From Hyphomonas sp. CY54-11-8 (GTDB lineage Bacteria; Pseudomonadota; Alphaproteobacteria; Caulobacterales; Hyphomonadaceae), in assembly GCF_000682735.1 (NCBI RefSeq), contig NZ_AWFD01000034.1, positions 1 to 64,000 of the forward strand: a DNA stretch of 64,000 nt, in the 5' to 3' direction. The position numbers and the translations under genes are program-made. Positions 1 through 64,000 of this stretch are shown here, piece by piece; positions within the stretch are counted from its first letter, which is position 1; each line of letters starts with the position of its first letter. Under the pieces are notes generated by a model. The model was given only the letters and a program-made list of their open reading frames with translations. It was not told where the DNA came from and did not search any database.

Positions 1-508
1 CCTCCGCCACGGCCCGCGCCAGCGCCCAGGCCGCGCCGGGCGTGCCCGCAAAGGCGAGGCGGTGGCCATAGCCAGCCTGCGACACCCGCGCCGACAGGGC
101 CGCGGCCATTCCGGCCTCCCCGCCGAAAAGATGGTCGCAGCCCGTCGTCTCCAGCAGCAGGCCGTCCTTTCCATCTGTGGTCACAAGAGGCGAGAAACGC
201 ACCATCCAGTCCGCAAGGGCCAGCAGGGCAGCGGCATCGCTCTCCCGGTCGATCTGCTCCGTCAGCAGGCCCGGCAGCGCGCCGCGGGCATCCTTGAGGC
301 TCAGCCCGGCATGGATACCAGCCGCCATGGCAGGGGGATTCGCCGCCGCGACGGCCAGCCCGTAAGTGGATTTCTCATAGAGAACAAAGGGTTGCGGCTC
401 AGCCGGCCCGGCGCTGGTGTCCGTGTCTTGTGACGAAGGACGGCGCCGGGCGCGGCGCAGCCGATCCAGCGGCCAGTCCGGAAACCATATGGAGAGATAG
501 CGTCTCAT
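1..508 (-). CDS. imuB: ImuB, Y-family polymerase-like SOS mutagenesis protein (5' part only)
   Basis: The frame starts with ATG at 506-508 and runs off the left edge, giving 169 residues of the N-terminal half. The protein begins MRRYLSIWFPDWPLDRLRRA, the usual ImuB opening. It lines up with the palm of Y-family polymerases, but the catalytic acidic residues of DinB near the N-terminus and in the SIDE motif are not seen. This fits the known role of ImuB as a catalytically dead adaptor that joins the beta clamp, ImuA and DnaE2 in lesion-bypass mutagenesis. The start lies inside the 3' end of imuA (110 bp overlap), so the two are probably translationally coupled. dnaE2 would be expected beyond the edge. 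Confidence 0.85.
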   Translation of the reverse strand, partial: MRRYLSIWFPDWPLDRLRRARRRPSSQDTDTSAGPAEPQPFVLYEKSTYGLAVAAANPPAMAAGIHAGLSLKDARGALPGLLTEQIDRESDAAALLALADWMVRFSPLVTTDGKDGLLLETTGCDHLFGGEAGMAAALSARVSQAGYGHRLAFAGTPGAAWALARAVAE

Positions 509-1139
509 CGTTCCACTCAAGATCAAAAGCCTGCCCCACGGCGGCAGGGGTGCTGCGGCAGCGTTCCAGGACGGCGCGGTAACGCGGCTGGCCGGGCGCG
601 CGGGGGTCATGGCGGTTTATCGCTGAAAGCTGTGTGCCGACCCGCCAGCGGGTGGTGGCAGCCGTCGCGCCACTGCAGCTGTGCGGCAAGAGGAGCGTGA
701 CCGGCACGCCATGCTTCTCGGATGCCAGCGCGAGGCGGCGCGTGGCCGTAAAATCCGCCTCTTCCAGCTCGACCACGACATGCCGGACCGCGCCGGACAT
801 GATGCCTTCTTCCGCACTCCAGAGGGCCTCAGCGGATTTGCGGGCGACGATGCAGAGCCGCGGTTCCCGGCCGCCGGTCATCTGCTGCAGTGACGCGGCT
901 GGGATGTGTCCGGCATCCCGGGAAACGCTCGTCTGGCAGATCCACAGGCAGGCGCCTTTCTGCGTCGGGTGCAGCATGCCAAGGACGAAGCCGGTCGCAG
1001 CGGCCCAGTGGCCATAAGCCGTCTCTGCAACCTCATGCACGCCCTGAACGCCTAGCCCGTAAGGGAAGGCGTCTGGCTGCGCCGGGGCAGCTGTGACAGG
1101 CCGGATCAGGCCTCTGGCTTTGAGGGTCGCAATGTCCAT
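399..1139 (-). CDS. imuA: ImuA, SOS mutasome accessory protein
   Basis: A 246-residue protein of the ImuA family, a RecA-like fold that supports the ImuB/DnaE2 error-prone synthesis complex. Family-like segments include the GVHEVAE stretch near residue 34 and the GFVLGML strand that follows it. The start is ATG 1137-1139. A LexA box sits only two bases upstream, with no Shine-Dalgarno sequence between, so the mRNA may be leaderless and directly SOS-controlled. It is co-directional with imuB and overlaps it. Confidence 0.85.
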   Translation of the reverse strand: MDIATLKARGLIRPVTAAPAQPDAFPYGLGVQGVHEVAETAYGHWAAATGFVLGMLHPTQKGACLWICQTSVSRDAGHIPAASLQQMTGGREPRLCIVARKSAEALWSAEEGIMSGAVRHVVVELEEADFTATRRLALASEKHGVPVTLLLPHSCSGATAATTRWRVGTQLSAINRHDPRAPGQPRYRAVLERCRSTPAAVGQAFDLEWNDETLSLHMVSGLAAGSAAPRPAPSFVTRHGHQRRAG

Positions 1140-1141
1140 TT

Positions 1142-1156
1142 GTTCTTATTTTGTTC
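1142..1156 (-). promoter_or_regulatory. LexA (SOS) box upstream of imuA
   Basis: GTTC-TTATTTT-GTTC on the plus strand (GAAC-N7-GAAC read with the gene), an exact match to the direct-repeat LexA operator of alphaproteobacteria. It ends two bases before the imuA start codon, so LexA bound here would block the transcription start itself. Confidence 0.85.
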
Positions 1157-1211
1157 TTTTCTTGTGTGCGAGTCAATTCGGCTCACGCGCGGGCGGAAAC
1201 CGGGATGCAAA

Positions 1212-1241
1212 CGAAAAGTGCCGGCACAGGGGCCGGCACTT
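1212..1241 (-). terminator. Rho-independent terminator of efp
   Basis: The arms AAGTGCCGGC (1216-1225) and GCCGGCACTT (1232-1241) form a 10-bp stem with a 6-nt loop. Read on the minus strand the stem runs into TTTTCGTTT, a normal terminator tail. It separates efp from the imuA promoter. Confidence 0.8.
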
Positions 1242-1268
1242 GCTTGATCTGAATGGAGCGCTGGTGGC

Positions 1269-1841
1269 TTAGTCCTTGGCGCGTTCCAGATAGGTGTTGT
1301 CTTCGGTGTTGACGATGATGCGCGTGCCAACGTCGATGTGCGGCGGCACCATCACGCGGACGCCATTGTCCAGAATAGCCGGCTTGTAGCTGCTCGATGC
1401 CGTCTGGCCTTTCACAACCGGTTCGGTTTCCGCGATCGTTGCCGTGATGCGGGCCGGCAAGGTCGCTGAGACTGGCTCGCCATTGAACATCTGCAGGTTC
1501 ACTTCCATGTTTTCCTGCAGGAAAGCGGCGTTGTCGCCCAGCATCGTGCCGGAAACGTAGACTTGCTCAAACGTCTCCGGGTGCATGAACACGTGGTTGT
1601 CACCGTCCTGGTAGAGGTAGGTGTAGCCGATATCTTCGACGAAAGCCTTTTCCAATTTGTCGGTCGTCTTGTAGGTGTTGACGATCTTGATGCCGTCCGA
1701 GATGCGGCGCATTTCGATCGTGGTGGTCGGCGTACCTTTGCCTGGACGGAAGGATTCAGCCTTGAGGACGGAATAGAGCTGTCCGTCGGTATACTCGATG
1801 ATGTTGCCCCGGCGGATGTTTGCTGCGATTTCGACGGCCAT
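1269..1841 (-). CDS. efp: Translation elongation factor P
   Basis: A 190-residue EF-P, which binds ribosomes stalled at polyproline and stimulates peptide bond formation. The KOW-like N-terminal domain carries the modification loop RPGKG with the acceptor lysine at residue 35 (equivalent to E. coli Lys34). OB-like domains II and III follow, ending at TYLERAKD. The frame is open for 29 more codons upstream, but ATG 1839-1841 gives the family N-terminus [13 protein letters not shown] and has GGGAA about 8 nt before it. It is divergent from epmA and epmB, whose products attach beta-lysine to this residue. Confidence 0.95.
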
Positions 1842-1990
1842 GATGTGTTCCCGAATTGCCCGGACCTGTGCCGGTGCTATAGAGCGCACCGTTTCAGCGC
1901 GCTTGATCGGGCTCCGCCATACCGGCACTTGCGTGTTTCGCCAAGCGCCGGTTCACATATTTTGACGTTTGCGGACATTGGGCAGGGCAG

Positions 1991-3016
1991 ATGACTGACG
2001 GGAAATGGTGGCATCCGGCGCGGCACAGAGACCGCCGTCCCTTCCTGTTGAAACGCGGGCAGGTGCGCCGCGCGCTGGCCGACTGGTTCGCCCAGGAGGG
2101 CTTTCTGGAGGTCGAATGTGCGGCCCTGCAGGTCTCACCTGGGAATGAGACCCATCTCCACGCCTTTGAAACGGCTTTCAGGACGGACGATGGACGGGTC
2201 AGCCCGCTTTACCTGCACACGTCGCCGGAGTTTTCCTGCAAGAAGCTCCTCGCAGCGGGTGAAGAGAAAATCGTCGATTTTTCAAGGGTTTTCCGGAACC
2301 GGGAGCAGGGGGCGCTGCACTCACCCGAGTTCACGATGATCGAGTGGTACCGTACTGGCGCGCGCTTGACAGACGTGATGTGGGATGCGGTCATGCTCTG
2401 CCGGATAGCCCTAGCGGCAATAGGGCACGAGGCGCTGACCTGGCGGGGGCGGACCTGCGATCCGGGCATGACTCCGGAGTACCTTACGCTGACTGAAGCG
2501 TTCCAACGGTATGCTAGAATGGACTTAAACGGACTACTGGATGACCGGGACGGATTTCTGTGTGCCGCCCGCGATGCCGGTGTGGGCGTGCCAGACGACG
2601 CCTCATGGTCTGATATATTCTCCGCCGTGCTCGTCACCCTGATCGAGCCTGCGCTCGGCGACGAGCGCCTGACCGTGCTCCATCGCTACCCGATCTGCGA
2701 GGCGGCGCTGGCCCGTGCCTGTCCGGATGACCCGCGCTTCGCAGAGCGGTTCGAGCTATATGCCTGCGGCGTGGAACTCGCTAACGGGTTCAATGAACTG
2801 ACCAATGCTGAAGAGCAGCGCGCGCGCTTCGAAGCGGACATGGATCTCAAGCAGGACCTTTATGGCGAGCGCTACCCGATAGACGAGGACTTCCTCGAGG
2901 CGCTGGACTGGATGTCGAATGCCTGCGGCGTAGCGCTCGGGTTCGACCGTCTGGTGATGCTCGCCTCCGGCGCGCGCTCGATACAGGATGTCCAGTGGAC
3001 GCCGGTGGAGACATGA
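1991..3016 (+). CDS. epmA: EF-P--(R)-beta-lysine ligase EpmA (GenX/PoxA)
   Basis: A 341-residue class II lysyl-tRNA-synthetase-like protein without the anticodon-binding domain, the size and layout of EpmA. Recognisable are the segment SPGNETHLHAF, the FRNRE motif 2 region (near residue 102) and a C-terminal GLGFDRL-like motif 3 (ALGFDRLVMLASG, ending the family core). It adenylates (R)-beta-lysine and ligates it to the EF-P loop lysine. It is translationally coupled to epmB through an ATGA overlap and faces efp across a 149-bp intergenic region. Confidence 0.93.
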   Translation: MTDGKWWHPARHRDRRPFLLKRGQVRRALADWFAQEGFLEVECAALQVSPGNETHLHAFETAFRTDDGRVSPLYLHTSPEFSCKKLLAAGEEKIVDFSRVFRNREQGALHSPEFTMIEWYRTGARLTDVMWDAVMLCRIALAAIGHEALTWRGRTCDPGMTPEYLTLTEAFQRYARMDLNGLLDDRDGFLCAARDAGVGVPDDASWSDIFSAVLVTLIEPALGDERLTVLHRYPICEAALARACPDDPRFAERFELYACGVELANGFNELTNAEEQRARFEADMDLKQDLYGERYPIDEDFLEALDWMSNACGVALGFDRLVMLASGARSIQDVQWTPVET

Positions 3017-4050
3017 GCCGGCCGCTCAACACCCCTGAGGCAATTAGAGACGCCGGGCTGCTCTCTGAAGAGGCGGCGGCTGCGCTGGCGCCCGTGGCGG
3101 ACCGGTACGCGATTGCCGTGACGCCTTTCCTTGTCGACCGCATCGATCGGTCCGATCCGAACGACCCGATTGCCCGCATGTTTGTGCCGCGAACGGAGGA
3201 ACTCGTCCGCACCCCGGAAGAACTGGCCGACCCGATTGGCGATGCGGCGCATACACCGGTACCCGGTATTGTACACCGGTATCCGGACCGTGTGCTATTG
3301 AAGCCGGTCGCGGTGTGCCCGGTCTACTGCCGCTTCTGCTTCCGCCGTGAAATGGTGGGGCCGGGTGTTGGCGAGACGCTAAGCCCCTCTGAGTCGGGTG
3401 CCGCGCTCGACTATATCCGTACACAGCCAGGTGTGCGGGAAGTGATCCTGACGGGCGGAGACCCGTTCATGTTGTCCCCGGCGCGGGCGAAGGCTCTGAC
3501 GCAAGCGATTGCTGCCATTCCTCACGTCGAAGTCATCCGCTGGCATACGCGCATGCCGGTTGCAGATCCGGCGCGCGTCACGCCCGAATTTATCGAGGCG
3601 CTTAAGGCAAGCAACAAGGCGGTTTATGTTTCGATCCATATCAATCATGTGAAAGAACTGTCGCCGGAAACGAAGGCTGCGGCTGCGCGCCTCGCCGAGG
3701 CAGGTTTCCCGCTCGTCTCCCAGTCCGTTCTGCTGCGCGGCGTGAATGACCATGTAGAGACGCTGGCTGAATTGATGCAGGCACTCGTGGCCGCGCGCAT
3801 CCAGCCATACTATCTGCACCATCCGGACCTCGCACCGGGCACCGGCCATTTCCGGGTCAGCGTTGAGGAGGGGCGGGCGATTTACTCGGCGTTGAGAGAC
3901 CGCGTCTCCGGGCTCGCCTTGCCGCACTATGTGATCGACATTCCGGGTGGCGTGTCTAAGGCCAATGCGGCGCCATCCGATGTGGTGGACACGCCGGATG
4001 GCCAGGCCTTGCGCGGCCGGGACGGGAAGCTTCATCCGTACAAGGGATAA
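3013..4050 (+). CDS. epmB: EF-P lysine 2,3-aminomutase EpmB (radical SAM)
   Basis: A 345-residue radical-SAM/PLP enzyme of the lysine 2,3-aminomutase family. The cluster motif CxxxCxxC is at residues 102, 106 and 109 (CPVYCRFC). The GGDPF motif binds SAM, and a late PGGVSK segment carries the PLP lysine. EpmB makes (R)-beta-lysine for EpmA. I chose ATG 3013-3015, which forms an ATGA overlap with the epmA stop, over a start six codons upstream. The 3' end is six bases from the end of the convergent ABC permease gene. Confidence 0.92.
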   Translation: MSRPLNTPEAIRDAGLLSEEAAAALAPVADRYAIAVTPFLVDRIDRSDPNDPIARMFVPRTEELVRTPEELADPIGDAAHTPVPGIVHRYPDRVLLKPVAVCPVYCRFCFRREMVGPGVGETLSPSESGAALDYIRTQPGVREVILTGGDPFMLSPARAKALTQAIAAIPHVEVIRWHTRMPVADPARVTPEFIEALKASNKAVYVSIHINHVKELSPETKAAAARLAEAGFPLVSQSVLLRGVNDHVETLAELMQALVAARIQPYYLHHPDLAPGTGHFRVSVEEGRAIYSALRDRVSGLALPHYVIDIPGGVSKANAAPSDVVDTPDGQALRGRDGKLHPYKG

Positions 4051-4055
4051 GCTGG

Positions 4056-5195
4056 CTAATCGAGTGTCCGGCGGTATCGCAGCATGGCGACACTCACAGC
4101 CACAGCCGTAAACAGACACAAGGCGAGGATCGGGCTTTGCAGTTGGGCAAGGCTCGTGTCCTTCAGCATGACGCCCCGCACGATGCGCAGGAAATGCGTC
4201 AGCGGCAGGACTTCGCCGATAGTCTGGGCCCATTCGGGCATGCCGCGAAAGGGGAACATGAAGCCGGACAAAAGGATCGATGGTAGAAAGAAGAAGAAGG
4301 TCAGCTGCATGGCCTGCATCTGTGTGCGGGCGATGGTTGAGAAAGTAAAACCCAGCGCGAGGTTCGCCAGCACGAAGACCGATACGCCCAGGAACAGGAT
4401 CCACATGCTGCCGATGAACGGAACGTCGAACAGGACCTGCGCCGCCAGCAGGATGAGGACGGTCTGCCCAGCGCCGACGGCGACATAGGGCAGGATCTTG
4501 CCGAGCATGACTTCGATCGGCTTCACCGGCATGGCGAGCAGGTTCTCGATTGTCCCTTGTTCTGACTCCCGCGTCATGGCGATGGCCGTCATCATCACCA
4601 ACGTCATGGTCAGGATCACGCCCAGCAGGCCGGGCACGATATTGTAGCTGGTCTTTGCCTCTGGATTGTACATCTGGTGGACAACGAGGTCGAAAGGTGG
4701 CGGTCCGCCAGTCAGATTGGCCAGCGGGCCTTTCAGATCGTGCCGCAGCGCATCGGTGAGGATTGTCTGGGCAAACGCCACGGCGCCGGAGGCGGCGGAC
4801 GGATCTGTGGCGTCGGCTTCGATCAGGATTTGTGGGTGTTCGCCCCGTACAAGTTTGCGGGTGAAACCCGCTGGTACCGAGACCACGAAGGCGACTTCGC
4901 CGCGGGCGAGCAGGTCGCCCGTTTTGCGCGGGTCGTCCGTCTGCATGACGAAGTCATAATAGTCCGACGTCCTGAGTGAATGGACCATGGTGCGCACGAT
5001 TGGCGTCTGTTCTTCCACCAGAAGGGCAGCGGGCAGGTGTTTGGGATTCATGTTGATGGCGTAGCCGAACAGGATCAGCTGTATGATTGGTATACCAAAC
5101 ATAACCGCGAAGGTCAGGCGGTCGCGCCGGATCTGCACCGTCTCTTTCATGAACACGGCCCAGATGCGGCCGAAGGAGCGGAGCAGGCCGTTCAT
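4056..5195 (-). CDS. ABC-2 type efflux permease (YbhS/YhhJ type)
   Basis: A 379-residue ABC-2 permease: one N-terminal membrane segment (about 29-49), a large periplasmic region to about 185, then five more hydrophobic segments and the motif ESEQGTIENLLAMP that marks the family's cytoplasmic coupling region. It is the last gene of a four-gene operon (regulator, HlyD-like subunit, ATPase, permease). By analogy with E. coli YbhFSR/YhiI it should export drugs or toxic compounds. It overlaps the ATPase gene by 4 bp. Only one permease is present, so it would work as a homodimer. Confidence 0.88.
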   Translation of the reverse strand: MNGLLRSFGRIWAVFMKETVQIRRDRLTFAVMFGIPIIQLILFGYAINMNPKHLPAALLVEEQTPIVRTMVHSLRTSDYYDFVMQTDDPRKTGDLLARGEVAFVVSVPAGFTRKLVRGEHPQILIEADATDPSAASGAVAFAQTILTDALRHDLKGPLANLTGGPPPFDLVVHQMYNPEAKTSYNIVPGLLGVILTMTLVMMTAIAMTRESEQGTIENLLAMPVKPIEVMLGKILPYVAVGAGQTVLILLAAQVLFDVPFIGSMWILFLGVSVFVLANLALGFTFSTIARTQMQAMQLTFFFFLPSILLSGFMFPFRGMPEWAQTIGEVLPLTHFLRIVRGVMLKDTSLAQLQSPILALCLFTAVAVSVAMLRYRRTLD

Positions 5196-6124
5196 GCGTG
5201 CACCCGCTTGTCTTCACCCGCTTCAGCGCTGAGCGCGATGAAGGCATCTTCCAAGCTGGTGCGGACTTCGCTCCAGCTGACATCCTGTGCCTGATGCTTG
5301 TCCAGAGCGACCTGGATGGCGGCGCGGTCTTTCCCGCTGACATGAAGGGCAGACCCGAAATAGGCGACGTGTTCGACGCCGGGCTCGTCCTTGATGGCAT
5401 CCGCCAGGCGCCGGACCCCTTCGCCTTCACCGCGGAAGGTCAGCAAGCCCGACCGGTCGATCACGTCCGGTACCCTGCCTTCGATGATCTTTTCGCCATG
5501 GGCAAGGTAGACGATCCGGTCGCACCGTTCGGCTTCGTCCATATAGTGAGTGGAGACGAGCACCGTCATGCCTAGCAGGGAGAGGTGGTGGATCTCGTCC
5601 CAGAAATCGCGCCGGGCCTGAGGGTCGACCCCCGCGGTCGGTTCGTCCAGCAGCAGGAGTTTCGGATCGTGCATGGTCACGGCCGCAAGGGCGAGGCGCT
5701 GCTTCCAGCCACCGGACAAGGCGCCGGACAGTTGGTGCTGGCGATGTGTCAGGCCGAGCGTCTCGAGGGTTTCGTCAACAGTCTGGTGGAGATGCGGCAG
5801 GCGGTAGAGGCGGGCGACGAATTCCAGGTTTTCCCGGATGGTCATGTCGGTCCAGAAGGAGAATTTCTGGGTCATGTATCCGGTTAGTTCCCGGATCCGC
5901 GGGGCATCGTGTTGGATATCATAGCCGAGGCATTGGCCCGTCCCTTCGGAGACGCGCAGCAAGCCGCAGATCATCCGGATTGTCGTTGTCTTGCCGGAGC
6001 CGTTCGGACCGAGGAAGCCCCAGACCTCGCCGCGCGGCATCTGGATGTCGACACCGGCCACGGCGGTCTTGCTGCCGAAGCGCTTGACCAGGCCATGAAC
6101 GTCGATGGCGTAGTCACCGGACAT
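5192..6124 (-). CDS. ABC transporter ATP-binding protein (drug efflux)
   Basis: 310 residues with Walker A GPNGSGKTTT (about 38-47), signature LSGGWKQRLA, Walker B LLLLDEPTAGVDP and a switch histidine in VSTHYMDEAERCD. This is the CcmA/DrrA-like branch. It energises the adjacent ABC-2 permease. YbhF-type proteins carry two nucleotide-binding domains; this one has a single domain plus a C-terminal extension of about 80 residues. The start and stop overlap both neighbours, indicating tight coupling. Confidence 0.9.
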   Translation of the reverse strand: MSGDYAIDVHGLVKRFGSKTAVAGVDIQMPRGEVWGFLGPNGSGKTTTIRMICGLLRVSEGTGQCLGYDIQHDAPRIRELTGYMTQKFSFWTDMTIRENLEFVARLYRLPHLHQTVDETLETLGLTHRQHQLSGALSGGWKQRLALAAVTMHDPKLLLLDEPTAGVDPQARRDFWDEIHHLSLLGMTVLVSTHYMDEAERCDRIVYLAHGEKIIEGRVPDVIDRSGLLTFRGEGEGVRRLADAIKDEPGVEHVAYFGSALHVSGKDRAAIQVALDKHQAQDVSWSEVRTSLEDAFIALSAEAGEDKRVHA

Positions 6125-7077
6125 TACCAGTTCACCTCCACCGGCAGGCCCGGATGCAGGCCGATGCCCGGCGGCACTCTGGCCTCGACCATGAAGACCA
6201 GCTTCTCGCGGGAATGGCGGGCATAAATCACAGGCGGGGCAAATTCGGCTTCATGTGCGATGAACGTTATTTCCGCGTTCACCGGCGACGGAATGCCATC
6301 AACCGTCACGGACACTGTTTCGCCGACTTTCAGTTGTGAAAGATCCGTCTCCGGAACATAGAAACGGGCTTTGAGGCCACTATCCGGCAGGATGGCGATG
6401 ACCGGCGTGCCGGGATTGACGAACTCACCCGTGCGGAAAAAGACTTCCTCAATCCGGCCGCTGACGGGCGCAACAGTGCGCCGTTCATTGAGCCGGTATT
6501 CCGCGGCTGTCTTGGCGGCTTCAGCGGATTGCGTGGCGGCCTGTGCGGCTTCGCGCGTTGCGTCCCGTGCGGGCAGGGCGGCGACTTTCAGGTCCTGCTC
6601 GGCAGCATGAACGGCAGCCATGGCGGCGTCGAATTCCGCTTCGACCGTGTCGCGTTGGGATTTCGGGGCATAGCCCTGTTCGACGAGAGGCAGGATCCGG
6701 TCGCGTTCGCTCGTGGCTTTGGCGAGGCGGGCGCGGGCAGCGGACAATTGTGCCTCAAGGCGTTTCATTTCCGGCGGGCGGGCGCCGGTGCTGAGATCGT
6801 CCGCTTGCGCCATCGCCTGGCTCAGCCGGGAACTGGCCTCCGAAACGGCAGCCTCTTCCGCAGTGCTGTCGAGCCGGAACAGGAAGGTGCCGGCGTCTAC
6901 ACGGTCTCCCTCTTTTACGGGCTGCTCGACAATGCGCCCGGCAGCCGGGGCGGCGACATATGTCCAGTCCGCTTCGATATAGCCGAGATGGACCGGCTCG
7001 TCATTGGGCGTACAAGCGGCGAGCGAGATCAAGCAGGCGCCGGCAATGAGTGTGCGGATTTCAGCGACGTGTTTCAT
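6124..7077 (-). CDS. HlyD/MFP-type periplasmic adaptor lipoprotein
   Basis: 317 residues. The N-terminus has a hydrophobic segment and a lipobox ending SLAAC (about 18-22), so it is probably anchored in the inner membrane by lipid. There is a biotinyl-lipoyl-like half (YVAAPAAGRIVEQPVKEGD), a long alpha-helical hairpin rich in Ala, Glu and Arg (about 75-190), the second lipoyl half (RTVAPVSGRIEEVFFRTGEFV) and a beta-barrel end. It should link the ABC-2 exporter to an outer-membrane channel. ATGA overlap with the regulator gene. Confidence 0.9.
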   Translation of the reverse strand: MKHVAEIRTLIAGACLISLAACTPNDEPVHLGYIEADWTYVAAPAAGRIVEQPVKEGDRVDAGTFLFRLDSTAEEAAVSEASSRLSQAMAQADDLSTGARPPEMKRLEAQLSAARARLAKATSERDRILPLVEQGYAPKSQRDTVEAEFDAAMAAVHAAEQDLKVAALPARDATREAAQAATQSAEAAKTAAEYRLNERRTVAPVSGRIEEVFFRTGEFVNPGTPVIAILPDSGLKARFYVPETDLSQLKVGETVSVTVDGIPSPVNAEITFIAHEAEFAPPVIYARHSREKLVFMVEARVPPGIGLHPGLPVEVNW

Positions 7078-7700
7078 GACGTGGTCCCGATCCGGAGGGC
7101 TCTGAGCATGAATTGCTCATGGATTTCGAAAAGCTGGTCGAGATCGACTTCGGCTTCGGATTTCTGATTGAAGACACCTTGCCAGAGCGCGCTGAAGATC
7201 ACGGGCGCCATGACCAGCCGCGCGGTGAGCTCAGGGTTCTCGATCTTAGCCTCGCCGGTCTCATCGGCTCTTCGCAGAAGTGAGGTGATCATTGACAGGA
7301 CACGGTCGACCAGTTCTTCCCGGTATCCTCGCACGGTATCGGGGAACAGCTGGCTGTCTCCGACAAGAACTTTGAGCAGGCGTGGCAGTTCCGTTTCCCG
7401 GATCAGGTTCGGGGCGAACATGCGGATGCCGTGCAGGGCTTCCTTCAGGGACGCCGCTTCGTGGGTTATCCGTTCGATGATTTCCAGATTGGGGGACGCG
7501 AGCGCCTCCACGAGTCCGTGAAAGATCGACTCTTTTGACTCGAAGTAGAGATAAACAGTCCCTTTGGACAATGTGGCCCGCTTGGCGATGTCATCCATCC
7601 GCGTTGCGGCAAATCCTTTTTCGAAGAACTCATCCAGCGCAGCGGCGAGGAGAGCCTGGCGCCGCTCGTCCTTCGCTTCATCCGTCCTGGCCCTGCGCAT
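7074..7700 (-). CDS. TetR-family repressor of the efflux operon
   Basis: 208 residues. The N-terminal TetR helix-turn-helix is clear (FFEKGFAATRMDDIAKRATL then SKGTVYLYFESKESIF, about 25-62). The remainder is an alpha-helical ligand-binding domain like that of the AcrR/YbiH group. It is the first gene of its own operon, and a palindromic operator lies 15 bp upstream of its start, so autoregulation and control of the downstream exporter are likely. The inducer is unknown. Confidence 0.9.
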   Translation of the reverse strand: MRRARTDEAKDERRQALLAAALDEFFEKGFAATRMDDIAKRATLSKGTVYLYFESKESIFHGLVEALASPNLEIIERITHEAASLKEALHGIRMFAPNLIRETELPRLLKVLVGDSQLFPDTVRGYREELVDRVLSMITSLLRRADETGEAKIENPELTARLVMAPVIFSALWQGVFNQKSEAEVDLDQLFEIHEQFMLRALRIGTTS

Positions 7701-7714
7701 GATCGCATCCTTAA

Positions 7715-7732
7715 TAACTGACCAGTCAGTTA
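7715..7732 (-). promoter_or_regulatory. Probable TetR operator
   Basis: Perfect 8-bp arms TAACTGAC and GTCAGTTA around a 2-bp spacer (CA), centred about 23 bp before the tetR start. TGACCAGTCA-type cores are typical of TetR operators of efflux operons. It sits where the operon promoter should be. Confidence 0.75.
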
Positions 7733-7928
7733 ATTAGTGGCGGTGCCTGTCTCTGTCAACGCTGTTACATATTTGTAATTGCCGGATATTCTATAGCGGA
7801 CCGGAATCCAGACGCGCTGAGGCACCAGCCCAGAGAGAAGGTGCGGCCGTCTTGGAACCTTCATACATCTGACACGAAACTTTCGGCATGGACTTCTATG
7901 GCTGCCGGCGTGGAGCTGGGAAAGTCAG

Positions 7929-8282
7929 ATGCCGAGTGATGATCAATTCGTATATTCGCTGGAACTCAAGATCCTCGATCTCGAAAAGCTGGTGAAGGAT
8001 CTGGAAAAGCGGATTGGGGACCTTGAAGCCAAGCAGGCGTCCGCTGCACAGATTTCCCAGCCTGACGTTCCTGAAGAAGTACTTCAGCAGATCGAGTCGG
8101 GAGAGAATGCCATCCGTGCCCTGCGCCAATACCGGCTTCTGACTCAGAAAGAATTGAGCACCCGGTGCGGCATTCGCGCGAACCATATTTCGGCGATGGA
8201 GCGTGGTATGCCTTTCGGATTGAAAACTGCCAAACGTCTGGCTGAAGCGTTGGAAGTGCCGGTCGGACTACTGACCAGATAG
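7929..8282 (+). CDS. Small XRE-family HTH protein with N-terminal coiled coil
   Basis: 117 residues. Residues about 10-40 form a heptad-like coiled coil (LELKILDLEKLVKDLEKRIG). Residues about 60-117 form a Cro/C1-type helix-turn-helix (LTQKELSTRCGIRANHISAMERG), ending VPVGLLTR. Probably a dimeric DNA-binding regulator. No partner toxin or phage gene is adjacent. It lies between the efflux operon (divergent) and the lipoprotein/receptor locus and could regulate either; the target is unknown. Confidence 0.75.
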   Translation: MPSDDQFVYSLELKILDLEKLVKDLEKRIGDLEAKQASAAQISQPDVPEEVLQQIESGENAIRALRQYRLLTQKELSTRCGIRANHISAMERGMPFGLKTAKRLAEALEVPVGLLTR

Positions 8283-8398
8283 TGGATGTTTGCGCTTGGT
8301 CCATCGTGGGCTATCTGCGCAAAAGACCATTAGAAACAATACAGTACAATGTCACTCCTTAAGTGCCCTGTGATGGCGCTGCCTGCCGGCTGCGGCCG

Positions 8399-8414
8399 TT
8401 ACATAAAGTTTACA
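8399..8414 (+). promoter_or_regulatory. Pho-box-like 11-bp direct repeat (weak)
   Basis: TTACA occurs at 8399-8403 and again at 8410-8414, one helical turn apart with an ATAAA linker, resembling the two half sites of a PhoB box. The match to the CTGTCAT consensus is only partial. It lies about 150 bp before the lipoprotein start. Confidence 0.25.
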
Positions 8415-8553
8415 AATCAGTTTCGAAAGCGTCTTGAAGCGCTGCAATAAGGCCCGTGGGAGATCGCGGGGTCGAGTCACGGATAGCCGTTCGCTCGCGT
8501 AGATCTGACCGAAACTGCGTCTGTTCTGGAGCACACAGGGGAAGATGACGACA

Positions 8554-11346
8554 ATGAGTTTTAGGAAAACATTCAAAAGCGCGATGGCGCGGAGCGTGGC
8601 GGTTGCTGCGATCGTTCTTGCGGCAGCTTGCTCGCAAGGCAGCAGCATTTCATCGCCCGGCGCGACTGATGCGGGTACGCCTCCCGGCGGCAGCACCGGT
8701 GGAACCGGCGGCGGCACGGGATCGGGTGCAACTTGCCCGTCCGGCTTTACCGAAGGTACACCGGTCGGCGGTCTCACGACCTGTAACGTTTCGGGTGCGT
8801 ACCTGACTAATGTCACGCTGACGAATGTCGACGGCATCGCTTATCGCCTGAGCGGCCGTGTTGATATCGGCACCGACGTGGGCGCCGAAGGCAACATTGC
8901 CGGTAGCCAGCCTGCGGTCATGACCATCGAGCCAGGCGTCACCATTTTCGGCGAATCCGGCTCCGACTATCTCGTTGTTAACCGCGGCTCGCAGCTTGTG
9001 GCAGACGGTACAGCTTCTCAGCCGATCATCTTCACCAGCGCGAACGACCTTGAGCGCCAGGCGGACAGCGATCCGTCGAACGACCTCGGCGGCGACGCCA
9101 TTTCCGAGTGGGGCGGTCTTGTTCTTCTGGGGCAGGCGCCGATCAACCGCTGTAAGGACGCCGCGACACCGGCCACTGCCCAATGTGAAAACATCGTTGA
9201 AGGTGTGACCAATCCGGAAGCCGTTTATGGCGGTGCCGACACCACTGACAACAGCGGTGTTCTGGACTATGTGCAGGTGCGTTTCGCAGGCTATGCCATC
9301 AACACGCAAGGCAACGAGCTGAACGGTATCACCTTTGCGGGTATCGGCAGCGGCACGCGCGTCGAAAACATCCAGGTTCACAACAACTCTGATGACGGCG
9401 TCGAGTTCTTCGGCGGTAACGTCAACATCAAGAACCTGGTTCTGACCGGCAACGACGACGACTCCATCGATACGGATAACGGCTATAGCGGCCACATCCA
9501 GTATGCGGTTGTGGTTCAGCGCGCGAACGGCGGTGACAACATCACTGAGGCCTCTAGCGTCTCCTCTTCGGTCGCCCCGCAATCCAACCCGCAGATCTCC
9601 AACTTTACCTTTATCGGTAACCGGACGAATGCTTTCCGCCTCAACACAGGCACCATCGGCCGTTACATGAACGGCGTGGTGAACTACGGTCAGGAATGCT
9701 TCCGCTTTGAACCGAGCGCTGGTAACGGCGTGGCAGGTTTCCAGGCTGGCGAAGACCCGACATTCAACTCTGTCCTGTTCGATTGCGACGGCGGCCTTGC
9801 GACGGCCAACTCCGATGCGGCAGCCGCTCAAGGTGCGGTCGCGGCAGACGCGAACAATGCGATGGTCACTGATACGCTCGCATCCGTCCTGTTCCCGGGG
9901 CCGGCTGAGCTTGGCGTGACGCCGTTCGATGCATCGACTGTGTCGAGTTTCTTCGAGCCAACCTCCTACATCGGTGCCTTCGGTCCGACCGAAACCGTAA
10001 CGAACAACTGGGCCGCAGGCTGGACCTTCGCCCTGTTCCCGGAACCGACTTGCCCAACCGGCACGACCGACTCCGGCTTCGACATCCAAGGCACGACGGT
10101 TTGCCGTCTGTCTGGTCAGATCTCTTCGGATATCCGCCTGACGCGCGGCAATTACTATGAGATCTCTGGCCGCGTGGACGTCGGTGTTGATACGGGCCCC
10201 GATGGAACCGCAACCGGCGGTGTCCCTGCCTCTCTCACCATCGAGTCCGGCGTGACGCTGTTCGGCAATGAGGGGGACGACTATGTCGTGGTGAACCGTG
10301 GTTCGCAGATCTTCTCGAACGGTACCGCTGCCAACCCGGTTGTCTTCACCTCCGAAGCTGACGTGACAGACAGCCAGGTCGATCCGGAAAATGCCATCGG
10401 CGAATGGGGCGGTCTTGTGATCCTCGGAAGCGCCCCGATCAACCGCTGCCGCGATGCCGCGACGCCGGGTTCGGCGCAGTGTGAAAACATCGTTGAAGGT
10501 GTGACCAGCCCGGAAGCCGTTTACGGTGGTGGTGACGCTGCTGACGACAGTGGCTCGCTGGCCTACACGCTGGTGAAGCACGCTGGTTACGCGATCAACA
10601 CGCTGGGTAACGAACTGAACGGCATCACCTTCGCAGGTGTCGGCACCGGTACGGACGTGAACTACGTTCAGGTTCACAACAACTCCGACGATGGTGTCGA
10701 GTTCTTCGGTGGCGGTGTGAACATCAAGCACCTTGTCCTGACAGGCAATGACGACGACTCGATCGACACGGACAACGGCTACAATGGCCATATCCAGTAT
10801 GCGATCGTGGTTCAGCGTGCTGCCGGCGGCGACAACATCACCGAAGCTTCGAGTGTTTCCTCGTCGGTGACCCCGCAGTCTAACCCGATCATCTCCAACT
10901 TCACCTTTGTTGGTAACCGGACGAATGCTTTCCGCCTCAACACAGGAACGATCGGCCATTACCTGAATGGTGTCGTTGACTACGGTCAGGAGTGCATCCG
11001 CTTCCAGGACTCCGCCGGTAACGCCGTCGCGGGCTATCAGGAAGGTGCGGATCCGAAGTTCAGCTCCGTACTGTTCGATTGTGCTGGTGGTCTGGCAACA
11101 GCGGCTGACGATGCCGCCGCCGCCCAGGGCGCCGTTGATGCCGATGCGAACAATTCGACCAACGTTGCAAACACGTTGACCTCGACGTTCATCAACGGTT
11201 CGGCCGAGGCCGCTGTGACGGCAGTCGATCCGGCCACCGTGTCTTCGTTCTTCGACTCGGTGGACTACATCGGTGCTGTCGAGAACGCCCAGGACACCTG
11301 GTGGCAGGGCTGGTCGTGCGGTCTTGAAGCCAGCGATCCTTGCTGA
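8554..11346 (+). CDS. Secreted beta-helix-like lipoprotein with two tandem halves
   Basis: 930 residues. A basic N-terminus and hydrophobic stretch end in LAAAC, a slightly atypical lipobox (Cys26, followed by Ser-Gln). A Gly/Thr/Ser/Pro linker comes next. Two homologous halves of about 435 residues start at 8734 and 10051. Each has motifs of parallel beta-helix proteins (TIEPGVTIFG, VVNRGSQ, IIFTSAND) and an acidic patch (HNNSDDGVEFFGG, NDDDSIDTDNG) that could bind metal. Each half has six cysteines in matching places; the tail has two more (WSCGLEASDPC). AGGGGA lies 11 nt before ATG 8554 but only 2 nt before ATG 8545, so I prefer 8554. It is the first gene before a TonB receptor and type II secretion genes. 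The substrate is unknown. Confidence 0.8.
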   Translation: MSFRKTFKSAMARSVAVAAIVLAAACSQGSSISSPGATDAGTPPGGSTGGTGGGTGSGATCPSGFTEGTPVGGLTTCNVSGAYLTNVTLTNVDGIAYRLSGRVDIGTDVGAEGNIAGSQPAVMTIEPGVTIFGESGSDYLVVNRGSQLVADGTASQPIIFTSANDLERQADSDPSNDLGGDAISEWGGLVLLGQAPINRCKDAATPATAQCENIVEGVTNPEAVYGGADTTDNSGVLDYVQVRFAGYAINTQGNELNGITFAGIGSGTRVENIQVHNNSDDGVEFFGGNVNIKNLVLTGNDDDSIDTDNGYSGHIQYAVVVQRANGGDNITEASSVSSSVAPQSNPQISNFTFIGNRTNAFRLNTGTIGRYMNGVVNYGQECFRFEPSAGNGVAGFQAGEDPTFNSVLFDCDGGLATANSDAAAAQGAVAADANNAMVTDTLASVLFPGPAELGVTPFDASTVSSFFEPTSYIGAFGPTETVTNNWAAGWTFALFPEPTCPTGTTDSGFDIQGTTVCRLSGQISSDIRLTRGNYYEISGRVDVGVDTGPDGTATGGVPASLTIESGVTLFGNEGDDYVVVNRGSQIFSNGTAANPVVFTSEADVTDSQVDPENAIGEWGGLVILGSAPINRCRDAATPGSAQCENIVEGVTSPEAVYGGGDAADDSGSLAYTLVKHAGYAINTLGNELNGITFAGVGTGTDVNYVQVHNNSDDGVEFFGGGVNIKHLVLTGNDDDSIDTDNGYNGHIQYAIVVQRAAGGDNITEASSVSSSVTPQSNPIISNFTFVGNRTNAFRLNTGTIGHYLNGVVDYGQECIRFQDSAGNAVAGYQEGADPKFSSVLFDCAGGLATAADDAAAAQGAVDADANNSTNVANTLTSTFINGSAEAAVTAVDPATVSSFFDSVDYIGAVENAQDTWWQGWSCGLEASDPC
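8734..10050 (+). repeat. First copy of the intragenic tandem duplication
   Basis: Codes for the first half of the lipoprotein (from the CPSGF segment). Long stretches are nearly identical at DNA level to the second copy, for example the segment coding CENIVEGVT (9184-9210 against 10480-10506) and that coding HNNSDDGVEFFGG. Confidence 0.85.
10051..11346 (+). repeat. Second copy of the intragenic tandem duplication
   Basis: Codes for the second half of the lipoprotein (from CPTGT). It keeps all six cysteines of the first copy in register, with small deletions relative to it (for example in the loop after FTSEAD), and ends with an extra two-cysteine tail. Confidence 0.85.
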
Positions 11347-11362
11347 TCGCGGCAATCCATAC

Positions 11363-11384
11363 GGCGGGCGCTTCGGCGCCCGCC
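11363..11384 (+). other. Strong intercistronic hairpin with TTCG tetraloop
   Basis: A 9-bp GC stem (GGCGGGCGC / GCGCCCGCC) closed by TTCG, starting 17 bp after the lipoprotein stop. The downstream bases (acttatgatttta) are not a clean T-run, so it may be an inefficient terminator or an mRNA-stabilising element that lets the lipoprotein be made in excess over the receptor. Confidence 0.65.
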
Positions 11385-11468
11385 ACTTATGATTTTATTG
11401 CGGCCCGAGCACGATGCGAAAGCAAACCGAAGCCGGGCCGGTGCCGCAGGTAACAAAGGTCCAGGAAG

Positions 11469-14072
11469 ATGAAATTCCATCACATCTCAAATTCGATCCT
11501 GTCGACGACGGCGCTGGCACTCATTCTCGCAGCGCCGGCTGTCGCTCAGGAAAACACTGAAACGGAACAACCCGAGGAAGCGCGCCAGCTGGAAACTGTC
11601 GTCATCCGCGGTGAGTACATTCCCGCCCCTCAGCGCGAGACTTCGCAGGTCGCCAGTTTCCTTGGGGCAGAAGATCTCGCCCGTCAGGGTGACTCAAACG
11701 CCGCTCTGGCCCTGACGCGTCTCAGCGGTCTCAGCGTTGTGTCCGGAAAGTTCGCCTATGTCCGCGGTCTGGGCGACCGCTACTCGGCAGCGCTTCTGAA
11801 CGGTTCCCCGCTACCAAGCCCGGAGCCGCTGCGCCGTACTGTTCCTCTGGACCTGTTCCCGTCGAATATTCTTGACGGGGCCGCTGTTCAGAAAACCTTC
11901 TCGGTTCAATACCCCGGCGAATTCGGCGGCGGCATGATTGACCTGAAAACGCTGCGGATGCCGCGCGACAATTTTTTGAACCTCAAGGTCGGTGGCACGT
12001 GGAACACCGCTACGACGGGTAAGGAAGGCATCTACGTAAATGGCGGCGATTACGATTGGCTCGGTTATGACGACGGCCTTCGGGATATTCCCGGTCCGCT
12101 TGCTGCAGTTCTGTCCTCCGACCAACGTCTGAGCAGCTATACCGCTGACGAAATCGAGGCCGTCGGTGAAAGCCTGGTGAATTCGCCGCTTTCCGTGATT
12201 CAGAATGGTGATCTTGGCCCGAACTTCGAAGGATCCGTCGATGGTGGCATGTCTTTCGACGCAGGCGACTTTGAAATCGGGCTGGTTGGCGTCGCCGGTT
12301 ACGATCAGGAATGGCAAACAAAGGATGCGGTGCGTCAGTTCGTGCAAGGCGACGTGCTGGGGTCGGATTTCCGGACGTTCTCAACCAACCTGACGGCGAC
12401 CGTCAATGCGCTGGGATCGGCGACAGCCGAATGGACCGATGGTGAAGTGCAGGGCACCCTGTTCTATGTTCACTCGACCTCCAAAGAAGCCCAGATCAAC
12501 GAAGGTAAAGACTTCAACGCGCAGGGCAGCACGGGTCTGGTTCATGATGAATCGTCCGGCTGGTTCGAGCGTGGTCTGACATTTGGTCAGCTTCGTGGTG
12601 AGCACTATTTTGGTGACCTGACCTTCTCCTGGCGCGGCTCAATGGCACAATCCACGCGGGATGCGCCGTATGAGCGGTCGCTTCGCCGTTTCGTGGATGA
12701 TGAAGGCAACATTCTCTATTCGGTCGCTAACAGCTACGACATTCGCTTCTCCGAACTGACGGATGACAATGTCGCTTATGGCGCTGACCTGAAATACGAG
12801 ACTACGATTGATGGCACGCGCGAAGCGATCATCTCCGGCGGCTTCGATTCTTCGAGCACGGACCGTGACTACGAGTTCCTCGCATTCCGGTTCGCCGGCG
12901 GTAACTCGCTGCCGCTGGACGTCCAGATGGCCCGTCCGGACTATCTATTCTCGCCGGATAATATCGATCCTGCGCGGTTTGTGCTGCAGGAAGTGACCAC
13001 GCCGAACGACTCCTACTCTGCGGGTCTCGACGTCGTGGCCGGTTACGTTCAGGCGGACCTGGAACTCTTCCCGTTCATTCGCACCACAGTTGGTGCGCGC
13101 TATGAAACGGCGGAAGAAACCGTGCGGACGTTCGACCGTTTCGGTAACCCGGGGGCTGGAGATGTAAATCTCGAAAACGATTACGTCCTTCCATCCGCGA
13201 CGTTTACCTGGAACTTCGCTGACGATCTCCAACTGCGTCTCGGATACTCGCAGACAATTGCGCGTCCGCAGTTCCGTGAACTCGCCTTGTCGAACTATTT
13301 CGATCCGGAAACCGAGCGGTCCTATCGGGGCAACAGCGGCCTGGTCGACAGTGAGCTTAAGAACTATGACGCCCGCCTCGAATACTATCTTGGCCGGAAC
13401 GAGTTCATTACGATCGGTGCATTCCACAAGGAAATCAAAAACCCGATCGAAGAAGTTCAGTTCTCGACGTCTACGTTCGTGTTCGAAACGACGTTCATCA
13501 ACTCGCCGAAGGCTGTTCTGTCCGGTGCCGAGCTGGAATATCGTACGCGCTTCAACATGCCGATTTCCAATCCCTGGTTCGATGATCGCGACTGGCTGTT
13601 CTCGGCCAACTATACCTACACCTCTTCAGAGGTGCAGGCGGGGGAAGGTGATCAGGTTTTCGACCCGATTTCCCGTTCGTTGCGTGATGCCTCGCTGTAT
13701 AATCTCGACGGATCAAAGCTTCAGGGTACGCCGGAAAATATCGCCAACATCCAGTTCGGTTGGGAAAGCAATGTCGAGCAGATGACCCTGCTTCTCGGTT
13801 GGGTGGATGATCGTATTCTGCAACGCGGGCTGGATCAGCCTGGTGCGGAATTGCCCGATATCATTGAGGATCCGGGCGTCCAGCTGGACCTTGTCTACCG
13901 TCGTGATTTCACCGTCGCGGGGCGGGAATTCACACTGGGGCTGAGCGGCCGTAACCTGCTGGATCAGGCTCATGAAGAATATCAGTCGAACGCCAATGAC
14001 CTCGGCCGGACTGAATTCAACACCTATGACCGGGGCCGCAGTCTGTCGGCCAGCGTAACTCTGCGCTTCTGA
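11469..14072 (+). CDS. TonB-dependent outer-membrane receptor
   Basis: 867 residues. A signal peptide (about 1-26, ending APAVAQE) is followed by a TonB-box-like LETVVIRGE. The plug domain (about 55-200) contains VRGLGDRYSAALLNGSPLPS, VPLDLFPSNI and the QYPGEFGGGMIDLKT segment typical of a large TonB receptor subgroup that shares this RGLGDRY signature. A 22-stranded barrel follows, ending SASVTLRF with a C-terminal Phe as expected for BAM targeting. It follows the lipoprotein gene by 122 bp in the same direction and is closed by a strong terminator. The substrate cannot be read from the sequence. Confidence 0.92.
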   Translation: MKFHHISNSILSTTALALILAAPAVAQENTETEQPEEARQLETVVIRGEYIPAPQRETSQVASFLGAEDLARQGDSNAALALTRLSGLSVVSGKFAYVRGLGDRYSAALLNGSPLPSPEPLRRTVPLDLFPSNILDGAAVQKTFSVQYPGEFGGGMIDLKTLRMPRDNFLNLKVGGTWNTATTGKEGIYVNGGDYDWLGYDDGLRDIPGPLAAVLSSDQRLSSYTADEIEAVGESLVNSPLSVIQNGDLGPNFEGSVDGGMSFDAGDFEIGLVGVAGYDQEWQTKDAVRQFVQGDVLGSDFRTFSTNLTATVNALGSATAEWTDGEVQGTLFYVHSTSKEAQINEGKDFNAQGSTGLVHDESSGWFERGLTFGQLRGEHYFGDLTFSWRGSMAQSTRDAPYERSLRRFVDDEGNILYSVANSYDIRFSELTDDNVAYGADLKYETTIDGTREAIISGGFDSSSTDRDYEFLAFRFAGGNSLPLDVQMARPDYLFSPDNIDPARFVLQEVTTPNDSYSAGLDVVAGYVQADLELFPFIRTTVGARYETAEETVRTFDRFGNPGAGDVNLENDYVLPSATFTWNFADDLQLRLGYSQTIARPQFRELALSNYFDPETERSYRGNSGLVDSELKNYDARLEYYLGRNEFITIGAFHKEIKNPIEEVQFSTSTFVFETTFINSPKAVLSGAELEYRTRFNMPISNPWFDDRDWLFSANYTYTSSEVQAGEGDQVFDPISRSLRDASLYNLDGSKLQGTPENIANIQFGWESNVEQMTLLLGWVDDRILQRGLDQPGAELPDIIEDPGVQLDLVYRRDFTVAGREFTLGLSGRNLLDQAHEEYQSNANDLGRTEFNTYDRGRSLSASVTLRF

Positions 14073-14079
14073 TCTCTTT

Positions 14080-14114
14080 GCCGCCGCGGTGTTCCGGCGC
14101 CGCGGCGGCTTTTT
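14080..14114 (+). terminator. Rho-independent terminator after the TonB receptor
   Basis: GCCGCCGCGG (14080-14089) and CCGCGGCGGC (14100-14109) form a 10-bp stem with a 10-nt loop, followed directly by TTTTT. It separates the receptor unit from the type II secretion operon. Confidence 0.9.
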
Positions 14115-14527
14115 CTGACAGCTACTGAGAAAACATCGGCTTTCTCATAAATATCTGTAACTTGCGTCACAAAAGTACGAAATATCTCATGTAAACGAAC
14201 GACCTGAAGGCGGTACTCCGGCGACTGGCCGGGTCTCTGCCTTGTCCGGTTTATCGCAGACTTTGAATGTCAGCGGATCTACACTCAAGGGCGCCAGGTG
14301 GCAGGATGTATGCAGGGAGAGTTTGCGTTTGGGGCATTCCCGGCACATTGCATAGGTAACCTGCAAAGCTGTCGAATGACTCTCCTGAGAGTTGTGCAGA
14401 GATCCCTTTACGGGAGTCAGGACGTTCATGTTGGTGGTTGAGCCTGTAGAATGCAGGCGCCAGATCTGCCCGGTGAGATTGGTTCGCCGTTCGGATTTTG
14501 GGTGAAAGGACGTGGAAGTTGAGTGAG
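14115..14527 (+). other. Non-coding region upstream of the type II secretion operon
   Basis: About 410 bp with no convincing gene on either strand. An inverted repeat TGAGAAA / TTTCTCA (14126-14132 and 14141-14147) lies in an AT-rich stretch. The gsp operon promoter must be here, but I cannot fix -35/-10 elements with confidence. Confidence 0.5.
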
Positions 14528-15421
14528 ATGGCTGGACTTGGTGATCGGACGGGATTGTCTGTGGCCGATTTCGGGCGTCTGCTTTTGCGGAGCGCAGGCC
14601 CCCTTATTCGCGTTGCTGAAATCTGCCTGATAGCCTTGATTGCCTTCATCTTGGCGCGCCTGGTCTGGATCGCCGTCGAGCCTGGTGGCGCTGTGATGGG
14701 TGTTCAGCCCATGGGGGATGTTTTCCGTCAAGCACCTGGTGGTGGTGATGCGCCGGCATTGTCGGGGAATATGTCGCTCCTGACGACCCTCGACCCATTC
14801 AACAGGGGCGGCGTCGTTGCCGATATTGTTCAGGAAGCCCCTGAAACGAAGCTTAATCTCGTTCTCAAAGGGGTTCGCGCTTCTGCAAATGGCACGGGTG
14901 TTGCGATGATCGTGATGCCGAACAACCGGCTGAGCATTTTTGCGCCTGGTGAAACCATTCTCGATGGAGTGGTGTTGGACCGCGTTTATGGAGATCGCGT
15001 GACATTGCGTAAGGATGGCCAGATCGAAGCGCTGCTTATGTCCAGTGGTGCAGACAGGTTGTCTGTCCTGTCTTCTCCCGGCGATATCAAACCGAACACC
15101 TCGGGTGGCGGTCAGGCGGCAAGCGATGACCTGATCAGCACAACGGCCACGGACTTCCTTGCCAATCTCGTAATCAATCCGGTTCATCGCGGATCGGATT
15201 TCGTCGGATACGAAATCGGCAGCCGGGGCGATGCTGCGCTGCTTGAGCGTTCCGGGTTGATGCCGGGCGATATTGTGCTGTCGGTGGACGGGGTGTCGGT
15301 CGGTGCCACTGCCCCCGGCGAGCTTGCGATGAAGCTTTCCTCATCCAGAAAAGTCCGTCTCAGAATTGATCGCGATGGCCGACAGGTCGACCAGATATTC
15401 ACGCTGCCGGAGAACCCGTAG
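14528..15421 (+). CDS. gspC: Type II secretion protein GspC
   Basis: 297 residues. One N-terminal membrane segment (about 29-49, LIRVAEICLIALIAFILARLVWI), the periplasmic homology region (about 90-160, LVLKGVRASANGTGVAMIV) and a C-terminal PDZ domain (GYEIGSRGDAALLERSGLMPGDIVLSV). GspC links the inner-membrane assembly platform to the secretin and takes part in substrate recognition. I prefer ATG 14528 over an in-frame TTG ten codons upstream. gspD begins 3 bp after its stop. Confidence 0.88.
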   Translation: MAGLGDRTGLSVADFGRLLLRSAGPLIRVAEICLIALIAFILARLVWIAVEPGGAVMGVQPMGDVFRQAPGGGDAPALSGNMSLLTTLDPFNRGGVVADIVQEAPETKLNLVLKGVRASANGTGVAMIVMPNNRLSIFAPGETILDGVVLDRVYGDRVTLRKDGQIEALLMSSGADRLSVLSSPGDIKPNTSGGGQAASDDLISTTATDFLANLVINPVHRGSDFVGYEIGSRGDAALLERSGLMPGDIVLSVDGVSVGATAPGELAMKLSSSRKVRLRIDRDGRQVDQIFTLPENP

Positions 15422-15424
15422 CTT

Positions 15425-17377
15425 ATGAAACTCAAATCCGTTCTCTCCGCTGCGCTGCTCGCTTCGACAGCGCCAAATGCGTTTGCCCTGGCTGGCGAAA
15501 GCGGTCCTGAGCCTTCGCGTCACATCATGAACTTTGATGATGTCGAGCTGTCTGCGCTCGTTGCGGATGTGTCGACCGTCACGGGCTACACATTCATCGT
15601 GCATCCTGACGCACGGACCAAACGCGTGACAGTCTCTTCGTCAACTCCTTTGACCCGGAACCAGGTATTTGATGTCTTTCTATCCGCGCTGCGGGTGCAT
15701 GGGTTCACGGCCGTCCCTGCTGGAAGGTCTACCTACCGTATCGTGCCTGAGCGCCAGGCGGTGTCTGACGCGAGCACGTCGGCAAGCGGTTCCAACACAT
15801 TCATCACGGAAATCTTCGCGCTCAAGCATTCTTCCGCCCGGGATGTCGCGGCAGTGATCAAGCCGCTGATTGCGGAGCAGGGGCAGGTTGTCGCCAACAA
15901 TGCGTCCAACACGCTGGTCGTCGTTGACTATGCATCAAACCTGCCGCGTCTGCGCGCCATGCTGAAGCAGATCGATTCCGATCCGTCGGTAACCCAGACG
16001 ATCAGCTTGAAGAATATACCTGCTCGTGAAATGGCGTTGATTTTGACCAATCTCACAGTCCCGCCGGGTGAGAACTCCTATGGCGTGAACTTCCAGGCGG
16101 TTGCCTCAGATACGGGCAATGCCATTGTCCTGAAGGGTGATGACGCGCTGGTCAGGCGCGCGGTCGAAGTCAGTCGGGAACTCGACTCCCATGACCGGAC
16201 GGAAGACACGCTTCGGGTTATTCCGCTGAACAATGCAAATGCTTCGGATCTCGTTCCTGTGCTCCAGCAAATGGCGGGCGCCATGGATGCGCGCCGCGCT
16301 GCTGGTGGAGAGCCGGATGCATCGACGACGATTGCGCATCATGAGCCGACCAATTCCCTCGTGATCAGTGCCCCTCCGGAAACCCTGGGCGCGCTCGAGC
16401 GCATTGTGAATGATCTTGACCGGCGCCGTTCACAGGTTCTGGTCGAAGCAATCATTGTCGAGATGTCAGACGATACGGCAAGAGAGCTCGGTTTGCAGTT
16501 CCTAGTGTCGGGTACAAATGACTCGACCGTGCCATTCGTTTCCACCAACTATTCCCGGTCCGCGCCCAGCATGCTGGCGCTCGCCGGCGCGCTCAGTTCT
16601 AATACGCCATTCAATACGGGAACGGCCGAAACAAACCCATTTGCGGAAGCGGCGGTGAACTCATTGCTTGGGTTGTCAGGCCTTAGCGTCGGTGTTGGCG
16701 GACAGGACGGTGATACCTTGTTTGGCGCCATCCTGACGGCCGTGGAGAACGATACCCAGTCCCGCATCCTTTCCAAGCCCTTCAATATGACGCTCGACAA
16801 CGGAACTTCGTCACTCCTCGTCGGTCAGGAAGTCCCGGTTGCGACAGGCGAAGTGCTTGGCGACTCAAACTCCAATCCGTTCCGGACGGTTGAGCGCCGG
16901 GACGTTGGTGTTGGACTTGATGTTACGCCTCGGATTTCGAACGATGATACGATCCGTCTCGATATCACGCAGGAAGTGTCCAATATCGCGCAGGCAATCA
17001 CGACGGGCTCCAGCACGGACCTGATCTTCAATACACGGAAGATCAGCACGAGTGTTATTGCTGACAATGGCGAGATCATCGTCCTGGGTGGTCTGGTTGA
17101 GCAAACTGAGAGCATCACGAACGAAAAAGTTCCGGTTCTGGGTGACATCCCGGTCGCGGGGCGTCTGTTCCGGTCGGAAGGCAAGGGAATGGGCCGAACC
17201 AATCTGATGGTGTTCATTCGGCCAACGATCGTGCGAAATCGTGATGATGCGCGCGCAGCGACGTCGCGTTCCTATCGCTATCTGCGCGCGCAAGAATTGT
17301 GGACCGGAGACGGTGACAGCGGTGAGTCCCTTGACCGGTTCGTCAACCAGGTGCTTGGGAGCCCGCCACCGCAATGA
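15425..17377 (+). CDS. gspD: Type II secretion secretin GspD
   Basis: 650 residues. Signal peptide (ending NAFALAGE), N0 domain (NFDDVELSALVADVSTVTGYTF), N1-N3 ring domains with typical GNAIVLKG and TNSLVISAP signatures, and a secretin core with VPVLGDIPVAGRLF near the C-terminus. It forms the outer-membrane channel. The tail after the secretin core is short, with no evident pilotin-binding S-domain. ATGA overlap with gspE. Confidence 0.95.
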   Translation: MKLKSVLSAALLASTAPNAFALAGESGPEPSRHIMNFDDVELSALVADVSTVTGYTFIVHPDARTKRVTVSSSTPLTRNQVFDVFLSALRVHGFTAVPAGRSTYRIVPERQAVSDASTSASGSNTFITEIFALKHSSARDVAAVIKPLIAEQGQVVANNASNTLVVVDYASNLPRLRAMLKQIDSDPSVTQTISLKNIPAREMALILTNLTVPPGENSYGVNFQAVASDTGNAIVLKGDDALVRRAVEVSRELDSHDRTEDTLRVIPLNNANASDLVPVLQQMAGAMDARRAAGGEPDASTTIAHHEPTNSLVISAPPETLGALERIVNDLDRRRSQVLVEAIIVEMSDDTARELGLQFLVSGTNDSTVPFVSTNYSRSAPSMLALAGALSSNTPFNTGTAETNPFAEAAVNSLLGLSGLSVGVGGQDGDTLFGAILTAVENDTQSRILSKPFNMTLDNGTSSLLVGQEVPVATGEVLGDSNSNPFRTVERRDVGVGLDVTPRISNDDTIRLDITQEVSNIAQAITTGSSTDLIFNTRKISTSVIADNGEIIVLGGLVEQTESITNEKVPVLGDIPVAGRLFRSEGKGMGRTNLMVFIRPTIVRNRDDARAATSRSYRYLRAQELWTGDGDSGESLDRFVNQVLGSPPPQ

Positions 17378-18861
17378 CGACCGCGCCCGCCATCCAGCAA
17401 TTCACCTATGCCTTTGCGAAGGACAAAGGGATTGTTGTCTTGCCCGGGCGGGACGTGCTGACGCTCGGCATGCGGGCAGGGGCGGACCCTCTGACGCTGC
17501 TTGAGGCCCGGCGAGCGCTTGGCTCGAGTTTCGAACTGGAGCCGCTGGATCGGGATGCTTATGAGCGCACGCTGGCAGATGTGTTTGCCGCAGACGCTTT
17601 GGCCGGGGATAGCGTCAATGCTGCAGTGGATGCGCGTGGCGGTCTGGAGAGCCTGATCGACGATTTGCCGAAAGCGGCTGACTTGCTTGATGGTCAGGAC
17701 GATGCGCCCGTCATCCGCTTGATCAACGGCCTCATCCACGAGGCGATGAAGCAGCGGGCGTCCGATATTCATATCGATCCGTTCGAAGACACATTGTCCA
17801 TTCGATATCGTATCGACGGCGACCTGGTAGAGGTTCTAACCCCGCCGCGGAAACTGGCCGCGCCGATTGTGTCCCGTATCAAGGTCATGTCGCGGCTGGA
17901 CATTGCGGAGAAGCGCCTGCCTCAGGACGGCCGGATTTCGCTGTCCGCGGGCGGCAAGTCCATTGATGTGCGTGTCGCGACACTGCCCACGCGTTATGGC
18001 GAGCGTGTCGTTCTTCGACTGCTCGATACAAAAAATGCTCTGCTGAATCTCAGAGACCTCGGCATGGACGAGGACACTTATCAGCGTTTCACCGAAGCTC
18101 TCAGTCAGCCCAATGGTGTGATTCTGGTTACAGGGCCTGTCGGGTCCGGAAAAACCACGACGCTCTATTCCGCACTTTCGCGCCTGAATACGGGCCGCGA
18201 CAATATCATGACGCTGGAAGATCCGGTCGAATACGGCCTGCCGGGCATCAGCCAGACGCAGATGGATCACAAGGTCGGCCTCAACTTTGCGGCCACCTTG
18301 CGATCGATCCTGCGTCAGGATCCCAATGTCGTCATGGTCGGTGAGATCCGGGACTCGGAAACAGCCGAAGTGGCTTTCGAATTCGCTTCAACCGGCCGGC
18401 TTGCGCTCTCTACGTTGCATACCAACTCGGCCTCCGGTGCGATTACGCGCCTTCGCGATATGGGCGTGGAAGACTATCTTCTGTCTTCAACACTGCGCGC
18501 GATCATGGCGCAGCGCCTTGTTCGGAAACTTTGTCCGGTTTGCAAGACTGCGCGAAATGCGACGCACGCCGAGTGTGAAGCGCTTGGCCTTTCTGGCGAT
18601 GCTGAGCTGACGGTCTATGACCCGCAAGGCTGTATCTCCTGCGGCCAAACCGGTTTCACAGGACGTCTGGGCGTTTATGAGCTGCTCGTGGCGGATCGTA
18701 GTATCCGCAACATGCTGGGGGATGGTGCGTCTGAAGATGCGATCGATCAGGTGGCATTCGCGGACCATGACCGTCTGCTGGACAATGCGCGCCGATATGT
18801 GATCTCGGGGGAGACCAGTGTTGCGGAAGTTCTGCGCGCCTGCCGCAAAGGAGGTCAGTAA
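17374..18861 (+). CDS. gspE: Type II secretion ATPase GspE
   Basis: 495 residues. N2E/CTE layout with Walker A GPVGSGKTTT, Asp box (TLEDPVEY), Walker B (NVVMVGEIRD), His box (LSTLHTNSA) and a tetracysteine zinc site (CPVC ... CISC) near residues 389-430. It powers pseudopilus assembly from the cytoplasm. Its N-terminal domain is shorter than in the E. coli and Vibrio proteins. The stop overlaps the gspF start. Confidence 0.95.
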   Translation: MTTAPAIQQFTYAFAKDKGIVVLPGRDVLTLGMRAGADPLTLLEARRALGSSFELEPLDRDAYERTLADVFAADALAGDSVNAAVDARGGLESLIDDLPKAADLLDGQDDAPVIRLINGLIHEAMKQRASDIHIDPFEDTLSIRYRIDGDLVEVLTPPRKLAAPIVSRIKVMSRLDIAEKRLPQDGRISLSAGGKSIDVRVATLPTRYGERVVLRLLDTKNALLNLRDLGMDEDTYQRFTEALSQPNGVILVTGPVGSGKTTTLYSALSRLNTGRDNIMTLEDPVEYGLPGISQTQMDHKVGLNFAATLRSILRQDPNVVMVGEIRDSETAEVAFEFASTGRLALSTLHTNSASGAITRLRDMGVEDYLLSSTLRAIMAQRLVRKLCPVCKTARNATHAECEALGLSGDAELTVYDPQGCISCGQTGFTGRLGVYELLVADRSIRNMLGDGASEDAIDQVAFADHDRLLDNARRYVISGETSVAEVLRACRKGGQ

Positions 18862-20069
18862 TGGCCGCCTTCGAATATGTTGCACTTGATGCCGAAGGAA
18901 AACGCCGATCAGGCATAATCTCCGCAGACAGTGCGCGGTCAGCCCGCAAGGAACTGCGACTGCGTGACTTGATGGTCTTGAATGTGGACCCCGTCGCGGA
19001 AAAGCAGTCCAAGACTGTCGTTCGCCGTGGCCGGCTCAGCGACAAGCAACGCGTGCTTCTAGTCCGGCAATTGTCTGTGTTGCTCAAGTCCGGTCTGGCT
19101 GTGGAACAGGCGCTTGGTGCATGTGCAGGCAACGAAAACCCTGTCAGCGTACAAAAGGCTGTCCACACGGTTCGTGCGGATGTCGTTGAGGGCGCTCGAT
19201 TGTCAGAAGCCATGGCGTTAGTGCCGGATGCGTTCCCCCCACTCGTCCGTGCTGTTACAGCGGCAGGTGAGATGTCTGGCCAATTAGGCGAGATCATGGA
19301 GCGCCTCGCGACCTATCTGGAGCGCAGCTATCAGCTGCGCCAGAAAGTCCGCGCCGCGCTGATTTATCCCGCGCTTCTGACCGTCATGGCAATGGGCATG
19401 GTCATTGCGCTCATGGTGGTCGTGGTTCCGCGGCTCGTGGAACAGTTCGATTTGTTCGACGCTCAGCTGCCGCTCCTGACGCGAATTGTGATCGGCCTAT
19501 CCAATGGTGTGCGGGAATACGGATTGATCATCCTGTTAGTTCTTGCTGCGCTCGTGTTCCTGGGCGCGCGCCTCCTGCGCCAGCCCGCCATGCGGCGCAG
19601 TCTGGACAGGTTTGTTCTCCGACTGCCCTTGATTGGTTCTCAGACACGTACGGTTGCCGCTGCACGCTTCGCCCGCGTCTTCGCAACCTTGTCGGCTTCT
19701 GGTGCAACAATTCTGGAGGCGCTTGAAGGAGCAAAGGGCGCCGCCAATAACACGGTCATCGCTGATGCGACGGACTTCATCGCTGAAAGAGTTCGTGAGG
19801 GCGGATCCTTATCCAGCGCCTTGTCTGCTACGGGAGTTTTTCCGCCGATGATGGTGCATATGGTCACCAGCGGTGAAGCGGGCCGCGATGTTTCCGGCAT
19901 GATGAACCGGGCCGCAGACTTTCTCGATACAGAGTTCGAAACGGGATCCGCCGCGCTGCTGGCGCTGGCAGAACCACTTATTATCGTGCTGATGGGGGGT
20001 ATCGTCGGGCTGATCGTGATGTCGATCATGCTACCGATCCTCCAGCTCAACACGCTCGCCATGTCATAG
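18861..20069 (+). CDS. gspF: Type II secretion inner-membrane platform protein GspF
   Basis: 402 residues with two repeated cytoplasmic helical domains (about 60-165 and 260-370) and three membrane helices (about 168-195, 215-238, 370-395), the standard GspF/PilC layout. It starts MAAFEYVALDAEGKRRSGII, a common GspF opening. It connects the ATPase to the pseudopilus. It sits one base after gspE in the operon order. Confidence 0.95.
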   Translation: MAAFEYVALDAEGKRRSGIISADSARSARKELRLRDLMVLNVDPVAEKQSKTVVRRGRLSDKQRVLLVRQLSVLLKSGLAVEQALGACAGNENPVSVQKAVHTVRADVVEGARLSEAMALVPDAFPPLVRAVTAAGEMSGQLGEIMERLATYLERSYQLRQKVRAALIYPALLTVMAMGMVIALMVVVVPRLVEQFDLFDAQLPLLTRIVIGLSNGVREYGLIILLVLAALVFLGARLLRQPAMRRSLDRFVLRLPLIGSQTRTVAAARFARVFATLSASGATILEALEGAKGAANNTVIADATDFIAERVREGGSLSSALSATGVFPPMMVHMVTSGEAGRDVSGMMNRAADFLDTEFETGSAALLALAEPLIIVLMGGIVGLIVMSIMLPILQLNTLAMS

Positions 20070-20080
20070 GAGACACATTC

Positions 20081-20527
20081 ATGAAACCAATCAGGAAGAT
20101 TGCCAGACCCCGCCGCCCCAAGGATGCCGGCTTTTCCCTGGTGGAGCTTATGGTGGTTATCTTCATCATGGGCCTGCTTGCGACCCTGGTGATCATCAAC
20201 GTCGCGCCCGTGGGCGAACAGTCACGCGTCGGCAAGGTCCGTGCGGACATCGCCGCATTTGAAAGTGCGCTCGAAATGTACAGCCTCGACATGTATTCCT
20301 ATCCGAATGCGGAGGCCGGTCTTGCGGCACTCAAGAAACCGCCGGCGGGTGCGGACATCGCGACATACCGGCCGGGTGGATACGTCAAGCGGTTGCGTGA
20401 TGATCCCTGGGGGAACCCATATCAATACGATGTCCCGGGACAGCGTTCGGGTGGAGCCTACGACGTCTATTCGTCCGGACCGGACGGCAAGGCGGGCACG
20501 GCGGACGATATCGGCAACTGGGAATAG
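20081..20527 (+). CDS. gspG: Major pseudopilin GspG
   Basis: 148 residues. A 17-residue basic prepilin leader ends at Gly, followed by FSLVELMVV with Glu at +5. The C-terminal calcium-binding loop (GPDGKAGTADDIGNW) and the conserved WGNPYQY segment identify GspG. It is processed by GspO and polymerises into the pseudopilus. It has its own SD-like GGAGAC 11 bp after gspF. Confidence 0.95.
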   Translation: MKPIRKIARPRRPKDAGFSLVELMVVIFIMGLLATLVIINVAPVGEQSRVGKVRADIAAFESALEMYSLDMYSYPNAEAGLAALKKPPAGADIATYRPGGYVKRLRDDPWGNPYQYDVPGQRSGGAYDVYSSGPDGKAGTADDIGNWE

Positions 20528-20535
20528 GCGGTCTT

Positions 20536-20988
20536 TTGTACAGTATCACGCATCGGGATAGCGGCTTCTCCCTCGTGGAGATCATGGTCGCCCTGTTCAT
20601 CATGGCGCTTGCGAGCGCCATGGTGGTGATGGTGATGCCATCACGGCCTGATGCTTTGGATGCTGAAGCTGATCAATTCGACAAGCTGATGACCCGCACG
20701 CTCGATCAGGCCATCAGCCGGGGGCAGGCGCAGGGCATTCGCATCGAGGAGAATGCCTACACGGTTTATACGCGTATCAATGGCCGCTGGGTGCCGGTGG
20801 AAGCATCGAGCCGTCGCGCGTCCGGAGGCGTGACCATCAGTATGCAGGGTAAATCAAACGCGAAATCAGATGAAGCACTTCCCCAGATTGTCATGGATGC
20901 TTCCGGTATCGTGTCCGGCCCCGATGTGCGTTTTTCCAAAGGTGTCCGGACCCGCGACTTCGAACTGCCGTGGCAGCCAAGCCGATGA
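20536..20988 (+). CDS. gspH: Minor pseudopilin GspH
   Basis: 150 residues. A 10-residue leader ends DSG, then FSLVEIMVALF with Glu at +5. The only plausible start is TTG at 20536, with AGGCGG five bases before it; no in-frame ATG or GTG precedes the cleavage motif. The rare start may keep this minor pseudopilin at low level. The stop overlaps gspI (ATGA). Confidence 0.88.
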   Translation: MYSITHRDSGFSLVEIMVALFIMALASAMVVMVMPSRPDALDAEADQFDKLMTRTLDQAISRGQAQGIRIEENAYTVYTRINGRWVPVEASSRRASGGVTISMQGKSNAKSDEALPQIVMDASGIVSGPDVRFSKGVRTRDFELPWQPSR

Positions 20989-21347
20989 CAGATCGTGGTT
21001 TCACCCTGGCTGAAGTTCTTGTGGCGCTGGTTGTGTTTTCCATCGCTGCCATCGGACTCGCCCATCTGGTTACGGAAACAACTGCCAATGCCGGGCATAC
21101 GCGAAGTTTGTCGCTGGCCCGCATTGAAGCGGACAACCGATTGGTTGAGGCCGTCTCTGACCCGGCCGTGCTCCGGGCCGGGTCTGGATCAGGAGAGAGC
21201 ATCCAGCGTGGCCAGTCATTTGACTGGGTGCGGGAAATCGAGATCCGTGACGAAAACGGTCTCGCCGGAATTCGTGTGACTGTCTCAGACGCGGCGACGG
21301 GTCAGCGACTCGCAATGCGGGAAACGTTGGTACAGGTGAGACCATGA
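20985..21347 (+). CDS. gspI: Minor pseudopilin GspI
   Basis: 120 residues. Short leader MTDRG then FTLAEVLVALVVF with Glu at +5. ATG 20985 forms an ATGA overlap with gspH and gives a normal leader; a GTG five codons upstream is also in frame but less likely. With GspJ and GspK it forms the pseudopilus tip. ATGA overlap with gspJ. Confidence 0.9.
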   Translation: MTDRGFTLAEVLVALVVFSIAAIGLAHLVTETTANAGHTRSLSLARIEADNRLVEAVSDPAVLRAGSGSGESIQRGQSFDWVREIEIRDENGLAGIRVTVSDAATGQRLAMRETLVQVRP

Positions 21348-21910
21348 AGCACGATGCGGGTTTCACCCTTATCGAGATGCTGGTGGCTCTGGCGCTGACC
21401 TCGATGATTGCCGTTGCAGGATCAACTCTGCTGATCGGAACGGTGAGGGCATCTGACAGGCTCGGGAAAACGACAGAAAGCGTCAGCGAAATTGAACTGA
21501 CCCACACGCTGATGCGGGACGATTTTGCAAACATCCGGATGCTGTACGGAGATGCTGGTCAGCCCGACTATACGTCCTCGCCGTTCGTCGCCTTTGTGCG
21601 TGACGGCTGGAGCCATCCGGTTCCAGATGACAATCGCGCGTCATTGCTGGCGGTCGAATATCAGTTCCGGGACGGTACGCTGACGCGGCGCGCCTGGCTC
21701 CGCCCAGATCCGGCCGCTGATACACCTCATGCGGATCGCGTGCTTGCCACGGGATTGTCCCGCATGACAGCGCGATATTTCGATGGCCGGGAATGGGTGC
21801 CTGAATGGAATGCGGGCGAAAAGGATATGCCAGCGGCCATTGAATTGACCTTTGAATACTCGGACACGGATGCGTTGACCGAACTCTTCCTGATCGGGGG
21901 AGGTGGCTGA
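21344..21910 (+). CDS. gspJ: Minor pseudopilin GspJ
   Basis: 188 residues. Leader MKHDAG, then FTLIEMLVALALTSM with Glu at +5, followed by a beta-rich GspJ domain (LMRDDFANI, a common GspJ motif). It is part of the I-J-K tip complex. It overlaps both flanking genes. Confidence 0.9.
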   Translation: MKHDAGFTLIEMLVALALTSMIAVAGSTLLIGTVRASDRLGKTTESVSEIELTHTLMRDDFANIRMLYGDAGQPDYTSSPFVAFVRDGWSHPVPDDNRASLLAVEYQFRDGTLTRRAWLRPDPAADTPHADRVLATGLSRMTARYFDGREWVPEWNAGEKDMPAAIELTFEYSDTDALTELFLIGGGG

Positions 21911-22887
21911 TGCGCAAGATCGACAAGGAGAAGGGAGCAAGCCTCCTGTCAGTCCTCGTAATCGTCATGTTGATGTCTGTGGCTGCGATTGCCGCGACCG
22001 ACGCGCTTGCCCGGTCTGTCCTCATCATCAAGTCTTCTTCCGCGAGGGCGGAGATATTCTGGACGGCTCGTGGCGCCGCGGATGCGGCTGCGACTTACCT
22101 CACAAAAGCATTGGAGATGAATGAGGGTGCCCTGAACAGTGAGTCTGAATTGTTCGCTCAAACTATCACCCTTCCGGCTGGAAATGGTGTGGTCGTGGTT
22201 CAGGCGAGGGAAGCCTCCAATTGCTTCAATCTGAATGCGCTCTTCAATAGCGCGGGTGATGGTGAAGTCAGCGACGCATCGCTTCAGGCGTATGATGACT
22301 TGCTTGTCGCGGCTGAGTTTGACGACGCAGAGGCAGAATCTCTGGCCCAGAAACTGGCCGACTGGATCGATTCCGACTATTCCACCCGTACCTATGGCGC
22401 AGAAGATGGATACTACGCATCTCAGGCCGAATCTTATCGCGCCGCCAACACAAAACTGCGAAGCGTCAGCGAGCTCAAAGCCATAGCAGGATATGATCCG
22501 GAAGTTTTCGCAAGGATTGAACACCTCGTTTGCCTGCGTCCGGAACAGGAGCAATCCGTACTCAACATAAATACATTGAGCCTTGAACAGGCGCCGCTTC
22601 TTGTTGCGCTATATTCGCAAGAATTATCCCTCGATGATGCCCGAGCATTGATTGACTCCCGTCCTGCCGGCGGGTGGTTGAGCAAAGAGGGCTTTATTCA
22701 GCAGGACGCTGTCATGAAGATTGCACCAGACGCCCGAAATGACATGGTGCTCGCGCTTGCGTCGGACTATTTGTCAGCGGACATCAACATCGGGACGGGC
22801 GATCTGATCACGAATTACCAGGCACTTTACCGGCGGTCGGAAACCGGAAACGTGGCCCTGGTTTCAATGGTGCGGAGGGAATTCTAA
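21910..22887 (+). CDS. gspK: Minor pseudopilin GspK (tip subunit)
   Basis: 325 residues. The leader ends KEKG, then ASLLSVLVIVMLMSVAAI without Glu at +5, as is normal for GspK, which caps the pseudopilus. A large alpha-helical domain follows, with the conserved CFNLNALF (after about residue 90), LADWIDSD and KLRSVSEL motifs. It overlaps gspJ and gspL by one base each. Confidence 0.92.
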   Translation: MRKIDKEKGASLLSVLVIVMLMSVAAIAATDALARSVLIIKSSSARAEIFWTARGAADAAATYLTKALEMNEGALNSESELFAQTITLPAGNGVVVVQAREASNCFNLNALFNSAGDGEVSDASLQAYDDLLVAAEFDDAEAESLAQKLADWIDSDYSTRTYGAEDGYYASQAESYRAANTKLRSVSELKAIAGYDPEVFARIEHLVCLRPEQEQSVLNINTLSLEQAPLLVALYSQELSLDDARALIDSRPAGGWLSKEGFIQQDAVMKIAPDARNDMVLALASDYLSADINIGTGDLITNYQALYRRSETGNVALVSMVRREF

Positions 22888-23990
22888 TGGCGCGCCATCT
22901 CATCGCTCTTCTTCCTGCGAATGGTCAGCCATGGCGGTTCGCGGTCATTACTGCCGGCGCGGTGACCTTGTTGTCGCCACAGGAGACAGCCGCAAGTTCT
23001 GACGAGGTGACGGTAATTGTGCCGGCAACGGAGGTAGCAATTTCCACAGTGCGCCTGGTGGGCGCCCGTAAGGCTGATTGGTTGCGGACGGCACGTTTTG
23101 CGGTCGAAGACGATATAGCCGTGCCAGTCGAGGGACTGCATGTTGCGATCGACCAGCACCGGAATTCCACCGGAAAAGGCACGGTGTGCATGGTGGCGCG
23201 ACCGGTCATGGAAGACTGGATGCGCCGTCTGTCAGAGGCGGGACTGGAGGATGCCCGTCTCGTACCCGATGTCACCTTGCTCAAGGCCGGATCGGCGCCT
23301 TTGGAAATTGGTGATCGCATCCTCGTTGCTGGAGAGGACAAGCCGTTCGCGATTGATAAATCCCTACCGTCGGAGCTCGTCTCCGCGCTGATGCAGCGCG
23401 CTGGGGCAGAGCCAGAGCATGCTGACGATGCGTTGCTTGCACTCGCGCGTCGGTTTGCGGCAGGTAATGCTGGCATCGACCTGAGACAGGCTGACTTCGC
23501 ACGCAAAGCCGAATTGCCGATAGACCTGAAACGTTTCCGTCTCCTGGCCGGTCTCGCTGCAGCTTGTGCCTTGGCGTGGGGCGTCTACACGTTTGCCAGC
23601 ATTCGTTCCATGAACCAACTGGAAGCCGTGCTGGATCGTCAGACGCGGGCAAGCTTCACTGCCCTGTACCCGGGAGAGCCGGTGCCGTCGAACATACTTG
23701 CTGCGGTCCGCGAGCGCTCCAGTGGCACCCAAAGGCCTGCTGCAGGGTTCAGGAAAATGGCAAGTGTGCTCTATGCAGCGCTGGCAGATGAGGAAGGTGT
23801 TCGCCTCTCCAGCCTTCGCTACGATGCCGATGCAGGACAGTTGCAGGCGAAACTTGTCTACAGCGCCTTTGGCGATGACGAGACACTCAAGAATGCAATT
23901 GAGGCTGGCGGTCTGTCTGTCCGGCTTGGAGATGCGCGGGTGGAAGACGGCCGAGTCGTTGGCGACATGATACTGGAGCTGGCATCATGA
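22887..23990 (+). CDS. gspL: Type II secretion platform protein GspL
   Basis: 367 residues. A cytoplasmic actin-like domain (about 1-205), a single membrane helix (about 212-232, RLLAGLAAACALAWGVYTF) and a periplasmic ferredoxin-like domain. It recruits GspE to the membrane and pairs with GspM. Sequence similarity to GspL is low in the N-terminal part, but position, size and topology agree. ATGA overlap with gspM. Confidence 0.88.
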   Translation: MARHLIALLPANGQPWRFAVITAGAVTLLSPQETAASSDEVTVIVPATEVAISTVRLVGARKADWLRTARFAVEDDIAVPVEGLHVAIDQHRNSTGKGTVCMVARPVMEDWMRRLSEAGLEDARLVPDVTLLKAGSAPLEIGDRILVAGEDKPFAIDKSLPSELVSALMQRAGAEPEHADDALLALARRFAAGNAGIDLRQADFARKAELPIDLKRFRLLAGLAAACALAWGVYTFASIRSMNQLEAVLDRQTRASFTALYPGEPVPSNILAAVRERSSGTQRPAAGFRKMASVLYAALADEEGVRLSSLRYDADAGQLQAKLVYSAFGDDETLKNAIEAGGLSVRLGDARVEDGRVVGDMILELAS

Positions 23991-24460
23991 CGGAGTACTG
24001 GTCCACACGTTCTGTGCGTGAGCGCCTGCTGATTGTTCTTGCTGGATTGCTTGTTGCGGTCCTGCTCGCCAATCTGCTTGTCGTGCAGCCATTGCGCGCC
24101 GCGAAAGAAAGTGCGGCGGCATCGCTCGCCTTAGCCTCCAGAACACTTGATGCGGTAACCGCAGCCCGGCCGGTTGCCAATGCTGGAACGGCATCCGGGG
24201 TGTCTGCTGTTGAAGGGCAGGATCTGCGTTCAAGGCTGGTCGAACTTGCCGCTCAGCGAGGCATATCGGTTTCCCGGCTCCAAACGAGCGAACGCGGCGC
24301 CATCATAATTCAGTTCGACCAGGTGTCGGTGCAGCCCTTGTTTGCCTGGCTGGAAGCCGCCGAACGTGAACTGGGGGCTGAACCGGCTCAGGCATCTGTA
24401 TTTGCTGATACGGCCGGCACAGTTCGCGCCAGTTTCGAATTCCGAGGAGGCGCGTTGTGA
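23987..24460 (+). CDS. gspM: Type II secretion platform protein GspM
   Basis: 157 residues. A short cytoplasmic start (WSTRSVRERLL), a membrane helix (about 13-33) and a periplasmic ferredoxin-like domain ending ASFEFRGG. It partners GspL. Strong SD GAGGAGG near its 3' end serves gspN. Confidence 0.9.
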   Translation: MTEYWSTRSVRERLLIVLAGLLVAVLLANLLVVQPLRAAKESAAASLALASRTLDAVTAARPVANAGTASGVSAVEGQDLRSRLVELAAQRGISVSRLQTSERGAIIIQFDQVSVQPLFAWLEAAERELGAEPAQASVFADTAGTVRASFEFRGGAL

Positions 24461-25200
24461 TGCGGAAATCGTTGCTTCTCATCGTATTCGCCGGCGTTTT
24501 TGTCGTTACCTTGATCGCCAGCGCGCCCCTGTCGTTCGTCCTGAAGCGGACGGGTATCGTGGAGCAGGGCGTTTCCTGGCAGCAAGCACGCGGTACCGTG
24601 TGGCACGGTCAGGTCACGGGGCTGGCTGTGCACGGCGATGCTGTGGGCGCGGTTCAGGGTGATTTCAGTCTCATGCGAATGATCCGAGGGCAGCCGGGTC
24701 ACCTTCTCCGCTGGAGCGGTCCCTCCGGACAGGGCTCCGCACTCGCAGCGCTATCGGGTGACCAAATTCTGATCCGGCAAGGACGTGCAATGGTCATGTT
24801 CGATGCGGCGCGCATCTCTTCTCTGTTTCCGGCGCAGGAAGTTTCACTGCGCCTGTCAAATATGTCGATCGAAGCGACGGCGGATGGCTGCCGGACCGCG
24901 AGCGGTAAAGTAAATACGGATGCGCTGTCCAGAATTTCTGCCGTTTACGGAGCGAACTGGCCCGATCTTGACGGAGTGCTGTCCTGCGCGGATGGAGATC
25001 TGGTCGTCTCGGTCGAGGGCCGCGCAGCAGACGGAACTCGCATCTCAGCGAGATCTTCCCTGCAGGGCAACGGCCGGTTGGAGCTTTGGGACGTGCCCGA
25101 GAATCAGACGAATGCTCTTCTGCTTGCCGGTTTCACCAACGAGGCGGGCCGGTTTGTCTACATGCAGCAATTGTCGAGCGGGGAAACGTCCAGTGAATAA
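24457..25200 (+). CDS. gspN: Type II secretion protein GspN
   Basis: 247 residues. An N-terminal membrane anchor (about 5-25) and a periplasmic domain with the GTVWHGQVTGL motif typical of GspN. Its role is non-essential or poorly defined in known systems. Either GTG 24457 or ATG 24460 could be the start; GAGGAGG lies 6 or 9 nt before them. It overlaps gspM and the next gene. Confidence 0.85.
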   Translation: MMRKSLLLIVFAGVFVVTLIASAPLSFVLKRTGIVEQGVSWQQARGTVWHGQVTGLAVHGDAVGAVQGDFSLMRMIRGQPGHLLRWSGPSGQGSALAALSGDQILIRQGRAMVMFDAARISSLFPAQEVSLRLSNMSIEATADGCRTASGKVNTDALSRISAVYGANWPDLDGVLSCADGDLVVSVEGRAADGTRISARSSLQGNGRLELWDVPENQTNALLLAGFTNEAGRFVYMQQLSSGETSSE

Positions 25201-25660
25201 GACCCTCCTTCTTTCCGGGTTCGTGTTTCTTGGCGCCTGTGCCTCGTCGGGTACTGCGCAGGTACCGGATACACCTGCGGCTGCACCTGAAGCGGCTGTG
25301 ACCTCATTGCCAGCCCAGACTCTGGAGCCCGGTACGTGCGGTCTGTTCCTGTGGTCGCGTGACGAACCCCGGCACTTCGTTCTGTTCTATCCGGCGGGGG
25401 ATCCCACGGCTGAAGCAATCGTCGATGGCCGCCGGCAAACGCTGAATGTCGATTCGCAGGATGGCGATGTTTTTGGACAATTTCTGACCCGGATGGCGTT
25501 TAGCAGGCCGGATGGCAATCCGGTCATGTTGACCCTGACCCCCGGAGAAGAGATCGAAGGCGGGCGCCGCGTGCCGCTGGCGCGAATGATTTATAACAAT
25601 GCGGATGGATGGGAAATCATAACACCGCTTACAGGATTGACTGCTTGCCAGCCTGAGTGA
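25193..25660 (+). CDS. Small lipoprotein of unknown function ending the type II secretion operon
   Basis: 155 residues. The GTG start at 25193 overlaps the gspN stop and gives MNKTLLLSGFVFLGAC, with a perfect LGAC lipobox (Cys16). After an Ala/Pro linker comes a compact beta-rich domain with two cysteines (TCGLFLWSRDEPRHF ... LTACQPE), probably a disulfide. I do not recognise the family. Its place as the last operon gene, and the absence of another pilotin-like gene, make it a candidate accessory or pilotin for the secretin, but that is inference only. The frame is also open upstream inside gspN, which I take as chance. Confidence 0.75.
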   Translation: MNKTLLLSGFVFLGACASSGTAQVPDTPAAAPEAAVTSLPAQTLEPGTCGLFLWSRDEPRHFVLFYPAGDPTAEAIVDGRRQTLNVDSQDGDVFGQFLTRMAFSRPDGNPVMLTLTPGEEIEGGRRVPLARMIYNNADGWEIITPLTGLTACQPE

Positions 25661-25719
25661 CATCCTGTTTTCTGTAATAACTACTACAATACACAAATAA
25701 TCCATTATATTGGATCGTA

Positions 25720-25752
25720 TTGACACATAAGCGTCACAATGCGTAATGTGAC
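25720..25752 (+). promoter_or_regulatory. Candidate promoter with GTCACA-N8-TGTGAC palindrome
   Basis: TTGACA (25720-25725) and TAATGT (25744-25749, 18-bp spacer) resemble a sigma-70 promoter. The inverted repeat GTCACA (25733-25738) / TGTGAC (25747-25752) overlaps the -10. Transcription would begin at about 25756, at or next to the likely ATG 25757 of the CAP gene, giving a leaderless mRNA. Confidence 0.4.
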
Positions 25753-25756
25753 GGTT

Positions 25757-26581
25757 ATGTTACATCGTGCCTCCAAAATTCTGTCCGTTTCGGCGCTGGC
25801 CTTTGCGGCCCTGAGCGGTCCTTCCTTCGCAGAAGCAAATTCTGCCTGCGACCTTTCCAATGGGTACGCCATCACACCGACGGCATTCCAGCAGGAGGCG
25901 AATGCCTGCCTGAAGGACATCAGCGGCGTCGAGGCTGATGCCGTGATGGCGGATCAGCTGTTCCGTCTGGCGGGCGAACAACGTGCCAGTCAGGGCGAGT
26001 CTGAGCTGCGGATGCTCAGCTCCCTGAGCGAAGCGGCCCGGCTGCACGCCTACGATATGGCGGTGCGGGGGTATGCGTCTCACGAAGACCTGGAAGGCCG
26101 CACCCACCTTGACCGGGTCCGCATGATGGAGCGCAGCGCTCTGATCGGTTCATTCGGTGCAAACATCGTCATCGTGAAAGCGGGTGCTTCTCCCGAAGAT
26201 GTCCAGAAGGTCATCATGGCGGATGAGGCCAATGCTGCAAACGTGGAGCGGGATGAGTTCGACCACATGGGTGTCGCTGCTGTCGAGGCAAACGGTGTGC
26301 TCTACGTCGTGCAGCTCTTCGCTCGCGTCGATGGACAGCTCAACACGCCAGTCCCACTCGTCGCTGCGCCGCGCACAAATCTGGCTGCGAATTATAATGA
26401 TCAGTTCGAACCGGTGGGCTGGTCCGTGGTCTCGGCCACTGGTGAAACCCTGATGCGCGGCATCGGCAGCAAAATGCCTGCTTCGGTGCCTGAGATTTCC
26501 GAAGGGTTCATCCAGATGGACGTGGAAAGCAATAACAGTATCTATACGCTGAGAGGCCCTGCCATCTCCTCATCGCTCTGA
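25757..26581 (+). CDS. Secreted CAP/SCP-domain protein
   Basis: 274 residues. Signal peptide (MLHRASKILSVSALAFAALSGPSFAEA) then a CAP (cysteine-rich secretory protein-like) domain with conserved ASQGESELRML, AARLHAYDMA and HEDLEGRTHLDRVR segments, and FDHMGVAAVEANGVLYVVQLFA at its end. The C-terminal part (about 205-274) is an extra beta domain. An ATG six codons upstream (25739) is possible but lies inside a palindrome and likely promoter. It sits between the gsp operon and gspO, so it may be a secretion substrate. Confidence 0.82.
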   Translation: MLHRASKILSVSALAFAALSGPSFAEANSACDLSNGYAITPTAFQQEANACLKDISGVEADAVMADQLFRLAGEQRASQGESELRMLSSLSEAARLHAYDMAVRGYASHEDLEGRTHLDRVRMMERSALIGSFGANIVIVKAGASPEDVQKVIMADEANAANVERDEFDHMGVAAVEANGVLYVVQLFARVDGQLNTPVPLVAAPRTNLAANYNDQFEPVGWSVVSATGETLMRGIGSKMPASVPEISEGFIQMDVESNNSIYTLRGPAISSSL

Positions 26582-26607
26582 GGTAAGTCTCTAGACATAT
26601 TCCAATT

Positions 26608-26634
26608 CGCCCGGGCCCTGTGCCCGGGCGTTTT
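26608..26634 (+). terminator. Rho-independent terminator after the CAP gene
   Basis: CGCCCGGGC (26608-26616) and GCCCGGGCG (26622-26630) form a 9-bp stem with a 5-nt loop, followed by TTTTCGTTT. It means gspO needs its own promoter or readthrough. Confidence 0.88.
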
Positions 26635-26697
26635 CGTTTCGGAGGGATGCTTCTATGCTGCAGGCTGGATGTCGCAGCGGCAAAGGGGCAGGCGTTC

Positions 26698-27162
26698 ATG
26701 ACAACCGACATGTTGCTCTGGGGCGTGGTGCTCCTGCCGGCATTGGCGGCGCTCACCTGGATAGACATACGCACTTTGCGCTTGCCTGACGCGCTGACTC
26801 TTCCACTGATCGGTGCTGGCCTCGTCCAGTCATGGTATTTTACCGGAGACGTCTGGATTGCACTGATCGGAGCGGCAGGCGGCTATGTTTTCTTTCTGGG
26901 GATCGAAAAGGGCTACCGGGCGTTGCGCGGTCGGGATGGTCTCGGCCGCGGGGATGCGAAGCTGCTTGCGGCGGGCGGAGCGTGGTGCGGCTGGATCGGT
27001 CTTCCATGGATCGTGCTCATTGCGAGCGGCTCAGGACTTGCCTTTGCCGGGGCGCTCACACTGATGGGGCGCCGGCCTGACGGCATGATGCCTTTCGGTC
27101 CGTTTCTGGCGCTCGGGATAGGTGTGGTCTGGCTGGGACAATTCAGGTTGGTGTGGCTCTGA
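26698..27162 (+). CDS. gspO: Prepilin peptidase GspO (minimal A24 form)
   Basis: 154 residues. A membrane aspartate protease of family A24 with first catalytic Asp in WIDIRTLRLPD and second in GRGDAKLLAAGGAW (GxGD motif). Five or six hydrophobic segments. It lacks the N-terminal zinc/methyltransferase domain of full-length PilD-type enzymes, so it should cleave the G-H-I-J-K leaders without methylating them. ATG 26698 (MTTDMLLW) gives a sensible membrane start; an upstream in-frame ATG at 26647 has GGAGGG directly against it and would add 17 odd residues. Confidence 0.88.
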   Translation: MTTDMLLWGVVLLPALAALTWIDIRTLRLPDALTLPLIGAGLVQSWYFTGDVWIALIGAAGGYVFFLGIEKGYRALRGRDGLGRGDAKLLAAGGAWCGWIGLPWIVLIASGSGLAFAGALTLMGRRPDGMMPFGPFLALGIGVVWLGQFRLVWL

Positions 27163-27208
27163 CCCCCAACCGATTGATGTGCGGATGCTGGAGCGGTAGG
27201 AGCTGTGT

Positions 27209-27868
27209 ATGACGGGAACGCGGACCAAAACACGACCTGACCGACGCACCGCGATCCTCGATGCGGCAGAGGAACAGTTCGCAAAGCATGGCTATGACGG
27301 CGTTACGCTGCGCGCCATCGCCAAGCATGCCGGTGTCGATGTCGCGCTGCCCAACTATTATTTCGGACCGAAACGGGACCTGTTCGATGCCGTACTGGTG
27401 CGCCGTGCCGAAATCATGAACCAGCTGCGCCTGAACCAGCTGGACGAATGCCTGCAGCAGAGCGATCAGGCGCCCACCGTAGAGGCGATCATCCGGGCCT
27501 ATCTGCGTCCTCTGCTGATCGGCGACCATGTTCAGGAAGAGGGTTGGAAAAACTACTACGCCCTGATCGCCTACGTGAACAATTCTCCTGAATGGGGCGG
27601 CGTATTGATGACGCAATTCTTTGATCCGCTGGTCGATCGTTTCATGGACGCCTTCCGCCTGGCCTTGCCCGGGATGGAAGATCGCGACCTCTACTGGGCT
27701 TATCACTGCCTGTCTGGCGCCCTGACGCTAACATTTGCCCAAACCGGACGCATCGACCATCTGTCCGGTGGCCTATGCCGCTCCAGCGACCTCACAGACG
27801 CCTATGAGCACATGGTGAAGTTCACTACGGCAGGCTTTGAATCCTTCCGTCAGAAAAGCTGCACCTGA
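27209..27868 (+). CDS. TetR-family regulator
   Basis: 219 residues. TetR helix-turn-helix at about 16-60 (ILDAAEEQFAKHGYDGVTLRAIAKHAGV then NYYFGPKRDLFDAVL). The ligand domain has the YYALIAYVNNSPEW segment found in regulators with a CerR-like C-terminal domain. SD TAGGAG precedes the ATG. No obvious operator or target is adjacent; it lies between gspO and an unknown lipoprotein, both on the same strand. Confidence 0.88.
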   Translation: MTGTRTKTRPDRRTAILDAAEEQFAKHGYDGVTLRAIAKHAGVDVALPNYYFGPKRDLFDAVLVRRAEIMNQLRLNQLDECLQQSDQAPTVEAIIRAYLRPLLIGDHVQEEGWKNYYALIAYVNNSPEWGGVLMTQFFDPLVDRFMDAFRLALPGMEDRDLYWAYHCLSGALTLTFAQTGRIDHLSGGLCRSSDLTDAYEHMVKFTTAGFESFRQKSCT

Positions 27869-27996
27869 CTGGAATGAGGCGGCGGAGAACACGGTTACTG
27901 TTGCCGTGGCCTTAAAACTGTTGTGAATTGAATTTTCAGGGGAAAGACGGGCGTACCCGGTCATCGGTTCGATCGGTCTTGAGTGAGGAGTCGGTC

Positions 27997-29247
27997 GTGG
28001 GAAAGAGACGCAGCGTTCTGGCGTTCACGGCAATGATTGGCGCCTGCACGGCGCTGACGGGGTGTCTGACTAGAAGCATCAATACAAGGCCGCCGGTGGT
28101 TTCCGACGGCATGGGCTCTGACCTTCGCATCATGCTGGACGATTCCTGCCTGCCGCCAGACACGCGCGGCCCGGGAGACCGGACACTCGGATTCGGCCAG
28201 GAACTGGCGCTGCAGGCTGGCATGCTGGCCTTCGATTCCGTCGGCGCCTGGCTCCAGCAGATGGGCGCGCCTAAGATTGACCGCAGCACCGGCGTTGTCA
28301 GCGGAAAACTATTCACCAGCCCTGACATGATGGAGTTCAATCGGGAAGTCGGCTGTGTTCATGTGATCAGGGAAGGTTTCGACCCGTCCGGGCCGTCATT
28401 TGGCAATGCGCCGCCAGAATTCCTGGCGGAATGGAACCGTCTCGGCCTTGTCTCCCGGCCATCCTTCTATGCAGAGATCCGCCTGGTGCCCGATGACGAA
28501 CAGTCCGGCTATTTTAATGCCGAGTTGCTCAAGGTCGTATCGAATGAATTCGAACGGCAGGCGCGTTACGATTCTCGCGACTACCTCCTTGTGCTGGACT
28601 TTGAGCGCCCGGAGCCGCGAACCTATGTCCAATTCACACCTGAAGGCGCAGTGGAGTTTCACGACGCGTCAGGCTTTGCCCGCGGTGTTTTCAAGTTTCC
28701 CGAGCTTCAACGCGGACAGTACATCTCTGGCCCCGCCGCGGCCGCCCTTGAAACGGGCTGGATGCCGCTCGACTATTCCGGCGTCGATCGGGACTCGGGC
28801 ATCTTCAACCTCTTTGTGGATGTTCTGGAGCTGAAGCGCGGCGATCCGCTGCTCTCTGATATCGGTTCGCTGCTGCGCTCCAATGCCGTGCAGGCAGCTG
28901 CCGAAGAAGAGCTCCGCAAGCAAATTGACAAGGAAGGCACGCGCCGCGACGAAGAAGAGGAACGGGCAGGTGAGCTAACCACGCAGCGTGGGCTTGAGCG
29001 CGCCCTCCGCCGTGCCGTGCTGGACCTGCGCCGTACGCTCGCCGACGAGGATACGAGCTCAGACGACCTGATCGAGGCGCGTGATGACGTCGAAGACGCC
29101 TTGTTCGACATCGAACACGTGTTCAACTGGCGTGGTCCATTGCCGTCAGACAAGATTGACGAGGCTGAAACCCTGCTCGAAGAGGCAGACGCTCGTGTCG
29201 AAGAGTTGCTGGAAGAAGAACTGGCCGACAACGAGGACGATCAGTAA
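27997..29247 (+). CDS. Lipoprotein of unknown function with acidic coiled-coil tail
   Basis: 416 residues from GTG 27997, which has GAGGAG six bases upstream; an earlier TTG in frame would put 23 hydrophilic residues before the signal peptide. The lipobox is LTGC. The middle (about 30-310) is a mixed alpha/beta domain I do not recognise. It contains SGYFNAELLKVVSNEFERQ and FNLFVDVLELKRGDPL. Residues about 310-416 are highly charged coiled coil ending EEELADNEDDQ. Its 3' end meets the stop of a convergent protease gene (7 bp overlap). Confidence 0.7.
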   Translation: MGKRRSVLAFTAMIGACTALTGCLTRSINTRPPVVSDGMGSDLRIMLDDSCLPPDTRGPGDRTLGFGQELALQAGMLAFDSVGAWLQQMGAPKIDRSTGVVSGKLFTSPDMMEFNREVGCVHVIREGFDPSGPSFGNAPPEFLAEWNRLGLVSRPSFYAEIRLVPDDEQSGYFNAELLKVVSNEFERQARYDSRDYLLVLDFERPEPRTYVQFTPEGAVEFHDASGFARGVFKFPELQRGQYISGPAAAALETGWMPLDYSGVDRDSGIFNLFVDVLELKRGDPLLSDIGSLLRSNAVQAAAEEELRKQIDKEGTRRDEEEERAGELTTQRGLERALRRAVLDLRRTLADEDTSSDDLIEARDDVEDALFDIEHVFNWRGPLPSDKIDEAETLLEEADARVEELLEEELADNEDDQ

Positions 29248-30755
29248 GTCGCGGTCGCTGCAGCCCAATCCGATAGCCCGCCTTCGCTCGACCGCTTGGC
29301 GACTTCCGTCAGCATGCGCGTGGCGAAGTCGACCGGCTCTCGCTCCGGCTGTTCCTCTTCCGCGACGGTCCGCATCCTCGCTGGTGTCGGTAACAGGTCG
29401 CCCGCAAACGCAACGCCCTCCGGAATGACGAAGGCATAGATCCTCGCGCCGTCTTCAGCAGGTGGGATGATCATCCACGGTACTTCGGGCAAATTGATAG
29501 TCTGCCCGGCTTTGACGATGGCCCTTTCTTCCGGAGTCCTGTCGTTCGGGAAGTAGGTATTGATCCGGCCGGAATTCTCTAGCTCGAAGACTATGAGGCG
29601 GCCATCGATTTTTGGCGTCACGGAAATCTTCAGCGCCGCGTTTGCGCCTTCGCCTTCCTGTGCCACGCTCAGGTTGATGCGATCGCTAGTGGGGCTGAGC
29701 ACCCGCGCCATGGCTTCCATCGTTTCCGCGGTCGCAACGAAGACCTGCTCCGGCTGGGCATCGACAAACATGGCGCCACGCGCCGTGGTCTCGATCCAGC
29801 TCCTGTAGGGTGAGACGCGCGTGTAGACGCCCTCCGATTTCGCCGCAGCGCATTCAAATCCGTAGCTCACAATGCCGACCTGATAAATCCGCTCACTGGC
29901 ATCGAGCGCGACCAGTGGGCCGCCGCTATCACCCTGACAGCTGTCGACGCCGCCGAACTTCCGGCCCGCACAGATCTGCGTGCTACCGTCATAGGCAAGG
30001 TCAGCATATTGCGCGCCACACACCTCCGGCGGCTTCATGGGCAGCATGGCGTGATAGAGATAGCGCGAGCCCGCCTGGCCAGACCGGTCGCCGGCGCCGA
30101 TGCGGAACGTCTCCAAACGTGCCTGCGCGCCCGAATCAGCCTGCTTGCCAAACCCCGCAACAAAGGCCCGCGCACCATTCACGTCACTGTCGGAGGCCCC
30201 GCCCGATGAAAGCCGCGCCAGCTGTCCGGTCCAGGTGCGTCCGATGCGAACCAGGGCGAGGTCGTTTTCCGATCCCTCCCAGACACCGGGTGCGACTTCC
30301 ATAGTCGGCTTATAGTCCGGATGGATCATGACAGCGTCGACTTCAAACACGCTCTCATCGCCGGCGCCGAGGTCGTCGGTGCCACCGACAATTTCCAGTT
30401 TGGCCCGCGGCTTCCATTCCCACCGTCCATCGACCTGCCGGGATTCCCCCTCAAAACAGTGCGCTGCGGTCAGCACCCATCGCCGGGCAATGAAAGTGCC
30501 TCCGCAGAAATATTGCAGCCGCCCGCTCCGCGTCTCATGCCGCAAGGTTGCGATATAAGGCCACTGCGCCAGCGTGGACCGGTCTCCATTGACGATCCGG
30601 TCTGAAGCGCGGGCATCAGCATCGAGTGTGGACGTCCATGCAAGCTGTTCTGCGCTCGGCGCGTCATCCGGTGCCGTCTGGCAGGCACTGACCAGAGCCA
30701 GAAACCCAGCGGCCGAAAGGAATGGGCGGACGAAGTTCTTCATGGCGGCCTTCAT
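29241..30755 (-). CDS. Trypsin-like serine protease lipoprotein with DUF4384-like C-terminus
   Basis: 504 residues. Lipoprotein signal with Cys25 (LVSAC). The S1 domain starts at the zymogen site R53|IVNG, with triad His99 (LTAAHC), Asp165 (NDLAL) and Ser277 (GDSGGP). Asp271 predicts trypsin-like cleavage after Lys/Arg. Residues about 340-470 resemble DUF4384 (GRLIVFELENSGRINTYFPN ... INLPEVPWMI), a beta domain found in surface or signalling proteins. It is translationally coupled (ATGA) to the upstream paralogue. A second in-frame ATG (30743) is possible. Confidence 0.88.
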   Translation of the reverse strand: MKAAMKNFVRPFLSAAGFLALVSACQTAPDDAPSAEQLAWTSTLDADARASDRIVNGDRSTLAQWPYIATLRHETRSGRLQYFCGGTFIARRWVLTAAHCFEGESRQVDGRWEWKPRAKLEIVGGTDDLGAGDESVFEVDAVMIHPDYKPTMEVAPGVWEGSENDLALVRIGRTWTGQLARLSSGGASDSDVNGARAFVAGFGKQADSGAQARLETFRIGAGDRSGQAGSRYLYHAMLPMKPPEVCGAQYADLAYDGSTQICAGRKFGGVDSCQGDSGGPLVALDASERIYQVGIVSYGFECAAAKSEGVYTRVSPYRSWIETTARGAMFVDAQPEQVFVATAETMEAMARVLSPTSDRINLSVAQEGEGANAALKISVTPKIDGRLIVFELENSGRINTYFPNDRTPEERAIVKAGQTINLPEVPWMIIPPAEDGARIYAFVIPEGVAFAGDLLPTPARMRTVAEEEQPEREPVDFATRMLTEVAKRSSEGGLSDWAAATATY

Positions 30756-32269
30756 TCACTGACGCTGTAAGTGAGCAAACCCATGCCCGTATTGGCGAAG
30801 GGGTCTGACGAGGGCGCATCCGACATGGCATCGCGTACTTCGAAGACGAGAATATCCGAGTAGGATTGCCAGACCGTCCGGATCGGTCCTTTCGTCCGGC
30901 TGAGGTCCGGCAATGTATCGCCGATGAGGGCCATCCTTTCCGGCAGGACGAACGCGGCCAGAGTGCTGTCGCCCGGAACGGTGGGGGGGGAAATACTGAT
31001 GGAGACGCCGTCGGGCGGCAGGACAACGGACTGTTGAGGCTCCACCAGCGCCGTTTCCACTTCGCCGGCATTGCATGGGAACAAGCAACTAACCGTACCG
31101 GACGGATCCAGATCAAATACCCACAGACGGCCCTTGATCGATGGATCAATGAAAATACGAACTCGCTCGCCGGAGCGGAATTCCGAGCCGCCATCATTGA
31201 TGCGGACGCTGACCTTGCCTTCTGCGGGTTTGAGCGTCCGGATGAGGTTCTCCAGTCCGGCTTTGGTCATGTAGACCGTCTTCTCCGGTTTGGCATCCAC
31301 GAAGACCGCGTCGGATACGACGGACCGGACGAAGTCTTTGAAACCGGAAATGCGCGTGTAGACGGCGGGCTTTCCGCGGACACCGCAGCTTTCACCATAG
31401 CTGACGATGCCGATCTGGTAGACACGGCCAGCGAAATCCCGGGCGATTAGAGGCCCGCCGCTATCGCCCTGGCAGGAATCGATAATGCCGGTGTCATACC
31501 CGGCGCAGATCATGCCTGCGCTGTCATAGGCTTCGACCTGGTAGACATTGCTGCAGGCTTCCGGACTGCGCGTCGGGATCATCGCATTGCCAAGGATATC
31601 TGTATACGCAGCGAACGGGCCTTCGGCGGATGTGTAGCGTTCTGGCGATGCCTGACGCATGTCGGTCTTGCCGAACCCGGCGAAGTAGGCCGGCCCGAAG
31701 AAGCGGTCGACATCTGAAGCGCTGCTGGCCGACAGCCGGACGACCGGCCCGGTCCATGGCCGGTCCAGCTTCACAAGAGCGATGTCATTCACCGGAACTT
31801 TGTTCTCGCCACCACGCGTGAAATTGGGCGCGATGCGCACGTCCGCTGCATTGTAGACATTGGCCGGTGTGACCGTCTTCAGGTCTTTCGGGCCGAGCAC
31901 CAGTTGGAGCGCGCCAGACCCCGGTCGTTCCCATTTTCCGGTCGCGGCATTTTTCGCAGCGCCCTCGACGCAATGCGCAGCAGTCAGCACCCATCTGGAC
32001 GAGATGGCCGTCCCGCCACAATCATACGTGACCACTCCATCCCGGGTGCCGCGCAGGGCTGCGAAGTAAGGCCAGTCTTCTTTTCGGGCGGGCTGTGTAT
32101 TGAAGCCCTTGGTGCCGGCTTCATCGTCCGAGATCGAAAATTCGGTCCGGGGCCAGCTTGGGTCTTCTTCCGGAAACGAATCCGGTTGTGCTGTCGCGAC
32201 GCCCGTGAAGGCGACGAGTGCCAAAACGAACAGACCGCTAAGCGGTTGTAGAAAAAAGGGTTTTCGCAC
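30752..32269 (-). CDS. Trypsin-like serine protease with DUF4384-like C-terminus (paralogue)
   Basis: 505 residues. Cleavable signal peptide (ending VATAQ). S1 domain with His99 (LTAAHC), Asp162 (NDIAL) and Ser270 (GDSGGP), Asp264 giving trypsin-like specificity. Unlike its neighbour it has no IVNG/IVGG zymogen start: the region reads KGFNTQPARKEDWPY, so activation may differ. The C-terminal domain (GRLWVFDLDPSGTVSCLFPC) matches the paralogue's DUF4384-like region. The two arose by duplication and are coupled. Probably exported across the outer membrane. Confidence 0.88.
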   Translation of the reverse strand: MRKPFFLQPLSGLFVLALVAFTGVATAQPDSFPEEDPSWPRTEFSISDDEAGTKGFNTQPARKEDWPYFAALRGTRDGVVTYDCGGTAISSRWVLTAAHCVEGAAKNAATGKWERPGSGALQLVLGPKDLKTVTPANVYNAADVRIAPNFTRGGENKVPVNDIALVKLDRPWTGPVVRLSASSASDVDRFFGPAYFAGFGKTDMRQASPERYTSAEGPFAAYTDILGNAMIPTRSPEACSNVYQVEAYDSAGMICAGYDTGIIDSCQGDSGGPLIARDFAGRVYQIGIVSYGESCGVRGKPAVYTRISGFKDFVRSVVSDAVFVDAKPEKTVYMTKAGLENLIRTLKPAEGKVSVRINDGGSEFRSGERVRIFIDPSIKGRLWVFDLDPSGTVSCLFPCNAGEVETALVEPQQSVVLPPDGVSISISPPTVPGDSTLAAFVLPERMALIGDTLPDLSRTKGPIRTVWQSYSDILVFEVRDAMSDAPSSDPFANTGMGLLTYSVSE

Positions 32270-32346
32270 TTCACTCTCCCACCCTGAACGTTACAGGCGC
32301 GGTAAGTCTAACAGGCCTCGCGAAGCTTACCAGCCTGAGGGAAAGA

Positions 32347-33402
32347 TCAGCGGAATTCCTCCTGGATCTTGCGCAGCGCTTCAGCACCCGGATTGAGTTT
32401 CGAGTAAGGAAGCGAGTGGAGCGGCGTGTCCGGCAGTTTCTTGTGCTCCGCCATCGCAGGGCGGGATTCGTCGATGTAGAGCAGGCCGGTCAGGATCTCC
32501 TGCGTCTGCTGGCTCTCAAGAAGTTTTTCCATCGCTGAAGCCCGGTTGGTCGGGTCGTAATCCTTGTCCAGCTTGCGCAGCAGGATCGATCCGCCATCGT
32601 GCAGTTCCACCGGCATGGTCTCACCCTCGTCATAGGCTGCCGTAATTTCCTCGCTCGGTGGCACGTAATCGGCGTGCACGGCCTTGTGGTAATATTGATA
32701 GGTGTGGGCGTAGGATTTGGTGGAGCCCTTGTGGTCGTTGAAGCTGACGCAGGGCGAGATGACATCGATCAGGGCGAAGCCGCGATGCGCGATGCCGGCC
32801 TTGATCAGCGAGACCAGCTGAGCCTTGTCACCGGAGAAGCTGCGCGCCACGAAAGTCGCGCCGATGGACAGTGCCATGATCGCCGGATCGATCGGCGGCA
32901 GCATGTTGGTAGCGCCTTTCTTGGCCTTGGAGCCGACATCGCTGGAGGCCGAAAACTGGCCTTTTGTCAGTCCGTATACGCCATTATTCTCCAGCATATA
33001 GATCATGTCGACATTGCGCCGGATCGCGTGGGCCATCTGGCCAAGCCCGATGGACAGGCTGTCACCGTCGCCGGACACGCCGACATAGGTGAGGTTCTTA
33101 TTCACCGCGGCTGCGCCGGTGGCAAAGGACGGCATGCGCCCATGTACCGTGTTGGCGCCGTGCGCGTCCTTCAGGAAATAGGTGGTCGTCTTGGAAGAGC
33201 ACCCGATGCCGGACACTTTCACCACATCTTTCGGATCGGTCGAAAGTTCATAGAAAGCGCGGGCAAGGGCGGCGGTTACGCTGTCATGTCCGCAACCGGC
33301 GCACAGAGTCGACATGGCGCCATCATAGTCGGCGCGTGTTTTTCCGAGTCCGTTGGTCGGCTCGTTCAGTCTGCGGATCTTGGGTTTGACGAAGGAGGTC
33401 AT
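32347..33402 (-). CDS. korB: 2-oxoacid:acceptor oxidoreductase, beta subunit (KorB-like)
   Basis: 351 residues. N-terminal cysteines CAGCGHDSV for a [4Fe-4S] cluster, thiamine-diphosphate motif GDGDSLSIGLGQMAHA ... ENNGVYGLTKGQ. It pairs with the gamma-alpha subunit to oxidise a 2-oxoacid to its CoA ester, passing electrons to ferredoxin or NAD(P). The gene overlaps korA by 4 bp. The substrate is probably 2-oxoglutarate by similarity of layout to Kor enzymes, but pyruvate or others cannot be excluded. Confidence 0.85.
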   Translation of the reverse strand: MTSFVKPKIRRLNEPTNGLGKTRADYDGAMSTLCAGCGHDSVTAALARAFYELSTDPKDVVKVSGIGCSSKTTTYFLKDAHGANTVHGRMPSFATGAAAVNKNLTYVGVSGDGDSLSIGLGQMAHAIRRNVDMIYMLENNGVYGLTKGQFSASSDVGSKAKKGATNMLPPIDPAIMALSIGATFVARSFSGDKAQLVSLIKAGIAHRGFALIDVISPCVSFNDHKGSTKSYAHTYQYYHKAVHADYVPPSEEITAAYDEGETMPVELHDGGSILLRKLDKDYDPTNRASAMEKLLESQQTQEILTGLLYIDESRPAMAEHKKLPDTPLHSLPYSKLNPGAEALRKIQEEFR

Positions 33403-35210
33403 GCGATCTTCCTCACTTTCAGGGCGGTTTCCACTGCCTCAAAGACGAAACGGTAGTTCAGCGGCTCGCCGGAATAGTGCAGCACGGGCACCAGCTTCTC
33501 CTTGGCGGCGCTGGTTTCCGTGATCAACAAATTCATCAGCTGCGCGTCGCGGTTCTGCTCAACAACGAAGACTTCCTCGTGCGCTTCGACAAAAGCGGCG
33601 ACATCATCGCTGAACGGGAAACCGCGAACACGCATGTAGTCGACCGGGACGCCGGCAGCTTCCAGACGGTCACGGGCTTCGGTCACGGCGGCATCCGAGC
33701 TGCCGATGGCGATCATGCCATAGCGGGCCGGTCGGTCGGCCTTTTTCACAACCGGCTCAGGCATGAAGGCAGCAGCGCGTTTCCATTTTTCGTAAAGCCG
33801 GTCGATGACTTCCTTGTATTCAGGGCCTTTTTCCGTGTAACGGCCAAGTTTTGTATGGCCGGAGCCACGCAGGAAGTAGGCGCCCTTCGGGTGTGTTCCC
33901 GGCAAAGTGCGGTAAGGAATCGTATCTCCGTCTACATCCAGATAGCGATAGAACGCGTCGATTTCCTCAAGCTGTTCTGCATCAAGAACTTTGCCGCGGT
34001 CAGGCACATAATCTTCCGGCCAGGTCAGTTCGTCGACCATCCAGTCATTCATGCCGATGTCGATATCGGACAGGAAAAAGACCGGGGTCTGGAAGCGTTC
34101 GGCAAGGTCGAGCGCCTTGGCCGAGAATTCGAAACATTCACCGGGATGGGCCGGGAAGAGAACGAGGTGGCGTGTGTCGCCGTGCGAGGCATAGGCGCAG
34201 AGCTGGATGTCGCATTGCTGTGTCCGTGTGGGCATGCCGGTGGACGGACCGACCCTTTGGATATCGCATATCACCAACGGTACTTCGGTATAGTACGCAA
34301 ATCCGATGAATTCGCTCATCAGCGACACGCCGGGGCCTGAGGTCGGTGTAAAGCCGCGGGCACCTGCCCAAGCCGCGCCGATGGTGAGGCCTGCTGCTGC
34401 CAATTCATCTTCCGCCTGCAGGATACAGAAATTGTTCTGTCCGGTTTCGGGGTCGACACGGAGCTCTTCGCAATATTTCTGGAAGGCATCCATCAGCGAC
34501 GTAGACGGCGTAATAGGGTACCAGGCGCCGAAGGTCGCCCCGCCGAAGACGGCGCCGATACCGGCCGCCGTGTTGCCGTCGATCATCACCTTACCCTTGG
34601 TCTTGTCCAGCGGGCTGACGCGGAAATCCAGCGGGCACTTGAAGTTCTGCTTGGCGTAATCGTGGCCGAGTGCAACGGCCTGCATGTTCAGCGGGATGAG
34701 CTTTTCCTTGCCCGCGAACATCTCGATGACCAATTGCTCAATCACGCCAAGATCAAGGTTCAACAGCGCTGCGGCAGCGCCGACATAGGCCATGTTCTTC
34801 ATCAGGATGCGCGAGCGTGCGGCCTTGAACGCCTCATTGCACATGGCCGACAGCGGCGCCCCCAGGACAGTGACGTCCGGGCGGGAAAGAAGTTGCGGAC
34901 GCGGCCAGGTCGAGTCATAAAGCAGGACACCGCCAGGGGCGAGTTCTGCCAGGTCATCCGCATACGTCTCAGGGTTCATCGCGATAACGAAATGGGTCTC
35001 GCCGTCGCGTCCGGCATAGCCATCACCCGTCACGCGGATCTCATACCAGGTCGGCAAACCCTGAATATTGGATGGGAAAATGTTCTTGCCCACCACGGGC
35101 ACACCCATCCGGAAAATAGCCTTCATCAGCAGGCCGTTTGCACTGGCCGAGCCTGTGCCGTTCACCGTTGCGATACGCAGGGTGAAATCATTGATGCCGG
35201 GTCCGTTCAT
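33399..35210 (-). CDS. korA: 2-oxoacid:acceptor oxidoreductase, fused gamma-alpha subunit (KorA-like)
   Basis: 603 residues. The gamma domain (about 1-190, NGTGSASANGLLMKAIFRMG) is fused to the alpha/pyrimidine domain (about 205-603, AAGIGAVFGGATFGAWYPITPSTSLMD and TSGPGVSLMSEFIG). No ferredoxin domain is present in this chain. I start at ATG 35210, which overlaps the upstream gene by 4 bp; the frame is open 36 codons further but that part has no family match. Confidence 0.88.
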   Translation of the reverse strand: MNGPGINDFTLRIATVNGTGSASANGLLMKAIFRMGVPVVGKNIFPSNIQGLPTWYEIRVTGDGYAGRDGETHFVIAMNPETYADDLAELAPGGVLLYDSTWPRPQLLSRPDVTVLGAPLSAMCNEAFKAARSRILMKNMAYVGAAAALLNLDLGVIEQLVIEMFAGKEKLIPLNMQAVALGHDYAKQNFKCPLDFRVSPLDKTKGKVMIDGNTAAGIGAVFGGATFGAWYPITPSTSLMDAFQKYCEELRVDPETGQNNFCILQAEDELAAAGLTIGAAWAGARGFTPTSGPGVSLMSEFIGFAYYTEVPLVICDIQRVGPSTGMPTRTQQCDIQLCAYASHGDTRHLVLFPAHPGECFEFSAKALDLAERFQTPVFFLSDIDIGMNDWMVDELTWPEDYVPDRGKVLDAEQLEEIDAFYRYLDVDGDTIPYRTLPGTHPKGAYFLRGSGHTKLGRYTEKGPEYKEVIDRLYEKWKRAAAFMPEPVVKKADRPARYGMIAIGSSDAAVTEARDRLEAAGVPVDYMRVRGFPFSDDVAAFVEAHEEVFVVEQNRDAQLMNLLITETSAAKEKLVPVLHYSGEPLNYRFVFEAVETALKVRKIA

Positions 35211-37000
35211 GCCACGGTCTCCACTTGGTCGTCCGCATGGGGAATTTTGATCACGCCTTCCTTCATGTCCCAGGCAGATGTGGGGCAGCGCTCGGCGCAC
35301 AGGCCGCAGTGCAGGCAAACGTTTTCATCTTTGATCATCACCCGGCCGGTCAGCGGCAGGGGATTTGATACGAAGAGGGATTGCTCTTCCGGAGCTTCCG
35401 GCTGCGTGAGCGAAGCACGCAATTCCGCTTCGCTGTCGGCGTCAGGCGTGATGCTGAGGCACTCGACCGGGCAGACATCGATACATGCATCGCACTCTTC
35501 GCAGAGTGGCGCTTCGAAGACAGTCTGCACATCACAGTTCAGGCAGCGCTGGACTTCGACGGCGATCTGTTCGGCATTGAAGCCGAGCTCGACCTCGATG
35601 TTCAGGCGCTGGAACCGGTCCACAAGCGCGACATGCTCCATCTCGCGGCGTTCGGCCGCGGTGTAAGCATTCGAGTAACGCCATTCAAACATGCCCATCT
35701 TGGCAGATTGCAGCTCGACTTCACGAGGTGCCCGATCACGCAGGCCGAGGCCCTGGCAGTGCCGGTGAATCGAGATTGCCGCCTGATGACCGTGCTCCAC
35801 GGCCCAGATGATGTTCTTCGGACCGAACGCGGAGTCACCGCCGAAGAAGACGCCTTTACGGGTGGACTCGAAAGTCTCCTCATCGACAACAGGCACATCC
35901 CATTTGCCGAACTCGATGCCGGCATCATTTTCGATCCATGGGAAGGCATTCTCCTGCCCGATGGCGAGGATGACATCGTCGCAGGGCAGGGTCTCTTCAC
36001 CGATCACCCGCTGGCCGGTGATCTCGCCCTTGTCGTCAACATCGTACTCCATCAGCTCGAACGTCATGCCAACCAGTTTGCCATTCTCGGTGACAAAGGT
36101 TTTTGGCGAATGGTTCACGACGATCTGGATGTTCTCTTCCTCGGCATCTTCCAGTTCCCATTCGGAGGCCTTGAAGAAATTACGTGGCTTGCGCGCCATG
36201 ACTTTCACATTGTCCGCCCCAAGACGAAGGGAGGTGCGGCAGCAGTCCATGGCGGTGTTGCCGACGCCGATGATCAAGACATTCTTGCCGATTTCGTCGA
36301 TATGTTCGAACGCGACCGATTCCAGCCAGTCGATGCCGATGTGAATATTTTCGTCCGCCTCTTCGCGGCCGGGCAGGTGCAGGTCCTTGCCCTTCGGCGC
36401 GCCGGTGCCGACGAAGACCGCGTCCCACCCCTCATCCAGCAGTGCCTTCATGCTGGAGACTGGCGTGTTGAGCTTCAGCTCGACGCCCATGTCGAGAATG
36501 TACTGCAGCTCTTCGTTCAGCACTTTCTCGGGCAGGCGAAAGGCCGGAATGTTGGCGCGCATCAGGCCGCCGGCTTCAGGCAGTTTCTCGAAAATGGTGC
36601 ACTCGTAGCCAAGCGGGGCGAGGTCGTTCGCCACCGTGAAGCTCGCCGGGCCTGCGCCAATCAGCGCGATTCTCTTGCCGTTCGTCTGATCCGGCTTCTG
36701 CGGAAGGCGGCTCGTCACATCATCACGATGGTCGGCTGCCACACGTTTCAGGCGGCAGATCGCCACCGGCTCGCCATCCACGCGAGTCCGCCGGCAGGCT
36801 GGCTCACATGGCCGGTCACAGACGCGGCCCAGGATACCCGGGAACACGTTGGAATCCCTGTTTAGCAGGTAGGCGTCGCTGTAACGCCCCTGCGCGATGA
36901 GACGGATATATGCCGGGACCGGTGTGTGTGCCGGGCAGGCCCATTGGCAATCGACGACTTTGTGAAAGTAGTCGGGATTGCTCGTGTCTGTTGGTTTCAT
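35207..37000 (-). CDS. GltD-like NAD(P)H oxidoreductase with C-terminal 4Fe-4S domain (KorC-like)
   Basis: 597 residues. An N-terminal cysteine-rich GltD-type Fe-S domain (CQWAC, GRVCDRPCEPACRR), an FAD Rossmann fold (ALIGAGPASFTVANDLAPLG), an NAD(P) fold (VLIIGVGNTAMDCC) and a C-terminal ferredoxin-like region with CEECDACIDVCPVECL and CLHCGLCAERCPTSAW. It should shuttle electrons between NAD(P) and the 2-oxoacid oxidoreductase, like KorC of the 2-oxoglutarate:NADP enzyme of Azoarcus. GGAGGA lies about 10 nt before the ATG. First gene of the three-gene operon. Confidence 0.85.
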   Translation of the reverse strand: MKPTDTSNPDYFHKVVDCQWACPAHTPVPAYIRLIAQGRYSDAYLLNRDSNVFPGILGRVCDRPCEPACRRTRVDGEPVAICRLKRVAADHRDDVTSRLPQKPDQTNGKRIALIGAGPASFTVANDLAPLGYECTIFEKLPEAGGLMRANIPAFRLPEKVLNEELQYILDMGVELKLNTPVSSMKALLDEGWDAVFVGTGAPKGKDLHLPGREEADENIHIGIDWLESVAFEHIDEIGKNVLIIGVGNTAMDCCRTSLRLGADNVKVMARKPRNFFKASEWELEDAEEENIQIVVNHSPKTFVTENGKLVGMTFELMEYDVDDKGEITGQRVIGEETLPCDDVILAIGQENAFPWIENDAGIEFGKWDVPVVDEETFESTRKGVFFGGDSAFGPKNIIWAVEHGHQAAISIHRHCQGLGLRDRAPREVELQSAKMGMFEWRYSNAYTAAERREMEHVALVDRFQRLNIEVELGFNAEQIAVEVQRCLNCDVQTVFEAPLCEECDACIDVCPVECLSITPDADSEAELRASLTQPEAPEEQSLFVSNPLPLTGRVMIKDENVCLHCGLCAERCPTSAWDMKEGVIKIPHADDQVETVA

Positions 37001-37117
37001 ATTTGCCCGCTTCCTCCGGAGAAAAGACTAGCGACACAGACCGGCGGCATCAATGACCTCCTGCCGGTTGCGACAACAGGTACGAGACCTGTGATGTGGG
37101 AAAAGGAACTCGGCACG

Positions 37118-37897
37118 TCAGCGGCCTTTGAAGTTACCCGGCCGGCGCTCTGCGACAGACCGGATGCCTTCCTGATGGTCTTCTGTTGCGCGCAGTTTCC
37201 ATTGTTCTTCATGTTCGTGGGCCAGCGTATCCCGAACCGTCTCATAGAGACCGGTGCGAAGGGTTTTCCGGGTTGCCAAGACGCCCAAAGGCCCGCCCTC
37301 TGCTATTTCGGCCGCGAGCTTGTGAGCGGCAGAGCGTACGTCTGCGAGCGGAACCAGTTCATCCGCCAGGCCCATTGCGACAGCTTCTTCCCCTTTGATC
37401 CTCCGGGATGTCAGCAACATCAGCGCAGCTTTCTGCGAGCCCAGCAGGCGGGGCAGGGTCGCGCTGAGCGCAAAGCCCGGGTGGAAGGCCAGCCGTGTGA
37501 AATTGGCGACAAACCGTGCCTCTGGTGCAGCGATCCGGAAGTCAGCCGCAACCGCAAGGCCAAGGCCAGCACCGACGGCGGCCCCTTGAATTGCCGCGAC
37601 GATTGGCTTTTTGGCTTCGTAGATACGCAGGGCCTGGTCATAGAATTCTCGAACCGGGTCATCACCGGATCCTCCGACGCCTCCGCCGCGTTCATCATTG
37701 GCAAGGTCCGCCCCCGCACAGAAAGCCTTGCCCTCCGAGGCGAGCACGATGGCCCGGCACTCGGGTTGTGCGTCCAGTGTCAGAAGGACCTCTCCGATCT
37801 CTCGGAGCAGACCCACATTGGCGTGATTGTTCGGCGGATTGGAGAACACGATCTCGGTCACATGACCGACTTCGCGCACGGCGATCGAGTGCGTCAT
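37118..37897 (-). CDS. Enoyl-CoA hydratase/isomerase family protein
   Basis: 259 residues of the crotonase fold. The oxyanion-hole segments are EGKAFCAGADLAND (about 54-67) and IQGAAVGAGLGLAVAADFRIA (about 103-123). The acidic residues used by classic hydratases are not clear in the third motif (HPGFALSATLPRLLG), so the exact reaction is uncertain. It is coupled by a 4-bp overlap to the upstream acyl-CoA dehydrogenase. Confidence 0.85.
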   Translation of the reverse strand: MTHSIAVREVGHVTEIVFSNPPNNHANVGLLREIGEVLLTLDAQPECRAIVLASEGKAFCAGADLANDERGGGVGGSGDDPVREFYDQALRIYEAKKPIVAAIQGAAVGAGLGLAVAADFRIAAPEARFVANFTRLAFHPGFALSATLPRLLGSQKAALMLLTSRRIKGEEAVAMGLADELVPLADVRSAAHKLAAEIAEGGPLGVLATRKTLRTGLYETVRDTLAHEHEEQWKLRATEDHQEGIRSVAERRPGNFKGR

Positions 37898-39060
37898 GGG
37901 CGGGTATCCATAAGGTTCCGGGCGACGACCATCCGGTGCACTTCGGATGGCCCGTCATAAATACGCATGTTGCGAATACGGCCTGCAAACAGATGCAGCG
38001 GCATTTCCTTGGTCATGCCCATCGCGCCGAAACACTGCATGGCGTTGTCGATGATCTCCTGCGCCATTTCGGTGGCGTAGAACTTGATCATTGAGATCTC
38101 TGTGCGCACGTCGCGGCCCTGATCGATCTTCCACGCGCAATCATACGCCATCAGGCGAGCCGCATGGATCTTGGCGGCACCATCGGCGACCCACCACTGG
38201 ATCGACTGGCGCTCAGACAATTTGTGACCGAACGTTTTCCGCTGGGGTGCATATTCCCGCATCATGTCGAGCGCACGTTGCGCCGCGCCGATACACCAGG
38301 CGGCCATCTCCATGCGGCGGGTGCCAAGTCGCACCTGCATCGGGCCAAATCCCTGGCCTTCCTCGCCCAGCAGTTTCCAGCCGGGCACGCGGCAGTCTTC
38401 CAGTGTCACTTCGTAGGTAAACTCGCCGCCCAGCATCGGGATGCGCCGCAGGACATTGAAGCCCGGCGTGTCACGGTCGACGAGAAAGGCTGACATGCCG
38501 CCGCGCGCTTTCTTCTCCTTGTCGGTGATCGCCATGAGGATCGTGAAGTCGGCTTCAGCCGCCCGGGTGATCCAGATCTTGCGGCCATTGATGATCCAGT
38601 CATCCCCGTCGCGCACAGCTCGCGTGATCATCCCAGCGGGATCGGCGCCGGCGCCGGGTTCGGAAATCCCGATGGCGGAGATGGTCTCGCCGCGGGCGTA
38701 GGGCTCCAGATAGGCTTTCTTCTGCTGCTCGTTCACCGTCGTCATAAGCATGCGAAGATTCGGTGAATCCGGCGGAAGCGTATAGGTCGCGACTGTGGAG
38801 CCGAGCGCTTCGTTGACCGCCACCAGGGCCACGTGCGGCATGCCCATGCCACCGGCATCTTCCGGCGCATCGAGGCTCCACAGGCCAAGTTCCTTTGAAA
38901 CCTTGTCCAGCCTCTGGCGCTCTTCCGGTGTCAGGTAGGCGCCTTGGCCGCTGGCTTCGCGTTCGAGCACTGCGCCTTCAAGGGGCATTAGCTCATCCCG
39001 CACGAAGCGCTGGACGAGATCGGCAAGCATCCTGTGCTCTTCGTCCAGTTCAAACTTCAT
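37894..39060 (-). CDS. Acyl-CoA dehydrogenase (ACAD10/11-like)
   Basis: 388 residues with all three ACAD domains. FAD-binding signatures ISEPGAGADPAGM and the C-terminal helix YDGPSEVHRMVVARNLM. The catalytic-base position of the YEG motif of medium-chain enzymes is Asp here (YDGPSEVH), as in the ACAD10/11 group, which handle unusual substrates such as 4-hydroxy acids. SD AGGAGGA precedes the ATG. Divergent from an ArsR-like regulator 219 bp away, which may control it. Confidence 0.88.
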   Translation of the reverse strand: MKFELDEEHRMLADLVQRFVRDELMPLEGAVLEREASGQGAYLTPEERQRLDKVSKELGLWSLDAPEDAGGMGMPHVALVAVNEALGSTVATYTLPPDSPNLRMLMTTVNEQQKKAYLEPYARGETISAIGISEPGAGADPAGMITRAVRDGDDWIINGRKIWITRAAEADFTILMAITDKEKKARGGMSAFLVDRDTPGFNVLRRIPMLGGEFTYEVTLEDCRVPGWKLLGEEGQGFGPMQVRLGTRRMEMAAWCIGAAQRALDMMREYAPQRKTFGHKLSERQSIQWWVADGAAKIHAARLMAYDCAWKIDQGRDVRTEISMIKFYATEMAQEIIDNAMQCFGAMGMTKEMPLHLFAGRIRNMRIYDGPSEVHRMVVARNLMDTRP

Positions 39061-39075
39061 ATTACGCTCCTCCTA

Positions 39076-39092
39076 TCACCTTATTTTGGTGA
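39076..39092 (-). promoter_or_regulatory. Inverted repeat upstream of the acyl-CoA dehydrogenase gene
   Basis: TCACC-N7-GGTGA immediately upstream of the SD sequence of the dehydrogenase gene, in the region shared with a divergent HTH regulator gene. A possible operator; arms of only 5 bp make this weak. Confidence 0.3.
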
Positions 39093-39279
39093 CTTTGCAC
39101 GGCAGAACGCCACAAGGGAAAGAGTCGGGCAAGGCGGCAAACCTCATGACCTTGGGGAAAGGTATGCAGGTGTCAAAAACTCCCGAAGTCTGGAACCCGG
39201 CGTTATAGTGCCTTATCGGGGAGAGGTGACCGGAGTGCCTTGTGGATGCAGGGGCTTTGGGAAAAGGGGAACTTGTTTC

Positions 39280-39888
39280 ATGGCAGGATTGAGCAGCAAG
39301 AGCGGGACGGAAGACCAGGACACTTACTGGGTTCTCCGGAAGGACCAGCTTGAATGTATGGCTTCGACCGTTAGGATGGATATTGTCGACCACCTCGTTG
39401 GAAACGGACAGATGTCGATCAAGCAACTGGCGGCATCGATGGGACGCCAGCCATCCTCGATTTATTATCATATCAATATGCTGGTGAAGGCCGAGCTGGT
39501 CGTGGAGACCGGGACCCAGATCTCAAACCGGCGGACTGAAGTGCTCTACGCCACGCGGGCTCCGCGTATGCGTTTGCAGAAGGCCCTCGCGGATCCGGGC
39601 AATCACGAAACCATAGACCGGACTGTCGGTGCGATTTGCCGGCAGGCACACCGGGATTTTGTCCAGGGACTGACGCACCCGGATGCGCAGCTCGAGGGTC
39701 CGGAGCGCAATCTCGGATTTTTCCGCCTGATCAACAGGCCAAGCGCGGAATCCCTTCGGGAAATCAATGGCTATATTGAGCGGATCGCTGAGATCCTCTG
39801 GGAAGAGCGCGATATGGACCAGCCCCTGATCGCGTTCGCCTGGACACTGACGCCGCTGCACGAAAAAGCTGTCGGTGGCGATGATTGA
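39280..39888 (+). CDS. ArsR-like winged-helix transcriptional regulator
   Basis: 202 residues. Winged helix at about 25-95 (MASTVRMDIVDHLVGNGQMSIKQLAASMGRQPSSIYYHINMLVKAELV). The C-terminal half is alpha-helical and unassigned. I chose ATG 39280, with AGGGGA nine bases before it, over a longer open frame that would start inside the divergent promoter region. Likely regulator of the divergent acyl-CoA dehydrogenase operon; effector unknown. Confidence 0.8.
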   Translation: MAGLSSKSGTEDQDTYWVLRKDQLECMASTVRMDIVDHLVGNGQMSIKQLAASMGRQPSSIYYHINMLVKAELVVETGTQISNRRTEVLYATRAPRMRLQKALADPGNHETIDRTVGAICRQAHRDFVQGLTHPDAQLEGPERNLGFFRLINRPSAESLREINGYIERIAEILWEERDMDQPLIAFAWTLTPLHEKAVGGDD

Positions 39889-39947
39889 GCCTCCAGACTC
39901 TGTGTTCGGCAGGCATAGAAACACAACGATATTGACGGAGCGATGGC

Positions 39948-40385
39948 ATGAGTGACCTGGACAGCCGTGGGATGATGAAAGCAATTTACGATGTGATCTC
40001 GCAGCCTTCAGGCGAGCGGGACTGGGAGAGTATCCGGCCGCTGTATCACCCCCGCGCAACCATGACCCGAACAGGCGTTGCCATCGATACGCTGCCGGCA
40101 AATCAATGCCTGACTTTCGACGAATATATCAAAACCGCCGAGGAAAACCTGGCGGGCGCCGCTTTCGAGGAATCAGAGATCGGGCACGAATGTGCGCGGC
40201 TGGGCTCTGTTGCGCAGGTACGCAGCGTTTACCAAACCATCTACCGTGTCGGCGATCGTGAAATCCATTCCCGAGGAGTGAACTTCATTACGATGGCCCG
40301 GCTTGCAGACTCTTGGCAGATCCTCAGCATCGCTTGGGACAATGAGCGCGCCGGTGTCACCATTCCCGATGAATGGCTCGATTGA
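39948..40385 (+). CDS. SnoaL-like/NTF2-fold protein
   Basis: 145 residues with the pattern of a cone-shaped NTF2-like fold: helix-rich start (MMKAIYDVISQPSGERDWESI), YHPRATMTRTG, and beta strands near the end (RGVNFITMARLADSWQILSIAWDNER). These proteins bind or isomerise small molecules; no catalytic residues can be assigned. It follows the ArsR-like regulator by 59 bp and may share its transcript. Confidence 0.7.
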   Translation: MSDLDSRGMMKAIYDVISQPSGERDWESIRPLYHPRATMTRTGVAIDTLPANQCLTFDEYIKTAEENLAGAAFEESEIGHECARLGSVAQVRSVYQTIYRVGDREIHSRGVNFITMARLADSWQILSIAWDNERAGVTIPDEWLD

Positions 40386-40409
40386 GGCTGGCCGAACCGT
40401 CGGTGCCGG

Positions 40410-41507
<1,098 letters not shown>

Positions 41508-41653
41508 TCCGGCCTCCTTAAACTTAGATTTCGAGGGGGCCATAGCCCTATTCCCGCAGGAAAAACAGGCGGTTTTCTCTCCTGACAGCGGAATTGGGTG
41601 TTCAACAGGGGGGCTTTGGGTAAGGTTGGCCCACGAAATGCAAGGCAGAATGC

Positions 41654-42616
41654 ATGGCTTATGACGTCTTTCTCGTAACTGTGCCGGAAGACTTCGACAT
41701 GGCGAAACTGGTCGCCCGTCGTCTCCGCTCGCTGAAATTCACCGTTCGTTTCAATCAGAAACAAACGGAGGACGATATTTTCGACGCGAAGGATGCGCGC
41801 GATGCCGGAAAGTCCGGCAACATGCTGGTCCTGTGGTCCGAAAATTCTGTGAAGAATGACTGGGTGCGTGCGGCTGCGGCCGTCGGCAATTCCCGGGATG
41901 GGATGCTGGTGCATGCCGGCATCGACAAGACCATTCCTTACGAACCCTATCGCAAGGCCAAGCGTTTTGCGCTTGAGGGCTTCACCTCCCGCAAGATGCC
42001 GGAAGGCTTCTACAAGCTGGTTGAGGAACTCGCAGAGCGTACGGGCCGGTCTGACCTTCGTGCCTGGATGAAGCTTGGCTCAAAGGATGACGAAGGCCGG
42101 GAAGCCTGGCTCGAAGCGCATGCTGATGACCCGCTAGCAATTGCAGAGCGGCAGAAGCGCGAGAAGGCTCTCGGTATCAAGCCGGAACCCGCCAAGGAAG
42201 CTGCTGAAGCTGCGTCCAAAGCCGCGACAACGATCCGGAACGGTAATGGCCAGCATGCGGCCAGACCCACGACCGGCGTCTCCGCCGCGGTCGCGCGCGC
42301 ATCTGCAAGCGCGCGTACGGCCCCAACCACAGTGGTTCAGCCCGACGAAGATCCTGTGTACGGCAACTGGACGATCGCTGCGATTGGCGCTGCCATCGCT
42401 GCAATCTTCCTGTTCAGCCTTGTTGTCCGGTCCCAGCCGGTGGAGCGCGTGGATGCCCGGATGCCGGCTATCGGCAATGCTCAGCCGGTCGTCGCAGCCT
42501 GTCCCGCCGGGACTGTGCCGCGCGAAATGGTAGAGTTCATCGAACAGGGCCCGGTCGATATCGGCATGGGTCATGGCCCGATCATCGATGACACCACGCC
42601 GCCGGAAGACGAGTAG
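41654..42616 (+). CDS. Membrane-anchored TIR-like domain protein
   Basis: 320 residues. Residues 1 to about 130 have the TIR pattern: YDVFLVTVPED, a charged alpha/beta stretch, MLVLWSENSVKNDWVRAAAAVG. The Glu that follows the tryptophan in TIR NADases is Ala here (Trp70, Ala73/Ala74), so enzyme activity is doubtful. A low-complexity Ala/Lys/Thr linker (about 175-230) leads to one membrane helix (240-258) and a periplasmic tail of about 60 residues. TIR would therefore face the cytoplasm. Divergent from ychF; no defence genes adjacent. Confidence 0.75.
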   Translation: MAYDVFLVTVPEDFDMAKLVARRLRSLKFTVRFNQKQTEDDIFDAKDARDAGKSGNMLVLWSENSVKNDWVRAAAAVGNSRDGMLVHAGIDKTIPYEPYRKAKRFALEGFTSRKMPEGFYKLVEELAERTGRSDLRAWMKLGSKDDEGREAWLEAHADDPLAIAERQKREKALGIKPEPAKEAAEAASKAATTIRNGNGQHAARPTTGVSAAVARASASARTAPTTVVQPDEDPVYGNWTIAAIGAAIAAIFLFSLVVRSQPVERVDARMPAIGNAQPVVAACPAGTVPREMVEFIEQGPVDIGMGHGPIIDDTTPPEDE

Positions 42617-42619
42617 GCC

Positions 42620-43408
42620 TTAGCCGAACACTGCGATGGTCTGGCGGCCGACCATCATCGGTTCGCCCTTCGAATTCCAGAGGCGCATGGCCTGGCTGGA
42701 ATAGCCCTGCTGCGCGGTCTGGGCGATGTGCTGGGCCAGGAACCAGCCGTCTTCGGTGGAGATGTCGTCCGTCAGGAATTCCGCCATCCAGGTCATAGAA
42801 CTGATGCGGCCGGGAGCGGTCAGCATCGACAGGGCTGCTGGCGGCGGTGAGTCTGCGATCGACAACAGGGTGACGGCATCCATCGGGGCCGTTTCGTCCC
42901 TGTGACGGAGCCAGAGGACAATCTCACCATCCTGCGCGCCGCTGATCGGTCGGCCGCCCTTGGCGAGGCGCACATTGAAGTGATGCGAGAAGGCGGGGCG
43001 GCGGCGCTCATCCGGGAAGAACTGTTTTGTCTCGTCCGGCAGCGTGACAACGGGGGCGATCATATTGGAGAAGTCGAGGCTCGATTCCCGCGCGGCCCCG
43101 AAGGCGAAGATGCACTCCGCAACGATTCCCTCCGGCCCGGTCATGCGGACGGAGATGAAGGCCGTGTTCTTGCCCTCGCGCAGGACGGTCGGTACGGAGA
43201 CCAGCTCACCGGATGCCGGTCCGACAAAAGCGATCTGGGCAGACCGCAGCGGACGATCACCCGCCAGCGGCAGCGCGGCCTTCAGGCAGAGCGCTGCTGT
43301 CAGTCCGCCATAGGTGGTGCGGCCCTGCATCCAGTCTTCCGGAACGGTGACGCGAGATGACTGGTCTGCGCCAAAGGCGATGGAGGCGAGAAGATCGGTG
43401 TAATTCAT
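42620..43408 (-). CDS. Acyl-CoA thioesterase family protein (double hotdog)
   Basis: 262 residues. N-terminal hotdog (DWMQGRTTYGGLTAALCLKAAL) and C-terminal hotdog (ISSMTWMAEFLTD ... SQAMRLWNSKGEPMMVGRQTI) as in TesB-like thioesterases. Hydrolyses acyl-CoA; chain-length preference cannot be inferred. I start at ATG 43408 (MNYTDLLASIAFG). It follows the ferredoxin gene on the same strand, separated by a hairpin. Confidence 0.82.
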   Translation of the reverse strand: MNYTDLLASIAFGADQSSRVTVPEDWMQGRTTYGGLTAALCLKAALPLAGDRPLRSAQIAFVGPASGELVSVPTVLREGKNTAFISVRMTGPEGIVAECIFAFGAARESSLDFSNMIAPVVTLPDETKQFFPDERRRPAFSHHFNVRLAKGGRPISGAQDGEIVLWLRHRDETAPMDAVTLLSIADSPPPAALSMLTAPGRISSMTWMAEFLTDDISTEDGWFLAQHIAQTAQQGYSSQAMRLWNSKGEPMMVGRQTIAVFG

Positions 43409-43505
43409 GGCGGGCGTCCGTAGTTGCGGAATTGATACTTGCCTACCCGCATTCCTTTTCGGAACCAACCCGTGCCGCTAGGAGAGCGGCGGCAGAAATG
43501 AAACA

Positions 43506-43526
43506 CCCCGGCCTGATGGACCGGGG
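43506..43526 (-). terminator. Possible terminator after the ferredoxin gene
   Basis: CCCCGG / CCGGGG 6-bp GC stem with a 9-nt loop. On the minus strand it is followed by TGTTTCATTT, a weak T-tail. It may partly separate the ferredoxin unit from the thioesterase gene. Confidence 0.5.
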
Positions 43527-43552
43527 CGCAACATTTTCAGAATGCGAAGAGC

Positions 43553-43873
43553 CTAGTGCTGGCTCTCCGGTGTGGTCACACGCAGGCCGTCTAGCTCGTC
43601 GGAAACGGTGATCTGGCAGGACAGGCGGGAGTTTTCCTGAACGTTCTCGGCGAAGTCGAGCATCGACTTTTCCATTTCCTGCTGCTCGCCCACTTTATCC
43701 ATGAAGGCGTTGTCCACATAGACGTGGCAGGTTGCGCAGGCGCAGGCGCCGCCGCAGTCAGCATCAATGCCGGGAATGGAGTTCTTGATTGCGGCTTCCA
43801 TCACGGACTCGCCGTTCTTCGCCTCGACAGTGCGTTCGGTTCCATCGTGGTCGATATAGGTAATCTTCGGCAT
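43553..43873 (-). CDS. Adrenodoxin-type [2Fe-2S] ferredoxin
   Basis: 106 residues. Cluster ligands Cys40, Cys46, Cys49 and Cys86 (C-X5-C-X2-C-X36-C), the vertebrate-adrenodoxin/putidaredoxin spacing; an additional Cys44 is present. It carries single electrons from the adjacent FAD reductase, typically to a cytochrome P450 or a ring-hydroxylating enzyme, but no such enzyme is in the window. Confidence 0.93.
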
Positions 43874-43889
43874 CGGCTTTTTGGTCTCC

Positions 43890-45137
43890 TTAGGCTGTGG
43901 CGGCGGCCGCAGCGATGTCTTTCATTGAGATGGACGTATCCTTGAGCATATCAGGTGCAATCTTTGCGCCTGTCATGATCAATTTCTTGGACGCCAGAAA
44001 TTCCGGCGGGCTGTTCACCGCGTCGACCGCGATCAGCGTGCCGTTACGCAGATAAAAGACGGCAAATTTCCGGTCATCCGGATTGCCGCGAACAACGATT
44101 TCATCGTGGCCCTGATTGAGGCCGGCGATCTGCAGTTTAAGGTCGTACTGGTCCGACCAGAACCACGGGCAGTCTTCCGGCGGGCGCGGTTTGCCGAGGA
44201 TGGCAGCCGCGGCCAGCTTGCCCTGTTCGATGGCGTTGTGAACGCTTTCGAGGCGGCCGGCGTGTCCATAGTGGATGAGCGGCCGGCTGGCGCAGTCACC
44301 CGCTGCGAAGATGCGCGGATCGGACGTGCGGGCGTCGCGGTCGGTCGCGATGCCGTTATCGATGGTAAGGCCCGCATCCTTGGCGAGTTCGATATTCGGC
44401 AGGATTCCGATACCCACCAGCACTATGTCTGCAGGCAGCTTGGTCCCGTCAGCCAGGACCGCGGCGCTGACCTTTCCACCTTCGCCTTCCAGATGGTCCA
44501 GCCGGGCGCCGGTCAGGATCGTAGCGCCCTGCGAGCGGTGCTCCTTTTCGTAGAACGCGCTCATTGTCGGGCTGGTGACGCGGGCCAGCACGCGCTCCGC
44601 CATCTCAAGGACAGTCACTTCCAGCCCCATCTGGCGGGCGACCGCAGCGGCTTCGAGGCCGATATAGCCGGCGCCGATGATCACCAGCCGTCGGCCGGAT
44701 ACCATGTTCGGTTGGATCCGGTCGACATCGGCGAGGCCACGCAAATCGAAAACGTTTTCAAGATCTGAGCCCTTAGCAGGCAGAGGACGCGGACGGGAGC
44801 CAGTGCACAGGATCAGTGCGTCATAGTTCAGCATCGCGCCGTGTTCGAGTTCGACAATCTGCGCAGCGCGGTCGATCTTCGTGGCACGGGTGGAGAGGAT
44901 CAGTTCGACTCCATTGTCTTCGTACCAGGCCGCTGGTTTGAAGAAGAGGCGCTCTTCAGCGAACTCTCCCTTCATATAGGCTTTTGACAGGGGCGGACGC
45001 TGGTAAGGCAGCGCGGGTTCGTCCCCCACAAGCACCAGCTTGCCAGTATAGCCTCCCATCCGCAGGGACTGCACGGCTTGCGCGGCAGCCTGCCCGCCGC
45101 CGATCAGGACGATCTGCGATGCGTCTGAAAGATCCAA
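43890..45137 (-). CDS. NAD(P)H:ferredoxin reductase (rhodocoxin/putidaredoxin reductase type)
   Basis: 415 residues. FAD Rossmann motif ([20 protein letters not shown]), NAD(P) motif ([21 protein letters not shown]) and FAD motif near [11 protein letters not shown]. The C-terminal domain is that of class I P450 reductases. The start codon is TTG 45137 with GGGAGG about 7 nt upstream. First gene of a unit with the ferredoxin 16 bp downstream. A 14-bp perfect palindrome lies 33 bp upstream. Confidence 0.92.
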
Positions 45138-45170
45138 ACTGGTACCTCCCTCAAGGCCTGAATTTATTTA

Positions 45171-45184
45171 TGACGCATGCGTCA
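45171..45184 (-). promoter_or_regulatory. Perfect 14-bp palindrome upstream of the ferredoxin reductase
   Basis: TGACGCATGCGTCA reads the same on both strands. It lies between the reductase start and tsaE, in AT-rich surroundings suited to a promoter. Symmetry and length fit a dimeric repressor such as a TetR-family protein; no regulator gene is adjacent. Confidence 0.6.
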
Positions 45185-45265
45185 CGTTTTTAGCCTTTTA
45201 TATGCAGGCCAGTTACAGTGCAAGGCGCCGTGAATCCATGGCACGAATTGGCGCAGCGCCTTTAT

Positions 45266-45721
45266 ATGCATGAGATGACAGTGATTCTTGAATGTCCAGA
45301 TGAGACTGCCCTGCGTGACGTGGGGGCACGTGTTGCCCGATTGCTCCAGGCAGGGGACGTGATCGCCCTTTTTGGGGATCTTGGCGCCGGAAAAACCACA
45401 TTCTCCCGCGGACTTATCGCGGACTATAGTGGGACGATGGATGTACCAAGCCCGACTTATACGCTCGTTCAGCTGTATGATTCCGGGCCTCTCCCGATCT
45501 GGCATTTCGATCTCTACCGTCTGAAATCGCCTGACGAACTGGTCGAGCTTGGCTGGGACGAGACGCCTGACGGCATTGCCCTTGTCGAGTGGCCGGACCG
45601 GGCAGGGAGCCACCTGCCGGAATGGCGCCTCGACGTGACCATCGATTTCCTTGGGGAAGGCCGGCGTGTGACACTGGAACCGCGCGGCGAAGGCTGGCAG
45701 ACACGTCTCCATGGGTTTTGA
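45266..45721 (+). CDS. tsaE: tRNA threonylcarbamoyladenosine biosynthesis ATPase TsaE
   Basis: 151 residues. Walker A GDLGAGKTTFSRGL, the SPTYTLVQLYD segment and WHFDLYRL typical of TsaE. It works with TsaB and TsaD to make t6A37 on ANN-decoding tRNAs. Start uncertain: ATG 45266 or 45275; no strong SD is visible. An earlier ATG (45218) would overlap the divergent promoter region. First gene of the tsaE-amgK-murU-addB-addA-trxA run. Confidence 0.92.
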   Translation: MHEMTVILECPDETALRDVGARVARLLQAGDVIALFGDLGAGKTTFSRGLIADYSGTMDVPSPTYTLVQLYDSGPLPIWHFDLYRLKSPDELVELGWDETPDGIALVEWPDRAGSHLPEWRLDVTIDFLGEGRRVTLEPRGEGWQTRLHGF

Positions 45722-46802
45722 CGAAGCAGGCCGCGCGGCGGACATGAACGCCTTTCTGACCCGCGCAGGCTGGGATGATGCGGCGCGTTTCCCGCTCGGG
45801 CAGGATGCGTCGACCAGGCGATATATCCGCCTCGTAAGGCCGGATGGCACGCGGGCGATGCTGATGGACGCCCCGAACGTTGAAGACAGCGCCTGCCCGC
45901 CGGACGCTGATGACGCGACGCGTATCGCCATGGGCTGGAATGCCTCGACGCGCCTCGCTGCATCCCGGGTAGATGCCTTCGTCCTGATCGCGTCCTATCT
46001 GCGCCATCGCGGCTTCCGGGCACCGGAAATCATCGCGCATGACAGCGCGCACGGCTTCGCCCTGATTGAGGATTTCGGGGAGAACCTCGAAATTGCCCGC
46101 CAGATCGAGGCAGGCAACGTCGACGAGCTCACCGCTTATGTCACATCTGCGGATATCCTTGCGGACCTGCACCGCGAAGATGCTCCCAGCACTTTGTCGA
46201 ACGGCGCCGACGTCTGGCCGATCCTCGATTTCGACCGGCTGGCGCTCGTCTCAAATGCTGATCTCTATGCCGACTGGCTGCGGGCCGAGCGAGGCGACGG
46301 GGCGCTGGAAGGGGCTGAACGGGAAGAATGGGAAAAGGTGCGCGACCAGCTGATCGCGCAGGCGATGGAGTTTCCAAGGACTTTCACGCTGCGGGACTTC
46401 CACGCTGAAAACCTGCTCTGGCTCGGCAATGGCGAAGTCGGCCTGCTTGACTTCCAGGACGCCGTGCGTGGTTGGGATGCCTGGGATATGGCGATGCTGA
46501 CACAGGATGCCCGCCGGGCCGTTTCACCGGAGGCAGCCGAAGCAGCGATCCGCCACTATCTGGATCAGACCGGTAAATCGCGCGAAGCTTTCGACGAGCG
46601 TCTGGCCGTGATCGGCGCGCTGAATGCCCTGCGCATCGCAGGTGTCTTCTCCCGCCTCCAGCACCGCGATGGCAAGCCGCGTTATGGCCTCTTTCAGCCG
46701 CGCCAGCTGGCCATCCTCGCCCGAAATCTGTCACATCCGGCGCTTAAGGACTTGAACGCCTTCGTGCGGCGGACGACTCCATTTGTTTTCGAGGGCTTCT
46801 GA
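45711..46802 (+). CDS. amgK: N-acetylmuramate/N-acetylglucosamine kinase AmgK
   Basis: 363 residues of the APH kinase fold. The catalytic loop is LRDFHAENLLWL (about 226-237) and the metal-binding segment is LLDFQDAVRGWDAWDM. It phosphorylates cell-wall sugars at the anomeric position in the peptidoglycan recycling route found in bacteria that lack MurQ. Assignment rests on similarity plus direct coupling to a MurU-like gene. ATG 45711 overlaps tsaE by 11 bp; ATG 45744 is an alternative start. Confidence 0.85.
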   Translation: MGFDEAGRAADMNAFLTRAGWDDAARFPLGQDASTRRYIRLVRPDGTRAMLMDAPNVEDSACPPDADDATRIAMGWNASTRLAASRVDAFVLIASYLRHRGFRAPEIIAHDSAHGFALIEDFGENLEIARQIEAGNVDELTAYVTSADILADLHREDAPSTLSNGADVWPILDFDRLALVSNADLYADWLRAERGDGALEGAEREEWEKVRDQLIAQAMEFPRTFTLRDFHAENLLWLGNGEVGLLDFQDAVRGWDAWDMAMLTQDARRAVSPEAAEAAIRHYLDQTGKSREAFDERLAVIGALNALRIAGVFSRLQHRDGKPRYGLFQPRQLAILARNLSHPALKDLNAFVRRTTPFVFEGF

Positions 46803-47528
46803 ATGAGCGTACCAGTTCCGCACACCGCCATGGTGCTCGCTGCCGGTCTTGGCACGCGCATGCGGCCCATGACGGTCGACTGTCCTAAGCCGCTGATCGA
46901 AGTACGCGGCAAGGCACTGATCGACCGGATGCTGGATCCGCTGGCCGCCGCAGGCGTGAAGCGCGCTATCGTCAACGTTCACTATCTGGCAGACCAGGTG
47001 GAAGCGTACCTGAATGATCGCACCGATATCGAGATCATCATCTCGGACGAGCGCGGCGAAGTGCTTGAGACAGGCGGCGCGCTGGCCAAGGCCCGGCCGC
47101 TTCTGGGAGACGACCCGATCCTCGTTGCCAATACGGACGCGTTCTGGGAACCATCCGGCGCCGAACCGATTCAGGCCTTGGCGGAAGCATTTGACCCATC
47201 GGCTATGGATGCGCTTCTGCTGGTCGCTGACACAGGGCGCACACTGGGTTTCGGCGGGCCGGGCGATTTCTTCCGCCACGAAGATGGTGCCATGACCCGG
47301 CGCGGCGACGCATCCAGCGCGCCTTATGCCTATTGCGGCCTTCGCATGATCCGGCCTCAGCTCTACGACAACGAACCGATCGAGCGCTTCTCGGCGCTTC
47401 GTGTCTGGGCCCCGCTGATCGAGCAGAAGCGCCTGCATGGTGTCGTGCTTGACCGGTTCTGGCTTCATGTCGGCGATCCTCAGGCGCTGAAGGACGCCGA
47501 AATGTGGCTGGCCTGCCATGGCGGATAG
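46803..47528 (+). CDS. murU: N-acetylmuramate alpha-1-phosphate uridylyltransferase MurU
   Basis: 241 residues. Nucleotidyltransferase signature MVLAAGLGTRMRPMT at about 10-24, then CPKPLIEVRGKALIDRML. It converts MurNAc-1-phosphate (from AmgK) to UDP-MurNAc, feeding wall synthesis and conferring fosfomycin tolerance in species where tested. It starts directly at the amgK stop and overlaps addB by 11 bp. Confidence 0.87.
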   Translation: MSVPVPHTAMVLAAGLGTRMRPMTVDCPKPLIEVRGKALIDRMLDPLAAAGVKRAIVNVHYLADQVEAYLNDRTDIEIIISDERGEVLETGGALAKARPLLGDDPILVANTDAFWEPSGAEPIQALAEAFDPSAMDALLLVADTGRTLGFGGPGDFFRHEDGAMTRRGDASSAPYAYCGLRMIRPQLYDNEPIERFSALRVWAPLIEQKRLHGVVLDRFWLHVGDPQALKDAEMWLACHGG

Positions 47529-50500
47529 TGACGGATTGTTCTCCGGCGCTTCCCGCGTTTACACGATTCCTCCGGGAACAGACTTCCTGCGGGCGCTGGC
47601 AAATACGCTGGCGGATGAAGCGGGGCTCAAGGACAATCCCGAAGCGCTGGCGGATGCCATTATCTATGTCCCCAACCGGCGTTCGGCGCGCGTGCTGGCA
47701 CGCGTGCTCTACGACGCGAGCGGTGAAAAGCCGATCCTGCCGCCGGACATCCGCACGCTAGGCGACATTGAGGCAGACGAAGCGCCATCGGTAGATGCTG
47801 CCCGTTCCGGTCTTCCGCCTGCGATGTCTGCCGCCCGCCGTCTCGGTGCGCTGACACATCTGGTGCAGGCGTTCTACGAGAACGCTTATGGCATCACCCC
47901 TCCCGCGGCATCGGCGCTGGCTGCCGCGCAGGAGCTGAGCCGCCTGATGGAGCAGGCCGCGCTCAGTGAGCATGTGGACTGGTCCAGCTTGCCGGACCTC
48001 GCGGACTCGGCTGAACTGGCTCAGCACTGGGAACAGTCGGTCAAATTCCTGAAGATCATATCCGAGAGCTGGCCGGACTGGCTGGCCGAGAACGGCGAGA
48101 GTGATCCTTTCCTGCGCGATATCGCGGCCGCTCGGATCATGGTGAAACGCTGGGAGGAAGCCCCCCCAGCGGCGCCGGTGCTGATCGCAGGTTCGACCGG
48201 TGCGACACCTGCCGGCCGTATCCTGATGAAGGCGGCCATGAGTTTGCCGAAAGGGCTCGTCGTGCTGCCGGGCCTCGACATGCACGCTGATGAGGACGCC
48301 CGCGCGGTGATCGCCGACTCGGTCAGCCACCCCCAGCACATCCTGTTCGACACATTACGGGACCTGAATGTCTCACCCGCCGACGTCGGCATCTGGCCCG
48401 GCACTGACGGCGCCCGGAAAGCCGAAGCCCGCCGCCGCATGATCCATGAGGCACTGGCACCAGCAGAGTCGACGGCCGACTGGCGCCGAACGCTCGACAC
48501 GCTGGCCGCCGCCCTCGGTACAGAGAAAGAAGACTTCGCCCTTTCGGCGTTGGACGGCTTGACCGTCATCGAAGCGCCGGACGATGCGGTTGAGGCAGAG
48601 ACAGCCGCCCTGTTGTTACGCCAGGTGATGGAGCACCCGGGGGAGACGGCTGCGCTGGTGACACCCGATGCGACGCTTGCGCGGCGGGTCAGCGGCGTGC
48701 TGAAACGCTGGGGTCTGGATGTGCCGCCGTCCTCCGGCAGCCCGCTTGGCCAGACCACCGCAGGAAGCCTGATTGGCCTCTGTGCCCGCTGGGTGCTGGA
48801 CCCGGCGGAGCCTGTGATACTGAGTGCGGTGCTGAAGCATCCCTTTGTGCGCGGCTTCGAAGGCGCCGATACGCTTGATCGCTATTTCCTGCGCGGGGCG
48901 CGGAATTGGCGATCTCTGTATGATCTGCTCTATTCCATCCGGACCCGGAATGAGTTGGATCCGTATGCCGGTTTCTCCGACGAGGATCAGACGATTGCCG
49001 AAAGATTGGTCGAACAGATCCTCGCGGCTTTTGAGGAGACAGGTGCAGACCTGTCCGGTCAGGCACCCATGTCGGGTCGCAAGATCGCCGAACGCATCGC
49101 AGCACTGGCCGCGCGCGTCAGCCAGACGCCATTCCCCTGGGCCGGGGAAGACGGCCGCTCCGCCACGACCATGATGGAACATGTTGCCGAGCTTGCCGAT
49201 TATCTCGCGCCGATGCCTCCGCACGCCTTCTCTGAACTGATCGAGGCCGATGCTGCGCAGCGCACGGTCAGTGCCGGGGTCTCCGAACATCCGCGCCTCG
49301 CCATTTGGGGCCCGCTGGAAGCACGTCTCCAGTCTGCCAGCCACATCATCCTGGCAGGCCTGAACGAGGATGTCTGGCCGCAGCGCCCGCCGGCCGATGC
49401 CTTCCTGCCGCGCCGGTTCCGCAAGGATCTTGGAATCAGTGACCCCGAAGACCGGGTCGGCCTGTCAGCACATGACTTCGCGCAGCTTGCCTGCGCGCCG
49501 AAGGTCACGATGCTGCATTCGCTCCGCCGCAACGATGCGCCTGCCGTCGCCTCGCGCTGGGTCTGGCGGCTGAAAACGCTGGCCGAAGGTGCGCTTGGCG
49601 GTGCGGCGAAAGATGCTCTGTCGCCGGATGGAGATAATCCGCTCGAATGGGCGCTCGCTCTGCGCGACCGTGGCACGAACACGCTGGACAAGGATTTTCC
49701 GGTCGAGCCCAAGCCGCGCCGCCGCCCGGAAGGCTGGCCGCAGAGATTGTCCGTTACGCGGATCGATACGCTGCAGCGAGATCCCTATGCGATCTGGGCC
49801 GAACAGGTCCTGAAGCTCGAAACGGTCGATCCGATGAATGCCGAGCTTGGCCCAGCCCCGCGTGGCACGGCGATCCACAAGGCTTTGGAAGATTTCGAGG
49901 AAGATGGCGCCCCAAAGACAGCCATGCATCTCGTTTCACTGCTTTTGCAAAATTTGTCAGCCGCAGGGGAGCCGGACGCTGTGCTCGCAGCTCGCCGGGC
50001 CGTTCTGGGGCAGATGTCGGACTGGTATCTCGGTTGGCGGGCGGCGCGCCGGGTCGATGGCAAGCCGAAGCTGGAAGTCAAAGGCCGCCTCGATTTCGAT
50101 ATCAAGGGCGCACCTTTCACCCTATCCGCGATGGCCGACCGGATCGAAAGACAACCAGACGGCAGCCTGATCGTAATCGATTTCAAGACAGGCAATCCGC
50201 CCTCGGACAAGGAGATCGCCACCGAGCTCAGCCAGCAGATGCCGCTACAGGCACTGATCGCGGGCAAGGGCGGTTATGAAGGCATTCCCGCCGCCAATGT
50301 GTCCGGTCTCGAATATGTGGCGTTCAAGGCGAAACCAAATGCGCGCGTGATCGGCCAAAGCCGCGCCCTGCAGGCAACGCCGGATGAACTCGCTAAGACA
50401 GCCGAAGAGGGGCTCTTGCGCCTGATCGCCGCCTATCGCGAAGACGACTCGGCTTTCCTGTCCGCCCCGCGTGTCCAGTTCGTGAAATACGACAATGGGT

Positions 50501-50565
50501 ACAACCGCCTCGCCCGCCGGGCCGAGTGGGCAGGCGACACGGAAGACGGGGGCGGCGATGAGTGA
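47518..50565 (+). CDS. addB: Double-strand break repair protein AddB
   Basis: 1015 residues, typical of alphaproteobacterial AddB. The N-terminal inactivated helicase-like part holds the YVPNRRSARVL segment. The C-terminal RecB-family nuclease has Asp/Lys residues in LIVIDFKTGNPP. With AddA it resects DNA ends and loads RecA. Gene order tsaE-amgK-murU-addB-addA is common in this group. Confidence 0.93.
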   Translation: MADSDGLFSGASRVYTIPPGTDFLRALANTLADEAGLKDNPEALADAIIYVPNRRSARVLARVLYDASGEKPILPPDIRTLGDIEADEAPSVDAARSGLPPAMSAARRLGALTHLVQAFYENAYGITPPAASALAAAQELSRLMEQAALSEHVDWSSLPDLADSAELAQHWEQSVKFLKIISESWPDWLAENGESDPFLRDIAAARIMVKRWEEAPPAAPVLIAGSTGATPAGRILMKAAMSLPKGLVVLPGLDMHADEDARAVIADSVSHPQHILFDTLRDLNVSPADVGIWPGTDGARKAEARRRMIHEALAPAESTADWRRTLDTLAAALGTEKEDFALSALDGLTVIEAPDDAVEAETAALLLRQVMEHPGETAALVTPDATLARRVSGVLKRWGLDVPPSSGSPLGQTTAGSLIGLCARWVLDPAEPVILSAVLKHPFVRGFEGADTLDRYFLRGARNWRSLYDLLYSIRTRNELDPYAGFSDEDQTIAERLVEQILAAFEETGADLSGQAPMSGRKIAERIAALAARVSQTPFPWAGEDGRSATTMMEHVAELADYLAPMPPHAFSELIEADAAQRTVSAGVSEHPRLAIWGPLEARLQSASHIILAGLNEDVWPQRPPADAFLPRRFRKDLGISDPEDRVGLSAHDFAQLACAPKVTMLHSLRRNDAPAVASRWVWRLKTLAEGALGGAAKDALSPDGDNPLEWALALRDRGTNTLDKDFPVEPKPRRRPEGWPQRLSVTRIDTLQRDPYAIWAEQVLKLETVDPMNAELGPAPRGTAIHKALEDFEEDGAPKTAMHLVSLLLQNLSAAGEPDAVLAARRAVLGQMSDWYLGWRAARRVDGKPKLEVKGRLDFDIKGAPFTLSAMADRIERQPDGSLIVIDFKTGNPPSDKEIATELSQQMPLQALIAGKGGYEGIPAANVSGLEYVAFKAKPNARVIGQSRALQATPDELAKTAEEGLLRLIAAYREDDSAFLSAPRVQFVKYDNGYNRLARRAEWAGDTEDGGGDE

Positions 50566-53500
50566 CATCGTGACACCGCCGGATACGGAGGACTTCCGCA
50601 AGGCCGTCCAGGTGCAGGCCCGCTCGGCCGACCCGATGCATTCGACCTTCGTTATGGCCAATGCCGGTTCCGGCAAGACCAAGGTGCTGATCGACCGTGT
50701 CGCGCGTCTTCTGCTGCGGCGGCCGGATGGGCGCCTGGGCGCGAAGCCTGATTCCATCCTCTGCATCACCTACACCAAAGCTGCAGCGAGCGAGATGCTT
50801 TCGCGTCTCTTCAAGACGCTCGGCCAATGGTCGGTGATGGAAGATGACCCGCTGCGGAAGAAGCTCGCGCAGCTGCAGGGCCGTAAGATCAGCGACTACA
50901 ACGCCGAAGACCTTCAGGTCGCCCGGGCCTTGTTCGCGAATGCGCTTGAGACACCGGGCGGCCTGCGCATCGAAACCATCCACGCCTTCTGCGCCCGCGT
51001 CTTGCGGCGCTTCCCGCTGGAGGCCGGCGTCTTCCCCGGCTTCACGGAAATCGAGGAAGATGAAGCCTTCGCGCTGTGGAATGAGGCACGCAGCGAAGCG
51101 GTGATGGCCGCGCAGGAGACCATGCCTGACCTGCTGGACCTTCTGGCCCTCGAAGGCGGGCATGAAGGCGCAATGCTGGCGCTCGACACGCTGCGCAGCA
51201 TCGGCACGACCGTCCTGCGCTTCGCTGAGCACCATGACGGAGACCTCGACAGGATGGACGACGTCCTGCGCGACCGCTTGAAGGCGCCGGAGGCATCGGT
51301 CACCGAGTTGCTGGAGCTCGCCATGGGTGAGGCGCTTCCGGTGGCAGATATCCGTACGGTGGCTGAACTCCTGCTGACAGGCGCCAAAACCGACGTTACG
51401 ACAGGCGAGAAGCTGATGGCTGTGCTCGCCGCACAGGATGCGGGCGAGCGCTGGGCAATCTACCGGTCTGTCTTCCGCACCGCGAGCGGCGACCTCCGGG
51501 CGTCCAATCCGTACACGAAAGGCATGGCTGACGCCCTTCCGATGGTCGCCAGCTTGTTCCAGATGAAGGACGGCTTCGGCGAGGAAGCGCACCGGATGTT
51601 GAAACTGGAGGACCGGCTGAATCGGGCCGCCGCCTTCGCACGCACCTCCGCCATGATCCGCGTTGGCCTTCCGGCTCTGGAGCGTTACCGCGCCCTGAAA
51701 CGGGCCCGCGCCGCGCTCGACTTCGACGACCTGATCGAACACACCCGTATCCTTCTGACCGCGACGGGCATGTCCGACTGGGTGCTCTACAAGCTGGATG
51801 GTGGCCTCTCGCATCTGCTGCTCGACGAGGCGCAGGATACGAGCCCCACACAGTGGGAACTGGTCGATGCGCTGACTGGGGAGTTCGACGCCGGTCAGGG
51901 GATCGAGCGGGCGCAGGACCCGCGTACCCTGTTCGTTGTCGGCGACGAGAAACAGTCGATTTATTCCTTCCAGGGCGCCGATCCATCTCAGCTGCTCAAG
52001 CAGTACCACCAGTTCCTGTCCCGCAATTCGGACCTTTTGAAAGAGACAATGGAAATGTCCTTCCGGTCAGGGCCGGAAGTGCTGGAATATGTCGACACGG
52101 TCTGGAACGAAGCGCCGCCCATTCCGAATGCACCGGCGGAGATGTCAGCAGAAGAAAGCAATCTCGTCCATCACGTTTCCTGGCGGTCGGACCAACACGG
52201 CTCCATTGAACTCTGGCCCATCCCACCGAAGGAAGAAGAGACCGACGAAGACGCATGGGCGCGTCCGGTCAACGCCATGCGGTCGTCCTCGCCAAAGGCA
52301 CGTCTGGCCACCGATGTGGCCAAAGCCGTTCGGGCGATGATCGACGCGGGCAAAAGCGTCTGGGCCGATACGGGGGAGGGCTGGGTACAGCGCCCGGTCC
52401 GGCCGGAAGATATTCTGATCCTCGTGCGCGGGCGTACAGGTGGTCTCTTTGATGCGATGATCGGTGCCCTGAAGGCGCAGGGACTGCCTGTGGCTGGCGC
52501 CGACCGGCTGAAGTTGGGCGATCATATCGGTGTGCAGGACTGCCTGAACCTGATGCGCTTTGCTGCGCTCCCGGAGCGGGACCTGACGCTGGCTGAAATC
52601 CTGCGCGGACCGTTCCTCGGCCTCGTGGATGATGACCGCTACCTGTTCGATCTGGCGAGCGGCCGCCGGCGAGGCGAAACGCTCTGGCAGCGCGTGCAGG
52701 CCAGCACCAATGCTGACGTGCAGGTCGCAGCAGGCTTCCTGAAAGGCCTGATCACCAACGCGCATCTGCCGCCATTCGACTTCCTTACCGCTGTGCTGGA
52801 CGTTCCGCAGGCAGATGGACAGACAGGCTGGGAAAAGCTGAATGCCCGCCTTGGTCATCCGGCGCGCGATCCGGTCGAGGCGCTGGTCGCCGAAGCCATC
52901 GCTTTCGACTCGACCGAGCCCGCCTCGCTGCAATGCTTCATCGCGCGCATGGAGGCGGGAGAGGTGGAGATCAAGCGGGATCTTGCTGCGCCGGAGCGGG
53001 AAATCCGCGTCATGACCGTCCACGGCGCCAAGGGCCTGCAGGCGCCGGTCGTCATCCTGCCGGATACAACCAGCGCGCCGAAGCCTTCCGGCGGCAGCAT
53101 CCATGAGATCGACGGCGTGCCCGTCTGGTCGCCGCGCAAGGACGGAGAACTGGCGGAAGTGACGGCCGCCCGCGCACTGGCCGATGCGCGCGCCGAGGAA
53201 GAACACCGCCGCTTACTGTACGTGGCGCTGACCCGGGCACAGGACCGGCTCATCATTGCGGGCCATTGGTATGGCGGCCAGAAGGGCGGCGGCTATCACG
53301 ACCGGTCCTGGTACTCGCTCTGCTTGAATGCGATGGACAAGCTCGTCCCGGCCGAGGGTGAGGCGCGCGATGAAATCCGGTGGTTCGGCGTGGCGCCGAA
53401 GACGGTGCCAAAGGGAGGTCAGAGGGACGAAGCGAAAGCAGGGTATCCGGATTGGGCGCTGAAGCAGGTGGAAGACACGCCCGTTGCCGCCCGCCGAAAA

Positions 53501-54094
53501 TTCAGTGCGCCGACCAGCCTGCTCGGCCGGGATATGCCAGTCATGGCGCCGTTTGGGGAAGGGCGTGAGGCCCGCCTGAAGCGCGGCCGCCTGATCCACG
53601 CCCTGCTGCAATACCTGCCGGATGTTCCGGAAGCTGACCGCGAGGCAGTGGGGCGTCATTTCCTTGCTCGGGATGCCTCGCTGGAGGAAGGCGAGCGCCA
53701 AGAGATGCTATCCGCCGCGCTTTGCGTGCTGCAGGATCCAGCCATGGCCGGCGTCTTCGCCCCCGGCGGACGAGCCGAAGCGGCGATCATCGGCAGCTCG
53801 AAAAAGCATCTGCCGGAAGGCGTGGTGATCAATGGCCGGGTCGACCGGCTGGTGGTCTCCGACAAGGAAGTCCTCATCGTCGATTTCAAGACGGACCAGC
53901 CCGCGCCGGATACGCCGGAAGGCGTAGGGGAGAGCTATATGCTGCAGATGGCGGCTTATTGGGCGGTGCTGCGAGAGGCCTGGCCGGACCGAACGGTGCG
54001 GGCCGCGCTCTGTTGGACAGACGGGCCAAAACTCATGCCGCTGCCGGAAGACATGCTTTTAGCCGCGCTAAAGCGTGCTGGCAGCGAGGTTTGA
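50558..54094 (+). CDS. addA: Double-strand break repair helicase AddA
   Basis: 1178 residues from ATG 50558, which overlaps the addB stop (GATGAGTGA). UvrD-like helicase with Walker A ANAGSGKTKVLIDRV, motif II LLLDEAQDTSPTQWELV, motif III VVGDEKQSIYSFQGA, and motif VI LLYVALTRAQDRLI. The C-terminal nuclease has VLIVDFKTDQPAPDT. The 3'-5' motor and nuclease of the AddAB complex. An upstream in-frame ATG is rejected as it lies inside addB. Confidence 0.95.
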   Translation: MSDIVTPPDTEDFRKAVQVQARSADPMHSTFVMANAGSGKTKVLIDRVARLLLRRPDGRLGAKPDSILCITYTKAAASEMLSRLFKTLGQWSVMEDDPLRKKLAQLQGRKISDYNAEDLQVARALFANALETPGGLRIETIHAFCARVLRRFPLEAGVFPGFTEIEEDEAFALWNEARSEAVMAAQETMPDLLDLLALEGGHEGAMLALDTLRSIGTTVLRFAEHHDGDLDRMDDVLRDRLKAPEASVTELLELAMGEALPVADIRTVAELLLTGAKTDVTTGEKLMAVLAAQDAGERWAIYRSVFRTASGDLRASNPYTKGMADALPMVASLFQMKDGFGEEAHRMLKLEDRLNRAAAFARTSAMIRVGLPALERYRALKRARAALDFDDLIEHTRILLTATGMSDWVLYKLDGGLSHLLLDEAQDTSPTQWELVDALTGEFDAGQGIERAQDPRTLFVVGDEKQSIYSFQGADPSQLLKQYHQFLSRNSDLLKETMEMSFRSGPEVLEYVDTVWNEAPPIPNAPAEMSAEESNLVHHVSWRSDQHGSIELWPIPPKEEETDEDAWARPVNAMRSSSPKARLATDVAKAVRAMIDAGKSVWADTGEGWVQRPVRPEDILILVRGRTGGLFDAMIGALKAQGLPVAGADRLKLGDHIGVQDCLNLMRFAALPERDLTLAEILRGPFLGLVDDDRYLFDLASGRRRGETLWQRVQASTNADVQVAAGFLKGLITNAHLPPFDFLTAVLDVPQADGQTGWEKLNARLGHPARDPVEALVAEAIAFDSTEPASLQCFIARMEAGEVEIKRDLAAPEREIRVMTVHGAKGLQAPVVILPDTTSAPKPSGGSIHEIDGVPVWSPRKDGELAEVTAARALADARAEEEHRRLLYVALTRAQDRLIIAGHWYGGQKGGGYHDRSWYSLCLNAMDKLVPAEGEARDEIRWFGVAPKTVPKGGQRDEAKAGYPDWALKQVEDTPVAARRKFSAPTSLLGRDMPVMAPFGEGREARLKRGRLIHALLQYLPDVPEADREAVGRHFLARDASLEEGERQEMLSAALCVLQDPAMAGVFAPGGRAEAAIIGSSKKHLPEGVVINGRVDRLVVSDKEVLIVDFKTDQPAPDTPEGVGESYMLQMAAYWAVLREAWPDRTVRAALCWTDGPKLMPLPEDMLLAALKRAGSEV

Positions 54095-54151
54095 CTTGTG
54101 CCGGGAGTCCCTATTTAGCAGTCTGTTGAACTGAATTATGAGGAGCTCGCC

Positions 54152-54472
54152 ATGGCCGCGATTGATGTAACAGACGACGAGTTTGATGGTGTCATTGCCA
54201 ATTCTGATGTCCCCGTCGTTGTGGATTTCTGGGCCGAATGGTGCGGTCCGTGCAAGCAGATGTCTCCGCATCTGGAGGCCGTCGCCGAGGAAATGGCCGG
54301 CAAGGTCAAAGTCGCCAAGATCAATGTCGACGAAAACCCGATGACCGGCTCGAAATACGGCGTGCGCGGTATGCCGACGCTGATGATCTTCAAGGATGGC
54401 AAGGTGGCTGCCACGCATCTCGGTGCGATGAGCAAGCAGGCCATCGCCGAATGGATCAAACAGTCGGCCTGA
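54152..54472 (+). CDS. trxA: Thioredoxin
   Basis: 106 residues. Active site WAEWCGPCKQM (about 28-38), cis-proline in GMPTLMIF. Strong SD GAGGAG six bases before ATG. It donates electrons to ribonucleotide reductase, PAPS reductase and other targets. It lies 57 bp after addA and may have its own promoter; convergent with an ABC ATPase gene 4 bp away. Confidence 0.97.
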   Translation: MAAIDVTDDEFDGVIANSDVPVVVDFWAEWCGPCKQMSPHLEAVAEEMAGKVKVAKINVDENPMTGSKYGVRGMPTLMIFKDGKVAATHLGAMSKQAIAEWIKQSA

Positions 54473-54476
54473 TCCG

Positions 54477-55430
54477 TCAGGCTGGCTCGCTGGTCAGCGC
54501 CAGGAATACGTCTTCAAGGTCGGGGGTCTCGGTGACGAGGTCCCCGATTCCGATTCCGGCCTGGCGAACCTGTTCCAGCAGGCGGCCGATTCCGGTCTCG
54601 CTGGTCCGGAACGTGATTTCCAGCTCGCCCGACTCGCGGAGTTTCGCATCCAGCGCAGACAAGGCGTCTGGCACGTTCGTCAGCGGTTCTCTCGGGCTTA
54701 TCACTAGCGTCTTGTAGTCGAGGCGCGACAGAAGCTGAGATGTGGGCTCGCAGGCGACGATTTCGCCATGGTTCACAATGGCGATGGAATCGCAGAGCTC
54801 CTCGGCTTCTTCGAGATAGTGAGTTGTCAGAATGATCGTTGTGCCGCGCTCATGCAGTTCGCGAACATAGGTCCACATCGAGCGGCGCAGTTCCACGTCC
54901 ACGCCGGCCGTCGGCTCGTCGAGGATCAGGACAGGCGGATTGTGGACGAGGGCCTTGGCGACCATCAGGCGCCGTTTCATGCCGCCGGACAGCTGTCGCA
55001 CATAGGCGTCTTTCTTGTCGTCGAGGCCAACGGCGGCAAGGATTTCATCTGTCAGGCGCTCACCTTTCGGGACACCGTAAAAGCCGGCCATCAGCTCCAG
55101 CATTTCAAACGGGGTGAAGAAAGGGTCTGCGACGATTTCCTGGTTCACAACGCCAATGGCGGCGCGGCTCTGGCGGGGGTGCTGGTCGATGTCCAGGCCC
55201 CAGATGCGCGCCGTGCCAGAGGTCTTGTTTACCAGGCCCGCCAGAATGTTGATGAAGGTCGACTTGCCCGCCCCGTTCGGCCCCAGCAGGCCGAAGATGG
55301 ATCCGCGCGGAATTTTCAGGCTGATTCCCTTCAGGGCATGCTTTTCCGGCATCCGGCCGGAGGCGGCGTACACTTTCTGGAGGTTATCGACTTCGATTGC
55401 ATATTCCGGGGCGGAGTTTTGGTCAGTCAT
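54477..55430 (-). CDS. ABC transporter ATP-binding protein, CcmA/NodI type
   Basis: 317 residues. Walker A GLLGPNGAGKSTF, signature LSGGMKRRLMVAKALV, Walker B VLILDEPTAGVD, and switch region TTHYLEEAEELCD. C-terminal extension resembles export ATPases (DrrA/NodI). No permease gene is adjacent, so its partner lies elsewhere. I start at ATG 55430 (AAGGA just upstream), eight codons after the longest open start. Confidence 0.88.
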   Translation of the reverse strand: MTDQNSAPEYAIEVDNLQKVYAASGRMPEKHALKGISLKIPRGSIFGLLGPNGAGKSTFINILAGLVNKTSGTARIWGLDIDQHPRQSRAAIGVVNQEIVADPFFTPFEMLELMAGFYGVPKGERLTDEILAAVGLDDKKDAYVRQLSGGMKRRLMVAKALVHNPPVLILDEPTAGVDVELRRSMWTYVRELHERGTTIILTTHYLEEAEELCDSIAIVNHGEIVACEPTSQLLSRLDYKTLVISPREPLTNVPDALSALDAKLRESGELEITFRTSETGIGRLLEQVRQAGIGIGDLVTETPDLEDVFLALTSEPA

Positions 55431-55550
55431 CCAGTCCTTCTTTCCCTGCGGCATGGCGGTGCTTGCGCGGCACTCTGGTGCGCTCTAGGTAGGGCCGTAA
55501 GACCCGGTGAACAAGCCGGTGCCAACTTACAGGACTGAATAGGCGGCCCA

Positions 55551-55754
55551 ATGCCCTCCAAGCGCGATGTATTCGACCCACCGGAAGTCGTGATGGTCAC
55601 AAGTCACAAGGTCTCCTGCAATGGCGGCGGCGGCGCGCTCGGTCATCCGCGCGTCTGGTACGAGATGGGCGATGAGGACTTTGTCGAGTGCAAATACTGC
55701 GACCGCCGCTTCGTCCTGATTGGCGGCAAGGAAGATCCCGGCCGGGGTCGCTGA
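55551..55754 (+). CDS. Small CHCC-type zinc-finger protein
   Basis: 67 residues. Zinc ligands in CNGGGGALGHPRVW ... ECKYCDRRFVL (Cys, His, Cys, Cys), the zf-CHCC fold of mitochondrial complex I subunit NDUFS6 and its bacterial relatives. Its function in bacteria is not settled; a role in complex I assembly is possible by homology. It stands alone, 28 bp ahead of the monooxygenase gene. Confidence 0.85.
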   Translation: MPSKRDVFDPPEVVMVTSHKVSCNGGGGALGHPRVWYEMGDEDFVECKYCDRRFVLIGGKEDPGRGR

Positions 55755-55782
55755 TTCTCCCTGAACACGGAGCCGGCTGATC

Positions 55783-56967
55783 ATGCACGTTCTTGTCGTC
55801 GGTGGTGGAATCGGGGGGCTGACAGCCGCCCTTGCGCTTGAGAAGCGGGGCCACACCGTCACGGTCACGGAACAGTCCGGCGTGATCAGCGAAGTCGGCG
55901 CAGGCCTGCAGCTCAGCCCCAATGCCATGAAAGTGCTGAACGCCCTGGGCGTCGGCGCACGGGTGATGACGGATGCGTTCCGACCGCAGGCCGCAGAAAT
56001 GCGCTGGGGGCGCAGTGGCGCAAAAATCTTTTCGATCCCGCTGCGCAAGGCCGCTACGAACCGTTGGGGCGCCGAATATATTCACGTTCACCGGGCTGAC
56101 CTGATCGAAGCCCTGCGCGCGGAACTGGTTGCGCGGGCGCCGGAAGCGCTGATCCTCGGGCAGCGGCTGGAGCGCTACGAGAACCGGGGCAACAAGGTTG
56201 CTGCCTATTTCACCGGCGGCGCTGTCATTGAAGCGGACCTGCTTGTTGGTGCTGACGGCATCCATTCGGCTGTGCGTGACCAGATGCTGGGGCCGGACAA
56301 GCCGGAATTCACCGGCTGTGTCGCCTGGCGGGCCACGGCGCCTGTAACCGCGCTCGGCGATCATGCCCCGCCGCCGACAGCAAGCGTCTGGGCCGGCCCG
56401 CGGCGGCATGCGGTGACCTATTTGCTGCGCCGGGGCAGTCTCGCCAACTTCGTCGGCGTGGTGGAACACAAGACGCCCGGCGACGAATCCTGGACCGCGA
56501 AGGGCGCAAAGGAACAGGCGCTGGAGGATTTCAAACGCTGGCACCCCTCCGTCACGGCGATCATTGAAGCCGCTGACTCCATGAACCGCTGGGCCCTTTA
56601 TGGGCGCAAGCCACTGCCCAAGTGGAGCGATGGCCGGGTCACTTTGCTGGGAGATGCCTGCCACCCGATGTTGCCCTTCCTGGCACAGGGTGCGGCGATG
56701 GCCATCGAAGATGCCTGGGCACTCGCCGCATGCCTTGCGGCTGAAGACGATGTTTCGGCTGCCCTCGCGGCCTATGAGGCCCGGCGCAAGCCGCGTGTCA
56801 CTCGGGTTCAGGAAGGGGCGCGCGCCAATTCCAAGCTCTATCACCGCGGAAATCCGATCACGCGGCTCGGCTCGTATGTCCCGATGGCCATGGCGGCTCG
56901 CGCCGCGCCCGAGTTTGTCCGGTCGCGCCTCGACTGGATCTACTCTTACGACGAAACCTCTCTTTAG
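55783..56967 (+). CDS. FAD-dependent aromatic monooxygenase (salicylate hydroxylase-like)
   Basis: 394 residues. FAD-binding motifs GGGIGGLTAALALEKRG, DG motif GADGIHSAVRD and GD motif LLGDACHPMLPFLAQGA, as in group A flavoprotein monooxygenases. Closest in pattern to salicylate/3-hydroxybenzoate hydroxylases, but the substrate cannot be read. It follows the CHCC zinc-finger gene closely and precedes sdaA by 77 bp. Confidence 0.85.
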   Translation: MHVLVVGGGIGGLTAALALEKRGHTVTVTEQSGVISEVGAGLQLSPNAMKVLNALGVGARVMTDAFRPQAAEMRWGRSGAKIFSIPLRKAATNRWGAEYIHVHRADLIEALRAELVARAPEALILGQRLERYENRGNKVAAYFTGGAVIEADLLVGADGIHSAVRDQMLGPDKPEFTGCVAWRATAPVTALGDHAPPPTASVWAGPRRHAVTYLLRRGSLANFVGVVEHKTPGDESWTAKGAKEQALEDFKRWHPSVTAIIEAADSMNRWALYGRKPLPKWSDGRVTLLGDACHPMLPFLAQGAAMAIEDAWALAACLAAEDDVSAALAAYEARRKPRVTRVQEGARANSKLYHRGNPITRLGSYVPMAMAARAAPEFVRSRLDWIYSYDETSL

Positions 56968-57044
56968 ATTTTCAACGGTTATCCTTGCCCCGGAAGTGAC
57001 CTGAAGGCAGGAAGGTCGACCCTGCGCAATCGAACCGGTGAAAA

Positions 57045-58415
57045 ATGCTTTCCATTCTAGACCTTTTCCGCGTCGGAATTGGCCCTTCCAGCTCCCACAC
57101 GGTCGGCCCGATCCGGATCGCGAACCGGTTTCTGGCAAACCTTGCCGAAGGAATCGGGTCTGTCGCGCGGATCGAAGTCGAACTGCAGGGCTCCCTCGCG
57201 CTGACTGGGGCAGGGCATGCGACGCCCAAAGCGGTCATGCTGGGCCTGTTGGGCTTCGAACCGGAAACGCTGGACCCTGACGCCGCCGACCGGGATGTCG
57301 CCGCGCTGGAAACCGCCCGCGAGTTGCCTCTGCCGGATGGGCGCACCATCGCCTTCAATCCCAAGACAGACATTGTGTTTGCCTACGACGTTCTGCCGGC
57401 GCTCCATCCGAACGGCATGCGCTTGCGCGCTTTCGCGAGCGGCGGCGACGTCCTGACGGACGATACCTGGTACTCCACCGGCGGCGGCTTCATCGCGACC
57501 GAACGCCAGTTGCAGCGGCCGGTGGAGGACGACATTCTTCCGGTCGGTCCTTCCGTACCGCATCCCTTCGGTTCGGCAGCGGAGCTGCTGGCGCTCTGCG
57601 TCGATCACCAGTCGGACATCGCCGGCATCATTCTCAGCAACGAAGACGCGATGCGCGCGCGCGCCGATACCGACGCCGCCCTCGACCGCATCGCGGATGT
57701 CATGCTCTCCTGCGTCGCACGAGGGCTTGCGCGGGAAGGCACTCTGCCGGGCGGGCTGAATGTGCGCCGCCGGGCGCCGGGCTTATGGAAGAAACTGCAG
57801 GATGCTCCGCAATCGAACGAACGCGAGCAACTCTTCGATTGGCTGAATGTCTATGCCATGGCGGTGAATGAGGAGAATGCGAGCGGCGGGCAGGTTGTCA
57901 CTGCGCCGACCAATGGTGCCGCCGGGATCATCCCGGCTGTCATCCGTCACTATTGCGCCGACGCAGAGGATAAGAGCGAGCGCCTTCACCGCTTTCTGCT
58001 CACAGCAGGGGGGATCGGCCTGCTCTACAAACAGCGGGCGTCGATCTCTGGCGCAGAGATGGGATGCCAGGGCGAAGTGGGCGTTGCGTGTTCCATGGCT
58101 GCGGCAGGGCTGGCCGCTGTCTGGGGCGCGAACCCTCAACAGGTTTGCAACGCGGCAGAGATCGCGATGGAGCATAATCTGGGCCTGACATGTGATCCGG
58201 TCGGCGGCCTCGTCCAGATCCCCTGTATCGAGCGCAACGCCATCGGCGCCGTGAAGGCTGCCAATGCCGCGCGCCTGGCGTTACACTCCGTAGATCAGGC
58301 GCGCGTATCGCTTGATCAGGTGATCGAGACCATGCGCCAGACCGGCATGGACATGTCCTCCAAATACAAGGAAACATCACAGGGCGGTCTCGCCGTGAAC
58401 GTAATCGAATGTTGA
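57045..58415 (+). CDS. sdaA: L-serine dehydratase (iron-sulfur type)
   Basis: 456 residues. N-terminal [18 protein letters not shown] motif, then the catalytic domain with [14 protein letters not shown] and Fe-S cysteines in [15 protein letters not shown] and [15 protein letters not shown]. Single-chain SdaA/SdaB type, deaminating serine to pyruvate. The start is ATG 57045 preceded by a weak GGTGAAAA. Confidence 0.95.
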
Positions 58416-58462
58416 GCGTTCTGTCCTAGAGTAGATTGCATCGAAATCTCCGGGAGCGGCGC

Positions 58463-59062
58463 ATGGCCACCGTCAATAATCTGTCCTCGCTGCTGCACAG
58501 CCTGGAAGCCAATACCGAAGGTGATACGGTCACCGTGCGCGCCATGCTGAATGCTGTGGGGCGGCGCTCCTACGGGCCGATTCTATTGTTGCTGGGCTTT
58601 CTTGCGCTCAGCCCGCTTACCATTATCCCGGGCGCGACCTGGCTGGTCGGCATCATCACGCTCCTGATTGCGGGCCAGATCCTGATCGGGCGGCCGTTTC
58701 CATGGGTTCCGTCGCGTTTCCTGAAAATCGAATTCCCGCGTGAGGCGCTGTTGCAGGGCATCAAACTGGCTGACCCTTATGTCTGTCAGGTCGACCGTTT
58801 CCTGAAACCACGGCTCGCTTTCCTGACCTCTCCATTGTTTGCGCCTTTCGTCGCGCTGATTTGCATCGCGGCCGCCATCCTGACGATTCCATTGGGATTG
58901 GTACCGTTCGGGCCGGTGCTGCCGGGGCTTACCGTGTTCCTCTTTGGCCTTGCATTGACGGCGCGCGATGGCTTCGTCCTGATCCTCGCTGCGCTGGGGT
59001 TGGCCGGGGCGTGCTGGTTACTTTTCCGCCTTTGGGCGCGGATTTCCGGCGCGTTCGCTTGA
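58463..59062 (+). CDS. ExoD-family membrane protein
   Basis: 199 residues, mostly hydrophobic: segments at about 40-55, 60-80, 125-150, 150-175 and 175-195. The SYGPILLLLGFLALSPLTIIPG stretch is characteristic of ExoD, linked in rhizobia to exopolysaccharide production and alkali tolerance. Its molecular role is unknown. ATG 58463 has GGAG eight bases before it; the frame is open nine codons further upstream. Confidence 0.8.
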   Translation: MATVNNLSSLLHSLEANTEGDTVTVRAMLNAVGRRSYGPILLLLGFLALSPLTIIPGATWLVGIITLLIAGQILIGRPFPWVPSRFLKIEFPREALLQGIKLADPYVCQVDRFLKPRLAFLTSPLFAPFVALICIAAAILTIPLGLVPFGPVLPGLTVFLFGLALTARDGFVLILAALGLAGACWLLFRLWARISGAFA

Positions 59063-59098
59063 CGCCGGGTACGGCCTTTTTGACTTGAGATGGCTGGG

Positions 59099-59118
59099 TT
59101 ACGCTTGCGCAAACGTAA
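59099..59118 (+). promoter_or_regulatory. 20-bp near-perfect palindrome upstream of the mpaB-like operon
   Basis: TTACG ... CGTAA arms around an inner perfect TTGCGCAA; 18 of 20 bases are symmetric. It ends 12 bp before the oxygenase start codon and just before its SD (GAGGA). Likely operator for the five-gene catabolic operon; TTACG/CGTAA half sites recall operators of fatty-acid and branched-chain acid catabolism regulators. Confidence 0.6.
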
Positions 59119-59130
59119 GGCGAGGAACCC

Positions 59131-60048
59131 ATGTCAGAGATCAAATCCTATCTCGGCTGGAAGGTGGATTACCTGAATCCGTCCGGTGAGCCGGCTTTTG
59201 CCGGGCCGGACTCCGTTTCCTGGCAGGTCTTCAAGAATCCGGTCGCGCTCGCCATCGGCGGCGTGGCGGCGGTGCTGCTGGAGTTCGCAGACGCGCGCAT
59301 CCGCTCCGGCGTCTGGGATCATTCCGTTTTCAAGACCGATCCGATCGGCCGGTCGAAGCGCACAGGGGTTGCGGCCATGGTCGGCGTCTATGGTCCGCAA
59401 AATGCGGCCCGCCGCGTCATTCAGGGCGTAACCAACATGCACGCCCGTGTCGAAGGGCAGACACCATCCGGAGAGTCTTACAAGGCTCTCGATGTCGAAC
59501 TGCTCGACTGGGTCAGCGCCACGGCCAGCTTCGGCTTCCTGACGGCCTATGACCGCTTCGTGAAGCCGGTTTCCGATGCCGACAAGAAGCGCTTCTTCGA
59601 GGAGGGCGTACCGGTGGCGCGGCTCTACGGTGTGCAGAACCCGATCCGTTCCCTGGAAGACTTCGACGCGATGATGCAGACGCTGCTGCCGCGCTTTGAG
59701 CCGCATCCGATCAATACAGAATTCCTGGACATCATGTGCTCTGGCCGCGCGGCGCCGGGCGTACCCAAAGGCCTGCAGAGCGCGCTTGTCCATGCCGCCG
59801 TGGCAATCCTGCCGCCAGCCGTCCGTGAACGGTTGGAACTCGGCCCCGAATACGACCTTCACTGGAAAGGCGAAATGACGGTGAAGCTGATGGCGAAGAC
59901 CGCCGAGCGGATCCCCGACCCGTCTTCTCCCGCCGCCCATGCCAGCGAACGCCTCGGCTTGCCGCGATCGTTCCTGTGGAAAAGCGATGCCGAGCGCGCC
60001 CGCCTCCTTGAGGCCGCCGCGCACCAGGCGTCTGTCCCAGCAGAATAG
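59131..60048 (+). CDS. MpaB-like oxygenase-family protein (DUF2236)
   Basis: 305 residues with the DUF2236/MpaB pattern: FKNPVALAIGGVAAVLLEFADARIRSGVW near the N-terminus, then a long alpha-helical body. Relatives include latex-clearing protein and MpaB, heme enzymes that cleave or hydroxylate long lipids; whether this one binds heme is not shown. First gene of a five-gene operon with a palindromic operator candidate. Confidence 0.78.
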   Translation: MSEIKSYLGWKVDYLNPSGEPAFAGPDSVSWQVFKNPVALAIGGVAAVLLEFADARIRSGVWDHSVFKTDPIGRSKRTGVAAMVGVYGPQNAARRVIQGVTNMHARVEGQTPSGESYKALDVELLDWVSATASFGFLTAYDRFVKPVSDADKKRFFEEGVPVARLYGVQNPIRSLEDFDAMMQTLLPRFEPHPINTEFLDIMCSGRAAPGVPKGLQSALVHAAVAILPPAVRERLELGPEYDLHWKGEMTVKLMAKTAERIPDPSSPAAHASERLGLPRSFLWKSDAERARLLEAAAHQASVPAE

Positions 60049-60060
60049 GTTGAGTAACTG

Positions 60061-61269
60061 ATGGATCTTGCCTTCAAGCCCGATGAGGAAGCCTTCCGAG
60101 AAGAAGTGCGGGATTTCCTTGCTGACAATCTGACTGAAGACCTCCGCCGCTATGCCTCGCGCATGACCAGCGTCTATGCCGAGAAGGAGATCGGCCTCGC
60201 CTGGCAGAAAATCCTTGTCGAACAGGGTTGGGCAGCGCCGTCCTGGCCGGTGGAATATGGCGGCTGCGACTGGAACCTCGCGCAACACTACATCTTCGAT
60301 ATCGAAATGGCGCATGCTGGCGCGCCGCCACTGTCTCCGATGGGGATCGGCATGTGCGGCCCGGCCCTGATCGGCCATGGGTCGAAGGCGCAGAAGGATT
60401 ACTATTTGCCCCGCATCCTGTCGGGTGAGGATTTCTGGTGCCAGGGCTATTCGGAACCGCACGCCGGCTCAGACCTTGCTGCGCTGACCATGTCTGCGGT
60501 CGAGGACGGTGACGACTTCATTTGCAATGGCCAGAAGATCTGGACCACGCACGGCCACGTCGCCAACATGTGTTTCTGCCTTGTGCGGACGGATTCTTCC
60601 GGCAAGCTGCAACAGGGCATCACCTTCATCCTGATCGATATGAACTCACCTGGTGTGTGCGTCGACCCCATCGTCATGACGTCCGGCGAGCATATCCAGA
60701 ACTCGCTCTTCTTCACCGATGTCCGTGTGCCGAAGAAAAATGTCATCGGCGAAGTCAATAATGGCTGGACGGTCGCGAAATACCTTCTCGAATTCGAGCG
60801 GGGTGGGAACGCCTATGGCCCGCGCCTGATCGCCCGGCTGGAGGCGCTGCGCCGCCACGCGGCAGAGCAGGGCCTGCTGACACCGGATTTCGCCCGCAAG
60901 ATCAGCCTCGCAGAAGCAGACGCCACCGCGCTCGAAGCGGCGGAAATGCAGCTGATGGCAGAGCTTGCAGGTGGCGGCACGCCGGGGCTCAAGGGCTCGA
61001 TGATGAAGATCCGCGGCACGGAACTTAGCCAGCACATTACCGAACTCGCCATCGAACTGGCGGGTCTCTACGTGCAGCCCTTCCAGCCGCACCATACCAG
61101 CCCGGGTGGGCCGGTGACGACTGCGCCGCCATCGAATGCACCGCTGGTCGGGCCGGAGAGCGCCGTGACCGCGTCCGCGAAATATTTCAACGACCGGGCA
61201 GGTTCGATCTATGCCGGCTCCAATGAGATCCAGCGCAACATTCTCGCCAAGGGGCAGCTGCGCCTGTAG
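60061..61269 (+). CDS. Acyl-CoA dehydrogenase
   Basis: 402 residues of the ACAD family. FAD segments YSEPHAGSDLAAL and IWTTHGHVANM; C-terminal GSIYAGSNEIQRNILAK. The position that is Glu in medium-chain enzymes (YEG) is Ala (YAG) here, so the catalytic base must lie elsewhere or the enzyme needs a partner, as in some steroid and pimeloyl-type dehydrogenases. Twelve bases after the MpaB-like gene. Confidence 0.88.
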   Translation: MDLAFKPDEEAFREEVRDFLADNLTEDLRRYASRMTSVYAEKEIGLAWQKILVEQGWAAPSWPVEYGGCDWNLAQHYIFDIEMAHAGAPPLSPMGIGMCGPALIGHGSKAQKDYYLPRILSGEDFWCQGYSEPHAGSDLAALTMSAVEDGDDFICNGQKIWTTHGHVANMCFCLVRTDSSGKLQQGITFILIDMNSPGVCVDPIVMTSGEHIQNSLFFTDVRVPKKNVIGEVNNGWTVAKYLLEFERGGNAYGPRLIARLEALRRHAAEQGLLTPDFARKISLAEADATALEAAEMQLMAELAGGGTPGLKGSMMKIRGTELSQHITELAIELAGLYVQPFQPHHTSPGGPVTTAPPSNAPLVGPESAVTASAKYFNDRAGSIYAGSNEIQRNILAKGQLRL

Positions 61270-61280
61270 GACCGGACCAG

Positions 61281-63088
<1,808 letters not shown>

Positions 63089-63102
63089 GCGGAGAGGGTC
63101 AT

Positions 63103-63960
63103 ATGGCTTACGAGCAGGTGCTTCTTGAGAAGGATGGCCCTGCGGCCATCATTACCCTCAACCGTCCGGAAAAGCTGAATGCGTTCACGAACCAGCTTGG
63201 CCGGGAACTCGCCGATGCAATCCGCGCCTGTGATGCAGATGATGACGTCCGCGGCATCATCATCACGGGCGCGGGCCGGCACTTCTGCGCAGGCGCAGAC
63301 ATTTCCGATGGTGCGGATGCCTTCGACACAAAGAGCGGAACAGGCGCGAAGAATTTCGGGACAACGGAGCCCGGCAAGGACCGGGACGGGGCAGGTTTTA
63401 TCGGGGTGATGTATGCCTGTCAGAAGCCGCTGATCGCGGCGTTCAATGGCGCGGCGGTTGGCGTCGGCATCACGATGGTGCTGCCGACCGATATCAAGAT
63501 CGCGTCGGAAAAGGCGAAGTTCGGATTCGTCTTCGCCCAGCGCGGCTTGCCGCCGGAAGCGGGCAGTGCATGGTTCCTGCCGCAGCTGGTCGGCCTGCCT
63601 CAGGCGCTGCGCTGGTGCATGACAGGCAGGGTTTTCGAGGCGCAGGAGGCTCTGGAAGGCGGCCTGATCAGCGAAATCCACCCGCCGGAAGAACTGTTGC
63701 CCGCGGCCAAGCGAATCGTTGCCGAGATTGCACAGAACACGGCGCCAGTCTCCGTCGCGCTCGTGCGACAGCTGCTCTGGAGATTCGGTCCGGAGGCCGC
63801 TCCGTTCGATTTGCTGAAAGTCGATGGCCAGTTCGCTCTGACGCTCGGATCATCGCCCGACGTGAAAGAGGGCGTCACGGCTTTCCTGGAGAAGCGCCCG
63901 CCGGCGTTTCCCGGCAAGGTCTCCTCCGACATGCCGGAAGGATATCCGTGGTGGAAGTAG
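63103..63960 (+). CDS. Enoyl-CoA hydratase/isomerase family protein
   Basis: 285 residues, crotonase fold. Oxyanion segments GRHFCAGADIS (about 62-72) and FNGAAVGVGITMVLPTDIKIA (about 110-130); a likely catalytic Glu in RGLPPEAGSAWFLPQLVG. It is slightly longer than usual, with an insertion in the loop DGADAFDTKSGTGAK. Last gene of the catabolic operon within the window, 14 bp after the nitronate monooxygenase gene. Confidence 0.88.
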   Translation: MAYEQVLLEKDGPAAIITLNRPEKLNAFTNQLGRELADAIRACDADDDVRGIIITGAGRHFCAGADISDGADAFDTKSGTGAKNFGTTEPGKDRDGAGFIGVMYACQKPLIAAFNGAAVGVGITMVLPTDIKIASEKAKFGFVFAQRGLPPEAGSAWFLPQLVGLPQALRWCMTGRVFEAQEALEGGLISEIHPPEELLPAAKRIVAEIAQNTAPVSVALVRQLLWRFGPEAAPFDLLKVDGQFALTLGSSPDVKEGVTAFLEKRPPAFPGKVSSDMPEGYPWWK

Positions 63961-64000
63961 CAGAAACACAGATGAGCAGGCGCTGAAGGGCGCCTGTTCA

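Follow-up and report, generated by a model that had tools for sequence, protein, structure and literature searches.

The window analysed here is a stretch of 64,000 nucleotides from Hyphomonas sp. CY54-11-8 (contig NZ_AWFD01000034.1). According to the open reading frame (ORF) list and matches to Pfam and NCBIfam, it carries on its + strand, in this order, genes for a lipoprotein, a TonB-dependent receptor (TBDR), gspC–N of a type II secretion system (T2SS), two further genes and gspO. The features are listed below with the evidence for each.

8396–8544, + strand: conserved promoter/leader block of the lipoprotein gene (alignment of four relatives)
8545–11346, + strand: ElpS-family lipoprotein, 933 aa (ORF, alignments, fold prediction)
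11363–11384, + strand: hairpin 3' of the lipoprotein gene, with a weak T tail (hairpin scan)
11469–14072, + strand: TBDR of the Cc0171 family, 867 aa (Pfam/NCBIfam barrel and plug)
14080–14109, + strand: strong terminator-like hairpin, intrinsic type, separating the pair from the T2SS genes (hairpin scan)
14498–15421, + strand: gspC (Pfam T2SSC, 63 bits)
15425–24460, + strand: gspD, E, F, G, H, I, J, K, L and M, contiguous (GspD and GspG profiles; the rest by order)
15425–17377, + strand: gspD alone (GspD profile)
24457–25200, + strand: gspN (Pfam T2SSN, 59.8 bits; cut-off 29.6)
25193–25660, + strand: putative lipoprotein-like small ORF with a GTG start (ORF reading; membership in the pair not implied)
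25739–26581, + strand: CAP-domain protein with a signal-peptide-like N-terminus (Pfam CAP, 35 bits; membership in the pair not implied)
26620–27162, + strand: gspO, prepilin peptidase (Pfam Peptidase_A24, 66 bits)

This order on one strand confirms what an earlier note on this DNA had described. That note had also called the genes consecutive and had placed the start of a 930-residue lipoprotein at 8554; two genes lie between gspN and gspO, however, and 8554 is an alternative ATG, the ORF from 8545 encoding 933 aa. Just 3' of the TBDR gene stands the terminator-like hairpin (13 pairs and a T5 tail), some 390 bp ahead of gspC, and because of this hairpin and gap a single long operon from the lipoprotein gene to gspO is unlikely; the stretch is probably not one transcription unit. 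The T2SS itself is complete from gspC to gspO, as had been claimed: GspD (516 bits; NCBIfam cut-off 351), GspG (132 bits; cut-off 89), GspC, GspN and the peptidase were recognised by profile, and the ATPase and the remaining components (gspE, F and H–M) were named by position and by same-order homologues in relatives rather than by individual profile scans. The true start of gspO may be an internal ATG near 26698. A longer version of the ORF at 25193–25660 had no Pfam match.

An ElpS-family lipoprotein and its receptor

In the window lipoprotein, the lipobox Cys29 is followed by SQGSSISSPG, a Gly/Pro-rich linker and two repeats, which are 66% identical across 437 aligned positions and are predicted by modelling to form two tandem right-handed beta-helices. 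All 30 sequences of an alignment, that of the window included, share the lipobox Cys. For the lipoprotein, neither Pfam or NCBIfam at E 0.1 nor the PDB sequences at E 1 gave a match. A Foldseek search with the predicted model returned PL6 alginate lyases, epimerases, polygalacturonases, phage depolymerases/tailspikes and NosD, with TM-scores for the whole two-domain model that are low (0.12–0.18 among the first matches listed); such a search cannot separate beta-helix families, and folds missing from its results are not thereby excluded. Many of the invariant residues of the family are acidic, which would suit a metal site or a cationic ligand better than bare phosphate.

Each repeat aligns with the ElpS-type protein (Cys20, Asn38) at 34–35% identity (E ~1e-57), and the window TBDR is 37% identical to the receptor adjoining the ElpS-type gene. 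These alignments place the window lipoprotein, with its two repeats, in the ElpS family (cc0170), ElpS having been recognised by the signature published for it and by gene order, not by a named record. Genomes with the ElpS signature share the order lipoprotein, TBDR, gspC onwards with the window; gspO, on the same strand in the window, is reversed in Caulobacter, and the ElpS-type genes (~520 aa) encode one beta-helix repeat where the window protein has two. The elpS (cc0170)-cc0171-gspC-N locus was described in Caulobacter crescentus by Le Blastier et al. 2010 (PMC2996285), and that report also notes the order lipoprotein-TBDR-gsp for Hyphomonas (Hyphomonas neptunium), Sphingomonas and Xanthomonas and proposes an interaction between ElpS and Cc0171, so that neither the arrangement nor the suggested cooperation is new in kind, contrary to what the earlier note implied. 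The same note had taken ElpS for a T2SS-dependent surface lipoprotein, whereas the paper reports that ElpS is accessible to proteinase K at the surface despite deletion of gspC-N, the T2SS being needed for its release (PMC2996285). A full-text literature search, with most subscription journals outside its coverage, listed no functional study of Cc0171 later than 2010.

The pair is alike in logic to SusD/SusC, in which a surface lipoprotein also stands beside a TonB receptor. No SusD or SusC family model was among the Pfam and NCBIfam matches of the window pair, for which a beta-helix is modelled instead, in agreement with the earlier suggestion of a beta-helix binder unrelated to SusD; the TBDR gave generic plug and barrel matches, fell short of the TIGR01782 cut-off (209 of 310 bits) and had no counterpart among PDB sequences at E 0.01. 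PusCD of Bacteroidetes, which belongs to the SusCD family, is reportedly a phosphate-related TonB/lipoprotein pair; the window pair matches no such family. Other kinds of TonB uptake assisted by a lipoprotein have been reported before, since BtuG of Bacteroides is described in PMC10404256 as a surface lipoprotein forming a lid on the TonB receptor BtuB for a small molecule. The ligand there is vitamin B12 and the phylum is another, and the likeness drawn to the window pair concerns role.

Inheritance of the pair and its linkage to type II secretion

A TBDR gene lies directly 3' of the lipoprotein gene in all 55 testable relatives (a 56th ends at a contig edge). Of 80 named loci, 2 end at such an edge, and the same adjacency holds for 75 of the remaining 78, the exceptions being L122 and L147, probably overlong reading frames, and L161, in which the two genes are non-adjacent. 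All 29 Caulobacteraceae genomes that bear the lipoprotein likewise show TBDR homology in the 1.5-kb flank. The outcome that the earlier note would have taken as a refutation, homologues lying mostly away from both receptor and T2SS genes, was not observed. The TBDR is adjacent almost everywhere examined; at least one relative of the lipoprotein, on a Marinobacter plasmid, has no receptor nearby. The two proteins are also co-inherited, their distances being correlated at 0.931 across 65 loci and at 0.978 across the 32 loci of the genus; for lipoprotein and GspD the corresponding values are 0.556 and 0.633. In five loci (L058, L059, L060, L062 and L065), GspD is 87–92% identical to that of the window, whereas the lipoprotein and TBDR are only 36–39% identical. 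Four of these loci include sequence to the left of the pair, and there the DNA ceases to resemble the window close to the HTH gene upstream, at window position 8279 in three and 8275 in L062; on the right, similarity resumes inside gspC, at 14816–14829, in all five. As judged from these alignments, the lipoprotein and TBDR have been exchanged together as a cassette in five close relatives, beside a conserved secretin, and it is the lipoprotein–TBDR pair rather than the T2SS that is conserved as a unit. Adjacency, correlated distances and joint exchange bear out the earlier idea of an uptake pair in so far as it concerns an evolutionary unit, and support uptake itself indirectly; we infer a lipoprotein–receptor complex, a ligand and its transport.

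T2SS genes lie to one side or the other of the pair in 41 of 54 testable relatives, divergently in 6 of these. Because this proximity changes only 18 times on the receptor tree (shuffled mean ~40), a clearly non-random pattern, the T2SS is, by tree comparison, more than a chance neighbour of the pair, though the linkage is often broken. No T2SS-grade GspD was found in 14 of the 29 lipoprotein-bearing Caulobacteraceae genomes (one of the 14 is 63% complete), all 14 of which have the TBDR. Three genomes of the Phycosocius group (G038, G046, G054) and G204 also have the lipoprotein but no secretin of T2SS grade, and in G038, G046, G053, G054 and G204 no GspD passes the cut-off and GspG has no match. 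The pair thus probably does not depend on the T2SS. Display of the lipoprotein by the T2SS, as proposed earlier, is not supported as a general mechanism, and an obligatory display machine is rejected as a general rule on account of these T2SS-less carriers together with the exposure of ElpS retained in the gspC-N deletion (PMC2996285). Pfam matches of 20 proteins flanking T2SS-less pairs, from ten loci, included no phosphorus families but did reveal isolated T2SS genes, gspN in L044 and gspC in L083.

Phosphate signals and the proposed function of the pair

The sequence from 8396 to the lipoprotein start is largely invariant among four relatives, with divergence 5' of ~8396. This block opens with an imperfect direct repeat (TTACAT/TTACAA, 11-bp spacing) and contains one GANTC site, at 8474. 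A canonical Pho box was not found in the window promoter (best score 10 of 14, not significant). Among relatives Pho boxes are enriched, being present in 50 of 127 lipoprotein upstreams, only at 4-nt spacing, whereas permuted half-sites averaged 2.5; 25 of 44 T2SS-unlinked loci have one. Before gspC they were found in 4 of 69 cases at a score of at least 11 (0.65 for permuted half-sites), too few for a claim. The Alteromonas pair adjoins phoB, phoR and pstS (over NCBIfam cut-offs), and in some Alteromonadales the pair adjoins its own DUF3450-ExbB-ExbB-ExbD-TonB set. Because the window promoter has no significant Pho box, PhoB control of the window lipoprotein would be extrapolated from its relatives; elpS is PhoB-dependent in Caulobacter, as stated in PMC5172544.

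We consider it somewhat probable that the locus encodes an ElpS-type surface lipoprotein and a Cc0171-type receptor that act as a PhoB-linked, TonB-powered phosphorus-acquisition pair, with arrival of the lipoprotein at the surface independent of the T2SS. The lipid-anchored double beta-helix, reaching the surface without the T2SS as reported for ElpS, would bind a phosphorus-containing ligand or present it to its own receptor. The neighbouring T2SS, probably transcribed separately from the pair, would also export phosphorus-mobilising enzymes; that of Caulobacter is reported to be in the PhoB regulon and to be needed for lipoprotein release. Several results of PMC2996285 weigh against this reading: cc0171 expression is alike in rich and poor medium, the T2SS genes are expressed in both and 1.7-fold up in poor medium, and intracellular phosphate is unchanged on a shift to poor medium, in an assay that the authors call insensitive. 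The lack of a significant Pho box in the window promoter, the polysaccharide-related fold matches, the acidic invariant residues, the Marinobacter plasmid and the non-random T2SS linkage count against it too.

It is rather unlikely, in our judgement, that a T2SS of the GspN type brings the acylated lipoprotein to the cell surface, in the service of the receptor, in T2SS-bearing lineages, with another route in T2SS-less lineages. Such a role would be in keeping with the movement of T2SS lipoproteins by GspN in Acinetobacter and Klebsiella, reported in PMC12802150, where InvL and PulA, as in the window, combine Ser/Gly-rich residues after the lipobox (one of the types reported) with gspN in the operon. 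It would also fit the recurrence of T2SS genes on either side of the pair and the distribution of GspN: among GspD-positive genomes of the alphaproteobacterial class sample, 4 of the 5 with the lipoprotein but 0 of the 26 without it had a GspN above the cut-off (Fisher p 1.6e-4, genomes counted without kinship correction), although the lipoprotein query was one repeat of the window protein and distant members may be missed. Among T2SS-positive Caulobacteraceae, the GspN profile was found in 7 of 13 lipoprotein-positive vs 0 of 11 lipoprotein-negative genomes (p 0.006), and thus went undetected in 6 of the 13. In G044 the sole GspN detected is encoded immediately after the TBDR, with GspD on another contig, and gspN is placed likewise in L119. 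However, ElpS stays accessible to proteinase K in the gspC-N deletion although the Caulobacter T2SS includes gspN (PMC2996285), the ElpS family also occurs in T2SS-less genomes, in contrast to InvL and PulA, and the lipoproteins of those genomes keep the C-x(n)-SPG motif unchanged; GspN may merely mark a T2SS clade that shares the locus by descent.

The beta-helix lipoprotein might instead be an enzyme, or activate one, acting for instance on a surface polymer that carries phosphate, and yield a product that the receptor imports or senses with no stable complex. Overproduction of ElpS increases secreted phosphatase activity (PMC2996285), an effect that fits an enzyme or activator role equally well, and both the fold matches to polysaccharide-directed families such as the PL6 lyases and the many acidic invariant residues are compatible with it; yet a beta-helix match alone shows no catalysis and no Pfam or NCBIfam enzyme family matches the lipoprotein, and we regard this as distinctly improbable. 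A purely historical neighbourhood, in which a surface cassette diversifying under, for example, phage or toxin pressure sits in a recombination-prone place beside the T2SS, would account for exchange between conserved flanks, but T2SS proximity recurs in the other orientation and in distant groups and Pho boxes recur family-wide, and it seems very improbable indeed.

For the phosphorus-acquisition pair favoured here, the joint action of ElpS and Cc0171 suggested in 2010 gains comparative support from the near-constant pairing, the cassette exchange, the Pho boxes and the Alteromonadales TonB complex; what is new is the treatment of the pair as a conserved unit and the separation of the T2SS from it as a distinct question. 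The co-occurrence of GspN offers a direct test of whether GspN-type T2SSs are lipoprotein exporters in Alphaproteobacteria. More tentatively, the ElpS/Cc0171 type may represent a widespread, uncharacterised class of TonB-dependent, lipoprotein-assisted phosphorus uptake, a specificity cassette exchanged between species, for whose lipoprotein the alphaproteobacterial gspN-bearing T2SS has become specialised, a generalisation that we hold to be doubtful. Pairs of this type occur in Alphaproteobacteria and Gammaproteobacteria, and Bdellovibrionota and Bacteroidota contribute outliers.

Locus layout and ElpS family membership

The window (G000:C34:1-64000, G000 being its own genome) belongs to an assembly of 3.9 Mb in 38 contigs; L and G numbers denote single lipoprotein loci and genome assemblies. 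The features concerned are as follows.

8545-11346, + strand, lipoprotein gene (933 aa)
11469-14072, + strand, TonB-dependent receptor (TBDR) gene
14080-14109, hairpin of 13 pairs and five T, between the TBDR gene and gspC
14498-25200, + strand, gspC to gspN
25193-25660, + strand, small lipoprotein-like ORF, between gspN and gspO
25739-26581, + strand, CAP-domain protein gene, between gspN and gspO
3' of the CAP-domain gene, + strand, gspO

The order lipoprotein, TBDR and gsp genes on one strand, described in an earlier note, was borne out by ORFs and by Pfam and NCBIfam matches. Because the hairpin with its five T is followed by a gene-free stretch of ~390 bp, the lipoprotein-TBDR pair is probably transcribed separately from the type II secretion system (T2SS) genes. 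Twelve relatives with a single-repeat lipoprotein (L069, L072-L075, L077, L079-L081, L084-L086) also carry a CAP homologue, in divergent orientation upstream of the lipoprotein gene, so it may be guessed that the CAP protein is a T2SS substrate.

ElpS of Caulobacter is described as having a lipobox at 17-20 and cleavage before Asn38 (Le Blastier et al. 2010, PMC2996285). Cys20 and Asn at residue 38 occur in the lipoproteins of L199, L216, L217, L219 and L220, from the genus of G049, and in L200 and L201 from another genus. Four loci of G049's genus, fetched anew from among these Cys20/Asn38 lipoproteins (L225-L228), run from lipoprotein to TBDR to gspC and beyond; their gspO is reversed, as in the published Caulobacter elpS locus (PMC2996285). 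Since its repeats (34-35% identity) and its TBDR (37%) match L225, an ElpS-signature locus of the same order, the window locus is, on sequence, a new member of the published arrangement.

The window lipoprotein gave zero matches in Pfam and NCBIfam and zero in a single-sequence search of the PDB. It is built of two tandem repeats (66% identity across 437 aligned positions), and its AlphaFold2 model, made from an alignment of 30 sequences (window plus 29 fetched loci), has a mean pLDDT of 86.3 and a pTM of 0.83, with very low confidence in the first 59 residues. The model resembles right-handed beta-helices (phage tailspike 6w4q, Z 21.8; NosD 7o0y, Z 21.4; AlgE4, Z 20.7), and Foldseek matched it to PL6 alginate lyases (best E 6e-5) at TM-scores that are low when both domains of the model are taken together. 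Repeat number in relatives ranges from one to three, and the number of beta-helix units is predicted to differ between lineages; three-repeat-like lipoproteins (about 1170-1360 aa) are found at L087 (6142-10212), L115, L118, L123, L149 and L157. The lipid Cys is followed by the motif C-x(6-9)-SPG in 101 of 139 distinct lipoproteins (a looser expression gave 104, three of them spurious and removed); among the remaining 35 without SPG are genes cut at the N-terminus and proteins of the Alteromonadales type. The motif is retained in T2SS-less genomes, and it looks lineage-specific rather than T2SS-tied because Alteromonadales members have CGGDIN after the lipobox instead (L126, L128, L134, L135, L140, L141, L150, L152, L153 and others).

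Pairing with the receptor and linkage to T2SS genes

The lipoprotein was found in 56 of 61 relatives (own genome counted). The TBDR gene lies directly 3' in 55 of 55 testable relative loci, one more being at a contig edge, and T2SS genes are nearby in 41 of 54 (35 downstream, 6 divergent upstream), with none at 13 and two contig edges. The 80 named loci are the top-scoring ones among 543 confirmed. Of 78 that could be judged, 75 have the TBDR gene immediately after the lipoprotein gene, and T2SS genes are nearby in 30 of 65 testable; of the three without a directly following TBDR, L122 and L147 resemble overlong frames and L161 is a true exception. In the seven plasmid records examined, out of 21, the TBDR was directly downstream (five), upstream (one, Aureibacter, Bacteroidota) or not nearby (one, Marinobacter). 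The situation that would have spoken against the earlier note, homologues usually lying apart from both receptor and T2SS genes, did not arise. On a FastTree phylogeny of 133 receptors (four duplicate loci and rows <650 aa left out), T2SS linkage changes 18 times, at least 15-16 of them forced by well-supported branches; it is clearly clustered, since shuffled labels need about 40 changes.

Across 65 loci having all four genes (lipoprotein taken as its last 440 aa), distance correlations were 0.931 for lipoprotein/TBDR, 0.556 for lipoprotein/GspD, 0.639 for TBDR/GspD and 0.91 for GspD/GspE; within the genus (32 loci), lipoprotein/TBDR reached 0.978 versus 0.633 for lipoprotein/GspD. Five loci (L058, L059, L060, L062, L065) share 87-92% identity with the window in GspD, 37-39% in the lipoprotein and 36-37% in the TBDR. 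On the left, DNA similarity is lost close to the HTH gene upstream, at window position 8279 for three of the loci and 8275 for L062 (L065 reaches a contig edge); on the right, all five regain it within gspC, at 14816-14829, and only short patches match in between. The pair, together with the gspC start, was thus swapped as one unit beside a retained T2SS.

GspD, and GspN outside the Caulobacteraceae, were called by curated profile bit-score cut-offs. Among 80 Caulobacteraceae genomes, the lipoprotein is present in 29 (G366, a very weak match, left out) and GspD in 24, 13 with the lipoprotein and 11 without (p 0.04). Of the 16 carriers without GspD over the cut-off, G298 and G349 have a secretin of 311-317 bits and are counted neither way; the other 14, judged by GspD, have no T2SS-grade secretin, and all 14 show TBDR homology in the lipoprotein flank (G357 among them is 63% complete). 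Both GspD over the cut-off and a GspG match are absent from G038, G046, G054, G053 and G204; conversely, GspD is present but the lipoprotein absent in G039 and G047. In a class sample of 240 genomes, the lipoprotein occurs in six (G089, a weak fragment, left out), five of them with GspD, and GspD in 31 (Fisher p 1.5e-4, kinship uncorrected). Taken on gene content, the T2SS does not hold the pair together.

GspN and possible display by the T2SS

GspN is reported to serve lipoprotein transport by the T2SS (Roberts et al. 2025, PMC12802150), and display of the lipoprotein by T2SS and GspN, where a T2SS exists, is a live alternative. GspN passes the cut-off in exactly four of the 240 class-sample genomes, all lipoprotein-positive (five more fall below it), that is, in 4/5 GspD-positive genomes with the lipoprotein versus 0/26 without. 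Among relatives, it does so in 47/52 genomes with lipoprotein and GspD, 0/4 with lipoprotein only and 0/2 with GspD only. In G044 (locus L044), where GspD is on another contig, the sole GspN found is encoded by a solitary gene (L044:8259-9122) directly behind the TBDR gene, a placement shared by L119. However, such co-occurrence may have no functional meaning and instead mark a single T2SS clade by common descent. Caulobacteraceae GspN, sought with a profile to which that family's own sequences contributed and with no more than 32 candidates scored per genome, matched in 7/13 genomes with lipoprotein and GspD versus 0/11 with GspD only, and was undetected in 6/13 of the former. ElpS is reported to stay accessible to proteinase K in a gspC-N deletion, which speaks against T2SS display (PMC2996285). 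The earlier proposal that the T2SS displays the lipoprotein is favored by GspN co-occurrence but opposed by this result and by T2SS-less carriers. In G037, a solitary gspC lies directly before the lipoprotein gene (L083:8204-9001), with GspD on another contig.

A probable phosphate link

On the best-supported reading, lipoprotein and receptor are a PhoB-linked pair that acquires phosphorus in a TonB-dependent way, and the T2SS is a neighbor that recurs but can be dispensed with; in Caulobacter the T2SS is co-regulated. Lipoprotein and TBDR would form a complex, bind a phosphorus ligand and pass it on by TonB-dependent transport; BtuG/BtuB is described as lipoprotein-assisted TonB uptake beyond glycans (PMC10404256) and offers a precedent. 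Several kinds of ligand may be considered, as this fold is shared by many proteins that act on polysaccharides and acidic residues make up many of the invariant positions in the alignment.

The Pho box consensus is CTGTCAT-N4-CTGTCAT. Among 127 stretches of 300 bp ahead of the estimated lipoprotein start, 50 carry it (≥11/14 matches) on the coding strand and 9 on the opposite one; up to 150 permuted half-sites averaged 2.5 upstreams, the top three permutations (36, 20, 15) being rotations of the true site, and spacings other than 4 gave 2 to 11. Twenty-two of the 50 boxes lie 142-165 bp before the lipoprotein start, and boxes occur at 19/58 T2SS-linked loci, 25/44 unlinked loci and 4/12 edge cases. 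The window's own lipoprotein upstream scored at best 10/14, below threshold. A ~150-bp block before its gene, largely invariant in four relatives, opens with an imperfect TTACAT/TTACAA repeat; one GANTC (CcrM-type) site, GAGTC at 8474, lies inside it, likewise in the four relatives. The Caulobacter elpS promoter is reported to contain four GANTC sites, whose methylation depends on MucR and PhoB, and elpS induction to require PhoB (PMC5172544). The Caulobacter T2SS is assigned to the PhoB regulon (PMC11208175); its production was termed constitutive in the 2010 paper (PMC2996285).

On plasmid pBGP9 of Alteromonas macleodii, the gene order is phoB, phoR, pstS-like, oxygenase, lipoprotein, TBDR, DUF3450, ExbB, ExbB, ExbD and TonB, with PhoB, PhoR and PstS exceeding NCBIfam cut-offs; in two Pseudoalteromonas records, a TonB set immediately precedes the pair. 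As judged solely from resemblance to the Alteromonas genes, TonB/ExbBD sets adjoin 6 of the 80 named loci (best 80 of 543), none of the six with T2SS genes, and phoB/phoR/pstS-like genes adjoin 8 of the 80, one being phoB alone.
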